NCBI RefSeq assembly: GCF_000421185.1
Contig: NZ_ATWJ01000009.1
Span: 374,868 to 438,867, forward strand
Length of the DNA: 64,000 bases
Direction of reading: 5' to 3'
Origin: Ornithinimicrobium pekingense DSM 21552
GTDB taxonomy: Bacteria > Actinomycetota > Actinomycetes > Actinomycetales > Dermatophilaceae
In this document: positions 1 through 64,000 of the stretch, one piece after another
Position numbering within the stretch: position 1 is the stretch's first letter
How the letters are laid out: each line of letters starts with the position of its first letter
The notes under the pieces: model-generated
Databases searched by the model: none
What the model was told of the DNA's origin: nothing
Seen by the model: the letters and a program-made list of their open reading frames with translations, nothing else
Program-made: the position numbers and the translations under genes

Positions 1-345
1 CGCCTCGTCCTCGACCAGATCACCGCGCTCAACAGCACCACCTCGGACATGATCCAGCGCACCTCCGAGATGCTGCGGGACAACTCCGTGGCGATCCAGG
101 AGCAGGCGGCCTCCTCCACGATCGGCCTGGAGCAGCTGCAGGCCGCCTTCGCCAACATCTACGAGACGATGGACGCGATCGACGCCTTCCGCTCCCAGGC
201 GCTGGACTCCATGTCCCAGACGATCGGCGTGCTCGAGGGCGAGGTGGAGAAGTCCCGCGGCTACCTCGACCGAGCCCAGCGCACCGACGCGCGCCTGGCC
301 GGCGGGGACCTCGACCTCGGGGACGTCCCCCCGACGCGCCGATGA
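1..345 (+). CDS. TelA-family toxic anion resistance protein, C-terminal fragment
   Basis: The gene enters from the left edge; 114 codons remain. The segments QAASSTIGLEQL and NIYETMDAIDAFRSQALDSM match the conserved C-terminal helical region of TelA/KlaA proteins. That family is cytoplasmic and all-alpha, and belongs to the Ter/Tel stress-response repertoire. The direct biochemical role of TelA is not settled; tellurite tolerance is the name-giving phenotype. The stop is 19 bases before the next start, which has its own ribosome site, so this is probably an early gene of the kinase operon downstream. Family assignment is firm from the signature; membership in the same transcript is inferred from spacing. 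Confidence 0.82.
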   Translation, partial: RLVLDQITALNSTTSDMIQRTSEMLRDNSVAIQEQAASSTIGLEQLQAAFANIYETMDAIDAFRSQALDSMSQTIGVLEGEVEKSRGYLDRAQRTDARLAGGDLDLGDVPPTRR

Positions 346-364
346 GCCGGAGGCGCTGAGGAGC

Positions 365-973
365 ATGGGGTTCTCCGACCTGCTGGACCGCATGCTCGGG
401 CGGGCACCGGCGCAGGAGCAGGAGCGTCTCGTCCTGCCGCCGCCGCCCACCGCCGACGACGTGTATGCGGCCCTGACCCAGACCGAGGAGCTGCTCGCCT
501 CCAGCGCGCTTCCCTCGGTCGTCACCGCGCGCGCCCAGCGCGTGGTCGACACGGTCCGAGACACCGTCCCGCGCCTGGGACGCGTCAGCGGCAGCGACCT
601 CGGCTACACGGTGGTGGCGACCGCCACCGACTACCTGCCCGAGGCGGTCGGCGCCTACCAGCGCCTCCCCCGCCGGTATGCCGACACCCGCCCCGTCGAC
701 GGCGCCAAGACCTCGCTGATGGTGCTGGTCGACCAGCTCGACCTGCTCGGCCTGACGATGGACCGGGTCTTCGACGCCGTCTACCGCGACGACGCCCGTG
801 AGCTGGTCGCGCAGGGCCGCTTCATCGCCGAGAAGTTCGGCAGCTCAGGCACCGGCGGCCGGCTGCGGATCACCGACGACGACGAGGCGCCCCTGCCGGA
901 GCAGCCCGACGACCCCACCGGACCGGTCAGCCCCGTCTCCCCGCTCGCCCCGCCCGAAGGAAGGGACCGATGA
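365..973 (+). CDS. Conserved helical protein of the PknG cluster (copy A)
   Basis: A 202-residue protein of no recognised family. It is predicted mostly alpha-helical (about residues 25-165) with a Pro/Asp-rich tail. The core has the run VGAYQRLPRRYAD and the segment VDQLDLLGLTMDRVFDAVYRDD. Both recur in the protein encoded at 15700 (VGAFQRLPHGFA; VDELDLLGLTLDHAYDATRRGD), so the two are paralogues. The ATG is preceded by GGAGGCGCTGAGGAGC, a good ribosome site. The stop overlaps the next start as ATGA, implying translational coupling to the AAA+ ATPase. No signal peptide or membrane helix is visible. Function unknown; retention beside TelA, AAA+ and kinase genes suggests a cytoplasmic part of that system. 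Confidence 0.8.
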   Translation: MGFSDLLDRMLGRAPAQEQERLVLPPPPTADDVYAALTQTEELLASSALPSVVTARAQRVVDTVRDTVPRLGRVSGSDLGYTVVATATDYLPEAVGAYQRLPRRYADTRPVDGAKTSLMVLVDQLDLLGLTMDRVFDAVYRDDARELVAQGRFIAEKFGSSGTGGRLRITDDDEAPLPEQPDDPTGPVSPVSPLAPPEGRDR

Positions 974-2637
974 CCACCCAGCCGCTGCGCGAGGCGGTCG
1001 ACGTGCTCGCCCGGGTCGGTCGCGAGGCCGGCCTCGACGAGGGTGCCGTGCGCGCCGAGGGCATGGCCCTGGCGGCAGCCGTCCTGGAGCGCGCGACCGA
1101 CGCCATGGCGATGGCCCAGGCCTGGGGGCAGACCTTCGGCCGGCCGGCGGTCGACTACTTCGAGATGGTGCCGCGCGGCCGCCGCTACGGCTCGATCCCC
1201 ACGACGCTGCTCGGCACGCTGCTCGCCGAGTCGAGCCCCAGGGCCCACGGGTATGCCGTCGCGCTCGCCGACGTCGCGACCGCCGCGTGCACCGTGCCCG
1301 GCGCGGATGCCGACTCCGTCGGCCGGGCCGCCGTCGCGGCCCGCACCCAGCTCGCCGCCGCCGGCGTCTCCGGCCACTCCACCGCCGACACCCCCGTCCA
1401 CCCGCCCCCCACCCCCGACCGGGGACACGGTGTGCACGCCCCCACCCCCGACCGAGGACGTGGCCTGCCCCAGGACCCCGGGGCGCTGAGCCAGTGGTCG
1501 CAGGAGCTGCTGCACCGCGCCCAGGAGCAGGGCGACCGCGTCCGCCAGATGCTCGGCGAGATGGGCCGGCTCGGTCAGGCCGGCGGTCCGGGCGGTCAGG
1601 TGCCGCCCTACCCGCCGGGCACCGCATACCCCGACCCCGCGGCGGGCGCGCCCGACCCCCCCGCCACCTCTCCCGACCAGGTCGTGACCCAGCCCCCGCC
1701 GGAGGGGACGCCCGAGCCCGAGCCGCAGGAGCCGCCCGAGCCCGAGCGCTCCGTGGAGGAGCTGCTCGCCGAGCTCGACGCCCTCATCGGCCTGACCCGC
1801 GTCAAGGCCGAGATCCACCGGCAGGTCGCGGTGCTGAAGATGGACGCGCGCCGTCAGGAGGCCGGCCTCAGGGTCGCGACGCTGACCCGGCACCTGGTCT
1901 TCGTCGGCAACCCCGGCACCGGCAAGACCACGGTGGCGCGGCTCGTCGGCGGCATCTACCGGGCCCTGGGGCTGCTGAGCAAGGGCCAGCTGGTCGAGGT
2001 CGACCGCTCCGAGCTGGTCGCCGGCTACCTGGGCCAGACCGCGGCCAAGACCGCCGAGGTCGTGAAGTCCGCGCTCGGCGGCGTGCTGTTCATCGACGAG
2101 GCCTACAGCCTCAACGGCGACCAGTACGGCAAGGAGGCCATCGACACCCTGGTCAAGGAGATGGAGGACCACCGCGACGACCTCGTCGTCATCGTGGCCG
2201 GCTACCCCGAGCCGATGGCGGAGTTCGTCTCGATGAACCCGGGCCTGGAGAGCCGCTTCCGCACGATCATCGAGTTCGACGACTACAGCGACGACGAGCT
2301 GGTCGCGATCCAGCGGGTGCTCGCCGAGCGGATGGACTACGACGTCGCCGAGGAGGCCACCGAGCGGTTCCGGGAGATCCTGGCCGCCACCCCGCGCGGC
2401 CCGTCGTTCGGCAACGGCCGGTTCTCGCGCAACCTGCTCGAGGCGGCGATCGGCCGGCACGCCTGGCGCCTGCGCGACGTCGACGAGCCGACGGTCGAGG
2501 ACCTGCGCACGCTGCGGCGCGAGGACTTCGAGGACCGTGACCTGGTCGACACGACCGTCGCGCCGGTCGCGCACGCCGACCCGGCGCAGGACGACGTGGC
2601 CACCCAGGACGACCAGCCCGCGGAGGACGACCGATGA
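970..2637 (+). CDS. CbxX/CfxQ-like AAA+ ATPase
   Basis: A 555-residue protein with an N-terminal helical region (1-140), a Pro-rich linker (about 140-260) and a C-terminal AAA+ module. Walker A is GNPGTGKTT (313-321) and Walker B is VLFIDEAY (372-379). The set resembles CbxX/CfxQ and EccA-type ATPases, which remodel protein assemblies. Known relatives act on Rubisco or in type VII secretion; neither partner is encoded here, so the substrate is unknown and may be a cluster protein. The linker contains two 33-base repeats encoding TPDRGHGVHAP and TPDRGRGLPQD, related to the intergenic repeats near 29.1-29.5 kb. Start and stop both overlap neighbours by 4 bases. ATPase class is secure; role is inferred. 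Confidence 0.9.
   Translation: MTTQPLREAVDVLARVGREAGLDEGAVRAEGMALAAAVLERATDAMAMAQAWGQTFGRPAVDYFEMVPRGRRYGSIPTTLLGTLLAESSPRAHGYAVALADVATAACTVPGADADSVGRAAVAARTQLAAAGVSGHSTADTPVHPPPTPDRGHGVHAPTPDRGRGLPQDPGALSQWSQELLHRAQEQGDRVRQMLGEMGRLGQAGGPGGQVPPYPPGTAYPDPAAGAPDPPATSPDQVVTQPPPEGTPEPEPQEPPEPERSVEELLAELDALIGLTRVKAEIHRQVAVLKMDARRQEAGLRVATLTRHLVFVGNPGTGKTTVARLVGGIYRALGLLSKGQLVEVDRSELVAGYLGQTAAKTAEVVKSALGGVLFIDEAYSLNGDQYGKEAIDTLVKEMEDHRDDLVVIVAGYPEPMAEFVSMNPGLESRFRTIIEFDDYSDDELVAIQRVLAERMDYDVAEEATERFREILAATPRGPSFGNGRFSRNLLEAAIGRHAWRLRDVDEPTVEDLRTLRREDFEDRDLVDTTVAPVAHADPAQDDVATQDDQPAEDDR
1411..1470 (+). repeat. Two in-frame 33-base repeats in the AAA+ linker
   Basis: Two units begin with ACCCCCGACCG at 1411 and 1444, a 33-base step that keeps the reading frame. 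On this strand they resemble the reverse complement of the right-hand 32-base array at 29366-29538 (shared cores CGACCGGGGAC and GGTGTG). They fall in a Pro-rich, probably disordered linker, so expansion costs the protein little. Confidence 0.7.
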
Positions 2638-3923
2638 GCTCGCCGGCGGGCCGCCCCGCAGCGGCCGCGCAGGGGCAGGGGGCCCAGGCGTCGGCCCCGG
2701 CACCCGGCGGGGCCACCTCCCAGGGCGCCGCGACCCAGTCGACCCAGAACGCTCCGGCGCAGGCCGGCGGCGGGCAGACGCAGCCGGCCCAGCAGGCCAC
2801 GCCCGCGACCCCCGACACGCAGCGGTCCAGCACTCCCCGGCTGCTGCGGGTCGCCCGCGGGCTGGCGACCGCCGCCGCCCTGCTCACCGGCGTCGTCGCG
2901 ACCGGCACCTTCGACACCGGCGGGGTCAACAGCACACCCAACGTCATCGCCGAGCAGTGGGTCGCCGCGGAGGAGGCCCGTGTGGAGATCGCGCAGGCCG
3001 ACCTCGTCGCGGCCCGAGGCGTGGCCGAGGCGGTCGCCGGGCAGGACCCGGCCGTGGACCTCGAGCCGGCCCTGACCGCCGCCGCGGACGCCCACACCCG
3101 TTCCGGCGCCACGGGCGCACGGGCCGGCACCACCGCCGCCGACCTCGTGCGCACCGGCCTGCTGACCCGTGACGCGCTCGACGTCGCCGCCACCGACCCG
3201 GCCGCCGCGGCCGAGCTCTACGGCGCAGCCAGCGCCCTGGCGCAGGACGCCGGCGCCACCGCCGAGGACGTCGCCGGTCTGCACGCGACGGACCTGCAGA
3301 CCGGCTCGCGCTCGCTGCTGACCGCCGTCGTCGGGATGGTCTCCACCGCGCTGCTGGGCGCGGTCCTGGTCTGGCTGGCGCTGCGCACGCGCCGCATCGT
3401 CAACGTGCCGCTGCTGCTGGCCACGGCGATCACGGGCTGGCTCACCTACGTCTCGCTCAACCCCGGCGCGCTGCCCCTCAACATCGACCAGCGGGTCGAC
3501 GAGGCGACGACCGTCGCGACCGCGCTGCAGGAGGTGCGGCAGGCCCGCCAGGCGGAGTACGCCACGGTCCTGGGGCTGGAGGGCGCGGCCCTCGAGGACA
3601 CCGCCGGCTCCGCGACCGAGGCGGTGGGCGCGGTCGGTGAGGACGGCCCGTCGGCCGCCTGGGAGGCCGTGGTGGCCGGCCACGACGCGGTCACCTCCGC
3701 CGAGGGGCCCGAGGCACGGCTGGAGGCGGTGCGCGCGACCGAGGACGCCTGGGCCCAGGTCGACCTGCAGCTGCAGCAGCGCCTCGACCAGCGCCTGGAG
3801 CCGGCGACCGCCTCGATCGGGACCCCGGCGGCCGTCACCTCCGGGGTGGCCCTGCTCCTGGGCCTGGTCGCCGCGGCGGCCGCGTGGAGCGGACTGACCC
3901 GACGGCTGCGGGACTACAGGTGA
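2634..3923 (+). CDS. Four-helix membrane protein, GlnX-like topology (copy 1)
   Basis: 429 residues: a Gln/Ala/Pro-rich cytoplasmic N-terminus (1-80), membrane helix about 82-102, an extracytoplasmic helical domain (about 103-225), two adjacent membrane helices (about 226-247 and 252-271), a second extracytoplasmic helical domain (272-395), then a last helix (about 398-418) and a basic tail. This layout and length match GlnX (Rv0412c, about 440 residues), the membrane sensor of the mycobacterial GlnH-GlnX-PknG amino-acid sensing pathway. A PknG-like kinase is encoded four genes downstream. The GlnX link rests on topology and neighbourhood only; I cannot show sequence homology. No GlnH-type binding protein is visible. 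The start overlaps the AAA+ stop (ATGA). Confidence 0.72.
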   Translation: MSSPAGRPAAAAQGQGAQASAPAPGGATSQGAATQSTQNAPAQAGGGQTQPAQQATPATPDTQRSSTPRLLRVARGLATAAALLTGVVATGTFDTGGVNSTPNVIAEQWVAAEEARVEIAQADLVAARGVAEAVAGQDPAVDLEPALTAAADAHTRSGATGARAGTTAADLVRTGLLTRDALDVAATDPAAAAELYGAASALAQDAGATAEDVAGLHATDLQTGSRSLLTAVVGMVSTALLGAVLVWLALRTRRIVNVPLLLATAITGWLTYVSLNPGALPLNIDQRVDEATTVATALQEVRQARQAEYATVLGLEGAALEDTAGSATEAVGAVGEDGPSAAWEAVVAGHDAVTSAEGPEARLEAVRATEDAWAQVDLQLQQRLDQRLEPATASIGTPAAVTSGVALLLGLVAAAAAWSGLTRRLRDYR

Positions 3924-4002
3924 GCCAGGCCGCCGGCGGGGCGGACGACCACAGACCGGCACCCGTGCCGGGCGAGGAGGGACCAGTGACGAGGACGTGC
4001 CG

Positions 4003-5412
4003 GTGAGCGAGGACGACACGCAGCGGGGGCCCGAGCGCCCGATGCTCATCCTGGGTGACGACCTCCCGGACGTGGAGGACACCACCCCCGAGGAGCTGCG
4101 CCGCCAGCAGGAGGAGGCGCGCCGCGAGATCGAGCGGCAGCGGCGCGAGCTGCAGGAGGAGATCGAGCGCAGGCGGCGCGAGGCCGAGCGCGAGATCGCC
4201 GAGATGGAGGCTCAGAAGGAGCGCGAGCTGCGCGAGCGCGAGCGTGACCTCGAGCGCACCCAGAAGAAGCTCTACCGGCGCGAGTCCCGGCTGCTCAGCA
4301 CGGTGCGGCGCAAGGGCAGGCCGGTGCCGGAGCGGCTCGTCCAGCGTCCTGCACGGCCGCCGCTGCGCGAGCGGGGGCTGCGTCGCTCCGGGCTGGGCGT
4401 CTGCCTCGGCCTGGTCGCGGCCCTGGGGATCGGCGTCGCCGGGACCGCGGCCGGCACCGGTTCCGACCCCGAGACGGCCGCCGAGCTGGAGGCGATGGAC
4501 CGGGCCATGGTGCTGCACATGCGGTCCGGGCTCACCGCGGACGAGGTCGTCGCGGCCCGCATGGCAGGCCAGCCCCTCCCCTCCGCGGAAGACGGCTCGG
4601 TCCCCGGCGAGGCGTTCGTCGACGAGGCGGTGGCGCTGGCCCCGGACTCCCGGCGCTACGGCGAGCGGACCCTCGAGCGCATCGAGCAGGTGGCCGACGA
4701 GCAGACCGGGACCGTGCGGGCCTTGACCCTGTGGTCCCAGGCCCGCGACGAGGCCGGCTACGCGGTCGGCAGCTGGGACGTGGCCGACCTGCGCGAGGAG
4801 GCCGCCGACGAGGGCGCGGGTCCCCTGGTCCTGGGCATCGTCGGGCTCGTCGCGCTGCTCGTGCTGCTGGCGATGGCGGTCGCGGTCAAGGCGTGGGTGG
4901 CGGTGCCGGTGCTGCTCGTGGCGACCGTGCTGGGGGTCGGTGTGCTCCCCGCCGCGGCGACCGGTGTCACCAACGGCGTCGGGCAGGCCGCCGAGGACCA
5001 CGACGTCGCGTCGGAGGCGCTGGAGGACGTCTACGAGCAGGTCGGCCGGGACCTGGAGGCGGCCTACGGCGTGAGCACCTCCTCCTACGCGGGCCTCCCG
5101 GAGTACTGGGTCGAGGACCCCTTCTACGACATCCCGGAGCCGGGCACGCTGCAGGACTACCTGCGGGCCCGCGAGGCGGTCGGCGAGGCCGACGGTGACG
5201 AGGCCACCTATGCCGCGGCGGCCGACCTGGCCGCGACGGGCCGCACCGCCTTCGAGGCGCGCGTGCCGGCGGTCGAGGAGACGCGGGCACGGATCCTCGA
5301 CGGCCTGGCGGGCTCGGGCGACCGCGCCTGGCCGGTCCTGCTGGGCCTGGGCGCCGCCGCCCTGGTGGTCGCCGGGGTGGCGGTGTCCGGCGGGCGCAGG
5401 GAGGGCCGATGA
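4003..5412 (+). CDS. Four-helix membrane protein with N-terminal coiled coil (GlnX-like copy 2)
   Basis: 469 residues from a GTG chosen because GAGG lies 8 bases upstream; a GTG two codons earlier (3997) is an alternative. Residues about 28-100 are a highly charged coiled coil rich in RREIERQRR-like heptads. Membrane helices lie at about 130-150, 273-293, 297-316 and 443-462, with two extracytoplasmic helical domains between, the same plan as the preceding gene. The second outer domain has an aromatic patch (GLPEYWVEDPFYDIPEPG). The coiled coil could couple the membrane sensor to cytoplasmic partners such as the kinase or AAA+ protein. Function inferred from layout and operon position. The stop overlaps the next start (ATGA). 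Confidence 0.75.
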   Translation: MSEDDTQRGPERPMLILGDDLPDVEDTTPEELRRQQEEARREIERQRRELQEEIERRRREAEREIAEMEAQKERELRERERDLERTQKKLYRRESRLLSTVRRKGRPVPERLVQRPARPPLRERGLRRSGLGVCLGLVAALGIGVAGTAAGTGSDPETAAELEAMDRAMVLHMRSGLTADEVVAARMAGQPLPSAEDGSVPGEAFVDEAVALAPDSRRYGERTLERIEQVADEQTGTVRALTLWSQARDEAGYAVGSWDVADLREEAADEGAGPLVLGIVGLVALLVLLAMAVAVKAWVAVPVLLVATVLGVGVLPAAATGVTNGVGQAAEDHDVASEALEDVYEQVGRDLEAAYGVSTSSYAGLPEYWVEDPFYDIPEPGTLQDYLRAREAVGEADGDEATYAAAADLAATGRTAFEARVPAVEETRARILDGLAGSGDRAWPVLLGLGAAALVVAGVAVSGGRREGR

Positions 5413-6545
5413 GCACGCGGTATGCCGTCGCGCCGGCCGCGCCGGGGGCGCTCGGGGCCGACGTCCCCGCCCCCGAGCTGCTCGCCTACCTCGACGCGAT
5501 GCTGCGCTGGCGCGACCAGCGCCGCACCGAGCTCGAGGCGCTGGACCGCGCGGCGATGGAGCTGGCCGAGCCGCAGGAGCGCGCCGCCGTCACCCCGGAC
5601 GTGACGCTGTCGATGACGCTGTGGCAGGCCGTCGCCGACCGCCTCGAGCTGCTCCTCGCCACCTGGGACAGCGGCCGGGTCGGGGAGAACGAGCGCCGCC
5701 GCATCACCACGCTGGTCTGGGGCACGCTCGAGCAGCCCGGGTCACGCGCCGGCGCGCAGGCGCTGGCCGTCTCCCTGCCGGAGGCGTGCCGGCTCTCGGA
5801 CTCCCTGGCCACCTCGCTGCGCTCCCGGCTGCGCCTCGACGGGTCCGACCCCCGCACGACCGAGCGGCTCACCGCCCTGCGTGCGCAGGTCGCGCGCATC
5901 GCCGACCAGGTCGCGCTCGTCCCCGAGAGCCGGCGCAGCTCGGCCGCGCAGGCGCACGCCCTGCTGGAGCGCCGCGTCGAGGACGTCACCGAGCGGCTCC
6001 GCCGTGGCGCCGACGTCGGCGGCTTCCTGGGGCCGCTGGAGGCCGAGGCCGCCACCGTCGAGCGCGACCTCATCGTCGCCGCGTCGGCCCGCGCGCACGC
6101 CAAGGCCGACCACGCCCAGGCCACCCGCGAGGTCGCCGAGCTGTCCGCCCGTGGCGAGGCCGTCCTCGCCCTGGCCAGGCGCGCCCGCGAGCTGGTCACC
6201 CCCGCGCCCACGCTGGGCGTGCCCGACGTGACCCAGCTCGGAGCGGTGCCGAGCGAGCCCGAGGAGCTCACCGCATACCTGTCCCGCCTGGAGCGCGTGG
6301 ACCGTGCCCTCGGTGTGGCCCAGACCAGCTACGCCCAGGCGCTGGCGCGGCGCGAGGAGCTGGCCCTGCGCGCCAGGACGGTGCGCGAGGCGCTGCAGGG
6401 CGACGCCGACGCCACCGCCGCGATGGCCTCCCTCGCCCAGCAGGCGCAGGCCCTCCTCGAGGCCCGCCCGACCGACCTGACCAGGCTCGAGGCGCTGGTC
6501 CAGGCCCAGGAGACCTTCGCCCGGACGATGGGGGTGCGACTGTGA
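5409..6545 (+). CDS. Conserved coiled-coil protein upstream of pknG (copy A)
   Basis: A 378-residue, almost entirely alpha-helical, charged protein with no recognised domain. It is paralogous over its full length to the protein at 16272. Both begin with a (T)RYAVAP motif and share a WRxxRRxELxALD-like helix, VTxSMTLxxAxAxRxxLLLATW, LPEACRLSDSLA/LPDALRLSDALA and PxLGxPDVTxLGxVP. There is no signal peptide or membrane helix. It overlaps the membrane protein upstream (ATGA) and the kinase downstream (GTGA), so it is probably co-translated with PknG. A scaffold or adaptor between sensor and kinase is a reasonable guess, but nothing in the sequence proves it. Confidence 0.82.
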   Translation: MSTRYAVAPAAPGALGADVPAPELLAYLDAMLRWRDQRRTELEALDRAAMELAEPQERAAVTPDVTLSMTLWQAVADRLELLLATWDSGRVGENERRRITTLVWGTLEQPGSRAGAQALAVSLPEACRLSDSLATSLRSRLRLDGSDPRTTERLTALRAQVARIADQVALVPESRRSSAAQAHALLERRVEDVTERLRRGADVGGFLGPLEAEAATVERDLIVAASARAHAKADHAQATREVAELSARGEAVLALARRARELVTPAPTLGVPDVTQLGAVPSEPEELTAYLSRLERVDRALGVAQTSYAQALARREELALRARTVREALQGDADATAAMASLAQQAQALLEARPTDLTRLEALVQAQETFARTMGVRL

Positions 6546-8806
6546 ACCACTGCGTGCAGCCGGGGTGCACCGGCGTCTACGAGGACGGCTGGTGCAACGT
6601 CTGCGGCTCCCCCGAGCCGACTGCCGCGCCCGTCGCGGCGACACCCGTGGCGACCCCGTCGGAGCCGGCAGCGGCCCCGGCCCCCACCGGGGAGGAGGTC
6701 CCCTCGGGCATCTCCGGGCAGGTCGACTCCCAGGTGGCGACCCCCGGCCCCGGCCGCTCGCGCGAGGCGCTGCGGGCCGCCGTGGTGCGCCGGCAGCGGG
6801 CCCACGCCGCCCTGCGCCGCTCGACGCTGGGGATGGGCCTGACGCAGGTGCCCCCCGTCCCGGTGGGCGACCCGATGCAGGCGCTGATGGTCGACCCCGA
6901 GGTGCCCGAGGAGCGGCGGGTGTGCCCCAGCTGCGGGGCCAAGGTGGGGCAGGCGGCCGGCGAGGCGGGCGGGCGCCAGCAGGGGTTCTGCCCGCAGTGC
7001 CGCGCGCCCTACTCCTTCACCCCCAAGCTGGCGCCGGGCGAGCTGGTGGCGGGCCAGTACGAGGTGGCGGGGGCCCTCGCCCACGGCGGCATGGGCTGGA
7101 TCTACCTGGCCCGCGACAAGAACGTCTCCGACCGCTGGGTCGTGCTCAAGGGCCTGCTCAACACCGGTGACTCCGACGCGCTCGACGCGGCCGTGGCCGA
7201 GCAGCAGTTCCTGGCGCAGGTCAAGCACCCGCTCATCGTGGAGATCTACAACGTCGTCACGCACGAGGGCGACGCCTACACGGTGATGGAGTACGTCGGC
7301 GGCACCAGCCTCAAGCAGATGCTCAAGCAGCGGATGACCACCGCCGGGCGCTACGACGCCTTCCCCGTCGATCAGGCGCTGGCGTTCGTCCTGGAGGCGC
7401 TGCCGGCGTTCAGCCACCTGCACGACCTGGGCCTGCTCTACTGCGACTTCAAGCCCGACAACCTCATCCAGGAGGGTGACGGGGTCAAGCTGATCGACCT
7501 GGGCGGCGTGCGGCGCCAGGACGACCTGGAGTCGCCGATCTACGGCACGGTCGGCTACCAGGCGCCGGAGGTCGCGGAGGTGGGGCCCTCGGTCGCCTCC
7601 GACATCTGGACGGTCGGGCGGACGCTGTGCGTGCTGACCTTCGAGTTCCGCGGCTACCAGACGGAGTACGTCGACGGCCTGCCGCCGATGTCGCAGGTGC
7701 CGCCGTTCGTCGAGCACGACGCGTTCTACCGGCTGGTCGCCCGGTGCTGCGCCCCCGACCCCAACGACCGCTTCCTGACCACCGACGAGCTGCGCACCCA
7801 GACGGTCGGCGTGCTGCGGCAGGTCGTGGCCTCCCGCTCCGACCACGCGGCGACGCTGTCGGCGCACTCGGTGGCCTTCGACCCGCCCGTCTCGACCGGC
7901 GAGACGCTCGCCTGGTGGGAGCTGCCCGAGCTCAAGCGCGACGAGTCCGACCCGATGCTCGACTGGCTGTCCTCGCTGCAGGTCAGCGACCCGGTGGCGC
8001 TGCACCAGACCCTGGCCGGGCACTCCGAGCAGACTCCGGAGGTGCTTCTCGCCCGGGCCCGCGCCGGCGTCCGGGTCGGCCAGCGGGCCTGGGTCGACGA
8101 CGCGGTCCGCGAGCTGCTGCGCGAGAACCCGTGGGACTGGCGGGCGTCGTGGGTCCGCGGGCTGTGGGAGCTGTCGCAGGCGGGCACCGACGAGGAGCGC
8201 AGCCGCCGCGCGGGGCACACCGCCGCGGGGCACTTCGCCGCCGTCCGCGACGCGCTGCCCGGGGAGATCGCGCCCCGCCTGGCGCTGGCGCTGGCCAGCG
8301 AGCTGGGCGGCTACGCCAAGGCGGCCGAGCTGGACTACGAGCGGGCCTGGCGCACGGACGCCGCGTATGTCGCGCCCGCCGCCTTCGGGCTGCACCGGGT
8401 GCGGCTGGGCCGCGGTGACGTCGACGGCGCGATCCGGGCCCTGGACTCGGTGCCGGCCGGCTCCCGGGCGCACCCGCGCGCCCGGTGGCTGCGGGCCGAG
8501 CTGCTGCGGCGCCGCGGCAGCCTGGCCGACCTGCGCGAGTCGGTGCACGCCGTGTCGCGGCTGACGCTCGACCCCAAGCAGCGCGCCCTGTTCAACGCGA
8601 CGATCTACGAGCAGGCGCTCGCCCAGGTGGCCAAGGACGGCGAGCGCGCCGACTGGCGCCTCGGCGAGGTCCCGGTCACCCGGGACGCGCTGCGCCGGGC
8701 CCTGGAGCAGGAGTACCGGGTCCTCGCCGACTACACCCCCGACCCCGTCGAGCGGGCCACGCTCGTCGACCGTGCCAACGCCGTACGCCCCTGGAGCTGG
8801 ACATGA
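6542..8806 (+). CDS. pknG: PknG-like serine/threonine protein kinase
   Basis: 754 residues from GTG 6542, matching mycobacterial PknG in length (750). Order: a short zinc knuckle (C4, C9, C18, C21), a linker, a rubredoxin-like pair (C128/C131 and C150/C153), the kinase domain (about 170-430), then a helical TPR region. Kinase features are the Gly loop ALAHGGMGW, Lys203 in VVLKGL, catalytic YCDFKPDN (Asp302) and IDLGG (Asp319 in the DFG position). DFKPDN and DLG replacements are typical of PknG. PknG is soluble and controls 2-oxoglutarate/glutamate metabolism by phosphorylating the FHA protein GarA; here FHA proteins are encoded in the same operon. The extra N-terminal knuckle resembles that of the PP2C downstream. 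The start overlaps the upstream stop (GTGA). Confidence 0.95.
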   Translation: MNHCVQPGCTGVYEDGWCNVCGSPEPTAAPVAATPVATPSEPAAAPAPTGEEVPSGISGQVDSQVATPGPGRSREALRAAVVRRQRAHAALRRSTLGMGLTQVPPVPVGDPMQALMVDPEVPEERRVCPSCGAKVGQAAGEAGGRQQGFCPQCRAPYSFTPKLAPGELVAGQYEVAGALAHGGMGWIYLARDKNVSDRWVVLKGLLNTGDSDALDAAVAEQQFLAQVKHPLIVEIYNVVTHEGDAYTVMEYVGGTSLKQMLKQRMTTAGRYDAFPVDQALAFVLEALPAFSHLHDLGLLYCDFKPDNLIQEGDGVKLIDLGGVRRQDDLESPIYGTVGYQAPEVAEVGPSVASDIWTVGRTLCVLTFEFRGYQTEYVDGLPPMSQVPPFVEHDAFYRLVARCCAPDPNDRFLTTDELRTQTVGVLRQVVASRSDHAATLSAHSVAFDPPVSTGETLAWWELPELKRDESDPMLDWLSSLQVSDPVALHQTLAGHSEQTPEVLLARARAGVRVGQRAWVDDAVRELLRENPWDWRASWVRGLWELSQAGTDEERSRRAGHTAAGHFAAVRDALPGEIAPRLALALASELGGYAKAAELDYERAWRTDAAYVAPAAFGLHRVRLGRGDVDGAIRALDSVPAGSRAHPRARWLRAELLRRRGSLADLRESVHAVSRLTLDPKQRALFNATIYEQALAQVAKDGERADWRLGEVPVTRDALRRALEQEYRVLADYTPDPVERATLVDRANAVRPWSWT

Positions 8807-10074
8807 CGACCGAGCCGACCGAGCCGACCGAGCCGAACGAGACGACCGAGACGACCGAGCCGACCGAGCCCGGCGAGCACCCCGCGCCCCCGCCCCCGGA
8901 GTCCTCCCGACCGACGACGCCGGATGCACGCCCCGACACCCCACCGACGACGTCGGATGCACGTCCCGACACGGCACCGACGACACCCGAGGAGCCGGAG
9001 CCGTTCGCCGACGGGCCTCCACCGCTGCCCCAGCCGATGCTGGTCCTCGACGGCGAGCTGCCCGAGGAGCAGCCGCCGGCGCCGCAGGAGGAGGTCGACC
9101 ACGGGACGTGCCGGTGCGGCGGGAAGTTCGACGCCGACGGCTGGTGCACCGAGTGCGGCGAGCGCCGGCCCGAGCCGCGGCACCACTTCACCGCCCGGCC
9201 CTCCGACCGGGTCGGCGCCGTCTGCGACCGCGGCATCCGCCACGCCGACAACGAGGACGCGATGGCCGTCTGGGACGGCGGCGAGGGTCGGGTCGCGCTG
9301 GTGGTCTGCGACGGCGTCACCACCGCGACCCGCTCTGCCGAGGCCAGCCTCGCGGCCGCCGAGGCGGCGCTGCAGGTCCTCACCGGGGCCACGGACGCCC
9401 CCGCCGAGCGCCTGGTCCGGGCCACCGACGCCGCAGCGGAGGCGGTGGCCCAGGTGGGTCGCGACTTCCCCGACTCCGCCCCGTCGTGCACGTTCGTGTC
9501 GGTCGTGGTCGAGGACGGCCTGGCGACGTTCGGCTCGGTCGGCGACAGCCGCGGCTACTGGGTCCCGGACGAGGGCACCCCCCAACGCCTGACCACCGAC
9601 GACTCCCTGGCGGAGGAGCAGGTGCGCGGAGGCATCGACCGCGCGAGCGCCGAGGCGAGCCCGCTGGCCCACACCATCACCCGCTGGCTCGGCCCCGACT
9701 CCCCCGACCACCGGCCCGTCATCACGACCCAGGAGGTGACCGCTCCGGGCTGGGTGCTCGTCTGCTCCGACGGCCTGTGGAACTACGCCTCCGAGCCCGC
9801 CGACCTCCGCGCCGTGGTGCGCGAGGCCGAGGGACGTGCGGGCCGTGACCCGCTCGACCTGGCCCAGGCCCTGGTCGCCTGGGCCAACGGCCGCGGGGGC
9901 GTGGACAACATCACCGTCGCGCTGGCCCGCACCGGCGCCGGGGCGAGCGAGGTCCCGGTCCCCGCCTCCGAGGCGGGCGACGCCCCGGCGACCGCGTCCG
10001 AGGCGACGGTGGAGACTGCATACCCGGCCGCTGCCGACGCCCCGCGCGAGGGGCAGGATGGGACCCATGGCTGA
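8803..10074 (+). CDS. PP2C-family protein phosphatase with zinc knuckle
   Basis: 423 residues. An acidic Thr-Glu-Pro repeat stretch (1-70) is followed by a Cys motif (C103, C105, C115, C118 with DGWCTECG) and a PP2C (PPM) domain about 132-395. Metal-binding motifs are DNEDAMAVW (Asp152), VVCDGV (Asp170), GSVGDSRG, CSDGLW and GVDNITV. The usual GG after the second motif is TT here. PPM enzymes remove phosphate from Ser/Thr; the partner is most likely PknG and its FHA substrates. Three 33-base DNA repeat starts (8910, 8943, 8976) encode TTPDARPDTPP-type units in the linker. Translation is coupled to pknG by an ATGA overlap. Class is certain; pairing with PknG is inferred. Confidence 0.92.
   Translation: MTTEPTEPTEPNETTETTEPTEPGEHPAPPPPESSRPTTPDARPDTPPTTSDARPDTAPTTPEEPEPFADGPPPLPQPMLVLDGELPEEQPPAPQEEVDHGTCRCGGKFDADGWCTECGERRPEPRHHFTARPSDRVGAVCDRGIRHADNEDAMAVWDGGEGRVALVVCDGVTTATRSAEASLAAAEAALQVLTGATDAPAERLVRATDAAAEAVAQVGRDFPDSAPSCTFVSVVVEDGLATFGSVGDSRGYWVPDEGTPQRLTTDDSLAEEQVRGGIDRASAEASPLAHTITRWLGPDSPDHRPVITTQEVTAPGWVLVCSDGLWNYASEPADLRAVVREAEGRAGRDPLDLAQALVAWANGRGGVDNITVALARTGAGASEVPVPASEAGDAPATASEATVETAYPAAADAPREGQDGTHG
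8910..8992 (+). repeat. In-frame 33-base repeats in the PP2C linker
   Basis: Units start with ACCGACGAC at 8910, 8943 and 8976 (the last partial). Except for one extra base they follow the 32-base unit of the left intergenic array at 29092-29340, which also begins CACCGACGACG and contains GCACGCCC. The extra base restores the reading frame. Confidence 0.7.
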
Positions 10075-11353
10075 GTTCACCGCGACCGTCCACCAGAACG
10101 AGTTCCTGCCCGACGGTGGCACCGACGTCCACGCGATCGTCTCGGTCACCTGCACCGGTGCGGGCACCGTCACGCCGATGAGCTCGGCGTCGGGCGAGGC
10201 CGGCGAGATCATCATCGTCGACGTCTCGGGCTCGATGGACGTGCAGGGCGTGCAGGCCGCGGCGTATGCGGCGTCCGCGGCGCTGGACCAGATCGTCGAC
10301 GGCGTCTACTTCGCGATCATCGCCGGCAACCACGAGGCGGCTCTGTGCTACCCCGACGGGATGACGGCCGCGATGGTGCGCATGTCGCCGCAGACGCGGC
10401 TCGAGGCCAAGCGCTCGCTGCAGCGCCTGGCGCCCGGGGGCGGCACCGCGATGGGCCGCTGGCTGCTCGCCGCGGGGCAGCTGTTCGGCACCGTCCCGAC
10501 GCTGGCCAAGCGGCACGCGATCCTGCTCACCGACGGCGCCAACCAGCACGAGACGCCGCAGGAGCTGAGCTGGGCCATCGAGCAGGTGCGCGGCCGGTTC
10601 CAGGCCGACTGCCGGGGCCTCGGTGCCGCGTGGCAGGTGGCCGAGGTGCGGCGCATCGCCGAGGCGCTCATGGGTGGCGTCGAGCTGATCCGCACCTGGG
10701 ACGGGCTGCCCGAGGACTTCGCGCGCCTGATGCAGCAGTCCATGGGCCGCGGGGTCGCCGACGCCCAGCTGCGGGTGTGGGCGCCGCAGGGCGCGGAGGT
10801 GCTCTTCGTCAAGCAGGTCTCCCCCACCCTGGAGGACCTCTCGCCGCGGCGCACCCAGCTCAACCCGCTCACCGGCGGCTACGACACGGGAGCCTGGGGC
10901 GACGAGACCCGTGACTACCACGTGGCCGTGCGGCTGGCGCCCAAGGCGGTCGGGCAGGAGCAGCTCGCCTCGCGCGTGCAGCTCGCCGTCGGCGGCACCG
11001 TCGAGGCGCAGGGCCTGGTCAAGGCGCGGTGGTCGGCCGACAGCCTGCTGACCGCCCAGATCAGCCCCGAGGTCGCGCACTACACGGGGCAGACCGAGCT
11101 GGCCTCCGCCATCCAGGACGGGCTGCGTGCCAAGGCCATCGGCGACGACGCCACGGCGACCTCCAAGCTCGGTCGAGCGGTCCAGCTGGCGCGGGAGACG
11201 GGTGACGAGGCCGCGACCTCACGCCTGTCCCGCGTGGTCGACATCGAGGACGCCGCGACCGGTCGGGTCCGGCTGCGCCGCCACGTCGACAAGCTCGACG
11301 AGATGGAGCTCGACACGGCCTCCACGAAGACGACGCGGGTGCGCCAGCAGTGA
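10067..11353 (+). CDS. VWA-domain (MIDAS) protein
   Basis: 428 residues. A von Willebrand A domain spans about 45-235 with the complete MIDAS: DVSGSM (Asp52, Ser54, Ser56), a Thr in GGGTAMG and Asp in LLTDGAN. A beta-rich region and a helical C-terminus follow. There is no signal peptide, so it is cytoplasmic, like VWA proteins that work with AAA+ ATPases and with Ter/Tel systems. Pairing with the AAA+ protein upstream fits the common MoxR/VWA-type partnership, but that AAA+ is not a MoxR. ATG 10067 is chosen; an in-frame ATG three codons earlier (10058) sits better behind GAGGGG and is possible. The start overlaps the phosphatase stop by 8 bases. Confidence 0.88.
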   Translation: MAEFTATVHQNEFLPDGGTDVHAIVSVTCTGAGTVTPMSSASGEAGEIIIVDVSGSMDVQGVQAAAYAASAALDQIVDGVYFAIIAGNHEAALCYPDGMTAAMVRMSPQTRLEAKRSLQRLAPGGGTAMGRWLLAAGQLFGTVPTLAKRHAILLTDGANQHETPQELSWAIEQVRGRFQADCRGLGAAWQVAEVRRIAEALMGGVELIRTWDGLPEDFARLMQQSMGRGVADAQLRVWAPQGAEVLFVKQVSPTLEDLSPRRTQLNPLTGGYDTGAWGDETRDYHVAVRLAPKAVGQEQLASRVQLAVGGTVEAQGLVKARWSADSLLTAQISPEVAHYTGQTELASAIQDGLRAKAIGDDATATSKLGRAVQLARETGDEAATSRLSRVVDIEDAATGRVRLRRHVDKLDEMELDTASTKTTRVRQQ

Positions 11354-12450
11354 GCGCCCGCTGTCCCGAGGGTCACCAGAGCGAGTCGCTGGACTACTGC
11401 GACGTCTGCGGGTCGCCGATGGGTGCCGCACCTGTGGAGGAGGCCGGCGTCGGTGCCGCGCAGGTGTCCCCGGCCCACGGTGCGGCCGCGCCCGGGCCCG
11501 AGCTGCCGGCGGTCGACGCGTCGCCCCAGGCCGCGACGCAGACGTGCCCGCACTGCGGTGCCCTCAACGTCGCCGACGCCCTCTTCTGCGAGGCCTGCGG
11601 CTACGACTTCACGACCGGCACACCGCCGATGGGCTCCGAGCCGGCACCCCCGGTGACGCCGGAGGCGGACCCGGACGGCCCGGACGGTGACGACGGCGGT
11701 GCCAGCGAGGACGGCGAGGCGGGGTATGGCGTCGAGCCTCCCCCCGACATCGCGCCGAGTGACCCACTTTCGGTGTCCGAGACGTCCTCGGAGGCGACAG
11801 AAGTGGGACACTCGGTGGAGTCGACCGACGCCTCGCCCGCTGGACCGGAGCCCGGACCCGCACCCGAGCCGCACGAGCCGCACGAGCGGGACGAGCTCGG
11901 ACCCGCGCCCCAGCCGCACGAGCCGCACGAGGCCGAGCAGCCCGCGGCCGCCCCGGCCGCCGCCCCCGCGGCCGCCCCGGCCGCCGTCCCCGCGCACCGC
12001 AAGGCACGGCATACCCCTCCCTCGCGCACCCTTGCCGAGGCCTGGGTGGTCGAGCTGTGGGTGGACCCCGACTGGTACGCCGTCCAGCAGACCGAGGAGG
12101 CCTGTCCCAGCGCCGGTGTGCCGGACACCGTCCTGCTCACCCGCAGCACCGCCCTGGTCGGCCGGCCGTCGGGCAGCCTGGGCGTGCGCCCGGAGGTCGA
12201 CGTGGGCGCCGACAGCGCGGTCTCGCGGCGCCACGCGCAGCTGACGAGCGACGGGCAGCGCTGGTGGGTGGAGGACCTGGGCAGCAGCAACGGCACCTTC
12301 GTGGGCACGGTCGGCGAGCCGCTGCCCACCGAGCCGCTCCCGCCGGGGCAGCGCGTGGAGATCGACCGGGACGACCGGCTCTACGTCGGTGCCTGGACCC
12401 GCATCGTCCTGCGGCAGGCCACGGAGTCCGAGCGCCGGGGCACGGGCTGA
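11350..12450 (+). CDS. Zinc-ribbon FHA-domain protein (copy A)
   Basis: 366 residues from a GTG overlapping the previous stop. Two Cys motifs (C5, C17, C20; and C66/C69/C80/C83 in CPHCG...CEACGYDF) precede a long acidic, Pro/Ala-rich linker (about 90-225) and an FHA domain (about 230-355). The FHA core residues are present: GR (271-272), SRRH (292-295) and SNGT (313-316). FHA domains bind phosphothreonine, so this is the natural substrate or reader for the kinase, as GarA is for mycobacterial PknG, although GarA lacks zinc ribbons. The linker DNA carries a nested palindrome. A paralogue is encoded at 17387. Last gene of the coupled run; the next gene has its own promoter-like site. Confidence 0.93.
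   Translation: MSARCPEGHQSESLDYCDVCGSPMGAAPVEEAGVGAAQVSPAHGAAAPGPELPAVDASPQAATQTCPHCGALNVADALFCEACGYDFTTGTPPMGSEPAPPVTPEADPDGPDGDDGGASEDGEAGYGVEPPPDIAPSDPLSVSETSSEATEVGHSVESTDASPAGPEPGPAPEPHEPHERDELGPAPQPHEPHEAEQPAAAPAAAPAAAPAAVPAHRKARHTPPSRTLAEAWVVELWVDPDWYAVQQTEEACPSAGVPDTVLLTRSTALVGRPSGSLGVRPEVDVGADSAVSRRHAQLTSDGQRWWVEDLGSSNGTFVGTVGEPLPTEPLPPGQRVEIDRDDRLYVGAWTRIVLRQATESERRGTG
11755..11815. repeat. Nested inverted repeat inside the FHA gene
   Basis: Outer arms CCGAGTGACCCACTT (11755-11769) and AAGTGGGACACTCGG (11801-11815) pair with one mismatch. Inner arms TCCGAG (11776-11781) and CTCGGA (11787-11792) form a second stem. Local GC is lower than the surrounding gene. It lies in the linker coding region and resembles a small inserted palindromic element. 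Confidence 0.65.
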
Positions 12451-12504
12451 CCCCGCGTCCGGCGTGACGCGGGCTGTCCGGGCGACGCCCGGCGTGCCGC
12501 ACGC

Positions 12505-12533
12505 TGTCAAGCCGACGGTGGGACGCCTAGAGT
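12505..12533 (+). promoter_or_regulatory. Probable leaderless promoter of the acidic-tail membrane protein
   Basis: TAGAGT at 12528-12533 is followed by 7 bases and then the ATG at 12541; no ribosome site fits between. A weak -35 candidate, TGTCAA (12505-12510), lies 17 bases upstream. Confidence 0.55.
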
Positions 12534-12540
12534 CGGGGGC

Positions 12541-13539
12541 ATGTCACCCCAGCAGGACGCGCCCTCCTCTCCCGGACGCCCCCCGAGCAGCCGAGGCCGG
12601 CTGCGCCGGTCCGGGCAGGCGCTCGTCCGGGTCGGCGCCGTGCTGCTCGCCATCAGCCTGGTCGTGGCCCTCGTGGGCGGCCTGACCACCCGAGGTCTGA
12701 TCAACAACCTGCGCGACAACTCCGCCGAGCTGCTCGACGGCACCGCCACGGTCTCGCTGTCGGCGGGGGCGCAGCGTGCGCTCTACGTGACGGGCGGGCT
12801 CGTCGCCCCCGGGGAGGACCTGCCCACCCCGGTGGAGGACATCGACTGCACGGTGTCCGGCCCGGGGGGCGACGTCCCGGTCCGCCACCTCTCCGACGAG
12901 GGGCAGCGCGTCGGCCTGGACAACCCGCTGGCGCGCTTCCAGGTCGTCGGCTCCTTCCGCGCCGCCGAGGCCGGTGATCACACGATCGAGTGCAACGGCC
13001 TGGGCGTCGTGGTGGCCCCCGAGGTCAGCCCCGCCGACGGCCTGCTGCGTCTGGGCGCCCTCATGCTCGGCAGCCTGGGGACCTTCGCGGGGGTCACGAT
13101 GCTGCTCATCGGCGGCATCCTGCTCCTCGTCGTGCGGCACGGCACCGACGAGACCGAGGACGACGGGTATGCCGTCGGCGACGGCGCCGAGCCCCCGTCC
13201 GAGGGGGCCGAGGAGTGGTGGGAGGACGAGACCCGCAGCCCGGCCGCGGTCCGCGCCGCCGACGGCCCCGAGGACGACACCGACGACGACACCGATGACG
13301 TCACCGACGACGTGGACGCAGAGACCGACGACGCGGACCTCGAGCTCGTCGGCGACGAGCTGGACGCCTCGGACGACGACTACGTCGAGCTGACCGACGA
13401 GGAGCTCGCCGCCCTCTCCGACGAGCAGATCGCCGAGCTGGTGGCCTCCGGCGCGCTGGTCTTCGTCGACGAGGACGGCGACGTCGCGCAGCGTGACGAG
13501 CCCTTCGACCAGGACGCGCAGAGCGACACCTACCGCTGA
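12541..13539 (+). CDS. Bitopic membrane protein with acidic cytoplasmic tail
   Basis: 332 residues: a short basic N-terminus, membrane helix about 30-50, an extracytoplasmic domain (about 55-160), a second membrane helix about 175-197, then a very acidic Asp/Glu tail of about 135 residues. The outer domain has two cysteines (in DIDCTVSGPGG and HTIECNG) that could form a disulfide. It shares GTATV..., CTVxGPxGxDVPV and AGxHTxxC with the next protein, so the pair arose by duplication. The tail ends in helical motifs LTDEELAALSDEQIAELV. It lies directly downstream of the FHA gene in the same direction, so a link with the kinase system is plausible. Function unknown. Confidence 0.8.
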   Translation: MSPQQDAPSSPGRPPSSRGRLRRSGQALVRVGAVLLAISLVVALVGGLTTRGLINNLRDNSAELLDGTATVSLSAGAQRALYVTGGLVAPGEDLPTPVEDIDCTVSGPGGDVPVRHLSDEGQRVGLDNPLARFQVVGSFRAAEAGDHTIECNGLGVVVAPEVSPADGLLRLGALMLGSLGTFAGVTMLLIGGILLLVVRHGTDETEDDGYAVGDGAEPPSEGAEEWWEDETRSPAAVRAADGPEDDTDDDTDDVTDDVDAETDDADLELVGDELDASDDDYVELTDEELAALSDEQIAELVASGALVFVDEDGDVAQRDEPFDQDAQSDTYR

Positions 13540-13580
13540 CCTGCGTCCACAGGGGTCTGACACGGTCCCGCCCGGCCAGA

Positions 13581-13586
13581 TAGGTT
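13581..13586 (+). promoter_or_regulatory. Probable leaderless -10 box (TAGGTT)
   Basis: TAGGTT is followed by 7 bases and the GTG at 13594. Its spacing matches the other leaderless-type starts in the window and supports GTG 13594 over TTG 13585. Confidence 0.55.
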
Positions 13587-13593
13587 GGGACGC

Positions 13594-14463
13594 GTGAGCA
13601 CGTCACCGAGCCAGTACTCCTCCGGGCAACCCGCCGTCCCGCCCCGCCGCAGCGGCATGACGACCGCCGGCAAGGTCCTCTTCTTCGTCGGCCTGGCCCT
13701 GTCGGTCATCGCGGTCATCGTGGGGATCTGGGGCATCAACCGGGCCATCCAGGACTTCTCGGCGATGGAGGCCGACGCCTTCCCGGTGGAGGGCACCGCC
13801 ACCGTGCCGATGCAGGACGGTGACGTCCGCTTCATCCTGGCCGAGCCGGGGACCGACCCGGCCTGCACCGTGACGGGGCCGGACGGCGCCGACGTCCCCG
13901 TGGTCGCCGAGACCGCCCTGGACGACGCGGCCGCGCAGGAGGGCACGAGCCTGGTGGGCACCTTCACCGCGGGCGCCGCGGGCGAGCACACGGTCACCTG
14001 CGAGTCGGCGGCCGAGCTCAGCCCGGCCCTCGGCTTCCGCGACGCGATCGGCCTCGGCACGGCGGGCCTGGCCTTCCTCGCGCTCTTCCCGCTGGGGTTC
14101 ATCACGCTCCTGGGTCTGGTGCTCTGGCTGGTCGGCCGCAGCCGTGACCGCAAGGCGGCGGCCGGGCCGGGTGGCTACGGCTACAGCACCTCCTCCGGCT
14201 ACGGCGACGCCTCCTACGGGCAGGGCTACGGCCAGCAGGGGTATGGCGCGCCCGGGCCGGGCCAGCAGGGAGGTCTGAACGACGGACAGCAGGGGTATGC
14301 GGCACCGGGCCAGGGCTACGGCGAGCAGGGTGGCTCCGGCCAGGGTTACGGCGAGCGCTACGGCAGCCCGCCCCCGCCCGCGTCGAGCTCCGACTCCCCC
14401 TGGGCGGCCCCGCCTCCGCCCGGCAGCGACCGTCGGGAGGGCGGGGACGACGACCGGCGCTGA
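13594..14463 (+). CDS. Bitopic membrane protein with Gly/Tyr/Gln-rich tail
   Basis: 289 residues from GTG 13594. Membrane helix about 24-44, an extracytoplasmic domain about 50-145 with two cysteines (PACTVTGPDG and HTVTCES), a second helix about 158-180, then a low-complexity cytoplasmic tail rich in GYG, GQG and QQGYG units ending in Pro-rich sequence. The outer domain is paralogous to that of the preceding gene, while the tail is of the opposite type: uncharged and prion-like rather than acidic. Such tails can drive self-association. The stop is 3 bases from the end of the convergent YihY gene. Function unknown. Confidence 0.8.
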   Translation: MSTSPSQYSSGQPAVPPRRSGMTTAGKVLFFVGLALSVIAVIVGIWGINRAIQDFSAMEADAFPVEGTATVPMQDGDVRFILAEPGTDPACTVTGPDGADVPVVAETALDDAAAQEGTSLVGTFTAGAAGEHTVTCESAAELSPALGFRDAIGLGTAGLAFLALFPLGFITLLGLVLWLVGRSRDRKAAAGPGGYGYSTSSGYGDASYGQGYGQQGYGAPGPGQQGGLNDGQQGYAAPGQGYGEQGGSGQGYGERYGSPPPPASSSDSPWAAPPPPGSDRREGGDDDRR

Positions 14464-14466
14464 GTC

Positions 14467-15543
14467 CTACCGGTCCGTCGGGTCGGGCTCGGCCGTCCCC
14501 TCCCGTGCCGCGGGTTCGCCTGGCCTCTGCGGGCCTTCCCGCCCGTCGTCACGTGCCGTCGGCGGTGGCCCCGCCGGGTGGTCGAAGGTGACCTCGACCC
14601 CCTGGTAGTCCTTGATCATCGTCGAGGCGGTGGCGTCCCGGTAGGTCTGCAGGTCGGCCTCGGTGAGCGGCACGCTCGTCGTGAACGGACCGAGCAGCGC
14701 CCGCGGCCACAGCCGTTTGACCCGCACCACGTTGACCTCGACGGCGAGCACCACCAGCTGGGCCGCGACGAAGATGAACACCACCAGACCCAGCACGACC
14801 GCGAACACGCCGTAGGTGTCACCGGCCCGGCTGACGATCTGGTTGGAGTAGGCGATGCCGAAGCGCTGCAGCAGCAGCCACCCCACGGCCGCCACGAACG
14901 CCCCGGGCAGCACGTCGGCGTAGCGCAGCGGGTAGGAGGTGCCCATCCACATCCCCAGGCTGAACACCAGCACCGCCACGAGGAAGCTGAACAGCAGGAC
15001 CATCAGCGGCACCATCCGCCGCAGCTCGACCCCGTAGGCCCCGGCCGACGTCGCCAGGACCGTGCCGACGGTCGTGCCGAGCAGCATCAGGCCGGCGATG
15101 GCAATGAGGGGCAGGGAGTGGATCGGCGAGCGCAGCGGGTCGGGGCGCTGGTGCCGCGGCACGGCCCAGCAGATGTTCATCATGTGCAACGTCGCCTGCG
15201 AGGCGCGGATCGCCGCCCAGAGGGCCACCAGCGCGCCGATGACCAGCGCCGTCGTGCTCCCGCCGAACCCCTCGCCGCTGATCTCCCGCCCGATCACCGG
15301 GAACTGGCCGACCGCCGTGGACAGGATCTGGCTGCGCAGCTCGGGCTCGCCGTCCAGCACGAAGCCGAGCAGCGAGGTGAACAGCAGCATCAGCGGGAAG
15401 AGCGCCAGGAAGCCGTAGTAGGTGATCAGCACCGACAGGTAGACGCCGTGGTCGTCGATGAACTTGTAGAGCACCGCCACCGGGAACCCCAGCCAGGGTC
15501 GCCGGCGCTGCAGCTCGTCGAGCCGTCGCGGGAAGGACGTCAC
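14467..15543 (-). CDS. YihY/BrkB-family inner membrane protein
   Basis: 358 residues with about six membrane helices. Family features are the early LYKFIDDHGVYLSVLITYYGF segment region, ALFPLMLLF and IYSNQIV-like motif (FGIAYSNQIV). YihY/BrkB (UPF0761, once annotated RNase BN) proteins are polytopic membrane proteins of unsettled function. The start is GTG. The C-terminal 50 residues are Pro/Arg/Glu-rich and cytoplasmic. The gene interrupts the two signalling modules on the opposite strand and shows no sign of belonging to them. Confidence 0.88.
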   Translation of the reverse strand: MTSFPRRLDELQRRRPWLGFPVAVLYKFIDDHGVYLSVLITYYGFLALFPLMLLFTSLLGFVLDGEPELRSQILSTAVGQFPVIGREISGEGFGGSTTALVIGALVALWAAIRASQATLHMMNICWAVPRHQRPDPLRSPIHSLPLIAIAGLMLLGTTVGTVLATSAGAYGVELRRMVPLMVLLFSFLVAVLVFSLGMWMGTSYPLRYADVLPGAFVAAVGWLLLQRFGIAYSNQIVSRAGDTYGVFAVVLGLVVFIFVAAQLVVLAVEVNVVRVKRLWPRALLGPFTTSVPLTEADLQTYRDATASTMIKDYQGVEVTFDHPAGPPPTARDDGREGPQRPGEPAAREGTAEPDPTDR

Positions 15544-15699
15544 GGTCCTGATTGTGACTCACCGCAGCGCCGAGCACCGGCAGGAGCGACCGGTATGCCG
15601 TTCACGTGCCCGGACCGGGCGACGCCCGACGGGGTGGAGCCGGGTCCGTCCGTCGGGTAAGAATGGGCCGACCTCACCCGGCAGGGGGAAAGACCACCC

Positions 15700-16275
15700 G
15701 TGAACGACACCACCGGCGTCCCGGACGCCGACCACCTCCGCACGTCCATCCAGGAGCAGGCCCGTCTGCTCACCGGCCCCGACGTCTCCGACGTCGTCCG
15801 CGTCCGCGTCAGGCGGGCGCTGCACAGCGCCGGGGACCTGCTCGAGCTCTCCGGCGCCGAGCCCGCCCGCGACGTCGCCGCGCGCACCGTCGCCTGGCTG
15901 GCGGAGTCGGTGGGCGCCTTCCAGCGCCTCCCCCACGGCTTCGCCGGCGGGCACGCCGTCGAGGGCGAGCCGGCACCGCTGCTGCGCATCGTCGACGAGC
16001 TCGACCTGCTCGGCCTCACGCTCGACCACGCCTACGACGCCACCCGGCGCGGCGACGACGCGGCCCTGGACAGGCAGCTCGACGTCCTGCGCGAGCGCTA
16101 CGCCGTCCGGACCTCCCCGGCCGCCGTCGTCCGCACCGCCGTCGTGCCACCGACCGACGTCGACCAGGAGGTGGTCGCCGACCGCGGCCTCGAGGTCGGC
16201 GCGGACGGCATACCTCGCGTGCCGGTGCCCGACCAGCCGGACGCGCACCACGAGACCCAGGAGCCCGCCCGATGA
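15700..16275 (+). CDS. Conserved helical protein (copy B of the 365 gene)
   Basis: 191 residues from a GTG preceded by AGGGGGAAAGA, a strong ribosome site, with a possible -10 (TAAGAAT) near 15658. The middle third matches the protein at 365 (VGAFQRLPHGFA, VDELDLLGLTLDHAYDA). The tail differs and ends in His/Glu/Pro-rich sequence. The stop overlaps the next start (ATGA). This is the first gene of a three-gene module repeating genes 2, 6 and 10 of the main cluster without kinase, phosphatase, VWA or AAA+. Function unknown. Confidence 0.8.
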   Translation: MNDTTGVPDADHLRTSIQEQARLLTGPDVSDVVRVRVRRALHSAGDLLELSGAEPARDVAARTVAWLAESVGAFQRLPHGFAGGHAVEGEPAPLLRIVDELDLLGLTLDHAYDATRRGDDAALDRQLDVLRERYAVRTSPAAVVRTAVVPPTDVDQEVVADRGLEVGADGIPRVPVPDQPDAHHETQEPAR

Positions 16276-17390
16276 GCAGGTATGCCGTCGCCCCTCCCCC
16301 GCCCGCCGAGCCGGGCATGGCACCGCCGGACGAGGCCACCGACCGCTTCCTCTCCGACCTGGCCCGCTGGCGGCTGCGGCGCGAGCACGAGCTGCGTGCC
16401 CTCGACGAGCTGACCCGCACCCACCCCGACCGGGAGGCCCTCAACACCGACGTGACGGCCTCGATGACGCTCTACCACGCGATCGCCCAGCGCCACGACC
16501 TGCTGCTGGCCACGTGGGAGGACGTCAAGGACGGCGGTGGCGAGCGCGAGTGGCTGGCCCAGCTCATCTGGGGCGTGCTCGAGCCCCCGGACGGTGACGC
16601 CGAGGCGCTGGCGCTGCCGCTGCCCGACGCGCTGCGGCTCTCCGACGCGCTGGCCGCCTCCCTGCGGGCCCGCGTCGACGCGGAGGAGGACGTCTCGCTG
16701 GAGCACCGCGTCGGCGTCCTGGGCGACGAGGCGGCACGGGTGCGCGCCGACCTGGAGCGGCACGGCCCCGGGTCGCCGGAGGACCTGCCCGGTCGGCTCG
16801 AGCAGATCGAGGCCGAGGTGGACCGCGCCCGGCAGGAGGGCGCGGACGGCGGCCTGGACCTGGCGGACGTGGGCGAGCTCGAGTCGCGTCTGGCGGCCGT
16901 GGACCGGGCGCTCATCGTCGCGGCGGTCAGCCACGCGCACGAGAACGCCGACCGGGAGCAGGCCGAGAGCGAGCGGGCGCACCTCGTCGCCCGGGGCGAG
17001 GCGGTGCGCAGCCTGGCCGAGCGCGTGCTCAACAGCGTGCAGCCGGCACCCAAGCTGGGCATCCCCGACGTCACCGCCCTGGGCGAGGTGCCGGAGGGCG
17101 AGGACGAGCTGGCCGCCTACGTCGCCAACCTCGAGCGGGTGGGACGGGCGCTGGACCAGGCGCACGCCACCTACGCGGCGGCGCTGGCGCAGTATGCCGA
17201 CCTCGCCGACCGGGCCGAGCGTCTCGCCAAGACGCTGGCCGGGTGCGGCGCCCCCACCAGCGTGGACCTGGCGGGGATGCTCACGGCCGCCAAGGAGTCG
17301 CTGCACACGCGTCCGGCCGACATCCAGCGGGCCTCGGCGCTCGTCGCGGCCCAGGAGGCCTACCTCGCCCAGCTGAGGCCCGACGCATGA
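16272..17390 (+). CDS. Conserved coiled-coil protein (copy B of the 5409 gene)
   Basis: 372 residues, charged and helical, full-length paralogue of the protein at 5409. It begins MSRYAVAPPPP, where the bases GGTATGCCGTCGC are the same as at the start of copy A. Shared blocks are LLLATWEDV, LPDALRLSDALAASL, a central coiled coil and KLGIPDVTALGEVPEG. It overlaps both neighbours as ATGA. Conservation of this protein with the helical and FHA proteins in two separate modules shows the three form a functional unit that can exist without its own kinase. Confidence 0.82.
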   Translation: MSRYAVAPPPPAEPGMAPPDEATDRFLSDLARWRLRREHELRALDELTRTHPDREALNTDVTASMTLYHAIAQRHDLLLATWEDVKDGGGEREWLAQLIWGVLEPPDGDAEALALPLPDALRLSDALAASLRARVDAEEDVSLEHRVGVLGDEAARVRADLERHGPGSPEDLPGRLEQIEAEVDRARQEGADGGLDLADVGELESRLAAVDRALIVAAVSHAHENADREQAESERAHLVARGEAVRSLAERVLNSVQPAPKLGIPDVTALGEVPEGEDELAAYVANLERVGRALDQAHATYAAALAQYADLADRAERLAKTLAGCGAPTSVDLAGMLTAAKESLHTRPADIQRASALVAAQEAYLAQLRPDA

Positions 17391-18244
17391 GCGACGCCGC
17401 GCAGCCAGGGCAGGGACACCGCGTCGAGCCGGCCCGGCCGGTCGACGGCCCCGAGATCGAGGAGACGGCGCAGGAGTGCCCGCACTGCCACGCCACCAAC
17501 GTCGGCGACGTCACCTTCTGCGGGTCCTGCGGCTACGACTTCGTCACCGGCACCCCGCCGCGGCCCGAGCGGGTGGCCGACGAGGCCAACGGCGAGGAGA
17601 CGCCGCCGGTGCCGACCGCGCTGCAGGCCGCCGAGCCGCTGGAGGCCTACATCGACCCCCGGCGCGACGCCGACGACATCGAGCTGGCGACGACCGCGGC
17701 GGAGGTGGGCCTGGACCCCGACGACCTGCACCTGCGGCTGGAGGTACCGCCGGCCACGCCACCGACCCCCGGCGAGACCTTCGTCGCGCACGAGAAGCCC
17801 GAGCACCGGCCGCCCTCCCGTGCGCACGAGGGCCCGTGGGTGGCGGAGGTGTGGGTCGACCACGCCTGGTACGCCACCCGCGACACCGAGCAGCCGGTCC
17901 CCGACGCCGGTCCGCCGGAGGTCGTGCCGCTGACCGGGGACAACCTGGTCATCGGCCGCACCAACGTCGAGCGCGGCCTGCACCCGGACCTCGACGCCGG
18001 CACCGACGCGGGGGTCTCGGTGCGCCACGCCCAGCTGACCGGGGACGGGCGGAGGTGGTGGATCGAGGACCTGGACACCTCCAACGGCACCTACGTCGGC
18101 ACCGTCGGGCTGCCGCTGCCGCAGGAGCCGGTCGAGCGGGGCCTGCGGGTCGAGGTCGACGAGGACGACCGCATCTTCCTCGGCGGCTGGACCCGTCTGG
18201 CCCTGCGCCGCGCCGACCTGCCGGACGACGACGCGGGAGCCTGA
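17387..18244 (+). CDS. Zinc-ribbon FHA-domain protein (copy B)
   Basis: 285 residues. One zinc ribbon (C31/C34 and C45/C48, with CGSCGYDFVTGTPP) is followed by a linker and an FHA domain about 150-275: VIGRTN, SVRHAQ and SNGTYVGTVGLPLP. The ribbon tail YDFVTGTPP and the FHA tail are nearly those of copy A (YDFTTGTPP). The protein lacks copy A's first Cys motif and its long Ala/Pro linker. It is expected to bind phosphothreonine proteins, possibly the same kinase targets. The start overlaps the previous stop; the module ends here. Confidence 0.92.
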   Translation: MSDAAQPGQGHRVEPARPVDGPEIEETAQECPHCHATNVGDVTFCGSCGYDFVTGTPPRPERVADEANGEETPPVPTALQAAEPLEAYIDPRRDADDIELATTAAEVGLDPDDLHLRLEVPPATPPTPGETFVAHEKPEHRPPSRAHEGPWVAEVWVDHAWYATRDTEQPVPDAGPPEVVPLTGDNLVIGRTNVERGLHPDLDAGTDAGVSVRHAQLTGDGRRWWIEDLDTSNGTYVGTVGLPLPQEPVERGLRVEVDEDDRIFLGGWTRLALRRADLPDDDAGA

Positions 18245-18350
18245 CCGGGCGGTGCGCGGTCGCCCTTCCCCGCGGTGCGTGCGCGCCGCCGGTGGCACGG
18301 CATACCCCTGGGCCCTCCCGCCGGGGCCGCGACGGTGCCAGACTCGGGCC

Positions 18351-18827
18351 ATGGACATTCCCCCCGAGGCCAGCAGTCCCGAGATCGTCCGCCGTGAGGA
18401 GGTCCCGACCGCGGTGGTCCGGGCCACGGTCCGGATGGACGAGATCAGCCAGGTCTTCGACCGCGCCTACCCGCTGGTGGCGTCCACGCTCGAGCAGCAG
18501 GGCGGCCGGCCGCTGGAGGCGATCGGCTACTACCCGTCGATGCCGTCGGAGACCATCGACGTCGAGGCCGGGTTCACCACCGCCGCGCCGGCGACGGACG
18601 AGGGCGACGTCGTCGTGAGCTCCCTGCCCGGCGGCGACGTCGCCCGGCTGACCCACCTGGGGCCCTACGACACGCTGGCGGAGTCGTGGGAGCGGCTCGG
18701 GCGGTGGGTGGCCGAGCAGGGACGCCGGCCGGGACGGGGTGTCTGGGAGGTCTACGTCAGCGAGCCGACGCCCGACAGCGACCCGGCGACCCTGCGCACC
18801 GACATCTACTGGCCGCTGGAGTCCTGA
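18351..18827 (+). CDS. GyrI-like effector-binding domain protein
   Basis: 158 residues with the SOUL/GyrI-like fold seen in AraC-family effector domains: REEVPTAVVRATV at the start, YPSMPSETIDVEAGF in the middle, LTHLGPYDTLAESW and a C-terminal VYVSEPTPDSDP...TDIYWPL. Stand-alone members bind small or amphipathic molecules, and some inhibit gyrase; the ligand is unknown. There is no DNA-binding domain. ATG 18351 is chosen because CAGACT lies 6 bases upstream, as in other probable leaderless starts here. Confidence 0.85.
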   Translation: MDIPPEASSPEIVRREEVPTAVVRATVRMDEISQVFDRAYPLVASTLEQQGGRPLEAIGYYPSMPSETIDVEAGFTTAAPATDEGDVVVSSLPGGDVARLTHLGPYDTLAESWERLGRWVAEQGRRPGRGVWEVYVSEPTPDSDPATLRTDIYWPLES

Positions 18828-18924
18828 CGCCGCGGGTGGGCGCGGGTGGGGTCGACCCGGGCGGGGTCGCTGCCGTCTCGGCGCTGACGGAAGGACCCGG
18901 CGGGGTCGGGCGTTGGCACCAGGT

Positions 18925-19986
18925 ATGACGTCCTCCGCGCCCCTGTCCCTCTCCGTCCTCGACCTGGTCCCGGTCCGCACCGGCCAGACCACCGCGCAGG
19001 CGCTGAGCTCGGCGCGCACGCTGGCGCGGCTGGCGGACGCGTCGGGCGTGCGGCGCTACTGGGTGGCCGAGCACCACAACACGCAGTCGGTCGCCTCTAC
19101 CAGCCCGCCGGTGATCATCGGCATGCTGGCCGCGGCGACCGAGCGGATGCGGGTCGGCTCCGGCGGTGTGATGCTGCCCAACCACGCGGCGCTGGCCGTG
19201 GCCGAGCAGTTCGCGCTGCTCGAGGCGGCCCACCCGGGCCGCATCGACCTCGGCATCGGCCGGGCTCCCGGCACCGACCCCGTGACCAGCTGGGCGCTGC
19301 GCGGCGGGGCGAGCGACCAGGACGTGGTGCAGCGCTTCCCGGAGTACGTCCAGCAGGTCATGGCCTTCATGGACCCGGCCGGCGCGGCCGTGCAGATCGG
19401 CCCGCGCCAGCACGCCATCACCGCCACCCCCTCGGCGGCCGGGACGCCGCCGGTGTGGCTGCTCGGGTCCTCCGACTACTCCGCGCGCCTGGCCGCCCAG
19501 CTCGGCCTGCCCTACGTCTTCGCCCACCACTTCGCCGGCCGCGGCACCGCCGAGGCGCTGGAGCTCTACCGCTCCACCTTCACCGGGCCCGGGGAGCCGA
19601 CGACCTTCCTGACCGTCAACGCCGTGGTGGCCGACACGCCGGAGGAGGCCCGGCGCCTCGCCCTGCCCTTCCAGCACATGATGGCCAGCCTGCGGGTGCC
19701 GGGCCCGATGCGCCAGCGCCCGATCCTGACCGTCGAGGAGGCCGTGGACGAGCCGCTGCCGATCCCGGCCGGGGAGTTCGCCGCCGTGACCGAGCCGTGG
19801 CTGGTCGGCACCCCGGACGAGGTGGCCGGGCAGGTGCGCGACGTCGCGGCCCGGTACGGGGTCGAGGAGGTCATGGTGCAGCCGATCGGCGGCTCCTACG
19901 CCGACGAGCCGCTGGACCGCTCGCTCTCCCGCGAGCGCACCGTCACCGAGCTCGCCGCCCGCCTGGTGGGGCAGCCGGTCGCCTGA
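18925..19986 (+). CDS. Luciferase-like flavin monooxygenase (MsnO8-type LLM)
   Basis: 353 residues, a single TIM-barrel luciferase-like domain. Markers are LSVLDLVPVRTG at the N-terminus, RYWVAEHHN, GSGGVMLPNHAALAVAEQFALLE and GRIDLGIGRAPGTDP. These are typical of the LLM class that uses reduced FMN (or F420) to oxidise small organic substrates; the substrate is not predictable. ATG 18925 starts the conserved strand directly. Downstream lies a long inverted repeat that may end the transcript. Confidence 0.9.
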   Translation: MTSSAPLSLSVLDLVPVRTGQTTAQALSSARTLARLADASGVRRYWVAEHHNTQSVASTSPPVIIGMLAAATERMRVGSGGVMLPNHAALAVAEQFALLEAAHPGRIDLGIGRAPGTDPVTSWALRGGASDQDVVQRFPEYVQQVMAFMDPAGAAVQIGPRQHAITATPSAAGTPPVWLLGSSDYSARLAAQLGLPYVFAHHFAGRGTAEALELYRSTFTGPGEPTTFLTVNAVVADTPEEARRLALPFQHMMASLRVPGPMRQRPILTVEEAVDEPLPIPAGEFAAVTEPWLVGTPDEVAGQVRDVAARYGVEEVMVQPIGGSYADEPLDRSLSRERTVTELAARLVGQPVA

Positions 19987-20010
19987 GCCCCGACGGGCCG
20001 CACCTCCCGG

Positions 20011-20065
20011 CGTGCACAACGACACCCGTCCTGCGGTTCTGGGCCGTTCTCGCCCGTTGTGCACG
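20011..20065. repeat. Inverted repeat with 11-base arms, possible terminator or palindromic element
   Basis: CGTGCACAACG (20011-20021) and CGTTGTGCACG (20055-20065) are exact reverse complements separated by 33 bases. It lies just after the LLM gene, with no T-run. Size and layout resemble the palindromes at 11755 and 41365. Confidence 0.65.
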
Positions 20066-20137
20066 CCCGTCGTGCCGCGGGAGGCGTCCGGTCGTGGGTT
20101 ACCGTGAGGCCCCGACCACCGTGCGAGAGGAGACCGC

Positions 20138-21877
20138 GTGCGCCCGGGACGCAGGAGGATGCTCCGCCCGCTGGCCGCCGCGGCCGCCGGCACCCTGATC
20201 GTGCTGGCGGCGTGCGACGCGCCCGGCTCCGACGGGAGCTCCGGGGCCGGGTCCGGCGCGGGTAGCGACGGGGCCGGTGACGGCCAGGGGCAGCCGGGCG
20301 GCCAGGACGAGCCCGCCGCGCTGGTCGCCACCCCGGCGACGCCCGAGGGGACGTCCCTCCTGGGCGGAGAGGACGCCGCCGCGCGTGCGCTCGCCATGTC
20401 CCAGGCCCTCTTCACCGCCGCCCCGGTCGTCGTGCTCACCTCCGCCGACGAGCAGCTGCGCGCCGCCTCGGCCGCGAGCGTCCTGGGCGTGCCCGTCCTC
20501 GTCGACGGCGAGGGGGTCGCCGAGGAGCTGGAGCGTCTCGGCACCGAGGTGGCCCTGGCCCTCGGCCCGGTGCAGGACCCCGGCGTCGACCTCGTCACCG
20601 CCGCCGACGACACGACCCTCGCCGGCCTGCTGGGCATCACCGCCGACCCGGAGCAGGTCGACCGTGACGACACCACGGCCCGGCTCGCCGCCCTCGACCC
20701 CGGGACGCCGCAGCTCCTGGTGCCCGGCCCGCCCGAGGAGTCCCCCACGACCGGCGACGACGCCTCGAGCATCTCGGGTGCCCCCGGTCCCGACCTGCCG
20801 CCGGCCGACCGGGACGAGCTGCCCGCCACGGCCCCGCCGGAGCCGCAGCCGGGCACGGTGGTGCTGACCACCGGCGAGGAGGACGACGTCGCCGCACTCG
20901 GCACCGCGCTGGCCGCCGGGGCACGGGTCGTGCACTCCCCCGACGGGGACCCCCGGGCCACCAGCGAGAGCGTCCAGGCGCTCGCGGAGAGCGCGCCCAC
21001 CGCCGTGCTGGGGCTCGGCCAGGATCTCGGTGACGCCGACACCCTGGCCTGGCGCGTGCGCACCGCCGCCACGGGCGTGGAGCTGCCCGGCGGCGGGCAG
21101 CTGGCCCTGCCGGACCGCACCTATGTCGCGCTCTACGGCACCCCAGGGACCGGAGCCCTCGGCGTCCTGGGCGAGCAGCCGGTCGAGGAGACGGTGACGC
21201 GCGCCGAGGAGCTGGCGGCTGCATACGAGGCCCTCACCGACGAGCCGGTCGTGCCGACGCTCGAGATCATCGTGACCATCGCCAGCGCGGGCGCCGGCGC
21301 CGACGGCAACTACTCCGAGGAGCTGCCCGTCGAGGGCATCCGCCCGCTCGTCGACCTCGCCGCCGAGCACGGGCTCTACGTCGTGCTCGACCTGCAGCCG
21401 GGCCGCACCGACTTCCTCACCCAGGCCCAGCAGTACCAGGAGCTGCTCGAGCTGCCGCACGTCGGGCTGGCGCTCGACCCCGAGTGGCGCCTGGAGCCCC
21501 ACGAGGTGCACCTGACCCAGATCGGGCAGGTCCACGCCGAGGAGGTCAACGAGGTCATCACCTGGCTGGCCGACCTGACCCGCGAGCGCGACCTGCCGCA
21601 GAAGGTGCTGGTCCTGCACCAGTTCCAGCCGCGCATGATCCCTGACATCGCCGACGTCGACCTGTCCCGGTCCGAGCTCGCGGTGCTCATACACGCCGAC
21701 GGCCAGGGAGCGCAGCCCGACAAGCAGCAGACCTGGCGGGCGCTGCACGCGCACGCGCCGGACGTCGAGCACTGGGGCTGGAAGAACTTCTACGACGAGG
21801 ACGTCCCCGGGCCGCTGTCCCCCGAGGAGACGATGAGCCTGGTCGACCCCGTCCCCGACTTCGTCTCCTACCAGTAG
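20138..21877 (+). CDS. Secreted lipoprotein, two-domain (cell-wall-binding-like plus barrel-like)
   Basis: 579 residues from GTG after GAGAGGAGACC. A signal peptide ends in the lipobox LAAC (Cys near residue 26), followed by a Gly/Ser-rich spacer, so it is anchored outside the membrane. Residues about 65-330 contain alternating helix/strand units (VVVLTSADEQLRAASAA, VLVDGEGVAEELERLG) that recall Clostridial type-2 cell-wall-binding repeats. The C-terminal half (about 370-575) has strand-helix repeats ending in GLYVVLDLQPG, VGLALDPEWR, KVLVLHQFQP and AVLIHADG, as in a glycosidase-like TIM barrel. D and E residues at strand ends suggest an enzyme, but I cannot name a substrate. Confidence 0.78.
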   Translation: MRPGRRRMLRPLAAAAAGTLIVLAACDAPGSDGSSGAGSGAGSDGAGDGQGQPGGQDEPAALVATPATPEGTSLLGGEDAAARALAMSQALFTAAPVVVLTSADEQLRAASAASVLGVPVLVDGEGVAEELERLGTEVALALGPVQDPGVDLVTAADDTTLAGLLGITADPEQVDRDDTTARLAALDPGTPQLLVPGPPEESPTTGDDASSISGAPGPDLPPADRDELPATAPPEPQPGTVVLTTGEEDDVAALGTALAAGARVVHSPDGDPRATSESVQALAESAPTAVLGLGQDLGDADTLAWRVRTAATGVELPGGGQLALPDRTYVALYGTPGTGALGVLGEQPVEETVTRAEELAAAYEALTDEPVVPTLEIIVTIASAGAGADGNYSEELPVEGIRPLVDLAAEHGLYVVLDLQPGRTDFLTQAQQYQELLELPHVGLALDPEWRLEPHEVHLTQIGQVHAEEVNEVITWLADLTRERDLPQKVLVLHQFQPRMIPDIADVDLSRSELAVLIHADGQGAQPDKQQTWRALHAHAPDVEHWGWKNFYDEDVPGPLSPEETMSLVDPVPDFVSYQ

Positions 21878-21946
21878 CGCGCGCTGCTTGACGCTGTGCG
21901 GGGGTAGAGCGAGGCTAGAACCCGACCGCCGACCCGAGGAGCAACG

Positions 21947-23380
21947 ATGCACCGTCCGACCCGTCCGCAGTCCCTGGCCGCCGCCCTCGCGGCCGGTGCC
22001 CTCCTCGTCTCGCCCCTGGCGGCCACCGCCGCGCCCGGGCGTCCCGGCGAGCCCCGGTATGTCGAGGGTGCCCCTGGTGCGGGCGACCCCTACCTGCCCC
22101 TCGCCGGGAACGGCGGTATCGACGTCCAGCACTACTCGCTCGACCTCCGCTACACGCCGCCGGAGGCGGCCCCGGCTCCCCTCGAGGGCCAGCTGGACGG
22201 GGTCGCGACCCTCACGTTGGCGGCCACCCAGGACCTGCGCTCCTTCAACCTCGACCTGCGGGGGCTGACGGCCACCCGCGTCATCGTCAACGGCAAGAGC
22301 ATGCGGTTCGCCCAGGAGGACGGCAACGAGCTGGTTGTGCAGCCGCGACCGATGCTCAAGGCCGGCACCACCGCGCAGGTCGTGGTCGAGTACGGCGGCA
22401 CGACCACGCGGCCCACCGACCTCGAAGGCGCGCTCTACGGCTGGGTCACCACACGCGACGGGGCGATGGTGGTGAGCCAGCCGGACGGCGCGGCGACCTG
22501 GTTCCCGACCAGCGATCACCCGACCGACAAGGCCACCTACGACTTCACGGTGACCGTGCCCGAGGGTCTCGTGGCGGTCGCCAACGGACTGCTCACCGAC
22601 CGGACGACGGCCGACGGGTGGACCACCTGGGAGTGGGACGCGCCGGACCCGATGGCCGCTTACCTGGCGACGGCGAGCGTGGGCGACTACGAGCTGAGAT
22701 TCTCCTCGACGCCGAGCGGCGTCCCCATCATCGACGCCGTCGACCCGGCGCTGCCAGCCTCCCGGTACGTCAACCTCGCGCTCACCGGCGAGATGATGAC
22801 CTTCTTCGAGAACCTGTTCGGGCCTTACCCGTTCGTCTCCTACGGCGCGATCGTCGACGACGACAGCGTCGGCTACGCGCTGGAGACGCAGACCCGCTCT
22901 TTCTTCAGCCAGCGCGCGAGCGAGGGCACGGTGGCACACGAGCTGGTGCACCAGTGGATCGGCAACGACGTCGCGGTGAACCGGTGGGCCGACATCTGGC
23001 ACAACGAGGGCTGGGCGACCTACGGCGCCTGGCTGTGGACCGAGCACAACGGGGGCCGGACCGCCCAGGCCGCCTTCGACCAGGTCATGGACGCGCCCGC
23101 CGGCAGCTCCTTCTGGCAGCTGGCGATCAGCGACCCCGGACCGCTCAACCTCTTCCACCCCGCCATCTACGACCGCTCGGCCGCGATGCTCTTCGCGCTG
23201 CGGGAAGAGATCGGCGACGAGGCGTTCCTGGATCTCACCCGCAGCGTCGTGTCCGACCGCAGCGGCGGAAAGATCTCCACGCAGGAGTACGAGACGCTCG
23301 CCGAGCAGGTCTCCGGCCAGGACCTGACCTCCTTCTTCCAGGTCTGGCTGCACGAGCCGGAGAAGCCCACCGACTGGTGA
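21947..23380 (+). CDS. Secreted M1-family zinc metallopeptidase
   Basis: 477 residues with a signal peptide (cleavage near ATAA, residue 29) and no anchor, so probably exported. The M1 catalytic set is complete: HELVHQW (His331, Glu332, His335) and the third zinc ligand in NEGWATY (Glu354). The usual GAMEN substrate motif is replaced by GYALETQTR. The N-terminal beta-sandwich is typical. It lacks the long C-terminal helical domain of aminopeptidase N, so it belongs to the shorter secreted actinobacterial type. The ribosome site CGAGGAG precedes the ATG. Likely role: extracellular peptide trimming. Confidence 0.93.
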   Translation: MHRPTRPQSLAAALAAGALLVSPLAATAAPGRPGEPRYVEGAPGAGDPYLPLAGNGGIDVQHYSLDLRYTPPEAAPAPLEGQLDGVATLTLAATQDLRSFNLDLRGLTATRVIVNGKSMRFAQEDGNELVVQPRPMLKAGTTAQVVVEYGGTTTRPTDLEGALYGWVTTRDGAMVVSQPDGAATWFPTSDHPTDKATYDFTVTVPEGLVAVANGLLTDRTTADGWTTWEWDAPDPMAAYLATASVGDYELRFSSTPSGVPIIDAVDPALPASRYVNLALTGEMMTFFENLFGPYPFVSYGAIVDDDSVGYALETQTRSFFSQRASEGTVAHELVHQWIGNDVAVNRWADIWHNEGWATYGAWLWTEHNGGRTAQAAFDQVMDAPAGSSFWQLAISDPGPLNLFHPAIYDRSAAMLFALREEIGDEAFLDLTRSVVSDRSGGKISTQEYETLAEQVSGQDLTSFFQVWLHEPEKPTDW

Positions 23381-23476
23381 CCTCACGGGCTCGTCATGGT
23401 GGCGGACCGGGTCTACCGTGAGGGGCGAGGGCCACGGCCCGTGGCCCGGCTCGGGGTTGACAGCAAGGAGGCTGGG

Positions 23477-23662
23477 ATGAAGGAGCTCAACTGTCGCGAC
23501 GTCGGCTTCGACTGCGAGGGCGTGGTCACCGGCGAGACGGAGTATGACGTGGTGCGGGAGGCCGCGGAGCACGCCAAGGAGGTGCACGGCCTCACCGACG
23601 AGCAGGTCAACGACCCCGACTTCGCCGCCCAGGTGGGTGGGCAGGTCCACGACCGGGCCTGA
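23477..23662 (+). CDS. DUF1059 small protein
   Basis: 61 residues: MKELNCRDVGFDCEGVV then HAKEVHGLTDEQ. The Cys pair and the HAxxxHG motif are the hallmark of DUF1059, small cytoplasmic proteins of unknown function whose Cys/His pattern suggests a metal or C2H2-like site. GGAGGCTGGG precedes the ATG. The gene is monocistronic. Confidence 0.88.
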   Translation: MKELNCRDVGFDCEGVVTGETEYDVVREAAEHAKEVHGLTDEQVNDPDFAAQVGGQVHDRA

Positions 23663-23714
23663 CCGTACTGCTGCCGCCGAGCCGGTCGTCCGCGGGACGA
23701 AGCCCGCAAGATAG

Positions 23715-23744
23715 TTGACGAGTCACGCATCATCGCGCTACCGT
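23715..23744 (+). promoter_or_regulatory. Sigma-A-type promoter of the YceI gene
   Basis: TTGACG (23715-23720) and TACCGT (23739-23744) are separated by 18 bases, a good housekeeping promoter about 45 bases before the start codon. Confidence 0.7.
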
Positions 23745-23789
23745 GGTCCGCGGTTGCTTGTACACACAACATCTTGAAGGAGCACCACC

Positions 23790-24461
23790 ATGGGCCTGTT
23801 CGACTGGTTCCGGAAGTCCACCCCCGAGCACACCCCGGCCGCCACCGCCCCGGCAGCACCGTCGACCGACGTGCTGACCGCCGAGCGTGGCACCGTCGAG
23901 GAGACCCCCGTGTCCCCGGCCGCCGCCGACCTGTCCGGCACGTGGAGCATCGACCCGGGCCACAGCAGCCTGGGCTTCAGCGCGCGCCACGCCATGGTCA
24001 CCAACGTCCGTGGCCAGTTCGACGAGCTCGAGGGCACCGGCGTGGTCGACGCCGCCAACCCGTCGGCCTCCCATGCCACCGTGGTCCTGCAGGCCGCCAG
24101 CATCAACACCGGCGTCGCCGACCGGGACGCGCACCTGCGCTCCGCCGACTTCTTCGACGTCGAGACCTACCCCGAGCTGCGCTTCGTCTCCACCGCGGTG
24201 GAGCTCGTCGACGGCGGGACGTGGCGCGTCACCGGTGACCTGACGATCAAGGACGTCACCCGCCCGGTCACGGTCGACCTCGACTTCACCGGCCTGGCGC
24301 AGGACCCCTTCGGCAACCTCCGTGCCGGTTTCGAGGGCCAGACCACCATCAACCGCAAGGACTGGGGCCTGGAGTGGAACGCCGCCCTGGAGACCGGTGG
24401 CGTGCTCGTCGGCGAGAAGGTCAAGCTCAGCTTCGACATCTCCGCGATCAGGTCGTCCTGA
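23790..24461 (+). CDS. YceI-family lipid/isoprenoid-binding protein
   Basis: 223 residues. After a 45-residue Ala/Pro-rich N-terminus comes the YceI lipocalin-like barrel: GTWSIDPGHSSLGFSARH, VRGQF, SADFFDVETYPELRF, GDLTIKDVTRPVTVDL and INRKDWGLEWN. YceI proteins bind long-chain isoprenoids. Many are periplasmic, but this one has no signal peptide and starts MGLFDWFRK, so it is probably cytoplasmic or peripheral. A clear promoter and AAGGAGCACC ribosome site precede it. The hydrolase gene follows after 4 bases, suggesting a two-gene operon. Confidence 0.93.
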   Translation: MGLFDWFRKSTPEHTPAATAPAAPSTDVLTAERGTVEETPVSPAAADLSGTWSIDPGHSSLGFSARHAMVTNVRGQFDELEGTGVVDAANPSASHATVVLQAASINTGVADRDAHLRSADFFDVETYPELRFVSTAVELVDGGTWRVTGDLTIKDVTRPVTVDLDFTGLAQDPFGNLRAGFEGQTTINRKDWGLEWNAALETGGVLVGEKVKLSFDISAIRSS

Positions 24462-24465
24462 CCCC

Positions 24466-25095
24466 TTGACCCCGCACGTCGTCGCCACGCACGGCGCACC
24501 CCTGGAGGACGCCGAGGCCCCGCTCGTCGTCCTGCTGCACGGGCGCGGCTCGCACGAGCGGGAGATCGTCCAGCTGGCTACCCACCTGCCCGTCGGGCCG
24601 TCCTACGCCGCGGTCCGGGCGCCCATCGCCGAGGGCGGCGGCTTCGCCTGGTTCGCCAACCGCGGCATCGGACGGCCGGTCGCCGAGTCGCTGGCCGGGA
24701 CGATGGCCTGGTTCCGCAGCTGGCTGGAGGAGGTGGCACCCTCCGGCCGCCAGGTCCTGCTGGTGGGCTTCAGCGGCGGCGCCGCCTTCGCCGGCGGGCT
24801 GGTGCTCGAGGACCCTCGGCGCTTCGCCGGAGCAGCCCTCCTCTACGGCACCCTGCCGTGGGAGGCCGCCGTGCCCACCACCCCCGGGCGGCTGGACGGC
24901 ATACCGGTCCTCGTCGCCCAGGGCGAGGAAGACCACGTCATCCCCGGCGAGCTGATGCGGCGCACCTGGGACTACCTGACCGGTGAGTCCGGGAGCGTCG
25001 TTCAGGCACGCCGCTACCCCGGCGGGCACGGCATCACCCCCGTCGCGCTGGCCGACCTCGGCGCCTGGGTGTCGGAGACGCTCAGGCTGGCCTGA
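24466..25095 (+). CDS. Alpha/beta hydrolase (phospholipase/carboxylesterase type)
   Basis: 209 residues from TTG 24466, the only start that gives a normal N-terminus just after the YceI stop. Family features are VVLLHGRGSHE (oxyanion region), nucleophile Ser in GFSGG, an Asp in GEEDHVIP and His in GGHGI. This is the compact esterase family acting on carboxyl or lysophospholipid esters in the cytoplasm. Coupling with YceI could hint at a lipid substrate, which is inference. Confidence 0.87.
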   Translation: MTPHVVATHGAPLEDAEAPLVVLLHGRGSHEREIVQLATHLPVGPSYAAVRAPIAEGGGFAWFANRGIGRPVAESLAGTMAWFRSWLEEVAPSGRQVLLVGFSGGAAFAGGLVLEDPRRFAGAALLYGTLPWEAAVPTTPGRLDGIPVLVAQGEEDHVIPGELMRRTWDYLTGESGSVVQARRYPGGHGITPVALADLGAWVSETLRLA

Positions 25096-25151
25096 GCCGT
25101 CCCCTCACCCGCAGGGGTGGACTGCCGGGCGGCGGTGGGCGACGATGAGGC

Positions 25152-25610
25152 ATGGCCGCCGTGCCGGAGGGACTCGAGACCTACATCGAGCAGATCCGCG
25201 CCTCCCGGGCGGAGTTCCGGGAGTCGGTCGCCGCGGTCCGTGACTCCCTGGACGGCCCCCCGGACGGTGGCGACGTCTCCCGCACCCGTGTCCTCACTGC
25301 CCTGGTCGAGCTCGCGCACGACTTCGCCGAGCACGTCTCCCTGGCGGAGAGCAACGACGGCATCTTCGAGGCGGTCCGCAGCGTGCCGCGCCTGTCCCGC
25401 ACGCTGGAGAACCTGACCGCGGAGCACCCCGCCCTGGTGGCCGACCTGCAGGACTTCATCGAGCTGGTCGAGCGGGGTGAGGGGATCGAGGACGTGCCGG
25501 CGTTCCGGCGCGAGGTGAGCGAGCTGCTGGAGCGGCTCGTGGACCACCGGCGGCGCGGCGGCGACCTGCTCTACGAGGCCTTCGCCGTCGATCTCGGGGG
25601 CCAGGGCTGA
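25152..25610 (+). CDS. Hemerythrin-like domain protein (probable)
   Basis: 152 residues, all-helical, cytoplasmic. The order LAHDFAEH, then LTAEHPALVADL, then LVDHRRRGGDLLYEAF follows the four-helix hemerythrin/HHE pattern seen in actinobacteria (helix-borne His/Glu ligands and a final H...DLLYEA). Not every iron ligand can be assigned, so metal binding is uncertain. Such proteins bind oxygen, NO or iron. The 3' end overlaps the convergent SDR gene by 40 bases. Confidence 0.6.
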   Translation: MAAVPEGLETYIEQIRASRAEFRESVAAVRDSLDGPPDGGDVSRTRVLTALVELAHDFAEHVSLAESNDGIFEAVRSVPRLSRTLENLTAEHPALVADLQDFIELVERGEGIEDVPAFRREVSELLERLVDHRRRGGDLLYEAFAVDLGGQG

Positions 25611-26539
25611 CCAGGTGAGCCGCCCGGGCCGAAGCGCAACGCCAGACCGGTCACCTCCTCGCTGACCGCGAGCAGCTCACGCGTCAGCGGGCCGGCCCGA
25701 CGCGGCACCGGCAGGTGCACCCTCGCGGGCGGTCCGCTCACCTGCCACCGGCCGGCGGGACCCCATACCTCGCCGTTGCGCACCTCGGGGTCGGTCGCCG
25801 CGTGCACGAGAACGGCGGCACCGTCGTGCTTGCCGTGCATTCCCCGCACGAGGAGGCGGGAGAGCGCGCCGATCTCGGTCGGCTGCGAGGCGGGTATGCC
25901 GTGGCGCCCGGGTGTCAGGACGTCCACCGCCGTGCCGGGGTGGGCGAGCACGGACGAGGCCGCGGAGGTGCCGGTCAGCCGGCGGGCGAGCTCGTGGTGC
26001 AGCAGGGTGACCCCTGCCTTGGACCGGGCATAGCTGCGCAGGGGCGCCTCCGGACGCGGCGTGGTCAGCCGGTCCCACGGCGACCGTCCGACCGGCAGCC
26101 GGGCGCCCAGGCTGCCGACGTGCACGATCCGCGTCCCCCACGCCTGCAGCCGCGGCAGGAGGCGTGCGAGCAGGGCGTAGTGGCCGAGGTAGGCCGTCCC
26201 GAGGTGCAGCTCCAGCCCGTCGGCCGTCACCCGTGGCGGCTCCCGGCGCAGGCCATAACTCACACAGGCCGCGTTGGCGACCAACGTCGCCAACGGCTCC
26301 CCCGCAGCGAGCCGCTCCGCCGCCGCCGCCACCGAGCCGAGGTCGGCGAGGTCGAGCAGCACCACCTCGAGGTCGGCACCCGGCACGAGCCGCTGGATGA
26401 TGGCGGTCGCCGCCTCGGCCCGCTCGGCGCTGCGCGCGGCGAGGACCACCCGGTGCCCCTTCCGCGCGAGCTGCTCCGCGACGAAGTAGCCGATGCCTCC
26501 CGTGGCACCCGTGACGAGCACCCTCCGCCGGTCCCCCAT
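25571..26539 (-). CDS. Short-chain dehydrogenase/reductase (SDR)
   Basis: 322 residues from the ATG at 26539, preceded by GGGGGGAT; an ATG 17 codons upstream (26590) is less likely. Rossmann motif VTGATGGIGYFVAEQLARKG, NAA in VANAACVS, Ser in VGSLG and catalytic YARSK. The subfamily resembles retinol-dehydrogenase/WW-oxidoreductase-like SDRs; substrate unknown. The C-terminus extends about 60 residues beyond the core and overlaps the hemerythrin-like gene tail to tail. Confidence 0.87.
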   Translation of the reverse strand: MGDRRRVLVTGATGGIGYFVAEQLARKGHRVVLAARSAERAEAATAIIQRLVPGADLEVVLLDLADLGSVAAAAERLAAGEPLATLVANAACVSYGLRREPPRVTADGLELHLGTAYLGHYALLARLLPRLQAWGTRIVHVGSLGARLPVGRSPWDRLTTPRPEAPLRSYARSKAGVTLLHHELARRLTGTSAASSVLAHPGTAVDVLTPGRHGIPASQPTEIGALSRLLVRGMHGKHDGAAVLVHAATDPEVRNGEVWGPAGRWQVSGPPARVHLPVPRRAGPLTRELLAVSEEVTGLALRFGPGGSPGQPWPPRSTAKAS

Positions 26540-26589
26540 GGCGATCCCCCCGCCGTCGTGCTGGTGATGATGACCGGACCATAGCGCCA

Positions 26590-26595
26590 TACCCT
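26590..26595 (+). promoter_or_regulatory. Probable leaderless -10 box (TACCCT)
   Basis: TACCCT is followed by 6 bases and the GTG of the DUF2461 gene at 26602, leaving no room for a ribosome site. Confidence 0.55.
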
Positions 26596-26601
26596 CGGTC
26601 C

Positions 26602-27231
26602 GTGACGTTCTCCGGCATCCCGCACGCGGCCGTCGACTTCTACGTCGAGCTCGAGCAGGACAACACCACCGAGTTCTGGACGGCCCACCGCGAGCGCTAC
26701 GAGCGCGACGTGCGCGCCCCGATGGCCGCGCTGGCCGCCGAGCTCGAGGAGGAGTTCGGACCGGCCAAGGTCTTCCGGCCCCAGCGCAACCTGCGCTTCT
26801 CCCGCGACAAGACGCCGTACAAGACCCACCAGGGCGTCTACGTCGGCACCGGGCGGCGCACCGGCTGGTACGCCGAGGTCTCCGCCGACGGCTTCCGCGT
26901 CAGCGGGGGCAGCTACCACCTCGAGCCGGAGGCCCTCGCCGCCTACCGGCAGGCGGTCGACGGGCCGCGCGGCGCCGCGCTGGAGGCTCTGGTCACCGGG
27001 CTGCACAACGCCGGGTGGCACATCGAGGGCTCGACCCTGCGGACGGCGCCGCGCGGGTTCGGCCGCGACCACCCCCGGATCGGGCTGCTGCGGCATACCT
27101 CGATCTCGGCCACGCGCTGGGTCAACGACGCCGACGTGGTGACCACGCACGCGCTCGTCGGACGCGTCCGGGAGCACTGGCGGCAGGTGCGCCCGCTGGT
27201 GGAGTGGCTGCGCCCGGCCCTGCCCGCGTAG
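26602..27231 (+). CDS. DUF2461 (TIGR02453) family protein
   Basis: 209 residues from a probably leaderless GTG. Conserved blocks are FYVELEQDNTTEFWTAHRERYE, VFRPQRNLRFSRDKTPYKTHQG and GFRVSGGSYHLEPEAL. This is a widespread bacterial and fungal family without known biochemical function, cytoplasmic. Length is normal for the family. Divergent from the SDR gene. Confidence 0.92.
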   Translation: MTFSGIPHAAVDFYVELEQDNTTEFWTAHRERYERDVRAPMAALAAELEEEFGPAKVFRPQRNLRFSRDKTPYKTHQGVYVGTGRRTGWYAEVSADGFRVSGGSYHLEPEALAAYRQAVDGPRGAALEALVTGLHNAGWHIEGSTLRTAPRGFGRDHPRIGLLRHTSISATRWVNDADVVTTHALVGRVREHWRQVRPLVEWLRPALPA

Positions 27232-27290
27232 GGGGCCGTGCCCCTAGGCTGTGGCCGAGAAGGACCCACATCACGGAGGGAGAAGGCGCG

Positions 27291-28013
27291 ATGGCCATCC
27301 ACGGTTCCCTGTTCGACGACTTCAAGGAGACGGAGTCCCGCGACCAGTTCACCAAGCAGAACTCCAAGCTGCTCAAGATCCGGATGGACTACGGGCCGGT
27401 CAACGCGCGGCTGGGGTCGATGGTGGCCTACCAGGGGGACGTGCGGTTCGCCAACCGCGGCTCCGGCGGGCTGGACAAGCTGCTCAAGACCAAGCTGACC
27501 GGCGAGGGCGTGCCGATCATGCAGGCCACCGGCAGCGGCGAGCTCTTCCTGGCCGACGACGCGGCCGACGTGCAGGTGCTCTACCTCGACAACGACATGA
27601 TCTCGGTCAACGGCGCCAACGTGCTGGCCTTCAGCGCCTCGATCGAATGGGACATCCACCGGGTCTCGGCACGCGGCGGCATGATGGCCGGCGGCCTGTT
27701 CAACGTCTCGCTGCGCGGCTCGGGGTATGTCGCGGTCACCAGCCGCGGCGAGCCCGTCGCGCTCGACGTGGGCCAGGCCCCGACCTTCGCCGACGCCAAC
27801 GCGGTCGTGCTGTGGACCGCCGGCGTGCGGATGGACGTGCGGGTCGACACCGGCGGTCTGGGGTCGATGCTGCGCGGCGGCACCGGGGAGATGGTGCAGA
27901 TGGCGTTCACCGGCAACGGTCACGTCCTGGTGCAGCCGGCCGAGAACAGGAGCACGACCGGGGCGGGCGAGCAGGCCGGCCGCGCCGGGGGCCTGGGTGC
28001 CTTCTTCGAGTGA
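27291..28013 (+). CDS. AIM24-family protein
   Basis: 240 residues, all-beta. Typical features are SKLLKIRM, GSMVAYQGDVRFANRGSGG, GSGELFLAD and LYLDNDMISVNGANVLAFS. The family (named after a yeast mitochondrial protein) is common in actinobacteria, with unclear function. CGGAGGGAGAAGG precedes the ATG and TAGGCT (near 27250) may be its -10. The gene ends 4 bases before the alcohol dehydrogenase start. Confidence 0.92.
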   Translation: MAIHGSLFDDFKETESRDQFTKQNSKLLKIRMDYGPVNARLGSMVAYQGDVRFANRGSGGLDKLLKTKLTGEGVPIMQATGSGELFLADDAADVQVLYLDNDMISVNGANVLAFSASIEWDIHRVSARGGMMAGGLFNVSLRGSGYVAVTSRGEPVALDVGQAPTFADANAVVLWTAGVRMDVRVDTGGLGSMLRGGTGEMVQMAFTGNGHVLVQPAENRSTTGAGEQAGRAGGLGAFFE

Positions 28014-28017
28014 GCGG

Positions 28018-29061
28018 ATGAGGGCGGTCCGTTACGACGCCTTCGGTCAGGAGCCCTACGTCGCGCAGGTCCCCCTCCCCCGGGCCGAGCCGGGCGGGGT
28101 CGTGATCGCGGTCGGGGCGACCGGGGTCTGCCGCTCCGACTGGCACGCCTGGCAGGGCCACGACGACGACATCCGCGACCTGCCGCACACGCCCGGGCAC
28201 GAGTTCGCCGGGGTCGTGCACGAGGTGGGTGCGGGCGTGGAGCGGGTCGCCGTGGGTGACCGGGTCGTGGTGCCCTTCGTGTGCGCGTGCGGGACCTGCG
28301 AGGTATGCCGTGCCGGGCTCTCGCAGGTCTGTCCCCGGCAGTGGCAGCCCGGCTTCAGCGGCCCGGGGTCGTTCGCGGAGTACGTCGCCGTGCCGTGGGC
28401 CGACCACAACGTCGTGCCCCTGCCGGAGGAGATCGGCCTCGACGTGGCGGCCGGGCTCGGCTGCCGGTTCGCGACCGCCTACCGCGGGGTGGTGGACGTC
28501 GCCGGCGTCGCTCCCGGCGAGACGGTCGCCGTCCTGGGGTGCGGCGGTGTGGGGCTGGCCGCGGTGATGATCGCCGCGTCGCGCGGCGCACGAGTCGTCG
28601 CCGTCGACGTGAGCCCCGCCGCGCTGGAGCTGGCGGCTGCGGTCGGCGCCGACGCGGTGGTGGACGCCGGCGCTGAGGACGTCGCCGAGCAGGTCAGGGC
28701 GCTCGTGCCGGGCGGTGTGGACGTCGCGGTCGACGCGCTGGGGAGCATCGCGACGGCGGCCGCGGCGACGTCCTGCCTGGCCGTACGCGGCCGCCACCTG
28801 CAGCTCGGTCTGCTCCCGCCGGCGGTGGTGGGCGACCGGGCGACCGTGCCGATGCACACGGTGATCGCGCGCGAGCTCCAGGTGCTGGGCAGCCACGGCA
28901 TGCCGGCGGCCGACTACCCCCGGATGCTGGAGGACGTGGTCTCCGGCCGTCTCGAGCCGCACCGTTTCCTCGGTCGCACGATCAGCCTGGAGCAGGCCCC
29001 TGCCGCCCTGGCTGCCCTGAGCGGCCCGGTCGCCCCGGGTGTCACGATCGTCCGGCCCTGA
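28018..29061 (+). CDS. Zinc-dependent alcohol dehydrogenase (MDR family)
   Basis: 347 residues. Catalytic zinc ligands are Cys in GVCRSDWH and GHE in TPGHEFAG. Structural zinc cysteines are CACGTCEVCRAGLSQVC. The NAD(P)-binding motif is VLGCGGVGLAAVMIAA. Medium-chain alcohol dehydrogenases oxidise alcohols or reduce aldehydes; the substrate is unknown. It is probably cotranscribed with the AIM24 gene. The stop is followed by the 32-base repeat block. Confidence 0.92.
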   Translation: MRAVRYDAFGQEPYVAQVPLPRAEPGGVVIAVGATGVCRSDWHAWQGHDDDIRDLPHTPGHEFAGVVHEVGAGVERVAVGDRVVVPFVCACGTCEVCRAGLSQVCPRQWQPGFSGPGSFAEYVAVPWADHNVVPLPEEIGLDVAAGLGCRFATAYRGVVDVAGVAPGETVAVLGCGGVGLAAVMIAASRGARVVAVDVSPAALELAAAVGADAVVDAGAEDVAEQVRALVPGGVDVAVDALGSIATAAAATSCLAVRGRHLQLGLLPPAVVGDRATVPMHTVIARELQVLGSHGMPAADYPRMLEDVVSGRLEPHRFLGRTISLEQAPAALAALSGPVAPGVTIVRP

Positions 29062-29091
29062 CCCCCTCCTGACCCCCACCGTCCTGACCCC

Positions 29092-29340
29092 CACCGACGA
29101 CGTGGCGCGCACGCCCTGACCCCCACCGACGACGCCGCACGCACGCCCTAAGCCCCACCGACGACGCCGCACGCACGCCCTAAGCCCCACCGACGACGCC
29201 GCACGCACGCCCTAAGCCCCACCGACGACGCCGCACGCACGCCCTAAGCCCCACCGACGACGCCGCACGCACGCCCTAAGCCCCACCGACGACGCCGCAC
29301 GCACGCCCTAAGCCCCACCGAGGACGTGGTGCGCACGCTC
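29092..29340 (-). repeat. Left 32-base tandem repeat array
   Basis: Eight consecutive 32-base steps begin with CACCGA at 29092, 29124, 29156, 29188, 29220, 29252, 29284 and 29316. The six units from 29124 to 29315 look identical; the outer two are diverged. There are no spacers. Read on the minus strand, the unit aligns with that of the right array, so the two arrays face each other. This and the right array fill the 477-base gap between convergent genes. Confidence 0.9.
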
Positions 29341-29365
29341 ACCGGCTTGGTGCCGCGCACAGTAC

Positions 29366-29538
29366 GTCCTCGGTCGCGGACGGGGCGGACACACCACGTC
29401 CCCGGTCGGGTATGGGGCGGACACACCACGTCCCCGGTCGGGTATGGGGTGTACGCACGACGTCCCCGGTCGGGTATGGGGCGGACACACCACGTCCCCG
29501 GTCGGGTATGGGGTGGACACATCACGTCCCCGGTCGTG
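29366..29538 (+). repeat. Right 32-base tandem repeat array
   Basis: Units begin GTCC at 29366, 29398, 29430, 29462, 29494 and a partial at 29526. The core is GTCCCCGGTCGGGTATGGGG. Units at 29398 and 29462 look identical; the others differ by a few bases. The array runs right up to the stop codon of the minus-strand nuclease-helicase gene. Each full inner unit contains the overrepresented GGTATG core. Confidence 0.88.
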
Positions 29539-32500
29539 TCAGACGGTGTCGGCCTCGTCGACGAAGCGGCAGAGGGCGTTGACGGCGCGCAGCTGCTCGG
29601 GGGCGTTCACGGGGGCCTCGAGCAGCGCCGGCGAGGCGACGACGACCGCCAGCGCCCGGGCGCGGGAGACGGCGACGTTGAGCCGGTGCACGTCGTAGAG
29701 GAAGCTCACGCCGCGCGGCGCGTCGTCAGCGGTGGACGCCGCCATCGAGTAGATGACGACCGCACCCTCGTGACCCTGGAACTTGTCGACCGTCCCGACC
29801 GGGACCGCGTCGGGCAGCCGGGAGCGCAGCTCGGCCACGTGGGCGTTGAACGGCGCGACGACCAGGACGTCCTCCGGCGCGAGGGGTCGACGCTCGCCCC
29901 GCTCGTCGACCCAGTCGCCGCGCAGCAGGTCGTCCACCAGGGCCCGCACCACGCCCGCCTCCTCGGGCGAGCACGACGAGCTGCCGACGTGCGGCACCGG
30001 GACCCAGCGCAGGCCCGCGCCCGTCAGGCGTCCTGGTGCGTCGACCACCTGGCCCTCGGTGCAGCGGTCGGCCCCGAGGCGACCCTCGTAGGCCAGCTCG
30101 GAGACGAAGTCGGTGATCCGCGGGTGCATGCGCCAGGTGCGGTCGAGGAAGACACCCCTCGCGGGGTCGATCGTCTCGTGCCCGTCGAGCAGGTGCTCCA
30201 GGGCCGAGACCCCCGCGCCCCACGGGTGGGTCGCCTGCGTGGGTGAGCGCAGCTGCTGGGGGTCTCCGAGCAGGACCATGGAGCGGGCACCCTGCGCGAC
30301 GGCGGCGGCGTTGGCCAGCGAGAACTGGCCCGCCTCGTCGACCACGAGCACGTCGACCGCCTGCCGCATCTCCTCCCGCGCCCAGAGCCAGGCCGTGCCT
30401 CCGAGGAAGGTCACGCCCTCGGCGACGGCCTCGTCGACCGAGCCGTTGTCGGTGACGACCCGGACGGTCGCGTCCTCCGCCGCGGGGACACCGCGGCCGC
30501 TCCCCTTGCGGACCCCCGGGCGCCCCACGTTGTCCATCAGGTCGGCGATGACCCGGTGCGACTGCGCGGTCACCCCGACCCGCTTGCCGGCGTCGAGCAG
30601 GTCACGCACGAGCAGCGCCCCGTTGTAGGACTTGCCGGCCCCCGGCGGCCCCTGAACGGCCAGCACCTCGCCGTCGAGACCGCGGCCGACGCGCCGCATG
30701 AGGTCGCCGGCCGTCTCCGCCGTCTCGCGTGCCGGGATCACCGGTGTCGTCCGCGCGACCAGCCGCAGCCCCAGCTCCTCACCCCCGTCGAGCGCGGCGG
30801 CACCCAGGCGGCTCAGGGAGTCCTGCAGCGGCCCGGAGGAGAGCACCTCCTTCTGCACCAGGGCGTCGGGTCGCAGCGGCTCGCGGCCGGTGCCGCGCTT
30901 GACCCGCACCCAGCCCGCCTCCGCGTCCAGCCCCACCAGGGTGCCGACCGTCTCGTGCGTCCGGGCGTCGACCACGGCATCGCCCACACCGGTCATCACC
31001 GCGTCCTGCGGCGGGAAGTCGTACTGCCAGACCGTGGACCGCTTCTCGGTGCCGACCGCGACCGGAGGCCCGACGGCGCCGATCGCCCGCCCGTCCTCCA
31101 TCAGCTCCTCGACCGACATCGTCTCGGTGCGGTAGTAGTCCCACCAGCGCGGCTTGTCCTCCCGCCGGTGCCAGCCGACGAGCCCGGCGAGCAGCGTCTG
31201 CCCGTCGTCGGCCAGCCGCTGGGCGAGCCGCTGCTCGGCGAGCATCCGCTCGCTGTCCCGGGCCTCCACGACCTCCGACGGCGCCGGACGCGTCAGCTCG
31301 ACGCCGGGGTGCGCCGTGGCGAGCTCGGCCCGCAGCCCCTCCAGCCACTCGTGCAGGGCGTGCGTCGACCGCACGTCCTCACGGTTGTAGCGGCGGAGCG
31401 CCTGCAGCACACCGTCGTCGGTCCGCCCCTCGGCCAGCCACCGCTCGTACTCGACCACGGACGCCATGCCGTCGGCGACCTCGCCCTCGGCCGCCGTCCG
31501 CGTCCGGTGCCAGTAGAAGTCCTCGACCTTCTTGATCGAGTAGGACGGCTTGGACAGGCGCACGCCCTGCCGCACCACCTGGTAGAGGTCGACGAACCGC
31601 CCGCCGCGCAGCAGCTGGTCGAGCCCGCTCTCGCCCGTCGCGTGCTGCCCGGTCATCCGCTTCAGCGCCGTGACCTCGTAGGCGGCGTAGTGGTAGACGT
31701 GCATGCCCGGGTGCCGGCGCCAGCGCTCGAGCAGCCACCCCAGCAGGTCGCCCGTCAGCCGCGCCTCCTCCGCGGGGTCGTGCGCCCACCAGTCGAGGTA
31801 GTCGCCGTCGCGCGTCCAGATGCCGGCGAGATACTCCCGCCCGACCCCGCCGTCGGCGAAGGGGTCGCCCTCGAAGTCGAGGTAGACGTCACCCACGTCG
31901 GGCTCGGGCAGCAGCTGCAGGCCGCGGCCCGTCTCGGGCGGCAGGAGCTCGTATGCGGCCTCGCCGGTCTCCCGTTCCTGCACCTGCAGCCGGGCCTGGC
32001 CGTGCAGCCGGTCGCGCACCCGGCTGCTCAGCACGCCGTGCAGCTCCTCGGGGCCGGCCGCCGCGAGCGCCGCCACCGTGGTGATGCCGTGCTCCCGCAG
32101 CGCCTCGCGGTGGTCCCCGCGCAGCCCGGCCACGCGTGAGAGGTCGTCGACCTCGTCCCAGTGGTCGGTGCAGTGCTCGATCCACCGGCACCGACCGCAG
32201 GCCGCCGAGGGTGCCGGCTCGGTCTCGTCGCCCGACGCCAGGAAACCCACCAGCCGCGAGCGCATCCGCCGTGCGTAGGCCATGACGTCGGCCGGGCGCC
32301 AGTGGTGCTCCCTGCCGTCCCCGGCGACCACCGTGAGCCGCCGGGCGGGTGTGCCCTGCAGCTGCTCCAGGCGCGCGGCATACCCGGCCATCTGCAGCAG
32401 CGCGTCGACCGAGAGGTGCCGGGCGAGCTTGGTGTCGGCGATGTCGTAGCTCCACCCGCCGAGCCGGCTGGGCCGCTCGGCGCGCAGGAGGAAGTCGGCG

Positions 32501-32832
32501 TGCCCCAGCCAGCTGCCGTCGAAGAGCGTCGCCTGGTAGACGACGTCGGCCCCCGCGTGCATCGCCTCCAGGGTGAGCCGCTCACGCTCGGCCCAGCTGC
32601 CCGCGCGGGCGACCTCGACGACGCGCCGCCCCTCGTCGCGCAGCCGTCGCAGGTAGGCCTCCTCGTGCTCCTGGCCCATGGCGGTGACCAGCTGCATCCC
32701 GACGTCCTGGGTCACGGGGGCCTCGCGGCGACCGGCGGCCACCTCGCGCTCCAGCGACGTCGCGTGCGCGCACCCGACGTGACGGGTGACGTCGGTCGCG
32801 GACAGGACCAGCCGGTCGTCGTGCAGGAACAT
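29539..32832 (-). CDS. TM0106-family RecB-like nuclease / exonuclease / SF1 helicase
   Basis: 1097 residues in three parts. First, a RecB-type nuclease (about 8-230) with Asp112 (GHADFL), YDIADTKLARH (D133, K135) and a likely Fe-S cage of C21 plus C212, C215 and C221. Second, an RNase H-fold exonuclease (about 315-500) with YLDFEGDP, HYAAYE and YNREDV. Third, a Dna2/Nam7-type SF1 helicase with GPPGAGKSY (about 728-736), VDEAGQF (831-837), GDPQQL, KFQGHE and NVAVSRAR. The family (TM0106 RecB-like) is thought to act in DNA repair or defence; its precise role is not established. The ATG overlaps the stop of a 9-codon leader ORF as TGATG. Confidence 0.92.
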   Translation of the reverse strand: MFLHDDRLVLSATDVTRHVGCAHATSLEREVAAGRREAPVTQDVGMQLVTAMGQEHEEAYLRRLRDEGRRVVEVARAGSWAERERLTLEAMHAGADVVYQATLFDGSWLGHADFLLRAERPSRLGGWSYDIADTKLARHLSVDALLQMAGYAARLEQLQGTPARRLTVVAGDGREHHWRPADVMAYARRMRSRLVGFLASGDETEPAPSAACGRCRWIEHCTDHWDEVDDLSRVAGLRGDHREALREHGITTVAALAAAGPEELHGVLSSRVRDRLHGQARLQVQERETGEAAYELLPPETGRGLQLLPEPDVGDVYLDFEGDPFADGGVGREYLAGIWTRDGDYLDWWAHDPAEEARLTGDLLGWLLERWRRHPGMHVYHYAAYEVTALKRMTGQHATGESGLDQLLRGGRFVDLYQVVRQGVRLSKPSYSIKKVEDFYWHRTRTAAEGEVADGMASVVEYERWLAEGRTDDGVLQALRRYNREDVRSTHALHEWLEGLRAELATAHPGVELTRPAPSEVVEARDSERMLAEQRLAQRLADDGQTLLAGLVGWHRREDKPRWWDYYRTETMSVEELMEDGRAIGAVGPPVAVGTEKRSTVWQYDFPPQDAVMTGVGDAVVDARTHETVGTLVGLDAEAGWVRVKRGTGREPLRPDALVQKEVLSSGPLQDSLSRLGAAALDGGEELGLRLVARTTPVIPARETAETAGDLMRRVGRGLDGEVLAVQGPPGAGKSYNGALLVRDLLDAGKRVGVTAQSHRVIADLMDNVGRPGVRKGSGRGVPAAEDATVRVVTDNGSVDEAVAEGVTFLGGTAWLWAREEMRQAVDVLVVDEAGQFSLANAAAVAQGARSMVLLGDPQQLRSPTQATHPWGAGVSALEHLLDGHETIDPARGVFLDRTWRMHPRITDFVSELAYEGRLGADRCTEGQVVDAPGRLTGAGLRWVPVPHVGSSSCSPEEAGVVRALVDDLLRGDWVDERGERRPLAPEDVLVVAPFNAHVAELRSRLPDAVPVGTVDKFQGHEGAVVIYSMAASTADDAPRGVSFLYDVHRLNVAVSRARALAVVVASPALLEAPVNAPEQLRAVNALCRFVDEADTV

Positions 32833-32861
32833 CAGCCTCCTCCCCCTCCCCCTGCGGTCAT
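32832..32861 (-). CDS. Leaderless mini-ORF MTAGGGGGG upstream of the nuclease-helicase
   Basis: Reading leftwards, ATG 32861 opens ten codons ending in TGA whose last bases overlap the nuclease-helicase ATG (TGATG). The peptide would be Met-Thr-Ala followed by six Gly. TATCCT (32869-32874) lies exactly 7 bases before this ATG, as at other leaderless starts. The Gly codons are also the purine-rich ribosome site of the main gene, so the mini-ORF may be a by-product or may couple translation. Confidence 0.5.
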   Translation of the reverse strand: MTAGGGGGG

Positions 32862-32868
32862 GGCCCCG

Positions 32869-32874
32869 AGGATA
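32869..32874 (-). promoter_or_regulatory. Probable -10 box (TATCCT) for the nuclease-helicase transcript
   Basis: TATCCT on the minus strand with transcription expected to start at or near the mini-ORF ATG 32861. Confidence 0.5.
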
Positions 32875-32898
32875 GGCAGGTCCACCGACAGGCCTGCG

Positions 32899-33600
32899 TC
32901 AGGGGGCGAGCAACCGCCGCCAGGTGCGCACGGACGGGCCGAGCGCGGACAGGTGCTCGACCAGGTCGTCCGCCGCCGCGCCGAGCGCCGCGTCCGTCAT
33001 CGGCGCCAGCGCGTCCAGGATGAACAGCGCCGTCCCCGTCCCCTCGTGCAGCTGGGTCCGTCGCGCCTGCCGCCAGTTCCACCGCCGGCAGGTCACGCCG
33101 GCGTCGTCGCACCAGACGACCTCCCCGGGCTCAGGGTGCTCGACCACGTCCTGCCCGCCGGCGGCGGTGTCGAACCGCTCCTGGCCCGTGGCGCGCACGA
33201 GGCGCGGCGCCCCGGCATACCGGCCGAGGTCCTCCCCGCCGACCGGCACCTGGTGCAGCACCGAGACCGCGTTGTAGACGTCGGTCAGCCGGTTCACCCG
33301 CGGCAGCCCGTCGGGCGCGCGCCGCGTCAAGGCCTCGAGGCTGTTCCGCGTGCGCTGCGGCTTGGCGCCGAAGGCCCGGTATGCCGCGCGCCACGCCGCC
33401 ACGTGCGGCAGCTCCTCGACCGGCCGCTCGGCCAGCAGCGAGCAAGCGTGCTCCTCGGCGCGGGCCAGGAGCTCATCGTCGGTCCCCTCACCGGGCGTGA
33501 GCCCGTCGGCGACGACCAGCAGCGCCCGGTAGTCCGGGGCCAGCTCGTGGACCTCCCGGGCGACCGTCGCGGCCTCGAGCACCTCGTGGGGCCTCGTCAT
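32899..33600 (-). CDS. B3/B4 tRNA-binding-domain protein
   Basis: 233 residues from the ATG one base after the cupin stop. The domain is the stand-alone form of the PheT B3/B4 editing-like domain: WRAAYRAFGAKPQRTRNSLEALTRR, LPRVNRLTDVYNAVSVLHQVPVGGEDL, GEVVWCDDAGVTCRRWNWRQ and TALFILDAL. Such free-standing proteins may edit mischarged tRNA or act on amino-acid-like substrates, but this is not proven. Likely cotranscribed with the cupin gene. Confidence 0.88.
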   Translation of the reverse strand: MTRPHEVLEAATVAREVHELAPDYRALLVVADGLTPGEGTDDELLARAEEHACSLLAERPVEELPHVAAWRAAYRAFGAKPQRTRNSLEALTRRAPDGLPRVNRLTDVYNAVSVLHQVPVGGEDLGRYAGAPRLVRATGQERFDTAAGGQDVVEHPEPGEVVWCDDAGVTCRRWNWRQARRTQLHEGTGTALFILDALAPMTDAALGAAADDLVEHLSALGPSVRTWRRLLAP

Positions 33601-33601
33601 G

Positions 33602-34081
33602 TCAGCCGGCGTGGCCGTCCGGTGCCGAACCCGAGGGCTGGACGGACCACGAGGGCGGCTCGTCCTGGCCCGACTTCTCGTCCCGCTCCGCCTCGTCGGC
33701 CGTGGCCTGCACGATGCCCGGGGCGTGGTGCACCGGGGCGTAGATGGCGTAGAGCCGCATCGGCTCGTCACCGGTGTTGACGACGTCGTGCCACGTGCCG
33801 GCCGGCACCTGGATCGACCAGCCGTCCTCGACGTCCTGCTCGAAGGTCAGGTCGTCCTCCGCGGGGCCCATGACGCACCGCCCGCGCCCGGCGTCCAGGC
33901 GCAGGAACTGGTCGGTGTCGGGGTGCACCTCCAGCCCGATCGACTCCCCGGGAGGGATCGACATGAGGGTGACCTGCAGGAACTTCCCGGTCCAGGCCAC
34001 CGTGCGGTAGTTCGTGTTCTCGCGGGTCGCGGTCTCGATGTCGAAGGCGTTGGGGCCGGGGCCGTTGTCCTTGATCTGCAC
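33602..34081 (-). CDS. Cupin-domain protein
   Basis: 159 residues from GTG 34081 behind GAGGAGACCACC. The cupin core includes SIPPGESIGLEVHPDTDQFLR (first metal-binding half) and VPAGTWHDVVNTGDEPMRLYAIYAPVHHAPG (second half). His and Glu ligands for a metal are present. Small single-domain cupins of this type can be isomerases, dioxygenases or binding proteins; the substrate is unknown. Length is normal for the family. Confidence 0.9.
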   Translation of the reverse strand: MQIKDNGPGPNAFDIETATRENTNYRTVAWTGKFLQVTLMSIPPGESIGLEVHPDTDQFLRLDAGRGRCVMGPAEDDLTFEQDVEDGWSIQVPAGTWHDVVNTGDEPMRLYAIYAPVHHAPGIVQATADEAERDEKSGQDEPPSWSVQPSGSAPDGHAG

Positions 34082-34165
34082 GGTGGTCTCCTCGTGACGG
34101 GTGGGCGGTCTCTCGGTCTCAACCTGCCACACCCCGGGTATGCCGTGCACGCGCCCGCCGCGCAC

Positions 34166-34537
34166 TCAGGCGCCCAGGGCCTGCCTGGCCAGGGCGAGGG
34201 CCTCGGCCGGCGACAGCCCGAGCGAGCGGGTCGCCTCGGCATACCGCTGCGCCGCCGCCCGGGCCGACACCGCGGCCGGCGCGGCCCGGCCCGCGGTGAC
34301 GGTCGCCCGCACGAACGTGCCGGAGCGGCCTCGCCCCTCCAGCACCCCGTCGGCCTCCAGCTCGCGGTAGGCACGGGCGACCGTGTTGGGCGCGATGCCG
34401 AGGTCGCCGGCGAGGCGCCGCACGGTGGGCAACCGGTCACCCGGCCCGAGGGTGCCGTCGGAGACGCGGGCGATGATCTGGGCCCGCAGCTGGGCGAAGG
34501 GCGCGTCCCCGGACGTCGGGTCGATGCTGAGCATCAT
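34166..34537 (-). CDS. GntR-family (YtrA-type) transcriptional regulator
   Basis: 123 residues. An N-terminal winged helix (about 10-78) has FAQLRAQIIARVSDGTLGPGDRLPTVRRLAGDLGIAPNTVARAYRELEADG. The short C-terminal helix region marks the YtrA subfamily, which usually controls its own operon and membrane or ABC-type genes. The ATG overlaps the stop of the membrane protein gene upstream in transcription (ATGA); the very next codon is also ATG and better spaced from GGAGG. It probably binds the GACACAAA sites over the operon promoter. Confidence 0.92.
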   Translation of the reverse strand: MMLSIDPTSGDAPFAQLRAQIIARVSDGTLGPGDRLPTVRRLAGDLGIAPNTVARAYRELEADGVLEGRGRSGTFVRATVTAGRAAPAAVSARAAAQRYAEATRSLGLSPAEALALARQALGA

Positions 34538-35493
34538 GCCTCCGACGGGGAGGGCCCGGTCACGGTGCTGCCCCCCGGCCGGCCGGCTGCCCGCCCACCC
34601 CACAGCCGGTCACGGAAGTGGTGCATGCCGCCGCTGTGCCGCCGACCGGTCGCCACCGTCAGGGCGAGCGCTACGAGGACCAGCACGAACGGCAGCGCGT
34701 AGGAGGCGACCAGCAGCACGAGGCTCCACCCGGGCCCCACCTCGCCCCGGGCCAGCGCCGCGGCCGAGGCTGCGTCGTCCAAGACCGCACCGCACACGGT
34801 GAGCGCCAGCAGGCTGACCAGCGGCGCCGTGGCCACCAGCGAGTTCAGCGTCTGGGCCCGGACCGCGTCCTGCCAGAAGAGCTCCACCTCGTCGCGCGCC
34901 GGCTGGGGCGCGTCGAGCACCCGGCGCACGGCCAGCCCGCACAGGACCACCAGCAGCGGCAGGGCGACGGCCAGCAGCGGCACCGGGCTGCTCAGGAGGG
35001 TGGTGGTGTCGAACCACGCCGACCGGGCCAGCACCAGGGTGGTGGCGAGCGCCACGCCGCCCGCGCCCACGAAGACCCAGGACAGGATGCGCAGCGGCCG
35101 CGGCACGTAGTCGGCCAGGGTGGGGACGGTGGCCCGCGCGCTGCGTGGGCCGTCGGGGACGGCACCGGGCCGCAGCACGTCGACGGTCGCCAGCCCGGCT
35201 GCCCCGCCGACGAACACCAAGGACAGGAAGAGCAGTCCGCCCCGCGCCTCCTCCGCGCCGTCCCACGCCAGCGCCGCCACCAGCGCCCCCGCCCCGGCGA
35301 GCACGATGCCCGCGCCCATACCCCTGGCACGACGCGCGACCCGGGCCTCCAGCGCGGTCGCCTGGTCGGCGGGGAGGTGCGCCCGGGTCTGGTGCACGAG
35401 CCGACGGCTCAGGTGCGCACGGTAGACACTGCTCGAGGGCAGCAGCAGGGCGAGCAGCCCGACCAGCAGCAGGACGATGGCGTCGACGAGCAT
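34534..35493 (-). CDS. Polytopic membrane protein of the GntR operon
   Basis: 319 residues with about seven hydrophobic helices (near 2-22, 60-78, 85-105, 135-155, 165-190, 225-245 and 262-285). The loop after the first helix is basic (RRLVHQTRAHL). It has no named domain; the pattern is like DUF1648-type proteins often coupled to YtrA regulators. GGAGGTCTCCCG precedes the ATG. Transcribed first in the operon from the promoter at 35524-35552. Possible role in envelope stress or transport; not provable from sequence. Confidence 0.8.
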   Translation of the reverse strand: MLVDAIVLLLVGLLALLLPSSSVYRAHLSRRLVHQTRAHLPADQATALEARVARRARGMGAGIVLAGAGALVAALAWDGAEEARGGLLFLSLVFVGGAAGLATVDVLRPGAVPDGPRSARATVPTLADYVPRPLRILSWVFVGAGGVALATTLVLARSAWFDTTTLLSSPVPLLAVALPLLVVLCGLAVRRVLDAPQPARDEVELFWQDAVRAQTLNSLVATAPLVSLLALTVCGAVLDDAASAAALARGEVGPGWSLVLLVASYALPFVLVLVALALTVATGRRHSGGMHHFRDRLWGGRAAGRPGGSTVTGPSPSEA

Positions 35494-35517
35494 CGGGAGA
35501 CCTCCAGGTGGGTGGGT

Positions 35518-35552
35518 GACACAAACGTAGACACAAAAGTAGTTTGTGTCAA
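35518..35552 (-). promoter_or_regulatory. Promoter and GntR operator of the membrane-protein/GntR operon
   Basis: On the minus strand TTGACA (35552-35547), a 17-base spacer and TACGTT (35529-35524) form a near-ideal sigma-A promoter. GACACAAA (35530-35537) and TTTGTGTC (35543-35550) make a perfect 8-base inverted repeat filling the spacer. A third half-site GACACAAA (35518-35525) reaches the -10. AT-rich islands like this are rare in the window. The obvious binder is the operon's own GntR protein. Confidence 0.82.
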
Positions 35553-35609
35553 CACATACGGGAGGCGGCTCAGCGGGCAGCAGCGCCCTGCGACCGACAC
35601 GATGGCGCC

Positions 35610-36605
35610 ATGACTGACATCCGCTTCGGCTACACCCTCATGACCGAGCAGGCCGGCCCCAAGGACCTCGTCCGCTTCGCGGTCGCGGCCGAGGAGCGCG
35701 GCTTCGACTTCGAGGTGAGCAGCGACCACTACTTCCCGTGGCTGTCCGCCCAGGGCCACTCTCCCTACGCCTGGAGCGTCCTCGGGGCGGTCGCCCACGC
35801 GACGGAGCGGGTCGGCCTGATGACCTACGTGACCTGCCCGACGATGCGCTACCACCCGGCGGTCGTGGCGCAGAAGGCGGCGACGCTGCAGCTGCTGGCC
35901 GACGGACGGTTCACCCTGGGCGTGGGCAGCGGGGAGAACCTCAACGAGCACGTCGTCGGGCAGGGCTGGCCCACGGTCAAGACCCGCCAGGACATGCTGG
36001 CCGAGGCGATCACGATCATCCGCGAGCTGCACACCGGCGAGCTCGTCGAGCACCGGGGCGAGTACTACGACGTGCCCTCCGCCCGCATCTGGGACCTGCC
36101 GGAGGAGGGCGTGGACATCGCGGTCGCCGTCGGCGGCGAGGAGGCGGTCCAGACCCTGGCACCGCTCGCCGACCACCTGATCGCCACCGAGCCGGACAAG
36201 GAGCTCATCGCGAGGTGGAACAGCACCGAGGGTGCGCCGCAGATCGAGGGCGGGCAGGCACGCGCCGTGGGCCAGATCCCGATCTGCTGGGACACCGACG
36301 AGCAGCGTGCGGTCGAGCGCGCGCACGAGCAGTTCCGGTGGTTCGCCGGCGGCTGGGCGGTCAACGCGGACCTGCCGACGACGATGGGGTTCGCGGGCGC
36401 GACGCAGTTCGTGCGGCCCGAGGACGTGGCCGAGGCGATCCCCTGCGGGCCCGACCTGGACGCCGTCGTCGAGGCGGTCCGCCCCTACTGGGAGGCCGGG
36501 TTCACCGACATCGCGCTCGTGCAGGTCGGCGGGCAGACCCAGGACGATTTCCTGCGCGAGGCCGCCGAGCCGCTGCTGGACAAGCTGCGCGCCGCCGCCG
36601 GCTGA
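35610..36605 (+). CDS. F420-dependent LLM oxidoreductase (TIGR03557/G6PD-like)
   Basis: 331 residues, luciferase-like TIM barrel. RFGYTLMTEQAGP, EVSSDHYFPWLSAQGHSPYAW, MTYVTCPTMRYHPAVVAQKAATL, GRFTLGVGSGENLNEHVVG and GWPTVKTRQDMLAEAI match the TIGR03557 branch related to F420-dependent glucose-6-phosphate dehydrogenase. It uses reduced or oxidised F420 as hydride carrier; the substrate is not predictable. ATG 35610 has CACGAT 6 bases upstream, again leaderless-like. Divergent from the GntR operon. Confidence 0.92.
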   Translation: MTDIRFGYTLMTEQAGPKDLVRFAVAAEERGFDFEVSSDHYFPWLSAQGHSPYAWSVLGAVAHATERVGLMTYVTCPTMRYHPAVVAQKAATLQLLADGRFTLGVGSGENLNEHVVGQGWPTVKTRQDMLAEAITIIRELHTGELVEHRGEYYDVPSARIWDLPEEGVDIAVAVGGEEAVQTLAPLADHLIATEPDKELIARWNSTEGAPQIEGGQARAVGQIPICWDTDEQRAVERAHEQFRWFAGGWAVNADLPTTMGFAGATQFVRPEDVAEAIPCGPDLDAVVEAVRPYWEAGFTDIALVQVGGQTQDDFLREAAEPLLDKLRAAAG

Positions 36606-36610
36606 GCCAC

Positions 36611-36640
36611 CCAGGACCAGGACCAGGACCAGGACCAGGA
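36611..36640 (+). repeat. Hexanucleotide repeat (CCAGGA)5
   Basis: Five copies of CCAGGA lie between the F420 oxidoreductase stop and the FMN reductase ribosome site. A simple sequence that could vary in copy number and change the spacing between the two genes. Confidence 0.85.
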
Positions 36641-36665
36641 CCCACCACACCACCAGGAGGAGCAC

Positions 36666-37232
36666 ATGACCTACAAGGTCGGCTACATCATCGGAAGCCT
36701 GTCGTCGGACTCGATCAACCGGACCCTGATGCAGGCGCTCATGCAGGTCGCCCCCGACGACCTGGAGTTCAGCGAGATCCGCATCGACAACCTCCCGCTC
36801 TACAACCGCGACCTCGACAGCGACTACCCGCCCGAGGCGACGGCCCTGAAGGAGTCGATCGCCGACTCCCAGGCGGTGCTCTTCGTCACGCCGGAGTACA
36901 ACCGCTCGATCCCCGGTGCCCTCGCCAACGCCATCGACTGGGCCTCGCGCCCCTACGGCAAGAACTCCTTCGACCACGTGCCCGCGGGCGTGATCGGCGC
37001 CTCCCCCGGCGGCATCGGCACCGCGGTCGGCCAGCAGACCCTGCGCGGCATCCTCAGCTACTGCAACGCCCGCCAGATGACCGCGCCCGAGGCCTACATC
37101 CAGTTCGACCCGGACGCCTACGGGGAGAACGGCGAGGTCAAGGACCCGGAGCTGCAGAAGATCCTCACCGACTTCATGCAGGAGTTCCGCGACCACGTCG
37201 CGCGGGTGCTGACGGTCCTCCCGCGGGACTGA
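36666..37232 (+). CDS. NADPH-dependent FMN reductase
   Basis: 188 residues, flavodoxin-like. GSLSSDSINRTLMQAL (FMN phosphate loop region), VLFVTPEYNRSIPGALANAIDWASRP and GVIGASPGGIGTAVGQQ are diagnostic of the NADPH-dependent FMN reductase/azoreductase/quinone reductase family. CAGGAGGAGCAC gives a strong ribosome site. It may supply reduced flavin, or detoxify quinones; both fit beside an LLM oxidoreductase. Confidence 0.93.
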   Translation: MTYKVGYIIGSLSSDSINRTLMQALMQVAPDDLEFSEIRIDNLPLYNRDLDSDYPPEATALKESIADSQAVLFVTPEYNRSIPGALANAIDWASRPYGKNSFDHVPAGVIGASPGGIGTAVGQQTLRGILSYCNARQMTAPEAYIQFDPDAYGENGEVKDPELQKILTDFMQEFRDHVARVLTVLPRD

Positions 37233-37262
37233 AGCGGCGCACGGCCACGCAGGCGGCGTTGG

Positions 37263-37268
37263 TAGCGT
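37263..37268 (+). promoter_or_regulatory. Probable leaderless -10 box (TAGCGT)
   Basis: TAGCGT, 7 bases, then the ATG of the Hsp70-like gene at 37276; no ribosome site is possible. Confidence 0.6.
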
Positions 37269-37275
37269 CGCCCCC

Positions 37276-38775
37276 ATGGATCTTGGGGTCGACCTCGGCA
37301 CCACCCGCACCACCGTCGCCGTCTCGGACCGGGGCAACTACCCGGTCGTCGGCTTCCTCGACACCGACGACGACGTGCGCGAGTGGTTACCCTCCGTGGT
37401 GGCCCGCACCGGTCCCGGCACGCAGGGCCTGCTCTTCGGGTATGCCGCGCTCGACGCGGTCGCGCAGGGCGCCCCCGTGCTGCGCTCCTTCAAGCGCGCC
37501 ATGGCCGCCCCGGACGTCGGCCCGCACACCGAGCTGCTCGTCGGAGACGAGCCGGTCGCGCTGGCCGACCTGCTCACCGGCTTCCTGTCCGCGCTCGGGG
37601 AGGCCCTGCGCACCCGGTCCACGGTCAGCGGCGAGGACCTGGGCCGCACGGTCGTCTCCGTGCCGGCGCACGCCCACAGCGCGCAGCGCTTCCTCACCCT
37701 CGAGGCCTTCCGGGCGGCGGGCTTCGACGTCGTCCAGATGGTCAACGAGCCGTCGGCCGCCGGCTTCGAGTACTCCCACCGCAAGACCCGCACGCTGACC
37801 CGCCAGCGCAACCGGGTCGTGGTCTACGACCTGGGCGGCGGCACCTTCGACGCCTCGCTCGTCACCATCGATGGCCCCCAGCACGACGTGGACGCCTCGC
37901 TGGGCCTCAACCGCCTCGGCGGTGACGACTTCGACGCCGTGCTGGCCGACCTGACGCTCGCCCGAGCCGGGGCGGGCGAGGCGGACCGGCGCGGCACGGC
38001 ATACCTCGACCTGCTCGAGCAGGCCCGGGAGGCCAAGGAGCGCCTGGCCCCGCAAAGCCGGCGGGTGGTGCTCGACGTCGCCGGCGAGCCGGTGACCGTG
38101 CCGGTCGAGGACTTCTACGAGGCGGCCGCGCCGCTGGTCACCCGCACCATGGAGGCGATGGCCCCGCTCGTGCACGGGCTCGACGAGGGGACCCCGGCCG
38201 ACGTCGCGGGGCTCTACCTGGTCGGCGGGGCGTCGGCGCTGCCGCTGGTGCCGCGGCTGCTGCGCGAGCGCTTCGGGCGCCGGGTGCACCGCGCGCCGAT
38301 GCCGGCCGCCTCGACCGCCATCGGCCTGGCCATCGCCAGCGACCAGGGCTCCGACTACTCCCTGCGCGACCGGCTCTCCCGCGCCGTCGGGGTCTTCCGC
38401 GAGGGCGGCGCCGGGCGGGAGGTCGCCTTCGACCAGATCCTCGGCCGCGACCAGCGGGTCGTGCCGGGCCAGGACCTGAGCGTGCGCCGCCGCTACCGGG
38501 CCGCGCACAACGTCGGGCACTTCCGGTTCGTCGAGTTCACCGGCGCGGGCGGCACGCCGCAGGGTGACCTGGTGCCCTTCGGCGAGGTCGTCGTGCCCTT
38601 CGACCCCGCCCTGCGCGACGGCCGCGACCTGCGCGAGGTGCCCGTGCGGCGTGTCGACGGACCCGAGGTCGAGGAGGTCTACACCGTCGACGGCAACGGG
38701 ATGGTCGAGGTCGCGATCACCGACCTGCAGACCGGGTATGCCGTGCGCCGCCAGCTCGGCGCGCAGCCGGCCTAG
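37276..38775 (+). CDS. Divergent Hsp70-like (DnaK-family) ATPase
   Basis: 499 residues. The actin-like nucleotide-binding domain fills about 1-360: phosphate-1 VDLGTTRTTVAV, MVNEPSAAGFEY, phosphate-2 VYDLGGGTFDASLV (183-196) and adenosine loop LYLVGGASALPLVPRLL. About 130 C-terminal residues form a beta-rich region that is shorter than the DnaK substrate domain and lacks the helical lid. It is not DnaK itself; no grpE or dnaJ is nearby. Such orphan Hsp70-like proteins are common in actinobacteria and their clients are unknown. Confidence 0.9.
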   Translation: MDLGVDLGTTRTTVAVSDRGNYPVVGFLDTDDDVREWLPSVVARTGPGTQGLLFGYAALDAVAQGAPVLRSFKRAMAAPDVGPHTELLVGDEPVALADLLTGFLSALGEALRTRSTVSGEDLGRTVVSVPAHAHSAQRFLTLEAFRAAGFDVVQMVNEPSAAGFEYSHRKTRTLTRQRNRVVVYDLGGGTFDASLVTIDGPQHDVDASLGLNRLGGDDFDAVLADLTLARAGAGEADRRGTAYLDLLEQAREAKERLAPQSRRVVLDVAGEPVTVPVEDFYEAAAPLVTRTMEAMAPLVHGLDEGTPADVAGLYLVGGASALPLVPRLLRERFGRRVHRAPMPAASTAIGLAIASDQGSDYSLRDRLSRAVGVFREGGAGREVAFDQILGRDQRVVPGQDLSVRRRYRAAHNVGHFRFVEFTGAGGTPQGDLVPFGEVVVPFDPALRDGRDLREVPVRRVDGPEVEEVYTVDGNGMVEVAITDLQTGYAVRRQLGAQPA

Positions 38776-38838
38776 GCCTCGCGGACGGCGCCGGACGTCG
38801 GTGTGACGCCCGTCACTGTCGGGGCGACGGATGGGCGC

Positions 38839-38984
38839 TACAGTCGGCGGCGTTGCGGCAATGGGGCCGCAACACCTATGTCCGGGGGGCGACGCGACAG
38901 GGTGTGCGGCGCCCGCACGAGCAGCGCGACCATGCTGCGCCCGCTACGGTGGCCGACGGGCCGACCACAGGAAGCAGGGATGTC
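38839..38984 (+). promoter_or_regulatory. Promoter and structured leader of the NmrA-like gene
   Basis: TACAGT (38839-38844) looks like a -10. Just downstream GTTGCGGC (38852-38859) and GCCGCAAC (38866-38873) form an exact 8-base hairpin with a 6-base loop. GTGCGG/CCGCAC forms a second stem further on. A second -10-like TACGGT lies nearer the start codon. The leader would be about 135 bases. I recognise no riboswitch class. Confidence 0.45.
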
Positions 38985-40037
38985 GTGAGGGTTCTCGTCA
39001 CCGGTGCCACCGGCTACGTCGGCGGACGTCTCGTGCCGCGCCTCCTCGCCGAGGGCCACGAGGTGCGCACGACCACCAGCAACCCCGACCGCGAGGGTCC
39101 CTGGTGGTCCGACCGCGTGGAGACCGTGACGATGGACGTCAAGGACCCGCAGCAGGTGGCGGACGCGGTGGACGGCGTCGAGGCGGTCTACTACCTCATC
39201 CACGGCATGGGCGGCGGGAGCGACTTCGCCGAGCAGGACCGTCGGGCCGCCCGCAACGTCGCCGACGCCGTGACCCGGCACGGCACGCCGCGCGTGGTCT
39301 ACCTCTCCGGGATCGTGCCGCAGGCCGACTCCTCCGACCTCAGCGAGCACATCCGCTCCCGTCTCGAGGTCGAGGAGATCCTCGCCTCCACGCCGGCGAC
39401 GGTCCTCACGCTGCGGGCCGCGGTCCTGCTCGGCAGCGGCTCGACCTCCTTCGAGATCATCCGCCAGGTCAGCGAGCGCCTGCCCGTGGAGACGGTGCCG
39501 ACCTGGATGCGCTCGGACGTGCAGCCGGTGGCCGTCGTCGACGCCGTCGAGGCGCTCCTCGGCGCGCTCACCGCGCAGACCGGCACCCGCAGCTACGACA
39601 TCGGCGGCCCGGAGCGGCTGCCCTACGCCGACCTGCTCAGGCGCTATGCCGAGCTCGCCGGCCTGGACCGCCCGCAGGTGGAGGTGCCGCTGCTGCCGAC
39701 CGACCTGGTGGGCACGCTCGTCGGCGCGCTGACCGACGTGCCGACACCCACGGTGGAGGCGTTGGTCGAGAGCCTGCACCACGACATGGTCTGCGGCGAG
39801 GAGGACTTCCGCCGCGACCTGCTGCCCGCCGGGCACGAGCTCGTGGGCCTGGACGAGGCGATCCGCCGGTCGCTGGCCGAGCAGTCGCTGGCGGGGCGCG
39901 AGGACCCGGCGCAGGCCGACCCCATGGGTCCGATGCCGCAGGACCCGTCGTGGGCCTCCGGGGGCGAGGACCGTCCCCTGCTCGCCAAGGCCGTCGATGT
40001 GGTCAACGACACGGTGGACCGGCTCTCGCGCGACTGA
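38985..40037 (+). CDS. NAD(P)-binding NmrA-like / atypical SDR
   Basis: 350 residues from GTG 38985 behind GGAAGCAGGGA. The N-terminal Rossmann motif is VLVTGATGYVGGRLVPRLLAEGHEV, followed by VYYLIHGMGGG and VVYLSGIVP, typical of YbjT/NmrA-like atypical SDRs. There is no SDR catalytic YxxxK, so it may be a sensor or reductase rather than a dehydrogenase. The C-terminal 100 residues are helical and unassigned. Possibly cotranscribed with the small membrane protein 25 bases downstream. Confidence 0.87.
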   Translation: MRVLVTGATGYVGGRLVPRLLAEGHEVRTTTSNPDREGPWWSDRVETVTMDVKDPQQVADAVDGVEAVYYLIHGMGGGSDFAEQDRRAARNVADAVTRHGTPRVVYLSGIVPQADSSDLSEHIRSRLEVEEILASTPATVLTLRAAVLLGSGSTSFEIIRQVSERLPVETVPTWMRSDVQPVAVVDAVEALLGALTAQTGTRSYDIGGPERLPYADLLRRYAELAGLDRPQVEVPLLPTDLVGTLVGALTDVPTPTVEALVESLHHDMVCGEEDFRRDLLPAGHELVGLDEAIRRSLAEQSLAGREDPAQADPMGPMPQDPSWASGGEDRPLLAKAVDVVNDTVDRLSRD

Positions 40038-40062
40038 GATGCTGGCCGGGAGGAGGCAGCTC

Positions 40063-40494
40063 ATGGTGCTCCGTCCGGTCAGGGCCGTCCGGGCGACGGT
40101 CGTCGCCCTGGAGGCTGTCGTCGCCCTCTCCGCTCTCGGCGGGGGCGGGTCGATGATCGCCGACCCCCGCGGCGCGATGGGGCTGCCGACGTGGATGCGC
40201 GAGCGGCTGCCCGTGGTCGACACCTGGCTCGTGCCCGGCGTCGCCCTGGTCGTCTGCAACGGGGTGCTGCCGACCGTCACGGCCGTCGCCGAGGTGCGCG
40301 GCCGGGCGTGGCCGCGCGAGTGGGGTCACGTGACGGCGGGGGCCGTGCTGCTCGCGTGGCCGGTCGGCGAGACGGCGCTCTTCGGTTACCCGCTCGAGGG
40401 CGAGCCGCGGTGGCTGCGCCCGGGGGTGGCCGGGGCCGGCGTCGCACTGGTGGTCCTGGGCCTGCTGCTGCGGCGCGCCGCCGACCTCCGCTGA
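40063..40494 (+). CDS. Small four-helix membrane protein
   Basis: 143 residues with hydrophobic segments near 12-30, 50-70, 85-105 and 118-138. It starts at an ATG behind GGGAGGAGG. There are no recognised motifs. Starts 25 bases after the NmrA-like stop, so probably the second gene of that operon. Function unknown. Confidence 0.75.
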   Translation: MVLRPVRAVRATVVALEAVVALSALGGGGSMIADPRGAMGLPTWMRERLPVVDTWLVPGVALVVCNGVLPTVTAVAEVRGRAWPREWGHVTAGAVLLAWPVGETALFGYPLEGEPRWLRPGVAGAGVALVVLGLLLRRAADLR

Positions 40495-40546
40495 CGCAAC
40501 CGGCAGAGGCCTCGACGCCCACCGCACGCAGGTGGAGAATGCGGGC

Positions 40547-41347
40547 ATGGCATCCGTCGAGGGAGCCCGGAGCTTCACCGCCGGAGGCGACGCCTACGAC
40601 GCCTTCATGGGCCGGTATGCCGTGCTCCTCGCCCCGCTCATGGCCGACCTCGCCGGAGTGCGTGCGGGGCAGCGGGCGCTGGACGTCGGCTGCGGCACGG
40701 GTGCGCTGACCGGGGAGCTGGTGCGGCGGCTCGGCGCCGACCACGTCACCGGCTGCGACCCCGCACCGGGCCAGCTGGCGGCCTGCCGTGCCAAGCACCC
40801 CGACGTCGAGCTGCACGAGGCGCCGGCCGAGGAGCTGCCCTTCGAGGACGACGCGTTCGACGTCGCCCTGGCCCAGCTCGTCCTGCACTTCGCCACCGAC
40901 GCCGAGCGTGCGGTGGAGCAGATGCGGCGCGTCGTCGTCCCCGGTGGGCGGGTGGCGGCGTGCGTCTGGGACTTCGAGGGCGGCATGGAGATGCTGCGCG
41001 CCTTCTGGGACGCGGCCGTCACGGTCGACCCCCGGGCTCCCGACGAGCTGCTCACGATGCGCTTCGGGCGGGGCGGGGAGCTGACCTCGCTGCTGGAGGG
41101 CGCGGGCCTGGTCGACGTGGCCGAGGAACGCCTCGAGGTGCGCACCCGCTACACCGACGTGCAGGAGCTGTGGTCGACGCTGCTCCTCGGCGTCGGACCC
41201 GCCGGCACCCACCTGGTCGCCCTGCCACCGGAGCAGCGGGAGGCGCTGCGCACGGCATACCTGGATCGTCTGGGGCACCCGACCGGGCCCTTCACCCTCG
41301 GCTCGGTGGCACGCGCGGCGGTCGGGACGGTCCCGCACACGGCCTGA
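40547..41347 (+). CDS. Class I SAM-dependent methyltransferase
   Basis: 266 residues. SAM motif I is ALDVGCGTGALTGELVRR, then VTGCDPAPGQL (acidic loop) and LPFEDDAFDVALAQLVLHF (post-I), as in UbiE/Coq5-like Methyltransf_11 enzymes. The substrate is unknown. ATG 40547 is preceded at 6 bases by GAGAAT, another leaderless-type start; GTG 40532 is an alternative. A strong nested hairpin follows the stop. Confidence 0.9.
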   Translation: MASVEGARSFTAGGDAYDAFMGRYAVLLAPLMADLAGVRAGQRALDVGCGTGALTGELVRRLGADHVTGCDPAPGQLAACRAKHPDVELHEAPAEELPFEDDAFDVALAQLVLHFATDAERAVEQMRRVVVPGGRVAACVWDFEGGMEMLRAFWDAAVTVDPRAPDELLTMRFGRGGELTSLLEGAGLVDVAEERLEVRTRYTDVQELWSTLLLGVGPAGTHLVALPPEQREALRTAYLDRLGHPTGPFTLGSVARAAVGTVPHTA

Positions 41348-41364
41348 CCTGGGGCAGCGTCCTG

Positions 41365-41422
41365 GAGCCGGAGATGGTTCTGGCAGCCGGTTCGCACCGG
41401 CTCGAAGAACCGTCTCCGGCTC
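41365..41422. terminator. Nested hairpin between convergent genes (bidirectional terminator)
   Basis: Outer arms GAGCCGGAGATGGTTCT (41365-41381) and AGAACCGTCTCCGGCTC (41406-41422) pair over 17 bases with one G-T. An inner AGCCGG/CCGGCT stem sits between. The right arm touches the stop codon of the phosphatase gene. There is no T-run, as usual in GC-rich actinobacteria. Confidence 0.8.
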
Positions 41423-42115
41423 TCAGCTGTCCGGGGTCGGCTCCTGCGCGGCGTCCTCGGCGCTCTCACCGGTGACGTCGTGGGCGCCGCCGTCGGCCAG
41501 GTGCGCACCGCCGAGCGGCCCGCTGTGCCACAGCGCCAGCTCCCAGCCGCTCTCCGGGTCACCCTCCAGCACGCCCATGCCGGTGTTCTTGATCGTCAGG
41601 TCGGCAGCCGTCTGCCCGTCCAGACCGGCGGACAGAGCCGTCCAGACGCGGATGGCCGCGCCGTGGCTGACCACGACCGCCGTGTCGTCCGGGCCGTGCT
41701 CCGCGACGATCGCGCCGACGGCGGCGTCGTAGCGCTCGAGGAAGGCGTGTCCGTCAGGCCCGCCGGGCATGGGGCGCCCGAGGTCACCGTGCATCCAGGC
41801 GACGAGCGTCTCGCCGTAGGCCCCCACCGACTGCGCGTCGGAGCGCATCGTCAGCGCTCCTGCGGAGATCTCCTCCAGCCCCGGGCGGACGTGCACCTCC
41901 AGCCCGCGCGTCCGCGCCAGCGGCGTCGCGGTCAGCTGGGTGCGGACCTTGCGCGTGGCGTAGACGGCGGCGACGTCATACCCCGAGAGCGCCGCAGGTA
42001 TGGCGTCGGCCTGCGCCTCGCCGAGCGCCGTGAGCCTGGCCCCGGGGATCTCGGTGTCGAGCGCGCCGCGGACGTTGTTGGGTGTCTGACCGTGCCGGAC
42101 CAGCAGAAGACGCAT
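41423..42115 (-). CDS. Histidine phosphatase family protein
   Basis: 230 residues. The RHG motif LLVRHGQTPNN, Arg in ATRKVRT, Glu in LEEISAG and His in VVVSHGAAIRVW form the phosphoglycerate-mutase-like active site. The subfamily resembles broad-specificity sugar or nucleotide phosphatases. A C-terminal acidic tail of about 25 residues is extra. TACCAT lies 6 bases before the ATG. Confidence 0.93.
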   Translation of the reverse strand: MRLLLVRHGQTPNNVRGALDTEIPGARLTALGEAQADAIPAALSGYDVAAVYATRKVRTQLTATPLARTRGLEVHVRPGLEEISAGALTMRSDAQSVGAYGETLVAWMHGDLGRPMPGGPDGHAFLERYDAAVGAIVAEHGPDDTAVVVSHGAAIRVWTALSAGLDGQTAADLTIKNTGMGVLEGDPESGWELALWHSGPLGGAHLADGGAHDVTGESAEDAAQEPTPDS

Positions 42116-42121
42116 GGACCG

Positions 42122-42127
42122 ATGGTA
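42122..42127 (-). promoter_or_regulatory. Probable leaderless -10 box (TACCAT)
   Basis: On the minus strand TACCAT, 6 bases, then the histidine phosphatase ATG at 42115. Confidence 0.6.
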
Positions 42128-42168
42128 GGCAGGTCGGGCGCTCCGCCCGCCGGCCCGTCAGAGCCGGC

Positions 42169-42450
42169 TCACAGCCCGTCGACGATCTCCTTGGCCTCGC
42201 GCAGGCCCTTGCCCGTGCGCTCGCGCACCAGGCGGATCGCCTTGATCGGCCCCTGGGTGGCCTTGAGGTGGCGAGCCTCGGCGACCCAGGGCTCCTCGCG
42301 GACCTGCAGGGCGGCGAGCTCGGCGTCGCCCACCCCCTGACGGCGGGCCAGCAGCTCGACGACCGAGGAGAGGCGCTCGACCTGGGCCGACAGGCTCGCC
42401 ACCTGCCTGGAGAGTGCGCGGACCTCGTGCTCGCTGCTGAAGAATCCCAT
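42169..42450 (-). CDS. Small protein with ribosomal L7/L12 C-terminal-like domain
   Basis: 93 residues: an N-terminal coiled coil (about 8-40) and a C-terminal KAIRLVRERTGKGLREAKEIVDGL, matching the bL12 C-terminal helix-turn-helix that contacts translation factors. It is not the ribosomal stalk protein itself. Orphan bL12-CTD proteins are common in actinobacteria; function unknown. TAGGCT lies 6 bases before the ATG. Confidence 0.8.
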   Translation of the reverse strand: MGFFSSEHEVRALSRQVASLSAQVERLSSVVELLARRQGVGDAELAALQVREEPWVAEARHLKATQGPIKAIRLVRERTGKGLREAKEIVDGL

Positions 42451-42456
42451 CCGGGC

Positions 42457-42462
42457 AGCCTA
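42457..42462 (-). promoter_or_regulatory. Probable leaderless -10 box (TAGGCT)
   Basis: On the minus strand TAGGCT, 6 bases, then ATG 42450. Confidence 0.55.
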
Positions 42463-42513
42463 CGGAGGTGGACCCAGGTGGCCGACAGGGGCTTCGTCCG
42501 CGAGGCTCGGGGG

Positions 42514-42744
42514 ATGAGCAAGCACACGCTGACCATCACCCTGGACGCCGAGATCACCGACGAGGACGCCCTCGTCGAGGCCGTCGAGTCCGACACCCCG
42601 GAGGGCTCGCTGTCCCCCGACGACATCCGCGAGGAGGACCGTGCGTCGTCGTCGCTGGTCGCCGGTGTCTCCAAGGCCATCAAGGACCTGTCGGTGCCGG
42701 GTGTGACGATCGGCGAGCCGAAGGTCGTCGCCCGCGACGATTAG
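42514..42744 (+). CDS. Small acidic hypothetical protein
   Basis: 76 residues: MSKHTLTITLDAEITDEDAL, an acidic centre and VPGVTIGEPKVVARDD. No family recognised. The strand-helix pattern suggests a small compact alpha/beta protein. Divergently placed from the bL12-like gene with a 63-base gap. Codon use is normal for the window, supporting a real gene. Confidence 0.6.
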   Translation: MSKHTLTITLDAEITDEDALVEAVESDTPEGSLSPDDIREEDRASSSLVAGVSKAIKDLSVPGVTIGEPKVVARDD

Positions 42745-42777
42745 TCGCCGCCGCGCCGTCGGCGGGGCGACCCGCCG

Positions 42778-42990
42778 TCAGCGGCGACGACCCTTGACGA
42801 AGTAGGTCACCGGGCCGACCCAGCTGACCGCGATGATCGCGGCCCACATGCTCTTAGGCCCGTTGACCTGCCTCGCCGGCCGCCTCGCCAGGTCCACCCA
42901 GGCCGTCATGGCCAGGGCCAGCTGCACCGAGCCGAGCGTGAGCGCCGTGGCCTGCTGCCCCTGCGACAGGTCCTTCCACCCTCGTGCCAT
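42778..42990 (-). CDS. PLDc_N-domain small membrane protein
   Basis: 70 residues with two hydrophobic segments and the C-terminal signature SMWAAIIAVSWVGPVTYFVKGRRR of the phospholipase D-nuclease N-terminal (PLDc_N) family, although no nuclease domain follows. ATG 42990 is chosen because AGGGG lies 8 bases upstream; a GTG at 42999 is possible. Integral membrane, role unknown. Confidence 0.82.
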   Translation of the reverse strand: MARGWKDLSQGQQATALTLGSVQLALAMTAWVDLARRPARQVNGPKSMWAAIIAVSWVGPVTYFVKGRRR

Positions 42991-43071
42991 CACCTGCACC
43001 CCTTTCCCGGACGCCCTCGTCCGGTCGGTTTCAGCCTAGTCCTGCAACGCGACCATGCGCGGCGTCAGCCG

Positions 43072-43095
43072 CGAGACCCCTGGGCCCAGGTCTCG
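43072..43095. terminator. Hairpin after the second SDR gene
   Basis: CGAGACC (43072-43078) and GGTCTCG (43089-43095) pair around CCTGGGCCCA, itself nearly palindromic. It lies 7 bases past the SDR stop on the minus strand. Confidence 0.65.
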
Positions 43096-43101
43096 ACGGG
43101 C

Positions 43102-43923
43102 TCACAGCTCCAGCATCGCCTCGCTGCGCTGCCACAACCCCCGCGCGAGGTCGGCGTCGGCGACCTGGGGGTTGACCTTGCCCGGCTTGTTGCGCTCGTA
43201 GTACTCCCCCGACTGCCAGGTCACGCCGGGCGTGCCCTCGGCGAGCCAGACCAGCCGCCGCCCGCCCGTGTCGACGCTGGTCATGAGGTGGCGCAGCGGC
43301 GAGTGGTAGGCGAAGCGCATGACGCTGGAGGTGTCGCTGGCGAAGTTCGTGGCGATCCCGCCGGGATGGAAGGCGGCAGCGCTGACGCCCTTGCCCGAGA
43401 AGCGGCGGTGCAGCTCCTTGGTGAACAGCACGTTGGCGAGCTTGGCGTCGCCGTAGGCCTTCTCGGCGCGCCACGCCCGCCGGTTGTCCAGGTCGTCGAG
43501 GTCGATCCGCCCGAACGCCCGGTGCCCGACGCTCGAGGTCTGGATGACCCGGGCCCGCGACTCGACGAGACGGTCCAGGAGCAGGTGCGTCAGCAGGAAC
43601 GGCGCGAGGTGGTTGACCTGCAGCGTCTTGTCGAACCCGTCGGCCGTCGTCTCCTGGGTGAAGATGCCACCGGCGTTGTTGGCGAGCACGTCGATCCGCG
43701 GGTATGCGGCGCGCAGCTCGCCGGCGAGGGCGCGCACCTGCTCGAGGTCGGCGAAGTCGGCGACGTGGGCGGGCGCGCTGATGCTGTCGGCGACCGCGGC
43801 GGTCTTCTCGGGCGAGCGGCCCACGACGACGACCCGGTGCCCCTTCTCGCTGAGCTGGCGGGCCGCGGCGGCGCCGATGCCGTCGCTGGCCCCGGTGATG
43901 ACGATCGTCTGCTGTTCTGGCAC
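43102..43923 (-). CDS. Short-chain dehydrogenase/reductase
   Basis: 273 residues from GTG 43923. Rossmann VITGASDGIGAAAARQLSEKG, NNAGG in VLANNAGGIF, Ser in QTSSVGHRAF and catalytic YGDAKLAN. It resembles the retinol-dehydrogenase-like or protochlorophyllide-reductase-like SDR branch; substrate unknown. TACCCT lies 6 bases before the chosen GTG. It is not closely similar to the SDR at 25571. Confidence 0.9.
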   Translation of the reverse strand: MPEQQTIVITGASDGIGAAAARQLSEKGHRVVVVGRSPEKTAAVADSISAPAHVADFADLEQVRALAGELRAAYPRIDVLANNAGGIFTQETTADGFDKTLQVNHLAPFLLTHLLLDRLVESRARVIQTSSVGHRAFGRIDLDDLDNRRAWRAEKAYGDAKLANVLFTKELHRRFSGKGVSAAAFHPGGIATNFASDTSSVMRFAYHSPLRHLMTSVDTGGRRLVWLAEGTPGVTWQSGEYYERNKPGKVNPQVADADLARGLWQRSEAMLEL

Positions 43924-43929
43924 CACCGC

Positions 43930-43935
43930 AGGGTA
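43930..43935 (-). promoter_or_regulatory. Probable leaderless -10 box (TACCCT)
   Basis: On the minus strand TACCCT, 6 bases, then GTG 43923. The box is part of a GGTATGCC copy read on the plus strand. Confidence 0.5.
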
Positions 43936-44028
43936 TGCCGTGCGCGTCGCCTCGGCAGGTCTGTCGGGCACCACGGCACGAGCCGAGGACCGGGCCCCGT
44001 CAGCCCGGCCCCCCGGCGCCGCCTGGCG

Positions 44029-44223
44029 TCAGTCGTCCCACATGCCCATCCGGGACAGCGCAGCCCGCACCGTGCCCCCGACGTAGTCGCCGTAGCCGAG
44101 GTCGCAGGAGGCACAGCGTGGCTCCTCGCCCTCGGCCGGGACCCAGCGGTGCTCGCACAGGAGCTGGTCGGCGGCCCCGCCGCCGCCGGTCACCGGCCCG
44201 TCCGCCGCCTCAGAGCCCGACAT
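44029..44223 (-). CDS. Small Cys-motif hypothetical protein
   Basis: 64 residues containing LLCEHRWV and PRCASCDLGYGDY, a Cys-His/CxxC pattern suggesting a small zinc ribbon. No family recognised. It overlaps the 3' end of the Ltp-repeat gene by 14 bases and would be translated from the same transcript. Confidence 0.6.
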   Translation of the reverse strand: MSGSEAADGPVTGGGGAADQLLCEHRWVPAEGEEPRCASCDLGYGDYVGGTVRAALSRMGMWDD

Positions 44224-45007
44224 GGTCCACCCCGAAGGCCGCCTGCTCCTGCGTGTAGCCCTCGAACACCAGCTGGTCGATCAGGCCGGCGCGAGAGAAC
44301 GCCGAGAAGTCGAGGTAGTTCTGCGCCGACCTGGCGGCCTGGTCGGCGTAGTCGACGTCAAGGCTGTCGACTGCTGCCGTCGCGTCGTCGGTCGCGTAGC
44401 CCTCGAACTCCAGCTGGCCGATCAGGCCCGACCGGGAGAACGCCGAGAAGTCGAGGTAGTTGCCCGCCGCCTTCACCGCCTGCTCGCGGTAGTCGATGTC
44501 GAGGCTGTCGACGGCGAAGGTCGCGTCCTCGGTCGAGTAGCCCTCGAACTCCAGCTGGCCGATCAGGCCCGAGCGGGAGAACGCGGTGAAGCGAAGGTAG
44601 TCCTGCGCCGACCGGACCGCGTTGGACTGCGACGTCGTCATCGACGCCGCCTCCTCCGCGGCCGCCTGCTCCTCGGCAGCGGCCTGCTCGGCGGCCCGCT
44701 CCTCCGCCGCCTTCTCGGCCGCCTCGCGCTCGGCGGCTTCCTTCTCAGCAGCCTCCTTCTCGGCCGCCTCCTGCTCCGCAGCCTCGCGCTCCGCTGACGC
44801 CTTCTCGGCCGCTTCCTCCGCGGCCTCCTGCTCGGCCTCCGAGCCGGCCGCCGCCGCACCCGCACCGGCCGCCGCGACCGGCGGCGTGGCCGTCGCGTCC
44901 TCGTCGCCGGACAGCGCCGCCCCCAGGCCGCCGATCACCAGCAGCCCCACGACGCCGAGGAGCACCGCCTTGGTGCGCCTCCGCCCCCTCGTCCCCGTCC
45001 GTGCCAT
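44210..45007 (-). CDS. Membrane-anchored protein with three Ltp repeats
   Basis: 265 residues from the second ATG (45007), which is better spaced from GGAGG than ATG 45013. A basic N-terminus and one membrane helix (about 12-32) are followed by a long Ala/Glu coiled-coil stalk and three repeats of about 47 residues. Each repeat contains (D)FSAFSRSGLIGQLEFEGY-like sequence and a DSLD(I/V)DY end. These are Ltp-family repeats (host cell-surface lipoprotein domain, known from phage superinfection exclusion in Streptococcus phage TP-J34). There is no lipobox Cys here; the helix is the anchor. No phage genes are nearby. A surface role is inferred. Confidence 0.88.
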   Translation of the reverse strand: MARTGTRGRRRTKAVLLGVVGLLVIGGLGAALSGDEDATATPPVAAAGAGAAAAGSEAEQEAAEEAAEKASAEREAAEQEAAEKEAAEKEAAEREAAEKAAEERAAEQAAAEEQAAAEEAASMTTSQSNAVRSAQDYLRFTAFSRSGLIGQLEFEGYSTEDATFAVDSLDIDYREQAVKAAGNYLDFSAFSRSGLIGQLEFEGYATDDATAAVDSLDVDYADQAARSAQNYLDFSAFSRAGLIDQLVFEGYTQEQAAFGVDHVGL

Positions 45008-45106
45008 CCTCATGTCCTCCCTGTCGCCGTCCCCGCTCCGTCGCGGGGTCGTGGTGCCCGGCCGTCGCGGCCCGGGTGGTGGCCGGGTCCGTTCCCCCCG
45101 GCCTGC

Positions 45107-46792
45107 TCAGATCGTGGCAGCCAGGTGTGACAGACCCAGCCGACGACCGATCTCGTCACCGCCGGCGGCGCGGACCACCGCGGCGTCGCCCACGACGACG
45201 AGCTTGTCGGTCGCCCTCGACAGCCCGACGTAAAGCCGCTCCTTGGAGCGGTCACGCGTGCCGTCCTCGTTGACGCACAGCACCACGGCGCGCCGCTCCA
45301 GGCCCTTGCAGCCGAGCACGTGGCCGTAGAAGACGTCGTCGGACTCCCAGAACGTGCGCCAGTAGCCCTCCTGCCCGAGCTGCTCCTGCCGCGAGTTCTG
45401 CTCCGGGTGGCGGGCACCGGTCGTGATGAGCGCGACGTGCTCGGTGGGCCACCCGTCGTCGAGCAGGCGCTCCACCTGGTCGTCGGCGACGGTGAGCGCG
45501 TCGTCGGCAGAGGCGTGCACGAACTCCACCTCGGGCCCGTCCCCACCCATCGGCCGCATCCGCATCGGCGCCAGCGGGCCGAAGCTCTCGGCGATCTGCC
45601 GGGTGTTGCGCAGGTTGTGGTCGAGCACCAGCGGCACGAGCGCGACGGGCGGCCGGCCGAAGCGTTCGAAGACCTTCTGGTTCTCGTCGGAGTAGACGTA
45701 GAGCCCGCCCTCCTCCGGGTCCTTCAGCGCAGCGAGCAGCGGCACCCACCAGTCCTCGGCGAAGTCCTGGGCCTCGTCGACGATGATCGCGTCGAACTTC
45801 TTGCCGTCGGGCAGCCCGGCGGCCAGCTCGGCCATCTGCGCGGGCAGCTCCTTCTCCCAGAACGCCGAGTCGTTGCGGTCGGCGGAGATCTGGGCGCCCC
45901 ACTCCCGGCCCAGCTCCTCGAACCGGCCGATGAACGCCGGGCGCGACTTGCGCGCCTCGCCCTCGAAGGCGCGCTTGAACCACTCGCCCAGCCCGATCGA
46001 GTAGCACAGCAGCGCCACCCGCTGCGCCTTGCGCTCCCCGAACCCCCGGGTCAGCTGCTTGGCCTGCGCCATCGCCAGGACCGTCTTGCCGCTGCCGGCC
46101 CCGCCGCGGACCTCGACGCGGTGGAGCAGCCTGGTGACCGACAGCAGCATCGCCTGCTCCTGGGTGAGGCGGTCGGCGCGCGCCTCGCGGTCGTCGGCCT
46201 CGGCCATCACCTCCCGCACCATGAGGTTGCGGCCGGTGAGGATCTCCACGATCAGCTCGACGTCGTCGAGCGTGGGCGGTGGGTAGGTGGTCTCCTGCGT
46301 CCCCGCGACGCCCCGCAGCCGCCGGGCCAGGTGCTTCTGGTCGTCCTTGCCGTGCACCATCTCGCGGCTGCAGTCGGGCAGGGAGAAGTCGTCGGGGACG
46401 CTCGCGTATGGCGTCACGACGGTGTGCGCCCACCTCACCCGGCCGATGGACGAGTCGCGCCAGCGCGGGTCCTTCTGCACGTACTCGCGCAGCGCGTGCT
46501 TGTTCTTCCGGGCCTGCCGGACCGGGTCGATCCGGCGGGACCCGCCGCCGTACTGCCACCAGCGACCCTGCTTGTCGACCTCGATCCCGCCACCCTTGAC
46601 CTCGACCACGACGATCCCGGCGTCGGGCATGAGCACCACGAGGTCAGCCTCGTGGTCCTGCTCGTGGTCGGTCAGCCGCTGGTTGGCCAGCAGCACGTCG
46701 TCCTCCCCGAGCTGGGCGGCGAGCCGCTCCCACACCTCCCGCTCGGCGTTGTTGACGAAGACCGGCTGCGCCGGGATCAGTCGCGCACTCAC
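45107..46792 (-). CDS. NERD nuclease-domain / UvrD-like helicase
   Basis: 561 residues from GTG 46792. The N-terminal NERD domain (about 10-130) has EREVWERL, DHEADLVVLMPDAGIVVVEVKGG (Asp, Glu-x-Lys of the restriction-nuclease fold). The SF1 helicase follows: VRGGAGSGKTVLAMAQA, IIVDEAQDFAEDWW, HNLRNTRQIAE, LGCKGLERRAVVL and YVGLSRATDKLVVVG. NERD-helicases are linked to DNA processing and appear in defence neighbourhoods; the exact role is unknown. A longer upstream reading frame exists but runs through the divergent HEAT gene and is not credible. Confidence 0.9.
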   Translation of the reverse strand: MSARLIPAQPVFVNNAEREVWERLAAQLGEDDVLLANQRLTDHEQDHEADLVVLMPDAGIVVVEVKGGGIEVDKQGRWWQYGGGSRRIDPVRQARKNKHALREYVQKDPRWRDSSIGRVRWAHTVVTPYASVPDDFSLPDCSREMVHGKDDQKHLARRLRGVAGTQETTYPPPTLDDVELIVEILTGRNLMVREVMAEADDREARADRLTQEQAMLLSVTRLLHRVEVRGGAGSGKTVLAMAQAKQLTRGFGERKAQRVALLCYSIGLGEWFKRAFEGEARKSRPAFIGRFEELGREWGAQISADRNDSAFWEKELPAQMAELAAGLPDGKKFDAIIVDEAQDFAEDWWVPLLAALKDPEEGGLYVYSDENQKVFERFGRPPVALVPLVLDHNLRNTRQIAESFGPLAPMRMRPMGGDGPEVEFVHASADDALTVADDQVERLLDDGWPTEHVALITTGARHPEQNSRQEQLGQEGYWRTFWESDDVFYGHVLGCKGLERRAVVLCVNEDGTRDRSKERLYVGLSRATDKLVVVGDAAVVRAAGGDEIGRRLGLSHLAATI

Positions 46793-46902
46793 CACATACC
46801 CCCGTGTGCCCCGGCACCGTCGCTCATGCAGCGCAGCGTAGACGGTGCAGGTCAGCGGCCTGCGCGGCGCGCCGGGCTGGACCCTCACGCGCCGTGAGGC
46901 TC

Positions 46903-46908
46903 TAGCGT
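46903..46908 (+). promoter_or_regulatory. Probable leaderless -10 box (TAGCGT)
   Basis: TAGCGT, 7 bases, then ATG 46916 of the HEAT-repeat gene, the same sequence and spacing as at 37263. Confidence 0.6.
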
Positions 46909-46915
46909 CCCGGCC

Positions 46916-47683
46916 ATGGACACGACACCGACGACCACGGACCGGCCGACCAAGGCGGCGCTCACCGCCCTGAGCCACCCGGACAAGGACGTGCGGCAGG
47001 AGGCCGCCGTCCGTCTCGGTCGGGCCGCTGACCCGGCGGACGTGCCCGCCCTGGCCCGGGCGCTGTGGGCCGAGCCCGACTTCTTCGTGCGCGAGACGCT
47101 CACCTGGGCCCTGACCCGGACCCCGCAGTCGGCGGCCCGGGAAGCCGTGGCCGTGCTGGACGGCACCGACGGGGACGTGCGGCTCCAGGCGGTGCACCTG
47201 CTCAGCAAGATCGCCGAGCCGAGCACGGTCCCGGCCGTGTCCCGGCTGCTGGACGACCCGGACCCCGCGGTCGTCGACAAGGCGGGCTGGGCGCTGTCCC
47301 GCGTGGGCCACCCGGAGGTCGTCCCGCTGCTCCTCGACCGCCTCGGACCCAGCTCGCTGCCGGCGCGCGACGCCCTGACCCGGGCGCTGGCGCACCTGGG
47401 CGCGGCCGCGGTCCCCCAGCTCACCGACGCCCTGACTGAGGGCACCGACGCCGTGCGCGCCCACGCCGCCGAGGTGCTGTGCGTCATCGGCGGCCCCGCC
47501 GCGGTCGAGGCGGTGCCGGCGCTGGCCCGGGCCCTGGAGGACGAGGTCGCCGACGTGCGGCTGTCCGCGGTCATGGCGCTGCGCGAGCTCGTCGCGGACC
47601 CCCGGGCGACCGCCGCCCTGCGCTCCGCCGCCGAGGCCTCCGGCGACGCACGGGTCCGGGCGGTCGCCCGGGTCAGCATCTGA
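46916..47683 (+). CDS. HEAT-repeat protein
   Basis: 255 residues made of about seven HEAT/PBS-lyase-type helical repeats (for example VRQEAAVRLGRAADPADVPALARAL, VVDKAGWALSRVGHPEVVPLLLDRL, VRLSAVMALRELVADPRATAAL). Such solenoids act as protein-binding scaffolds. It is soluble, cytoplasmic. It is divergent from the NERD-helicase with about 120 bases between. Partner unknown. Confidence 0.88.
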   Translation: MDTTPTTTDRPTKAALTALSHPDKDVRQEAAVRLGRAADPADVPALARALWAEPDFFVRETLTWALTRTPQSAAREAVAVLDGTDGDVRLQAVHLLSKIAEPSTVPAVSRLLDDPDPAVVDKAGWALSRVGHPEVVPLLLDRLGPSSLPARDALTRALAHLGAAAVPQLTDALTEGTDAVRAHAAEVLCVIGGPAAVEAVPALARALEDEVADVRLSAVMALRELVADPRATAALRSAAEASGDARVRAVARVSI

Positions 47684-47812
47684 CCCCCGTGCCGACCGCC
47701 TGAAGTCACCCGCTACCACCGGTCGGGAACCCGGGCGGCGGGCGGCCCGTCCCAGGTCGGCCGCTACGGTGGCATCGCAGCAGGTCACGGACTCGGGGAC
47801 GGAGCACAGGGT

Positions 47813-49285
47813 ATGTCGGTCAGGACACGGGCACTGGTGGGCGGCGTCGCGTCGCTGGGCGTGGTGGGGACGACCGTGGGCTGGTATGCCGCTGCCGCGC
47901 CGGAGCACGCCGCGACGGGGCTGCAGGTGGACGACACCGCGGAGGTGCTGCACGAGCCGACCCTGCGTGAGGGGCTGGACGGGATCCGCTTCCACGAGCC
48001 GACGGAGGTAGCCGTCTTCACCACCCGCGGCGGTGAGGAGGCCCGCACCGACGAGCGTGCCCTCAACGACGCCGTCCTGTCGCACGCCCGCGAGTCGCGC
48101 CCGGAGTGGCTGAGCGCGGACGAGCAGAAGTGGGCGGACGACCTCTACGTCTTCGCCGTCGACCCCGACGGGCGGCTGGTCGGGACCTACTTCGGGGAGA
48201 ACCGGAAGGTCGACCCCGAGGAGCAGACCGAGATCCAGGAGGCGACCTACGACGACCTGCGCGCCGGGCAGTGGTCAGAGGGTGCCGTGACCGGCATCGA
48301 GGAGGCGGCCGCCCGGATGAACAGCCCCTTCATCCGCACCGCCGGCGGCGCCGCGGTCTTCGGCGGGGCGTCGTTGGCGACGCTGCTCGGCGCCGGCGGT
48401 TACCTCGGGGTGGGGCTGCACCGCGCCCGACGCAGCCGCGCGGCGCGCGCCGAGGGCGACGAGCGGATGGCCAGCGTCGTGCGCGACGACGAGGTGACCG
48501 AGCTGCACGCCCGGCTGATCCCCGAGACGTCGCGCTACGGCGGCCTCATGCTGCGCCGCTACGACGAGTACCGGCAGGGCTTCCGGGAGCTGACCGACCT
48601 CGGCAACGAGGTGCGCTCGATCCCCGAGCGCGACTACGACCGGGCCGGGACGCTCGAGCGGCTCACGGCATACCGCGACAAGGCCCGCTCGCTCGACGAG
48701 CTGGACGACGTCATCGCCGACACCGCGGCGCTCCTCAACCGCGACCGGGCCTGGGCCGAGGCGTGGCAGCGCCAGGTGGCCCCGGTGCGCGAGGACCTGG
48801 AGCAGGTGGAGCCGATGCTCGAGCAGGACCTGGACGACGAGGTGCGCGGCCAGCCCGAGGCGCGGGAGGTGCGCCGCTTCGCCTCCTCCCAGCTGGTGGA
48901 GCTCGACCGGCTGCGGGCCGGGCTGGAGTCGCGGTCGGTCTCCCCCGACGACGCGCTCGACCAGCTGCGCGACGTCCGTGACCAGCTCAGCGAGCACCTC
49001 GACGCCCTGGCCGCCGCCGTGGGCCGGACCATGGACGACTCGTCCGAGCGCGAGATGATGCTCACGGCGATGCGCAAGGAGCGCGGGGGTCGCCGCCGCG
49101 AGCCCACGATCGTCAGCACCGCCAACCCGATGTGGACCTGGTATGCCGTGAGCTCCTTCCGCAGCGGCTACTCCACCGGCACCAGCGAGGTCGAGCAGTC
49201 GCGCTCAGCCTCCTCGGGCGGGTCGACGTCGGGCTACAGCGGTGGCGGCAGCTTCAGCGGGGCCGGCAGCTCCTCGCGGTTCTGA
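47813..49285 (+). CDS. DUF5129 (TPM-like) membrane protein
   Basis: 490 residues. Membrane helix about 7-25, an extracytoplasmic TPM-like domain (about 38-165: EVAVFTTRGG, DDLYVFAVDPDGRLVGTYFGENRKV), a second helix about 178-200, then a long cytoplasmic coiled coil (about 210-420) and a Ser/Gly-rich tail ending GSFSGAGSSSRF. This is the usual DUF5129 layout in actinobacteria. The Ser/Gly tail resembles those of other TPM proteins. Function unknown; TPM relatives act in membrane or photosystem protein quality control. Confidence 0.85.
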   Translation: MSVRTRALVGGVASLGVVGTTVGWYAAAAPEHAATGLQVDDTAEVLHEPTLREGLDGIRFHEPTEVAVFTTRGGEEARTDERALNDAVLSHARESRPEWLSADEQKWADDLYVFAVDPDGRLVGTYFGENRKVDPEEQTEIQEATYDDLRAGQWSEGAVTGIEEAAARMNSPFIRTAGGAAVFGGASLATLLGAGGYLGVGLHRARRSRAARAEGDERMASVVRDDEVTELHARLIPETSRYGGLMLRRYDEYRQGFRELTDLGNEVRSIPERDYDRAGTLERLTAYRDKARSLDELDDVIADTAALLNRDRAWAEAWQRQVAPVREDLEQVEPMLEQDLDDEVRGQPEAREVRRFASSQLVELDRLRAGLESRSVSPDDALDQLRDVRDQLSEHLDALAAAVGRTMDDSSEREMMLTAMRKERGGRRREPTIVSTANPMWTWYAVSSFRSGYSTGTSEVEQSRSASSGGSTSGYSGGGSFSGAGSSSRF

Positions 49286-49303
49286 GTGTCCGGCGACCAG
49301 ACC

Positions 49304-49320
49304 CTGAGCAGCGTGCTCAG
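49304..49320. terminator. Hairpin between convergent DUF5129 and SLC13 genes
   Basis: CTGAGCA (49304-49310) and TGCTCAG (49314-49320) pair exactly around GCG. The right arm overlaps the stop codon of the transporter gene. Confidence 0.6.
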
Positions 49321-50975
49321 TAGGCGATGCTGAAGACCCACACCGCCAGCGTCATCACCGTGGCGGTCACCAGCACGATGCCGATGAGGTTGAGCCACAG
49401 CCCCGCCTTGACCATCTGCGGGATGGTGACGTAGCCGGAGCCGAAGGCGATGGCGTTGGGCGGGGTCGCGACCGGCAGCATGAACGCGCAGGTGGCGGCC
49501 AGCGCGACGGGGATGGCCAGCAGCATCGGGTCGATGCCCAGGCCGAGCGCCACACCGCCGGCGACCGGGAGGAAGGTGGCCGCGGTCGCGGTGTTGCTGG
49601 TCAGCTCGGTCAGGAAGATGATCCCGGCGGCGAAGACAATGACGAGCAGCACGACCGGAAGGCCGCCCAGCCCCTCGGCCTGGGTGCCGATCCACTCGGT
49701 CAGGCCGGAGTCGCCGAACTGCGCCGACAGCGCCAGGCCGCCGCCGAAGAGGAGCAGGACGCCCCAGGGCAGCTGGACGGCGCTGTTCCAGTCGAGCAGC
49801 CGCACGCCGCGGGCCGCGCCGGCGGGCAGCAGGAAGAGCAGGATCGCGACGGTCATCGCGATGCCGGCGTCGTCGATCGGCGGCTCGTCGAAGATGAGCG
49901 GGATGCTCACCCAGGAGACGGCCGCCAGGATGAACATGCCCAGCACCCGGATCTCGCCCTGCGACATCGGCCCGAGCTTGTCGATCTCCTTGGTCATCAG
50001 GTCGCGCCCGCCCGGGATCTCGTCGATCTCGGGCTTGAAGAACACCTTCGTCAGCAGGAACCAGCAGATGACCAGGAAGATGACCGCCAGCGGAAGGCCG
50101 ACGATCATCCACTGGCCGAAGCCGATGGAGATGTCGTGGTTCTCCTGCAGGTAGCCCACCAGCAGGGTGTTGGGCGGGGTGCCGATGATCGTGGCGAGGG
50201 AGCCGATGGAGGCGGCGTAGGCGATGCCGAGCATGAGGGCGGTGCCGAAGTTGGACTCGATGACCGCGTCCTTGACCGCCTGCGACTGCGGGTCGGCGTC
50301 GTCCTCGATCGCGTCCAGGCCGCCCTCGGCGGGGGCCGCCTCCGTGCCGCCGGTGGCGGGCACACCCTGCTGCTCCGCCCCGAGCTTGGCGACGAGCATG
50401 AGCACCGACACGCCGATCGGCAGCATCATCACGGCGGTGGCGGTGTTGGACACCCACATCGACAGGAAGCCGGTGGCGACCATGAAGCCGGCGACCACCA
50501 TGGCCGGGTTGGTGCCCATCGCCCGCACGGTGACCAGCGCGATGCGCCGGTGCAGGTTCCAGCGCTGCATGGCCAGGGCGAGCATGAAGCCGCCCATGAA
50601 GAGGAAGATGATGTTGTTGCCGTAGGAGGCCCCGACGTCGTTGACGCTGGCCTCGCCGAGCACCGGGAAGACCACCAGCGGCACGAGCGCGGTCGCCGGG
50701 ATCGGCAGGGCCTCGGTCATCCACCACACGCCCATGAGCACGGCCGTGGCGGCGGTGAGCTTGGCGGCGTGCGCCACGTCCCCCGGCATGATGAGGTAGA
50801 CCAGCAGCGCCCCGAGCAGGCCGGCGGCCAGCCCGATCCAGCGGACCTTGGCCGGGCGGGACTCCAGGCCGGGGTCGCGCTCCCCGGGGGACTTCTGGCC
50901 CACCTCCGCCCCGCGGTCCACGTCGGTGTCGTACTGCCGGAGATGGTCACCAGGCACGTGCCGTCGGTCGGGCAT
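49317..50975 (-). CDS. SLC13/DASS-family anion symporter
   Basis: 552 residues with 11-12 membrane helices. The two SNT sodium/substrate motifs are present: WVSNTATAVMMLP and LTSNTATAATFLPVAG. GTPPNTLLVGYL and VATPPNAIAFGSGY match the mirrored helical-hairpin regions. DASS transporters move dicarboxylates, citrate or sulfate with sodium; the substrate is not certain. A hydrophilic N-terminus of about 45 residues precedes the first helix. AAGGAGACCTC is the ribosome site. Confidence 0.93.
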   Translation of the reverse strand: MPDRRHVPGDHLRQYDTDVDRGAEVGQKSPGERDPGLESRPAKVRWIGLAAGLLGALLVYLIMPGDVAHAAKLTAATAVLMGVWWMTEALPIPATALVPLVVFPVLGEASVNDVGASYGNNIIFLFMGGFMLALAMQRWNLHRRIALVTVRAMGTNPAMVVAGFMVATGFLSMWVSNTATAVMMLPIGVSVLMLVAKLGAEQQGVPATGGTEAAPAEGGLDAIEDDADPQSQAVKDAVIESNFGTALMLGIAYAASIGSLATIIGTPPNTLLVGYLQENHDISIGFGQWMIVGLPLAVIFLVICWFLLTKVFFKPEIDEIPGGRDLMTKEIDKLGPMSQGEIRVLGMFILAAVSWVSIPLIFDEPPIDDAGIAMTVAILLFLLPAGAARGVRLLDWNSAVQLPWGVLLLFGGGLALSAQFGDSGLTEWIGTQAEGLGGLPVVLLVIVFAAGIIFLTELTSNTATAATFLPVAGGVALGLGIDPMLLAIPVALAATCAFMLPVATPPNAIAFGSGYVTIPQMVKAGLWLNLIGIVLVTATVMTLAVWVFSIAY

Positions 50976-51014
50976 GAGGTCTCCTTGCTCGCTGCGCGAT
51001 GTGGCGAGGTAAAC

Positions 51015-52235
51015 CTACCCAGCCGGGCGCACGAGCACCCGCTGGACCGCGAGCGCCACGAGCGCGGCCCCGACGACGAAGGCGACCACCCCGGCCCAGC
51101 CGGTGGCCTCGAACGCCAGGCCCCCGGCCCAGCCCAGGACGCTGGAGCCGCCGTAGTAGGCGAGGTTGTAGAGCCCGGTCGACTGGGCCCGGGCCGTCAC
51201 GGCGCGGGCCCCCGCCCACCCGGAGGCCACCGAGTGGGCGCCGAAGAAGCCGGCCGTGAGCACCAGCAGGCCGGCCAGCACCAGCCACAGCGGCCCCGCC
51301 AGGGTGAGCAGCAGGCCGGCCACCATGACGAGGACGCACCCGACGAGCACGACATACCTGCCGTGCCGTGCGGCGAGCTCCCCGGCCCGGGGCGCGGAGA
51401 CGGTGCCGGCCAGGTAGGCGAGGAAGATCAGCCCGACCGCCCACCCGGGCAGCAGGTAGGGCTCGGCGGTGAGGCGGAAGCCGAGGTAGTTGTAGACGGC
51501 GACGAAGCCGCCCATGAGCAGGAACGCCGAGACGTAGAGGCCGAGCAGCGCGCGGTCGCTGAGGTTGACCAGCACCCGGCGGGTCTGCGCGAGCACGCTG
51601 CCGACGGGCACGGCCACGAACCGGCGCTCGCGCGGCGCCAGCACCACGAACGCGACCGCCGCCGCGGCCGCCATCGCCGAGACGGTCGTCATGCCGACCC
51701 GCCAGGAGGAGGCGTCGGCGACCGGCGTCGCGACGACGCGGCCCAGCAGCCCGCCGATGGTGGTGCCGCCGACGAACCACCCCGCCGCGATCGACGCGGC
51801 GCGGGCGTCGACCTCCTCGTTGAGGTAGGCCATCGCCAGCGCGGGCACGCCGCCGAGGGCGACCCCCTCGAGGAGGCGCAGGGCCAGCACCGCCTCGAAG
51901 GTCGGCGCCCACGCTGCCACCAGGCCGAGCACGGTGGCGCTGGCGACCGCGAGCACCATCGCGCGCAGCCGGCCGAACCGGTCGCCGACGAACGACCACG
52001 GCACGACCGCGAGCGCCAGGCCCAGGGTCGCGGCCGAGACGGTCAGCGCGGCGCGGTCGGCGCTCGTGCCGAGGTCGGCGGCGATCTGCGGCAGCACCCC
52101 CTGGGGCGAGTAGAGCTGGGCGAAGGTCGCGACGCCCGCGCACAGCAGCGCGGCGAGCAGCCTGCGGTATGCCGTGCTGCCGCGGGCGTGCCCGTGCCCC
52201 CGCTCGTGCTCTCGGGGCTGGGTGGTCGGCGACAT
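51015..52235 (-). CDS. MFS transporter (YnfM/arabinose-efflux type)
   Basis: 406 residues with 12 membrane helices. WSFVGDRFGRLRAMVLA is the loop 2-3 MFS motif. The starting SPQGVLPQIAADLGTS and ALAMAYLNEEVDARAAS resemble YnfM-type drug or sugar efflux proteins. A His-rich N-terminus (REHERGHGHARGS) is unusual. TAGGCT lies 8 bases before the ATG, so this and the divergent CDF gene are both leaderless-like, with only 38 bases between start codons. Confidence 0.9.
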   Translation of the reverse strand: MSPTTQPREHERGHGHARGSTAYRRLLAALLCAGVATFAQLYSPQGVLPQIAADLGTSADRAALTVSAATLGLALAVVPWSFVGDRFGRLRAMVLAVASATVLGLVAAWAPTFEAVLALRLLEGVALGGVPALAMAYLNEEVDARAASIAAGWFVGGTTIGGLLGRVVATPVADASSWRVGMTTVSAMAAAAAVAFVVLAPRERRFVAVPVGSVLAQTRRVLVNLSDRALLGLYVSAFLLMGGFVAVYNYLGFRLTAEPYLLPGWAVGLIFLAYLAGTVSAPRAGELAARHGRYVVLVGCVLVMVAGLLLTLAGPLWLVLAGLLVLTAGFFGAHSVASGWAGARAVTARAQSTGLYNLAYYGGSSVLGWAGGLAFEATGWAGVVAFVVGAALVALAVQRVLVRPAG

Positions 52236-52243
52236 CGCGCAGG

Positions 52244-52249
52244 AGCCTA
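52244..52249 (-). promoter_or_regulatory. Probable -10 box (TAGGCT) of the MFS gene
   Basis: On the minus strand TAGGCT, 8 bases, then ATG 52235. Confidence 0.5.
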
Positions 52250-52261
52250 CGCCCGCGTGGA

Positions 52262-52267
52262 TACGCT
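52262..52267 (+). promoter_or_regulatory. Probable leaderless -10 box (TACGCT) of the CDF gene
   Basis: TACGCT, 6 bases, then GTG 52274. Confidence 0.55.
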
Positions 52268-52273
52268 GGAGCG

Positions 52274-52915
52274 GTGAGCACCGGCACGACCCGCACCTTC
52301 GCCCTCCTGACGCCGCAGCGTCGTGCCACCCTGGCCCGACGGGCGCAGCTGCTGGCCGGCGCCTCGGTCGTCTACAACGTCGTCGAGGCGGTCGTGGCCA
52401 TCGCCGCCGGCCGGGTCGCGGGCTCGGCGGCGCTCATCGGCTTCGGCCTTGACTCGACGGTCGAGGTCGCCAGCGGCCTGATCATCCTGTGGCAGTTCCG
52501 CCACCCGCTGCCGGAGTCGCGCGAGCAGCTGGCCGGGCGGCTCATCGGCCTGTCGTTCTTCGCGCTGGCGCTCTACGTCACCTACGAGTCGCTGTCGTCG
52601 CTGCTGACCGGCGCCCGGCCCGACTCCTCCACGGTGGGGATCGTGCTGGCGACGCTGTCGCTGATGGTCATGCCGGTGCTGTCCTGGGCCCAGCGCCGCA
52701 CCGGCCGCGAGCTCGGCTCGGGCGCCGTGCACGCCGACGGCACCCAGACGCTGCTGTGCACCTACCTGTCGGCGGTCCTGCTCGTGGGCCTGCTCGCCAA
52801 CACCCTGCTCGGATGGTGGTGGCTGGACGCGGTGGCCGCTCTGGTCATCGCCGGGGTCGCGGTGCGCGAGGGTCTCGAGGCGTGGCGCGGCGACGGCTGC
52901 TGCGCCACCTGCTAA
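52274..52915 (+). CDS. Cation-diffusion-facilitator-type transporter
   Basis: 213 residues with about six membrane helices. IGFGLDSTVEVASGL (helix II metal site Asp) and HADGTQTLLCTYLSAVLL (helix V region) mark the CDF/cation-efflux fold. It lacks the C-terminal cytoplasmic metal-binding domain, so it is a short form. A C-terminal CCATC could bind metal. Likely exports divalent cations. The TAA stop overlaps the stop of the convergent DedA gene. Confidence 0.88.
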   Translation: MSTGTTRTFALLTPQRRATLARRAQLLAGASVVYNVVEAVVAIAAGRVAGSAALIGFGLDSTVEVASGLIILWQFRHPLPESREQLAGRLIGLSFFALALYVTYESLSSLLTGARPDSSTVGIVLATLSLMVMPVLSWAQRRTGRELGSGAVHADGTQTLLCTYLSAVLLVGLLANTLLGWWWLDAVAALVIAGVAVREGLEAWRGDGCCATC

Positions 52916-53538
52916 CCGGCCCCCTGGGCGACCCGCTGGTCGGAGCGGTCGCGCCACCACTGCGCGCCGCGCTCGGCCACCCAGCCCAGCGCCAGCGCGA
53001 AGACCACCGCGACCGCGGCACCGAGCAAGGGGTTGTCCTCCAGCCAGGCGCCCGCCAGCGCCCCGATGCCGACGTTGTAGACCGCCCAGGTGACGACCGC
53101 GATGCTGTCGAAGAGGATGAACCGCAGACGCGGGAACTCCATGGCGCCGGCGGTGAGGTTGACCATCTGGCGCCCGCCGGGCACGTAGCGGCAGGCGATG
53201 ATGATCATGCCTCCCCGCCGCATGAGCAGGCCGCTGATCCACATGAAGAACCCGCGCACCCTGGGCTTGCTGCTCTCGCGCAGCCGGCCCAGCCGGGTGT
53301 AGCGCCCGATGGTGTAGGTCAGGTTGTCGCCGAGGAACCCGCCGACGGCGGCCACCGCCACCAGCGCGACGAGGCTGGGCTGACCCTCCGCGACGGCCAC
53401 CGCCCCCAGGGCCACGAGCACCGGCTCGGCGGGCGCGGGCGGCAGGATGCCGTCGAGGATGCACACCAGGAGCACCGCGGGCAACAGCCACATCGAGTCG
53501 GCGTTCGCCTCGATGAAGGCGTTGAGCGCCTCGACCAT
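52912..53538 (-). CDS. DedA-family membrane protein
   Basis: 208 residues with about five hydrophobic segments. The DedA/SNARE-associated signature is present: FLGDNLTYTIGRYTRLG, then RYVPGGRQMVNLTAG. DedA proteins are flippase-like membrane proteins needed for envelope homeostasis; some flip undecaprenyl phosphate or phospholipid. GAGGAAGAGG is the ribosome site. Overlaps the CDF stop by 4 bases. Confidence 0.93.
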   Translation of the reverse strand: MVEALNAFIEANADSMWLLPAVLLVCILDGILPPAPAEPVLVALGAVAVAEGQPSLVALVAVAAVGGFLGDNLTYTIGRYTRLGRLRESSKPRVRGFFMWISGLLMRRGGMIIIACRYVPGGRQMVNLTAGAMEFPRLRFILFDSIAVVTWAVYNVGIGALAGAWLEDNPLLGAAVAVVFALALGWVAERGAQWWRDRSDQRVAQGAG

Positions 53539-53621
53539 GCAGCCTCTTCCTCACGGTGGGGGTCCGAGTATGTCATCGCCCCCGTCCCCGGGCGCCCGGG
53601 ACCGCCTGCGAGAGTGGGGCT

Positions 53622-53834
53622 GTGGGTGACGACGACGGCACGGCCATGGACGGCAACAACCGCTTCGCCCTGGGCATCGCCTTCGGGCTGATGCTCGGCA
53701 CGGCCCTGTCGCTCATCCTCGACAACTGGGCCCTGCTGGGCGTGGGCTTTGCGCTCGGCATCACCTACGGCATCGTCTCGGGCTCGCTCGGCGGCCAAGC
53801 TGACGAGCCCGAGGACGGGTCGCCCCGCACCTGA
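53622..53834 (+). CDS. Small membrane protein (glycine-zipper-like)
   Basis: 70 residues from GTG 53622 (ATG 53646 is the alternative). A hydrophobic core FALGIAFGLMLGTALSLIL...LGVGFALGITYGIVSGSLGG forms two helices with regular Gly spacing. A conserved small actinobacterial membrane protein type; function unknown. GAGAGT sits 6 bases before the GTG. Confidence 0.68.
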   Translation: MGDDDGTAMDGNNRFALGIAFGLMLGTALSLILDNWALLGVGFALGITYGIVSGSLGGQADEPEDGSPRT

Positions 53835-53861
53835 GCCCGTCCTGCCGAAGGGCGAGGACGA

Positions 53862-54416
53862 CTACTCCGTCACGTCCTGCACGACCTCGTTGCGGCGCAG
53901 CGGCGCGGGCACGATGGGCGGGTCGAAGCGCGCCCATCGCGGCGCGCCCACCGGGGTGAGGCCGGCCTCGCGGACCGCCTTGTCCAGCGCGGTCCGGTGC
54001 CGCTCGAACGAGGCCCGGGTCCAGCGGCCGCGGTAGCGACGTGCCGCGGCCAGCACGGCGGGCCGGGCGTGCAGCGTGACCGCGGGGTCCGTCGGGACCG
54101 GCGCGTCCTCCAGGGTGATCGCGGCCGGCAGGACGAAGGCGACGGCATACCCGCCCGGCTCGGTCTCCTGCTGCACCACGGGCGCCGTCATCGAGATCTG
54201 CTGTGCCTCCTGCTGCACCACGGGCGCGGTCATCGCGATCCTGCGGGCCGCGCGGTTCTGGCCGCCGATGTAGCCGGCGAGCGTGCGGAAGGCGACGTTG
54301 CCGGCGTCCTCGAACGGCGCCGTGACGACGACCTCGGCGACGACGTGGGACGGGTAGCGGCGCAGCTCGAAGTCCGGAGAGCTGCGCACGACCTCGTACA
54401 CCTGCTTCTCGGTCAC
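53862..54416 (-). CDS. SOUL heme-binding family protein
   Basis: 184 residues from GTG 54416. YEVVRSSPDFELRRYPSHVVAEV, FRTLAGYIGGQN, IAMTAPVVQQ (occurring twice, as IAMTAPVVQQEAQQISMTAPVVQQ) and PVGAPRWARFDPPIVPAPLRRNEV are classic SOUL features. The family binds heme or related ligands in eukaryotes; the bacterial role is unclear. The doubled MTAPV motif is typical. TAGCGT lies 7 bases before the start. Confidence 0.92.
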   Translation of the reverse strand: MTEKQVYEVVRSSPDFELRRYPSHVVAEVVVTAPFEDAGNVAFRTLAGYIGGQNRAARRIAMTAPVVQQEAQQISMTAPVVQQETEPGGYAVAFVLPAAITLEDAPVPTDPAVTLHARPAVLAAARRYRGRWTRASFERHRTALDKAVREAGLTPVGAPRWARFDPPIVPAPLRRNEVVQDVTE

Positions 54417-54423
54417 GCTCCCA

Positions 54424-54429
54424 ACGCTA
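54424..54429 (-). promoter_or_regulatory. Probable leaderless -10 box (TAGCGT) of the SOUL gene
   Basis: On the minus strand TAGCGT, 7 bases, then GTG 54416. Confidence 0.6.
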
Positions 54430-54525
54430 CGCCTCGTGGCGCGAGCGGTCCTGTCCCTGCGAGGTGATAGACCTGTCGCCGGTGGCGGGGTGGGCTCGCC
54501 GCCGACGACCCGAGGGGAACTGACC

Positions 54526-54888
54526 GTGGAGACCGCACCCATCCTGACCTGGACGCTTATCTCGGAGTGCCCGATCCCGAACGACGTCCAGAGCCTGCTG
54601 GTGCCGGGCGAGCAGGCCGTCGCCGCCTACAAGACCTTCCGTGATTCGGCCATCTTCACCACCAAGCGACTCATCGTCCGTGACGCGCAGGGCCTGACCG
54701 GCAAGAAGGTCGAGGTCTACTCCCTGCCCTACTCCTCCATCAACATGTGGAGCTCGGAGAACGCCGGCATGCTCGACACCAACGCCGAGATGGAGCTGTG
54801 GACGCGCGTCGGACACGTGAAGGTGAACCTCCGCAAGGGCGTCGACGTGCGCAGGCTCGACTCGCTTATCGCGCAGTACGTCCTCTAG
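54526..54888 (+). CDS. Bacterial PH-domain protein
   Basis: 120 residues from GTG 54526 behind GAGGGGAAC. FTTKRLIVRDAQGLTGKKVEVYSLPYSSINMWS and the final helix VDVRRLDSLIAQYVL match the bacterial PH (PF08000/YvbH-like) fold. These are small cytoplasmic proteins that assemble as oligomers; function unknown. Confidence 0.88.
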   Translation: METAPILTWTLISECPIPNDVQSLLVPGEQAVAAYKTFRDSAIFTTKRLIVRDAQGLTGKKVEVYSLPYSSINMWSSENAGMLDTNAEMELWTRVGHVKVNLRKGVDVRRLDSLIAQYVL

Positions 54889-54915
54889 GGGGACGCCACC
54901 GGCGGGCCCGCCTCG

Positions 54916-54921
54916 TATGGT
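54916..54921 (+). promoter_or_regulatory. Probable leaderless -10 box (TATGGT)
   Basis: TATGGT, 6 bases, then ATG 54928. Confidence 0.55.
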
Positions 54922-54927
54922 GCATCC

Positions 54928-55125
54928 ATGCGCCCGGTCATGAGCCTGTTCGGCGGAGTCGTCCTGATCGCCGTGGGTGTGCTGTGGACGCTGCAGGGAC
55001 TCGGCGTCGTCGGGGGCAGCCCCATGACCGGCGTCACGCTGTGGGCCCTGGTGGGGCCGGTCGTGGCACTCGTCGGCATCGGCTTCATGCTCCGGGGGCG
55101 TCGTCCGCCGGACCGGCACACCTGA
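54928..55125 (+). CDS. Small two-helix membrane protein
   Basis: 65 residues: VVLIAVGVLWTLQGLGVV and LWALVGPVVALVGIGFML are two membrane helices joined by a short loop, with a basic tail. Common small actinobacterial membrane protein; function unknown. The gene is convergent with the helicase. Confidence 0.78.
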   Translation: MRPVMSLFGGVVLIAVGVLWTLQGLGVVGGSPMTGVTLWALVGPVVALVGIGFMLRGRRPPDRHT

Positions 55126-55181
55126 GGCGTCAGCCCGACGCTCGCCCTAGCCCAGAAACCTGCCACAACTGATGGTCCGCC

Positions 55182-58100
55182 TTAACTGGCCACGACCGTC
55201 GCTGAGGCAAAGAAGTCTGCCGGGAGTGCGTGCTCCAGCTCCCATGTGATGGCAATCGGACGGCTTCCGGTGTGGCTCTTGTAGCGCGCCGGGCCGAGGA
55301 ACAGGTAGGCGCTGGTCCCGAACTCGTCCTTCTGCTCTTCGCGGGCGAAGATGAGAACGTGGCTGTTGCCGCTGAGGTACCTCTGGCCTGTTTTGGACTC
55401 CGCCGACGTCGTGGACTGGGACTCCCAGTGGAAGAGGGTGGGACTGATCGGGTAGTCGCGATACATGGTCGTAGGCGAGTAATCCGCCTCGGACTTCTTG
55501 AGCGTCACGAAGAAGGCGTCGACGTTGACCTCCGGCGCGTAGAGGACTCCCTCCCGGAAGGAGTTCGGCTTCCGACTCTCTGGTGCGACGTATCGAAGGG
55601 CGGCCAAGACCTCTTCCCGCTGGTAGCGGGCATGCACTCGAAGAGGGACGTCTTCGAGTGGCCCGGTCAGCCCCACCGTGGGGTGTCGAGCGGCGTCGAA
55701 CGAGATGTCGATGACGCTACGGAGCTCATCTCGCATTGCCGGATCATGTCTGATGGACTCCAAACCCTCCGCATATCCGTCGTAACCGCCGCCGTCTGGC
55801 CAGAGGGAGAAGAAAAGCATGTGCGCCATGTGGCGCTCGGCCGGCGACAAGTGGTCGTAGGCCGGCGCGTCGTCAGCCAGCAAGCGCAAGTAGACATCAG
55901 CACGATCACGGTCGTCGACGTGCGCAAAGGCGCGCACCCGCTTGAGTAGCTTCTCTTCAAGTGGTGAGCCGGGCCGAGTCGGCAGACCCGCATCCCGGCG
56001 CAGCCGCGTCCAGGAGTGCGTGCCCCGTCGGAGGACATCCGACAGCTCGAGGCGTGACTCGCCGAGGAACGATGCCAGATCCGACTCACCGTGCGACCGG
56101 AGCTCGGCAACCATCTGCGTCCAGCGGTTGGAAATCTGTGACCGAATGTTCTCCAGGACGATGGCCTGCGACTGTCGGTCCATGACGATCTGGCAACCAG
56201 AGGGGAGAAACGGGAACTCCTTTTGGATGTCCTCGCTCAAGCTGCGTCGCGAGCTACCGGTGAGAGCCCGCAACTTGGGTTCGAAACTGAACTCCTTGCG
56301 GTGGTAGCCGATGAAGTCCAAAACGGTGAGGACGGCCTTGTCTGGCGTGCGCCGCAGCCCGCGGCCCAACTGCTGCAGGAACACTGTGGCACTTTCCGTC
56401 GGACGGAGGAAGAGCACCGTGTCTACGTCTGGGAGGTCCAGACCTTCGTTGAACAGGTCGGCGGCGAACAGCACGTTGACCTTGCGGTCCCGGAGATCCC
56501 GAAGCGCCTGCTCGCGTTCAGCCGTTGGGGTGTCTCCGCTCACCGCCTGCGCTGGGATGCCGGCCCGGGTGAAGGCCGAGGCCATGAATCTGGCATGGTC
56601 GACGCCTACGCAGAATCCCAACGCCCGCATGCTGCCGGGGTCCAGCACCTTGTCGCGCAGCTGCGACAGCACAAGGGCTGCCCGTGCGTCGTTCCCGGTG
56701 TACAGGTTCTCGAGCTCAGTCTCGTCGTACCTGCCTCTCCTCCACGCGATGCTGCGCAGGTCGGTGTTGTCAGCGACCGCAAAGTAGTGAAAGGGACACA
56801 GCAGATCGGCGCCCAAGGCATCCCAGAGCCGCAACTCGACAGCCGTGCGTCCACCGAAGAACTCGCGAACATCGAGGCCATCTGCCCGTTCGGGTGTCGC
56901 TGTCAGCCCCAGGAGTTCGCGCGGAGCCAGGTGCTTGATGAGGCGCCGGTACGTGGCGGCCTGCGCATGGTGGAACTCGTCGACGACGACGACGTCATAG
57001 GCATCTGGCGGGATGTTCTCGACCCCATACGAGGTCAATGACTGAACGCTCGCAAAGACGTGCCGCCAGCGCTCGGGCCGTGAGCCTCCGACATAGAGCT
57101 CGCCGAAGTTGCCGTCGGCCATGACCTCCCTGTAGGTCCGCAACGACTGCTGCAGGATCTCGCGTCGGTGGGCGACGAAGAGTAGGGAGGGTTGCTTGTC
57201 CGACCTCTGCGCCAGGCGCTGGTAGTCCATGGCCGCGACAACGGTCTTGCCCGTCCCCGTGGCCGCCACCACGAGATTCTGGTGGCGGTCGTGCAGTGTC
57301 CGCTCGGCGTCCAGGGCCTCCAACATCTCTTGCTGGTAGGCAAAAGGCCGAACCTGTAGGCCCGAGAGTGTGATGGTCACCCCGGAGTGCTGCTTCCGTC
57401 CAGACGCTTCGGCTAGGGCATCATCCAGGCGGTCCCTGTCACGCTCTGGGTCGTAGAGCTCGTAGGTACGGTCGTTCCAGTACGTCTCGAAGGTGGCCTG
57501 AAACTTATCTAACAGCGCCGGCGTGGCGACGCGTGACAGCCTCACGTTCCACTCGACGCCGTCGAGGAGAGCCGCGCGCGAGAGGTTCGAAGAACCTACG
57601 TACGCCGTGTCGAAACCAGTGCGCCGTTCGAACAGCCATGCCTTGGCATGGAGACGCGTACGCTGAGAGTCGTACTGGATACGCACATCCGCGCCGAACT
57701 CACGTACCAGTCGGTCGAGCGCGGACCGTTCGGTGGCGCCCATGTAGGTCGTGGTGATGACGCGCAGCGGAATGCCACGGTCGCGCAACTTCCGGAGATG
57801 GGGCGCGAGCAACCTGAGTCCGTGCCACTTCACGAAGGCGATCAGCAGGTCAACTCGGTCGGCAGAGTCGATCTCTGCCTTGATCTCTGTACCGAGGTTC
57901 GGCTCTCCGCGAGCGTTTGTCAGGAGAGCAGCATCGCTCAACGGCGTGGCCGGGCGTGAGATCGACTGGGAAGGATTCGATACTGAGCTTTGGGCCGTCA
58001 GCGCTAGAAGTTGGCGAGCCGGTTTCTCGACCGCCTCACGTGTTGAGCTGAGCTGAGTCAGGACCGAGTTCGCGATCTGCAAACGCTGGTCAGGGTCCTT

Positions 58101-58265
58101 CGCCGCGCTCAGTCGCTGAAGTACTACTTCTCGAACGTGCCGGGATAGGACCTCTGGCAAGTCAGCGTCATCAATGTTTCCCAAAAGCTTGTCGACGTCG
58201 CCGAGCACCCCCAGCTCCTCAACCAGTCCTGAGGTCACCAGCGACTCATATATCCCCGTCTGCAC
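55182..58265 (-). CDS. PLD-nuclease / SF2 helicase / DUF3427 protein, low-GC
   Basis: 1027 residues from GTG 58265 (VQTGIYESLV is the usual family N-terminus); an upstream ATG (58367) would start inside the nrdJ terminator. Order: PLD-like nuclease (about 120-265) with LHAKAWLF (205-212) and GSSNLS (224-229); SF2 helicase with AATGTGKT (334-341), VDEFHH (428-433), LTATPER (454-460) and QQLGRGLRR; C-terminal DUF3427-like region (about 690-1020). GC is visibly lower than the neighbours and codon choice is mixed. This architecture belongs to restriction- or defence-type helicases; nucleic-acid degradation is inferred. There are no partner genes beside it. Confidence 0.9.
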   Translation of the reverse strand: MQTGIYESLVTSGLVEELGVLGDVDKLLGNIDDADLPEVLSRHVREVVLQRLSAAKDPDQRLQIANSVLTQLSSTREAVEKPARQLLALTAQSSVSNPSQSISRPATPLSDAALLTNARGEPNLGTEIKAEIDSADRVDLLIAFVKWHGLRLLAPHLRKLRDRGIPLRVITTTYMGATERSALDRLVREFGADVRIQYDSQRTRLHAKAWLFERRTGFDTAYVGSSNLSRAALLDGVEWNVRLSRVATPALLDKFQATFETYWNDRTYELYDPERDRDRLDDALAEASGRKQHSGVTITLSGLQVRPFAYQQEMLEALDAERTLHDRHQNLVVAATGTGKTVVAAMDYQRLAQRSDKQPSLLFVAHRREILQQSLRTYREVMADGNFGELYVGGSRPERWRHVFASVQSLTSYGVENIPPDAYDVVVVDEFHHAQAATYRRLIKHLAPRELLGLTATPERADGLDVREFFGGRTAVELRLWDALGADLLCPFHYFAVADNTDLRSIAWRRGRYDETELENLYTGNDARAALVLSQLRDKVLDPGSMRALGFCVGVDHARFMASAFTRAGIPAQAVSGDTPTAEREQALRDLRDRKVNVLFAADLFNEGLDLPDVDTVLFLRPTESATVFLQQLGRGLRRTPDKAVLTVLDFIGYHRKEFSFEPKLRALTGSSRRSLSEDIQKEFPFLPSGCQIVMDRQSQAIVLENIRSQISNRWTQMVAELRSHGESDLASFLGESRLELSDVLRRGTHSWTRLRRDAGLPTRPGSPLEEKLLKRVRAFAHVDDRDRADVYLRLLADDAPAYDHLSPAERHMAHMLFFSLWPDGGGYDGYAEGLESIRHDPAMRDELRSVIDISFDAARHPTVGLTGPLEDVPLRVHARYQREEVLAALRYVAPESRKPNSFREGVLYAPEVNVDAFFVTLKKSEADYSPTTMYRDYPISPTLFHWESQSTTSAESKTGQRYLSGNSHVLIFAREEQKDEFGTSAYLFLGPARYKSHTGSRPIAITWELEHALPADFFASATVVAS

Positions 58266-58350
58266 CTGGCACAGCTTGCCAGCGTTGGCCGAAAACCCAA
58301 TCCCCTCGTAAGGGCGAGTCGGCGCCGGAGTGTTGTGCCGGCGATCACGA

Positions 58351-58388
58351 CAAGGCGGGCCCGGCACCAGAGTGCCGAGCCCGCCTTG
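58351..58388 (-). terminator. Strong hairpin terminator of the nrdR-nrdJ operon
   Basis: CAAGGCGGGC (58351-58360) pairs with GCCCGCCTTG (58379-58388), and CGGCAC/GTGCCG stack inside with a CAGA loop. It begins 11 bases after the nrdJ stop. It also separates the low-GC helicase gene from the operon. Confidence 0.85.
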
Positions 58389-58398
58389 GGTTCGTTCG

Positions 58399-61305
58399 TC
58401 AGCTGCAGCCGCTGGTGCTCCCGCAGCCCTCGCACACGTAGCACGAGCCGGCGGGACGCATCTTCGTACCGCAGGTCATGCAGATCGGAGCGTCGTTCAC
58501 CTTGCCGGCGAACTGCTCCATGAGCTCGGCCGAGGAGTGGACCGGGGCGTCGACCGGACGGGCGTCAGCGGCGCCAGCACCGGACTTGTCCTCGACCTTC
58601 TTGGCCTTCGGCTCGGGCTTGACGGCCGCGCTCTGGCTCAGGGTCTCCAGCTCGTCCTCGTAGTCCTCGTCGGACCCGTCGGAGGAGGACACCGGGGCGT
58701 AGGAGCCGGTCTCGAGCTGGCGGGCCCGCTCGTCGGCGCTGTGGATGCCCATGAACGACCGGGACTCGAAGTCCAGGTAGTCCAGCGCCAGGCGGCGGAA
58801 GACGTAGTCCATGATCGACTGCGCCATGCGCACGTCCGGGTCGTCGGTCAGACCGGCCGGCTCGAACCGCAGGTTGGTGAACTTCTCCACGAAGGTCTCC
58901 AGCGGCACGCCATACTGCAGGCCGATCGAGACGGCGATGGAGAAGGCGTCCATGACACCGGCCAGGGTCGAGCCCTGCTTGCCGAACTTGAGGAAGATCT
59001 CCCCCAGGTCGCCGGAGTCGTAGGTGCCGGCCGTGAGGTAGCCCTCTGCGCCACCGACCGCGAAGCTCGTAGTCTGGCTGGTGCGGCGCTTGGGCAGGCG
59101 CTTGCGGACGGGGCGGTACTCGATGACCTTCTCGACCGCGGGCTCGGCCTCGTTCTCGGCCTTCTTGTCGTCCTTGTTGGCCTTGTCGTCCTTGTTGGCC
59201 TTGCCGTCGGACAGCGGCTGACCGACCTTGCAGTTGTCGCGGTAGACCGCGAGCGCCTTCAGGCCGAGTTTCCAGCCCTGGAAGTGGACCTCCTCGATCT
59301 CCTCGACGGTCGCCGACTCGGGCAGGTTGACCGTCTTGGAGATCGCGCCGGACAGGAACGGCTGGACCGCGGCCATCATCCGCACGTGGCCCATCGGACT
59401 GATCGCCCGGACGCCCATGGCGCAGTCGAAGACCTCGTAGTGCTCGGTGCGCAGGCCGGGGGCGTCGATGACGTGACCGTTCTCGGCGATGTACTCGACG
59501 ATCGCCTCGATGGTCTCCTCGGTGTAGCCCATGCGCTTGAGCGCCCGCGGGATCGTCTGGTTGACGATCTGCATGGAGCCGCCGCCGACGAGCTTCTTGA
59601 ACTTCACCAGGGAGAAGTCGGGCTCGATGCCGGTGGTGTCGCAGTCCATCATGAAGCCGATGGTCCCCGTGGGGGCCAGCAGCGAGGCCTGGGCGTTGCG
59701 GAAGCCGTGCTTCTCCCCCAGCTTGACGACGTCGTCCCAGGCCTTGGTCGCGGCCTTGTGGATGCCGGAGTCCATCGCACCCAGGGTGCGCAGCTCGTCG
59801 TTGGCCGCCTGGTGCTTGCGCATGACGCGCTTGTGGGCGTCGGCGTTGCGGGCGTAGCCGTTGTAGGGGCCGACGACCTCGGCGAGCTCGGCGGAGCGCT
59901 TGTAGGCGGCGCCGGTCATCAGCGAAGTGATGGCGCCGGCGACGGCGCGGCCGCCCTCGGAGTCGTAGCCGTGGCCGGTCGCCATGAGCAGCGCGCCGAG
60001 GTTGGCGTAGCCGATGCCCAGCTGGCGGTAGTCACGGGTGGTCTGGCCGATCGCCTCGGTCGGGAAGTCGGCGAAGCAGATCGAGATGTCCATCGCGGTG
60101 AAGATCAGCTCGGTGACCTTCTCGAAGGTCTCCACGTCGAAGGTGTCGTCCTCGCGCAGGAACTTGAGCAGGTTGATCGAGGCCAGGTTGCACGAGCTGT
60201 TGTCGAGCGACATGTACTCCGAGCACGGGTTGGACGCGGTGATGCGGCCGGTCTCGGGGTTGGTGTGCCAGTCGTTGATCGTGCCGTCGTACTGGATGCC
60301 GGGGTCGGCGCACTCCCACGCGGCCTGGGCCATCTTGGTGAAGAGCTCACGGGCGTCGATGTTCTCGATGACCGAGCCGTCCAGGCGGGAGGTCAGGCCG
60401 AACTCCTTGCCCTCCTCCACGGCGCGCATGAACTCGTCGGAGACGCGCACGGAGTTGTTGGCGTTCTGGTACTGCACGGACACGATGTCCTTGCCGCCCA
60501 GGTCCATGTCGAAGCCGGCGTCGCGCAGCGCGCGGATCTTGTCCTCCTCGCGCGCCTTGGTCTCGATGAACTCCTCGATGTCGGGGTGGTCGACGTCCAG
60601 GACGACCATCTTGGCCGCGCGGCGGGTCGCGCCGCCGGACTTGATGGTGCCCGCGGAGGCGTCGGCGCCACGCATGAAGGAGACCGGGCCGGAGGCGGTG
60701 CCGCCGGAGGACAGCAGCTCCTTGGAGGAGCGGATGCGCGAGAGGTTGAGGCCGGCGCCCGAGCCGCCCTGGAAGATCTTGCCCTCCTCGCGGTACCAGT
60801 TGAGGATCGAGTCCATCGAGTCGTCGACGGCCAGGATGAAGCACGCGGAGACCTGCTGCGGGCTCTTGGTGCCGACGTTGAACCACACCGGGGAGTTGAA
60901 CGAGAAGATCTGGTGCACCAGCGCGTAGGTCAGCTCGTGCTCGAAGACCTCGGCGTCCTCCTCGGTGGCGAAGTAGCCGTGCTCCTTGCCGGCCTTCGTG
61001 TAGGTGAGCACCACGCGGTCGACGAGCTGCTTGAGGCCGCTCTCGCGCTCGGGGCTGCCGACGGCGCCGCGGAAGTACTTCGTCGTGACGATCGTGGAGG
61101 CGTTGGCCGACCAGAAGTCGGGGAACTCCACACCACGCTGCTCGAAGATCGTCTCGCCGGACTTCCAGTTGGTCTGGACGATGTCCCGCTTCTCCCAGGT
61201 GACCTGGTCGTAGGGGTGGACGCCTGGGGTGGTGAAGATCCGCTCGATCTTCAGGCCCTTGCCGCCGCGTCGGGTCCGCGGCTTGGCCCCGGTCGTCTCC
61301 GTCAT
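58399..61305 (-). CDS. nrdJ: Vitamin B12-dependent (class II) ribonucleotide reductase
   Basis: 968 residues from ATG 61305 behind GAGGAGTGAGCTC; an ATG 16 codons earlier has a weak ribosome site. The protein follows Streptomyces NrdJ end to end: IERIFTTPGVHPYD, VSACFILAVDDSMDS (active-site Cys), FQGGSGAGLNLSRIRSSKELL, NPCSEYMSLDNSSCNLASIN (radical Cys and partners), QASLLAPTGTIGFMMDCDT and a C-terminal CMTCGTKM...CEGCGSTSGCS redox tail. It reduces ribonucleotides to deoxyribonucleotides using adenosylcobalamin, independent of oxygen. Residues near 645-670 hold a Lys/Asp/Glu-rich insert (KANKDDKANKDDKK). Cotranscribed with nrdR, which represses it. Confidence 0.97.
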   Translation of the reverse strand: MTETTGAKPRTRRGGKGLKIERIFTTPGVHPYDQVTWEKRDIVQTNWKSGETIFEQRGVEFPDFWSANASTIVTTKYFRGAVGSPERESGLKQLVDRVVLTYTKAGKEHGYFATEEDAEVFEHELTYALVHQIFSFNSPVWFNVGTKSPQQVSACFILAVDDSMDSILNWYREEGKIFQGGSGAGLNLSRIRSSKELLSSGGTASGPVSFMRGADASAGTIKSGGATRRAAKMVVLDVDHPDIEEFIETKAREEDKIRALRDAGFDMDLGGKDIVSVQYQNANNSVRVSDEFMRAVEEGKEFGLTSRLDGSVIENIDARELFTKMAQAAWECADPGIQYDGTINDWHTNPETGRITASNPCSEYMSLDNSSCNLASINLLKFLREDDTFDVETFEKVTELIFTAMDISICFADFPTEAIGQTTRDYRQLGIGYANLGALLMATGHGYDSEGGRAVAGAITSLMTGAAYKRSAELAEVVGPYNGYARNADAHKRVMRKHQAANDELRTLGAMDSGIHKAATKAWDDVVKLGEKHGFRNAQASLLAPTGTIGFMMDCDTTGIEPDFSLVKFKKLVGGGSMQIVNQTIPRALKRMGYTEETIEAIVEYIAENGHVIDAPGLRTEHYEVFDCAMGVRAISPMGHVRMMAAVQPFLSGAISKTVNLPESATVEEIEEVHFQGWKLGLKALAVYRDNCKVGQPLSDGKANKDDKANKDDKKAENEAEPAVEKVIEYRPVRKRLPKRRTSQTTSFAVGGAEGYLTAGTYDSGDLGEIFLKFGKQGSTLAGVMDAFSIAVSIGLQYGVPLETFVEKFTNLRFEPAGLTDDPDVRMAQSIMDYVFRRLALDYLDFESRSFMGIHSADERARQLETGSYAPVSSSDGSDEDYEDELETLSQSAAVKPEPKAKKVEDKSGAGAADARPVDAPVHSSAELMEQFAGKVNDAPICMTCGTKMRPAGSCYVCEGCGSTSGCS

Positions 61306-61425
61306 GAGCTCACTCCTCGTGGTGTTGGGTCGTGCGGGTTCGTCGTTCTTCATGTCTCTTGTATGCAGTGCAGCACCGGGGTCTGACAGACCCCGTGCCC
61401 GTGGTGCGGGCCCGGGAGGGTGGCG

Positions 61426-61905
61426 TTACGCCATACCCTCCGGGGCTGGTTGTTGCGCGTCCTGCTCCGCCCGCAGGAGCGCGATGGCCGCCTCGAAGTC
61501 CTCGAGGGAGTCGAAGGCCTGGTAGACGGACGCGAAGCGCAGGTAGGCGACCTCGTCCAGGCAGCGCAGGGGCTCCAGGATCGCCAGGCCGACCTCGTGC
61601 GCGTCGACCTCTGCCTGTCCCAGCGAGCGGATCGACTCCTCCACCTGCTGGGCAAGGATCTGCAGCTGCGCGTCGCTGACCGGCCGTCCTTGGCAGGCCT
61701 TGCGGGCGCCGCTGATCACCTTGTCGCGGCTGAACGGCTCGGTCGCGCCGGAGCGCTTGATGACCGAGAGCGTGGCGGTCTCGACCGTGCCGAACCGCCG
61801 ACCGCACTCCGGGCACTGACGGCGCCGCCGGATGACGGTGCCCTCCTCCTGGACGCGGCTGTCGACCACTCGGGAGTCGGTGTGCCGGCAGAACGGACAG
61901 TGCAT
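61426..61905 (-). CDS. nrdR: Transcriptional repressor NrdR
   Basis: 159 residues from ATG 61905 behind AAGGAGGCGAGT. The zinc ribbon [15 protein letters not shown]...[16 protein letters not shown] and the ATP cone ([27 protein letters not shown]) are complete. NrdR senses ATP/dATP and represses ribonucleotide reductase genes. It is first in the operon with nrdJ, 120 bases apart, and should autoregulate through the paired boxes upstream. Length is typical (about 150-160). Confidence 0.98.
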
Positions 61906-61980
61906 ACTCGCCTCCTTGAGCAGCGCGACGCGAACACCCCCCTGGCGAGCGGCGTCCTGTGTGAAAAGCTGGGGATTACC

Positions 61981-62032
61981 TGTGGAGAACGTGTGGGTAC
62001 ACGCCCTCCGCATGTGCACAACATGTGGACGA
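61981..62032 (-). promoter_or_regulatory. Three DnaA-box-like sites in the nrdR leader
   Basis: Minus-strand TCGTCCACA (62032-62024), TTGTGCACA (62021-62013) and TTCTCCACA (61989-61981) each differ by one base from TTGTCCACA or TTATCCACA. They lie between the nrd promoter and nrdR. DnaA controls nrd genes in some bacteria. Site function is untested. Together with the promoter element these sites account for the 307-base stretch before the thermonuclease stop. Confidence 0.4.
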
Positions 62033-62047
62033 ACCACAGTGCTGTAA

Positions 62048-62092
62048 CTACTAGATGTGGGAATCGTAGGCGCAGGGGTCTACTAGATGCAA
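62048..62092 (-). promoter_or_regulatory. nrdR-nrdJ promoter with two NrdR-box-like sites
   Basis: On the minus strand TTGCAT (62092-62087), 18 bases, TACGAT (62068-62063) is the likely promoter. The ten bases CTACTAGATG occur twice on the plus strand (62048-62057 and 62080-62089), exactly 32 bases apart, about three helical turns as in known NrdR-box pairs. One copy covers the -35 and the other lies at about the start site, placing NrdR to block polymerase. Confidence 0.72.
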
Positions 62093-62156
62093 CACCCTGA
62101 GCCACACGAATCTGCCCACGTCACGCGATCCCGCGCCACGACTGGGATCGGACGCG

Positions 62157-62194
62157 CGAGAGGGGCCGAAACACTGGCGTGTCGGCCCCTCTCG
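62157..62194 (-). terminator. Hairpin terminator of the thermonuclease gene
   Basis: CGAGAGGGGCCGA (62157-62169) pairs exactly with TCGGCCCCTCTCG (62182-62194) over 13 bases. It lies about 20 bases past the stop on the minus strand. Confidence 0.85.
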
Positions 62195-62212
62195 GCGTGT
62201 CGGGTCAGTGGG

Positions 62213-63436
62213 TCACTCGCAGCCGACGCCGTCCCCGTCGCGGTCCAGGTGGCGCCCGTAGCCGGGCTGGCCCACGTAGACCGGCGCGGCGCCGGCGGCC
62301 CGGGCTGCGGTGCAGTTCTGGAACCACACGTTCGCGGGCGGGGCCGGTGCCGGAGCGGGTGCGGGAGCCGGTGCAGGTGCGGGGGCAGGCTGGGGCACCA
62401 GAGGCTGGATCTGGCTCTGGCGTCGAGCCTGCTCCTCCGCCGCGACCCGCTCGGCCTCGGCCTGACGCGCCGCCTCCTCGGCCTGCAGGCGGGCCGCCTC
62501 CTCCGCCTGGCGCTGCGCCTCCTCCGCGGCCTTGCGGGCGGCCTCCTCCTCGGCCTTCTGCCTGGCTTCTTCCTCAGCCTTGCGCTTGGCCTCCTCCTCG
62601 GCCTTCTTCTTGGCCTCCGCCTCAGCCTTCTTCTTCGCCTGCGCCTCCGCCTCGAGGCGCTCGATCTCAGCACCGGCATTCTTCGAGGCGGCGCCGGCGC
62701 GCTCGTGCAGGTCGGCGACCCTCGCCCGCAGCGTCGCGAGCTCGGCGGCGGTCAGCCCCGCCGCGTCGAGGGAGTCAGGCCGAACCCCGTCCAGCAGCGC
62801 CAGGAGCACCACACCGGCAGCGACGGCGTCGTCGGCTGCCGACCGCACCTCCTCCGGCACGTCGCTGCCGAGCGCCGCCTCGACGCTGATGACGGAGTCC
62901 TCATACTCCTGCACCCGTGAGGCAAAGGTGCACGTGACGTCCGGGCTGAACATGCCGGCCTGGGCGCCCTTGCCCTCCTCGTAGGCGGCCTGGACCTCGG
63001 CGAGGAACCGCTTGTTGGGCTCGAAGTAGACCGGGATGCCGAGCCCGCGCCGGGCGATCTCGGCGTTGATGAAGAGGTCGTCCTCGAAGACGCCTGCAAG
63101 CTCGCGCCCGAAGCGGTCGTGCAGCTCCTGGTCGAACTCCAGGCGCACGACGTCGCCCGGCTCCAGCTGCTGCTCGAGGTATGCCGTCGCCTCCGGCCCC
63201 AGGCACTCCACCGCCTTGCCGGGGTGCTTGGTCTCGGGGGTGTCGATGTTGAGCAGCCGCACGCGATGCTCGGTCCCGTCGTAGCTGACGTCGATGGTGT
63301 CCCCGTCGACCACCTTGACGACCCGTGCTCGGTCCGGGCCAGGTGACCCGGCCACGGCCGCGACGACCGCCCCTCCCCCGACGACCACGGCTCCGGCGGT
63401 GAGCACGCTGACGACGACTGTCCCGACTGATGGCAC
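62213..63436 (-). CDS. Secreted thermonuclease with coiled-coil stalk and Excalibur domain
   Basis: 407 residues. The N-terminal hydrophobic segment (about 6-30) is a signal or anchor. The SNase domain (about 36-150) has VVKVVDGDTIDVSYDG, RLLNIDTPETKH, DRFGRELAGVF and NAEIARRGLGIPVY. A helical linker and an Ala/Lys/Glu coiled coil (about 240-345) follow, then an (AP)n stretch and a C-terminal Excalibur calcium-binding domain (FQNCTAARAAG...DRDGDGVGCE). Staphylococcal-type nucleases cleave DNA and RNA with calcium. The architecture places the nuclease at the cell surface; the Excalibur domain may sense or bind calcium. Confidence 0.93.
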   Translation of the reverse strand: MPSVGTVVVSVLTAGAVVVGGGAVVAAVAGSPGPDRARVVKVVDGDTIDVSYDGTEHRVRLLNIDTPETKHPGKAVECLGPEATAYLEQQLEPGDVVRLEFDQELHDRFGRELAGVFEDDLFINAEIARRGLGIPVYFEPNKRFLAEVQAAYEEGKGAQAGMFSPDVTCTFASRVQEYEDSVISVEAALGSDVPEEVRSAADDAVAAGVVLLALLDGVRPDSLDAAGLTAAELATLRARVADLHERAGAASKNAGAEIERLEAEAQAKKKAEAEAKKKAEEEAKRKAEEEARQKAEEEAARKAAEEAQRQAEEAARLQAEEAARQAEAERVAAEEQARRQSQIQPLVPQPAPAPAPAPAPAPAPAPPANVWFQNCTAARAAGAAPVYVGQPGYGRHLDRDGDGVGCE

Positions 63437-63568
63437 GGTTCCCTGCTTCCTCGCATGTGGATGACGTGCACATCATGGACCTTCGTCCACAGGCTCCCGA
63501 CGTTGGGGTCGCCGATGCGACCGGTCCGTGATATTAGCGCCTGCGCGTTCTCCCGTGTGGGGAACCCG

Positions 63569-63603
63569 CCGAGGGGCACGTCCGTGGCGGACGTGCCCCT
63601 CGG
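63569..63603 (-). terminator. Hairpin terminator after the sialidase-like gene
   Basis: CCGAGGGGCACGTCCG (63569-63584) pairs perfectly with CGGACGTGCCCCTCGG (63588-63603) over 16 bases with a TGG loop. It begins 20 bases past the stop at 63623. Confidence 0.88.
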
Positions 63604-63622
63604 CATACCTCGTGGCGGTGGG

Positions 63623-64000
63623 TCAGGGCAGCTCGACCGCCGGCCCCTCGTGCTCGACGACCGTGACGTCGTCACCGGAGGTGGAGGTCCAGGTCGTCAC
63701 CGGGGTGAACGAACCGCTGTCCAGGTCCTCCTGCGTCACGACGTGGTAAGCGAAGTTGCAGTTGTAGGCGTCGTTGCCGGGCAGGTTGCGCCAGCGGCAG
63801 TTGCGCGAGTCGACGGCCGGGTCAAGGTCGCGCAGGTTGCCCGACGGCACCACCGTGGTCACCGCGTCGGTGAGGTTGGTGACTCGGTAGTGGAAGGTCA
63901 GCCGGTCGCCCACGGCATACGGCTCGGTCTTGGGGTTGATGACCGTGCCACCGGTGACGCTGATCCGCCCGTCGACCTCGTCCTCGGTCTTGGGCACGAC
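63623..64000 (-). CDS. Secreted sialidase-like protein, C-terminal fragment
   Basis: 126 codons remain; the gene continues beyond the right edge (the first in-frame GTG at 63997 is internal). The domain is a beta-sandwich of the NEW3/DUF11-like type: FHYRVTNLTDAVTTVVPSGNL, NCRWRNLPGNDAYNCNFAYHVVTQEDL and FTPVTTWTSTSG. This pattern is familiar from the C-termini of actinobacterial exo-alpha-sialidases and related cell-surface enzymes. Two cysteines probably form a disulfide, which supports export. The catalytic part is not in the window. Confidence 0.7.
   Translation of the reverse strand, partial: VVPKTEDEVDGRISVTGGTVINPKTEPYAVGDRLTFHYRVTNLTDAVTTVVPSGNLRDLDPAVDSRNCRWRNLPGNDAYNCNFAYHVVTQEDLDSGSFTPVTTWTSTSGDDVTVVEHEGPAVELP

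Follow-up and report, generated by a model that had tools for sequence, protein, structure and literature searches.

A conserved ten-gene PknG operon in actinobacteria and its GlnH-less derivative in Ornithinimicrobium pekingense

The closest described system is the mycobacterial and corynebacterial pathway in which signals pass from GlnH through GlnX to the kinase PknG (PMC6069109, PMC9769921). An acidic finger of GlnX has been proposed as the contact for GlnH (PMC9769921), and TTSVF is the site in a published GarA/OdhI substrate peptide (PMC8546545). As far as the cited sections of these papers go, PknG regulation has so far been worked out from a three-gene form. Neighbouring genes for a zinc-ribbon kinase, a PP2C phosphatase and a stand-alone vWA protein have also been described in actinobacteria (PMC7159879). 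A search of the open-access PMC literature, a scope that excludes subscription papers, returned no description of the ten-gene operon reported here.

We analysed a stretch of 64,000 nucleotides from Ornithinimicrobium pekingense DSM 21552 (hereafter the window). Gene calls and Pfam domains placed ten same-strand genes at positions 1-12450, in the order TelA (3' end)-hel202-AAA+-TM1-TM2-coil-PknG-PP2C-VWA-FHA. Their coordinates agree with the original prediction of co-directional genes with mostly 4-base overlaps, which were found at six of the nine junctions (970/973, 2634/2637, 5409/5412, 6542/6545, 8803/8806, and 11350/11353); one junction overlaps by 8 bases (10067/10074), and gaps of 19 and 73 bases separate TelA from hel202 and TM1 from TM2, respectively. 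TelA starts upstream of the window (whole gene, L002:11909-13213). The same prediction extended the operon to 18244, but it stops at 12450, followed by two membrane genes without a Pfam match at E<=0.01 (12541-13539 and 13585-14463), a BrkB-family gene on the opposite strand (14467-15543), and, at 15700-18244, a second, diverged trio that the text of that prediction does not mention. This trio is paralogous to the operon genes and comprises hel202b (15700..16275, +; 40% identity to hel202 over 88 aa), coilb (16272..17390, +; 43% identity to coil over 354 aa), and the zinc-ribbon protein FHAb (17387..18244, +; 41% identity to FHA over 294 aa; Pfam FHA, 2.6e-7). A promoter and terminator scan, whose consensus does not suit actinobacteria, found none.

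PknG (6542..8806, +) carries a zinc ribbon followed by rubredoxin, kinase, and TPR domains, the last three all over the Pfam cut-off (PknG_rubred, Pkinase, and PknG_TPR). It matches PDB PknG (2pzi) at 6e-126 and contains the kinase motifs CDFKPDN and DLGG; its catalytic Lys and two Asp (K203, D302, and D319), aligned to PDB PknG, are conserved in at least 94% of 18 rows. The adjacent coil gene (5409..6545, +), the operon signature by its co-occurrence with PknG, encodes an all-helical protein (AF2 pLDDT, 89.4) for which Foldseek returned no PDB match at E<=0.001. Downstream lie a PP2C phosphatase with an N-terminal zinc ribbon and conserved Asp/Gly motifs (8803..10074, +; Pfam PP2C_2, 3e-14), a VWA protein with the MIDAS motif DVSGS (10067..11353, +; Pfam VWA_3 and VWA_3_C), and an FHA protein with two N-terminal zinc ribbons, whose Cys pairs are conserved (11350..12450, +; Pfam FHA, 2.5e-11, and Zn_Ribbon_1). 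TerY-P triads are the comparison for kinase-PP2C-vWA neighbours, and here the three genes are adjacent, with the catalytic residues and the MIDAS in place. The VWA protein ends in a Thr-rich tail, LDTASTKTTRV, the strict pattern of which occurs at 83 of 112 loci; the tail is missing in L224, L236, and L064-L066. It adjoins the conserved VWA_3_C domain, and its conservation may be structural.

The TelA gene (1..345, +, for the 3' end; whole protein, 434 aa; Pfam TelA, 1.3e-24) is the sole TelA match in the genome. TelA pairs with XpaC; the 202-aa helical protein hel202 (365..973, +), found next to TelA here and with homologues in operon genomes, gave no Pfam match at E<=0.01, XpaC included. Strong hel202 homologues were confined to operon genomes and one operon fragment. 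Weak homologues lie mostly close to TelA, within 1 kb in 10 of the 13 cases fetched, and the same proximity was seen for 9 of 11 weak matches among genomes without a PknG match. The prediction that both helical proteins are linked to PknG thus holds for coil (see below) and for the close homologues of hel202, which go with PknG, but hel202 is not special to PknG, because its distant relatives lie near TelA in genomes where a PknG match is absent. An apparent second hel202 overlapping TelA (~130 bits) was traced to untrimmed upstream sequence in the profile and disappeared with trimmed profiles. The AAA+ ATPase (970..2637, +; Pfam AAA and AAA_lid_6) belongs to the CbbX/SpoVK/EccA type and has an N-terminal extension of ~260 residues; its Walker A motif reads GNPGTGKT and its Walker B motif LFIDEA. 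Its PDB matches were CbbX (3zuh, 9e-58) and EccA1 (9lur, 6e-56), and it falls below the NCBIfam cut-offs of all three families.

The operon is strictly conserved at ten genes in many actinobacteria, compared with three in the form that the cited parts of the literature describe. PknG is patchily distributed in the order (24 of 198 genomes), and coil was found in 22 of 198, all 22 of which were PknG_rubred-positive (hypergeometric, 3e-27 by genome and 2e-12 by genus, with a coil profile, A2, built from PknG loci only; these values overstate the co-occurrence because the genomes are related). Two of the 24 PknG genomes (G404 and G437) had no coil match, and G328 of the order sample and two family genomes, whose PknG scores missed the cut-off, were left unmapped. 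The usual operon is TelA-hel202-AAA-GlnX-GlnH-coil-PknG-PP2C-VWA-FHA, which is complete in 17 of the 25 PknG loci of the order, the remainder being the window, without GlnH, four loci cut by contig ends, and three that differ. Among 20 family loci, 10 were complete, 9 were complete but for GlnH, and L171 was without TelA-hel202, while of the 49 named coil loci, 22 were complete, 14 lacked only GlnH, and 11 were truncated at contig ends, the other two being L198 and L224; these are counts of loci and not of genomes, because several genomes entered twice (e.g., L083/L203, L098/L209, and L171/L198). The operon was also complete in loci from other families of the class (L231, L232, L246, and L247). 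Shorter versions occur in other families, down to GlnX-GlnH-PknG, and in many lineages the core is retained but TelA is absent. In every tier, most PknG loci also carry GlnX and GlnH; at L075, PknG had neither within the 20 kb read. Some parts are dispensable, as seen in Phycicoccus elongatus (L198), where TelA-hel202 is missing upstream, and in L224, a single MAG with no AAA, GlnX, GlnH, or PP2C match, where coil and PknG are fused in one open frame. Scattering of the helical, AAA+, and VWA genes was not seen across genomes, and synteny rules out TelA, AAA+, and VWA as scattered genes, bearing out the original prediction that PknG, a GlnX-type sensor, PP2C, VWA, FHA, AAA+, and TelA belong to a single conserved operon. 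The window is not its reference form, however, since the usual operon carries GlnH, and is therefore a GlnH-less derivative.

The solute-binding lipoprotein GlnH is missing from the window operon and present in sister lineages; GlnH matches in the genome were 29-30% identical over part of the protein. Its absence corresponds to one change on a PknG tree of 54 rows, which omits L181, L207, L223, and L224 (PknG split, missing, or low-scoring). TM1 (2634..3923, +) is a degenerate GlnX with four TM segments and two periplasmic domains; its group aligned with GlnX by hhalign at 99.9% (E 8e-32), and the NCBIfam GlnX model matched it over the full length, far below the cut-off (E 8e-5). The R-x-x-[DE]-Y-R tail at the C-terminus of TM1 is retained, and the periplasmic motifs are lacking; in TM1 and 15 GlnH-less relatives, the periplasmic residues conserved in GlnH-linked GlnX are mostly gone. 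The decay is selective: 21 and 20% of conserved positions are kept in periplasmic domains 1 and 2 (20 and 14 positions, respectively), compared with 94% in the TM2-loop-TM3 region of GlnX (3 positions) and 82% in its fourth TM segment and tail (5 positions), while the other eight operon proteins keep 81-97% across 15-16 GlnH-less sequences. Retention in GlnX was computed on 42 sequences drawn from two sets of loci, and that in the other proteins on sets of 25-33 sequences from L192-L225. The GlnX core pattern [AS][RQK][AVSD]NN was found at 56 of 67 GlnH-positive loci, the remaining 11 keeping A-R-x-x-N-R by alignment, and at none of 16 GlnH-less loci; family loci L157-L176 were left out of the core-pattern, motif, and retention counts. 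This coupled decay is unreplicated, because GlnH loss was one event. It points to two candidate GlnH-facing surfaces, an A-R-x-x-N-R-x-x-x-P-V-G-x-x-Y-L stretch in periplasmic domain 1 and an H-...-D-x-x-G-x-W stretch in domain 2, which probably overlap the acidic finger proposed in PMC9769921. The likely contact for PknG comprises R and N between the second and third TM segments and the R-x-x-[ED]-Y-R tail.

The second membrane protein, TM2 (3997..5412, +), occupies the usual position of GlnH and has an N-terminal coiled coil, four TM segments, and two helical periplasmic parts (AF2 pLDDT, 78.7). Its topology resembles that of GlnX, and hhalign gave ~31% (30.8%) to GlnX and 90% to the TM1 group over 187 columns, which weakly supports homology to GlnX; Foldseek returned no PDB match at E<=0.001. 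Of the two proteins originally called GlnX-like, TM1 is therefore upheld, and TM2 is not clearly GlnX. A D-V-E-D-T-T stretch is conserved in TM2. TM2 is a later addition, in Ornithinimicrobium/Serinicoccus, and further four-TM genes have been added in the GlnH-less lineage.

We see about an even chance that the operon is an extended PknG switch equipped with a dedicated phosphatase and an FHA reader, a sub-membrane output of TelA, VWA, and AAA+, and, in the window lineage, a GlnH-independent input. Where GlnH is present, as is usual, this amino-acid-binding lipoprotein would signal via the two periplasmic helical domains of GlnX to the TPR domain of PknG, and coil would act as a direct partner of the kinase. 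PknG would phosphorylate proteins from its own operon, most likely the Thr-rich VWA tail; PP2C would reverse this, and the zinc-ribbon FHA protein would read the phosphate. The output may be an assembly of TelA, hel202, coil, and VWA beneath the membrane, remodelled by the CbbX-like AAA+. In the window lineage, GlnH was lost once, freeing GlnX of its periplasmic constraints with the cytoplasmic face kept, and Ornithinimicrobium/Serinicoccus gained TM2 as a second four-TM protein; together, these steps would let the same kinase machine answer a different, GlnH-independent signal. The rewiring of the input is well supported, whereas the output, including the PknG substrates, how VWA and FHA are linked, and what kind of assembly is formed, is inferred. 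A more far-reaching version, held more tentatively, is a natural sensor swap in which the docking surface and GlnH were shed, the cytoplasmic coupling to PknG was kept, and new membrane sensors were acquired; the wider role of PknG would then be to drive a phospho-controlled, sub-membrane TelA/VWA/AAA+ machine, coil being its physical partner, and the mycobacterial three-gene metabolic switch would represent a pared-down special case.

Regarding the alternatives, the operon might be an ordinary PknG-GarA/OdhI metabolic switch that controls 2-oxoglutarate dehydrogenase, the extra genes localising or tuning PknG. The presence of GlnX and GlnH at most PknG loci of every tier fits this explanation, as does the usual operon GlnH, which is clearly orthologous to the aspartate-binding GlnH of known structure (8e-53). 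A GarA/OdhI homologue is encoded elsewhere in the genome, unlinked to the operon, and may still be the main PknG target; its N-terminus reads DPTTARIP, with no TTSVF-type phosphosite. Although 145 of 149 family genomes encode a GarA-like FHA protein, its presence is independent of that of PknG (over the cut-off in 72 of 149), and TTSVF occurred in none of the 18 GarA N-termini readable among 30 (9 PknG-positive and 9 PknG-negative). Such a switch would also leave unexplained the strict synteny of the PP2C, FHA, VWA, and TelA arm and its conservation after the loss of the amino-acid sensor, and we consider it unlikely. Less likely still is a Ter/TelA-type barrier against membrane stress, phage, or xenobiotics, in which TelA, hel202, AAA, and VWA form a sub-membrane structure that PknG and PP2C merely gate. 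Proposals in the cited part of PMC7824862 that TelA builds such structures against phage or xenobiotics, the proximity of weak hel202 matches to TelA, and the patchy distribution in the order are compatible with it; however, TerC, TerD, and TerB are absent among the ten proteins, the gene content is constant, with no swapped effectors, and the core persists without TelA in many lineages. PADLOC matched only generic kinase, AAA+, and PP2C models, and an anti-phage assignment on that basis was rejected. Finally, functional decay of the window operon, marked by GlnH loss, is very improbable, for despite the badly eroded GlnX and a PknG N-terminal linker with a retention of 0.36 over 11 conserved positions in the GlnH-less lineage, the catalytic motifs are intact, the eight other proteins and the cytoplasmic residues of GlnX are retained, and four-TM genes were gained.

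If the larger operon works as a unit, PknG outside the three-gene form has a phosphatase and an FHA reader of its own and probably targets of its own as well. The lineage without GlnH offers a natural experiment on GlnH-GlnX communication. Compared with the mycobacterial/corynebacterial pathway, as presented in parts of PMC6069109, PMC9769921, and PMC8546545, the locus shares PknG with rubredoxin, kinase, and TPR domains, GlnX with four TM segments and two periplasmic helical domains, and, where the operon has its usual form, an orthologue of GlnH after GlnX. It differs in having seven further genes in the same operon and a GarA that is unlinked and independent of PknG; in the window, moreover, GlnH is absent, GlnX is degenerate, and there is one four-TM protein more. 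The adjacency of kinase, PP2C, and vWA genes, together with the zinc ribbons, recalls the neighbours described in PMC7159879, but the kinase here is PknG with GlnX/GlnH sensor genes, the next gene along encodes an FHA protein, and the AAA+ resembles CbbX. TelA is followed by a hel202-family gene, an arrangement also seen in PknG-negative genomes, but in contrast to the Ter/Tel stress genes it is joined to a kinase operon, with no TerC/D/B among the ten proteins. The AAA+ shares its core and lid with CbbX, SpoVK, and EccA and differs from them in its operon setting, its N-terminal extension, and its sub-threshold NCBIfam scores. Unlike the MoxR-vWA ternary system, the operon pairs its VWA protein with a CbbX/EccA-like AAA+ and has no MoxR-type or STAND match in Pfam.

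The ten genes predicted to run in one direction were recovered on the + strand of the window (73% G+C; G000:C9:374868-438867, in a genome of 3.85 Mb), with 4-base overlaps at six of the nine junctions. They comprise the 3′ end of telA at the window start, hel202, encoding a helical TelA partner (365-973), a CbbX/EccA-like AAA+ gene (970-2637), the genes of two four-TM proteins, TM1 (2634-3923) and TM2 (3997-5412), coil, the all-helical signature of the operon (5409-6545), and the PknG (6542-8806), PP2C (8803-10074), VWA (10067-11353), and FHA (11350-12450) genes. The kinase residues of PknG (K203, D302, and D319), the PP2C residues (D170-G171, D248, D323, and D368), the VWA MIDAS (D52-x-S54-x-S56), and Walker A and Walker B of the AAA+ protein, whose nearest relatives were CbbX, EccA, and SpoVK, were all present and conserved on alignment. 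The original prediction extended the operon to 18244; the ten-gene run ends at 12450, and the stretch 15700-18244 is a separate paralogous trio, hel202b-coilb-FHAb, preceded by two unnamed membrane genes and a BrkB-family gene. The trio shares 40–43% identity with hel202, coil, and FHA of the operon. Coilb scored higher against the coils of L177-L180 (216–220 bits) than against the operon coil of the window (191 bits), so it did not arise by recent tandem duplication. The other 197 genomes of the order and five loci of the same genus yielded no second coil.

The operon genuinely extends the PknG system and is widely conserved; in the lineage of the window, its sensor was lost and replaced. PknG_rubred exceeded the cut-off in 24 of 198 order genomes, and gene neighbourhoods were read at all 25 loci. 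The anticipated co-occurrence with PknG was borne out, as the complete set (TelA-hel202-AAA-GlnX-GlnH-coil-PknG-PP2C-VWA-FHA) was present at 17 of the 25 loci. The window carries this set minus the solute-binding lipoprotein GlnH (1/25), and four loci cut by contig ends (L076, L077, L079, and L086) agreed as far as their sequence reaches. The three differing loci had GlnX-GlnH-PknG only (L088), these three genes and FHA (L099), or no TelA, hel202, AAA, or VWA match (L095). Coil was found in 22/198 order genomes, all 22 PknG-positive, and had no match in the PknG-positive order genomes G404 and G437. In the window's own family, 72 of 149 genomes had a PknG above the cut-off; among 20 family loci (5 of the same genus and 15 others), 10 were complete, 9 were complete but for GlnH, and one (L171) lacked TelA and hel202. 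A coil search of named genomes gave 49 loci, of which 22 were complete, 14 (L178-L191) were complete but for GlnH, and 11 were cut by contig ends, the remainder being L198, without TelA-hel202, and L224. At L198/L171 (Phycicoccus elongatus), which lies on a contig of 3.2 Mb, neither TelA nor hel202 was present within 10 kb upstream of coil. PknG was split over two open frames in the named genomes at L181 and L207, which may reflect a sequencing error or a pseudogene.

In the usual operon, AAA and coil are separated by four-TM GlnX and a lipoprotein-like gene; both members of the latter that were tested had Pfam SBP_bac_3, and one matched the solved aspartate-binding GlnH (6h1u, 8e-53). This gene was absent from the AAA-coil interval of the window, and the two GlnH matches in its genome covered part of the protein only, at 29–30% identity. 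GlnH was also missing from L224, 9/20 family loci, and 15 of the 49 named loci (L177-L191), which represent Ornithinimicrobium, Serinicoccus, Mobilicoccus, Agilicoccus, Austwickia, and two MAG contigs labelled otherwise. In a PknG tree of 54 rows, built by a quick method without an outgroup (long rows L170, L189, and L247; four loci left out), one branch (SH-aLRT 100) separated 19 GlnH-less from 35 GlnH-positive rows. Given this split, and since loci outside this set have GlnH, its absence is best read as a single loss. The rows closest to the window were L177 and Ornithinimicrobium species. The L177 contig, labelled Acidobacteria (ATN4), carries the operon with a PknG 85% identical to that of the window, and is probably a mis-binned Ornithinimicrobium contig.

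Both membrane proteins had been predicted to be GlnX-like, which was upheld for TM1 and left uncertain by hhalign for TM2. TM1 and its orthologues, aligned with GlnX at 99.9% (E 8e-32), are by this profile comparison still recognizable as GlnX. We compared 42 GlnH-positive with 16 GlnH-less GlnX sequences at positions at least 90% conserved in the former. Retention in the GlnH-less set was 21 and 20% in periplasmic domains 1 and 2 (20 and 14 positions, respectively), versus 94% in TM2-loop-TM3 (3 positions), 82% in TM4 and the tail (5 positions), and 88% at the N terminus (1 position); the eight other operon proteins, taken as controls, gave 97 (TelA), 88 (hel202), 96 (AAA), 93 (coil), 85 (PknG), 91 (PP2C), 92 (VWA), and 81% (FHA). 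The pattern [AS][RQK][AVSD]NN, the core of an extended conserved segment (A-R-x-x-N-R-...-P-[VL]-G-x-x-Y-L), occurred in 56 of 67 GlnH-positive and 0 of 16 GlnH-less loci, the other 11 GlnH-positive loci keeping A-R-x-x-N-R on alignment. The A-R-x-x-N-R segment and, in domain 2, the H/D/G/W stretch would thus serve GlnH, and the cytoplasmic residues would serve PknG. In GlnH-less PknG, retention was 0.36 in the N-terminal linker (11 positions), 0.89 in the kinase part, and 0.79 in the TPR part. This linker (6632-6820 in the window) is S/T-rich, of type SSNRLASAPLGSARA, in several GlnH-positive PknGs.

TM2, which begins with a long coiled coil, was added in most Ornithinimicrobium and Serinicoccus loci; L181 has TM1 only, and L182 has one further four-TM gene. 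The TM2 model (pLDDT 78.7) had no PDB match at E<=0.001. A single degenerate GlnX, with no second gene seen in the gap, was present in L187-L189 (Mobilicoccus, a MAG, and Agilicoccus), while in L190-L191 (Austwickia) the composition filter gave no gene in the gap, where a weak GlnX match lies.

In the class sample, PknG exceeded the cut-off in 99/296 genomes, and 20 further loci were read. The ten-gene form recurred in families outside the order (L231, L232, L246, and L247), and GlnX-GlnH-PknG-PP2C-VWA-FHA was found at L241, L243, L245, and L250, accompanied at two of these loci by a weak coil match. In family f5, apparently Streptomyces, the eight main loci (L059-L062 and L067-L070) had GlnX-GlnH-(weak coil)-PknG-PP2C-VWA-FHA. 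Family f6, seemingly mycobacterial, had GlnX-GlnH-PknG (L071-L074 and L249) or PknG alone within the 20 kb read (L075), and one of its genomes, G859, has both the three-gene (L249) and the longer form (L250). GlnX-GlnH followed the PknG genes in L233-L235 and L237-L240 and lay on the opposite strand in L058, L242, and L244. Given these differences in gene content, the operon is modular, with a sensor-kinase core, then coil-PP2C-VWA-FHA, then TelA-hel202-AAA. In L064, L065, and L066, from the large-genome family f5, a second, distant PknG-like kinase adjoins a VWA gene, whose product has a C-terminus resembling a zinc ribbon.

Hel202 was found in 49/198 order genomes, with strong matches confined to operon genomes and G305, which has an operon fragment on its contig. 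Among 13 weakly matching loci read, 10 lay no more than 1 kb from a same-strand TelA, and these 10 included 9 of the 11 loci from genomes without a PknG match. In L126, L127, L128, and L130, likewise from genomes with no PknG match, TelA stood beside a row of two or three hel202-like matches.

At L224 (9560-12514; a Propionibacteriaceae MAG), coil and PknG form a single open frame of 985 residues, which matches the first 218 positions of the coil profile and continues with zinc ribbons, the kinase, and a portion of the TPR; no match covered the rubredoxin stretch. The gene order is TelA, hel202, coil-PknG, VWA, and FHA, and AAA, GlnX, GlnH, and PP2C had no match in this operon. This was the sole fusion among mapped loci with coil above 100 bits. 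This one MAG suggests that coil and PknG may act in contact, and that a TelA-hel202-coil-PknG-VWA-FHA set could stand without GlnX/GlnH. The linker after its coil contains an N-T-S-V-F stretch, like the published PknG substrate site. The window's coil is confidently predicted as all-helical (pLDDT 89.4), with no PDB match to the model at E<=0.001.

As to the output, a PP2C gene adjoining that of the kinase implies that phosphorylation is reversible, and the presence of an FHA protein implies that phosphothreonine is read; PknG, PP2C, and FHA all carry N-terminal zinc ribbons. The VWA C-terminal tail matched [DE]-T-x-S-T-[KR]-T-x-R strictly at 83 of 112 loci, the others being mostly few-residue variants (e.g., STKTVRV), with the tail missing or unreadable in L064-L066, L192, L224, and L236. 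This tail is the best candidate phosphorylation target. A homologue of GarA/OdhI, the PknG substrate of mycobacteria and corynebacteria, lies away from the operon (L258; G000:C10:57777-58229), and homologues occurred in 145/149 family genomes, whether PknG was present or not. The TTSVF site was absent from all GarA/OdhI N-termini read (18 of 30); L258 has DPTTARIP where it was expected, and similar [TR]-T-[AM] stretches occurred in PknG-positive and PknG-negative family genomes. Being unlinked, present independently of PknG, and devoid of TTSVF in the N-termini read, GarA/OdhI is not here a partner dedicated to PknG.

No account of the ten-gene operon was found in open PMC papers. The available portions of two reports describe GlnX-GlnH-PknG as conserved through actinobacteria, with no mention there of the further operon genes around it (PMC6069109, PMC8546545), and actinobacterial kinase-PP2C-vWA neighbours are known, from part of another report, in a different setting (PMC7159879).
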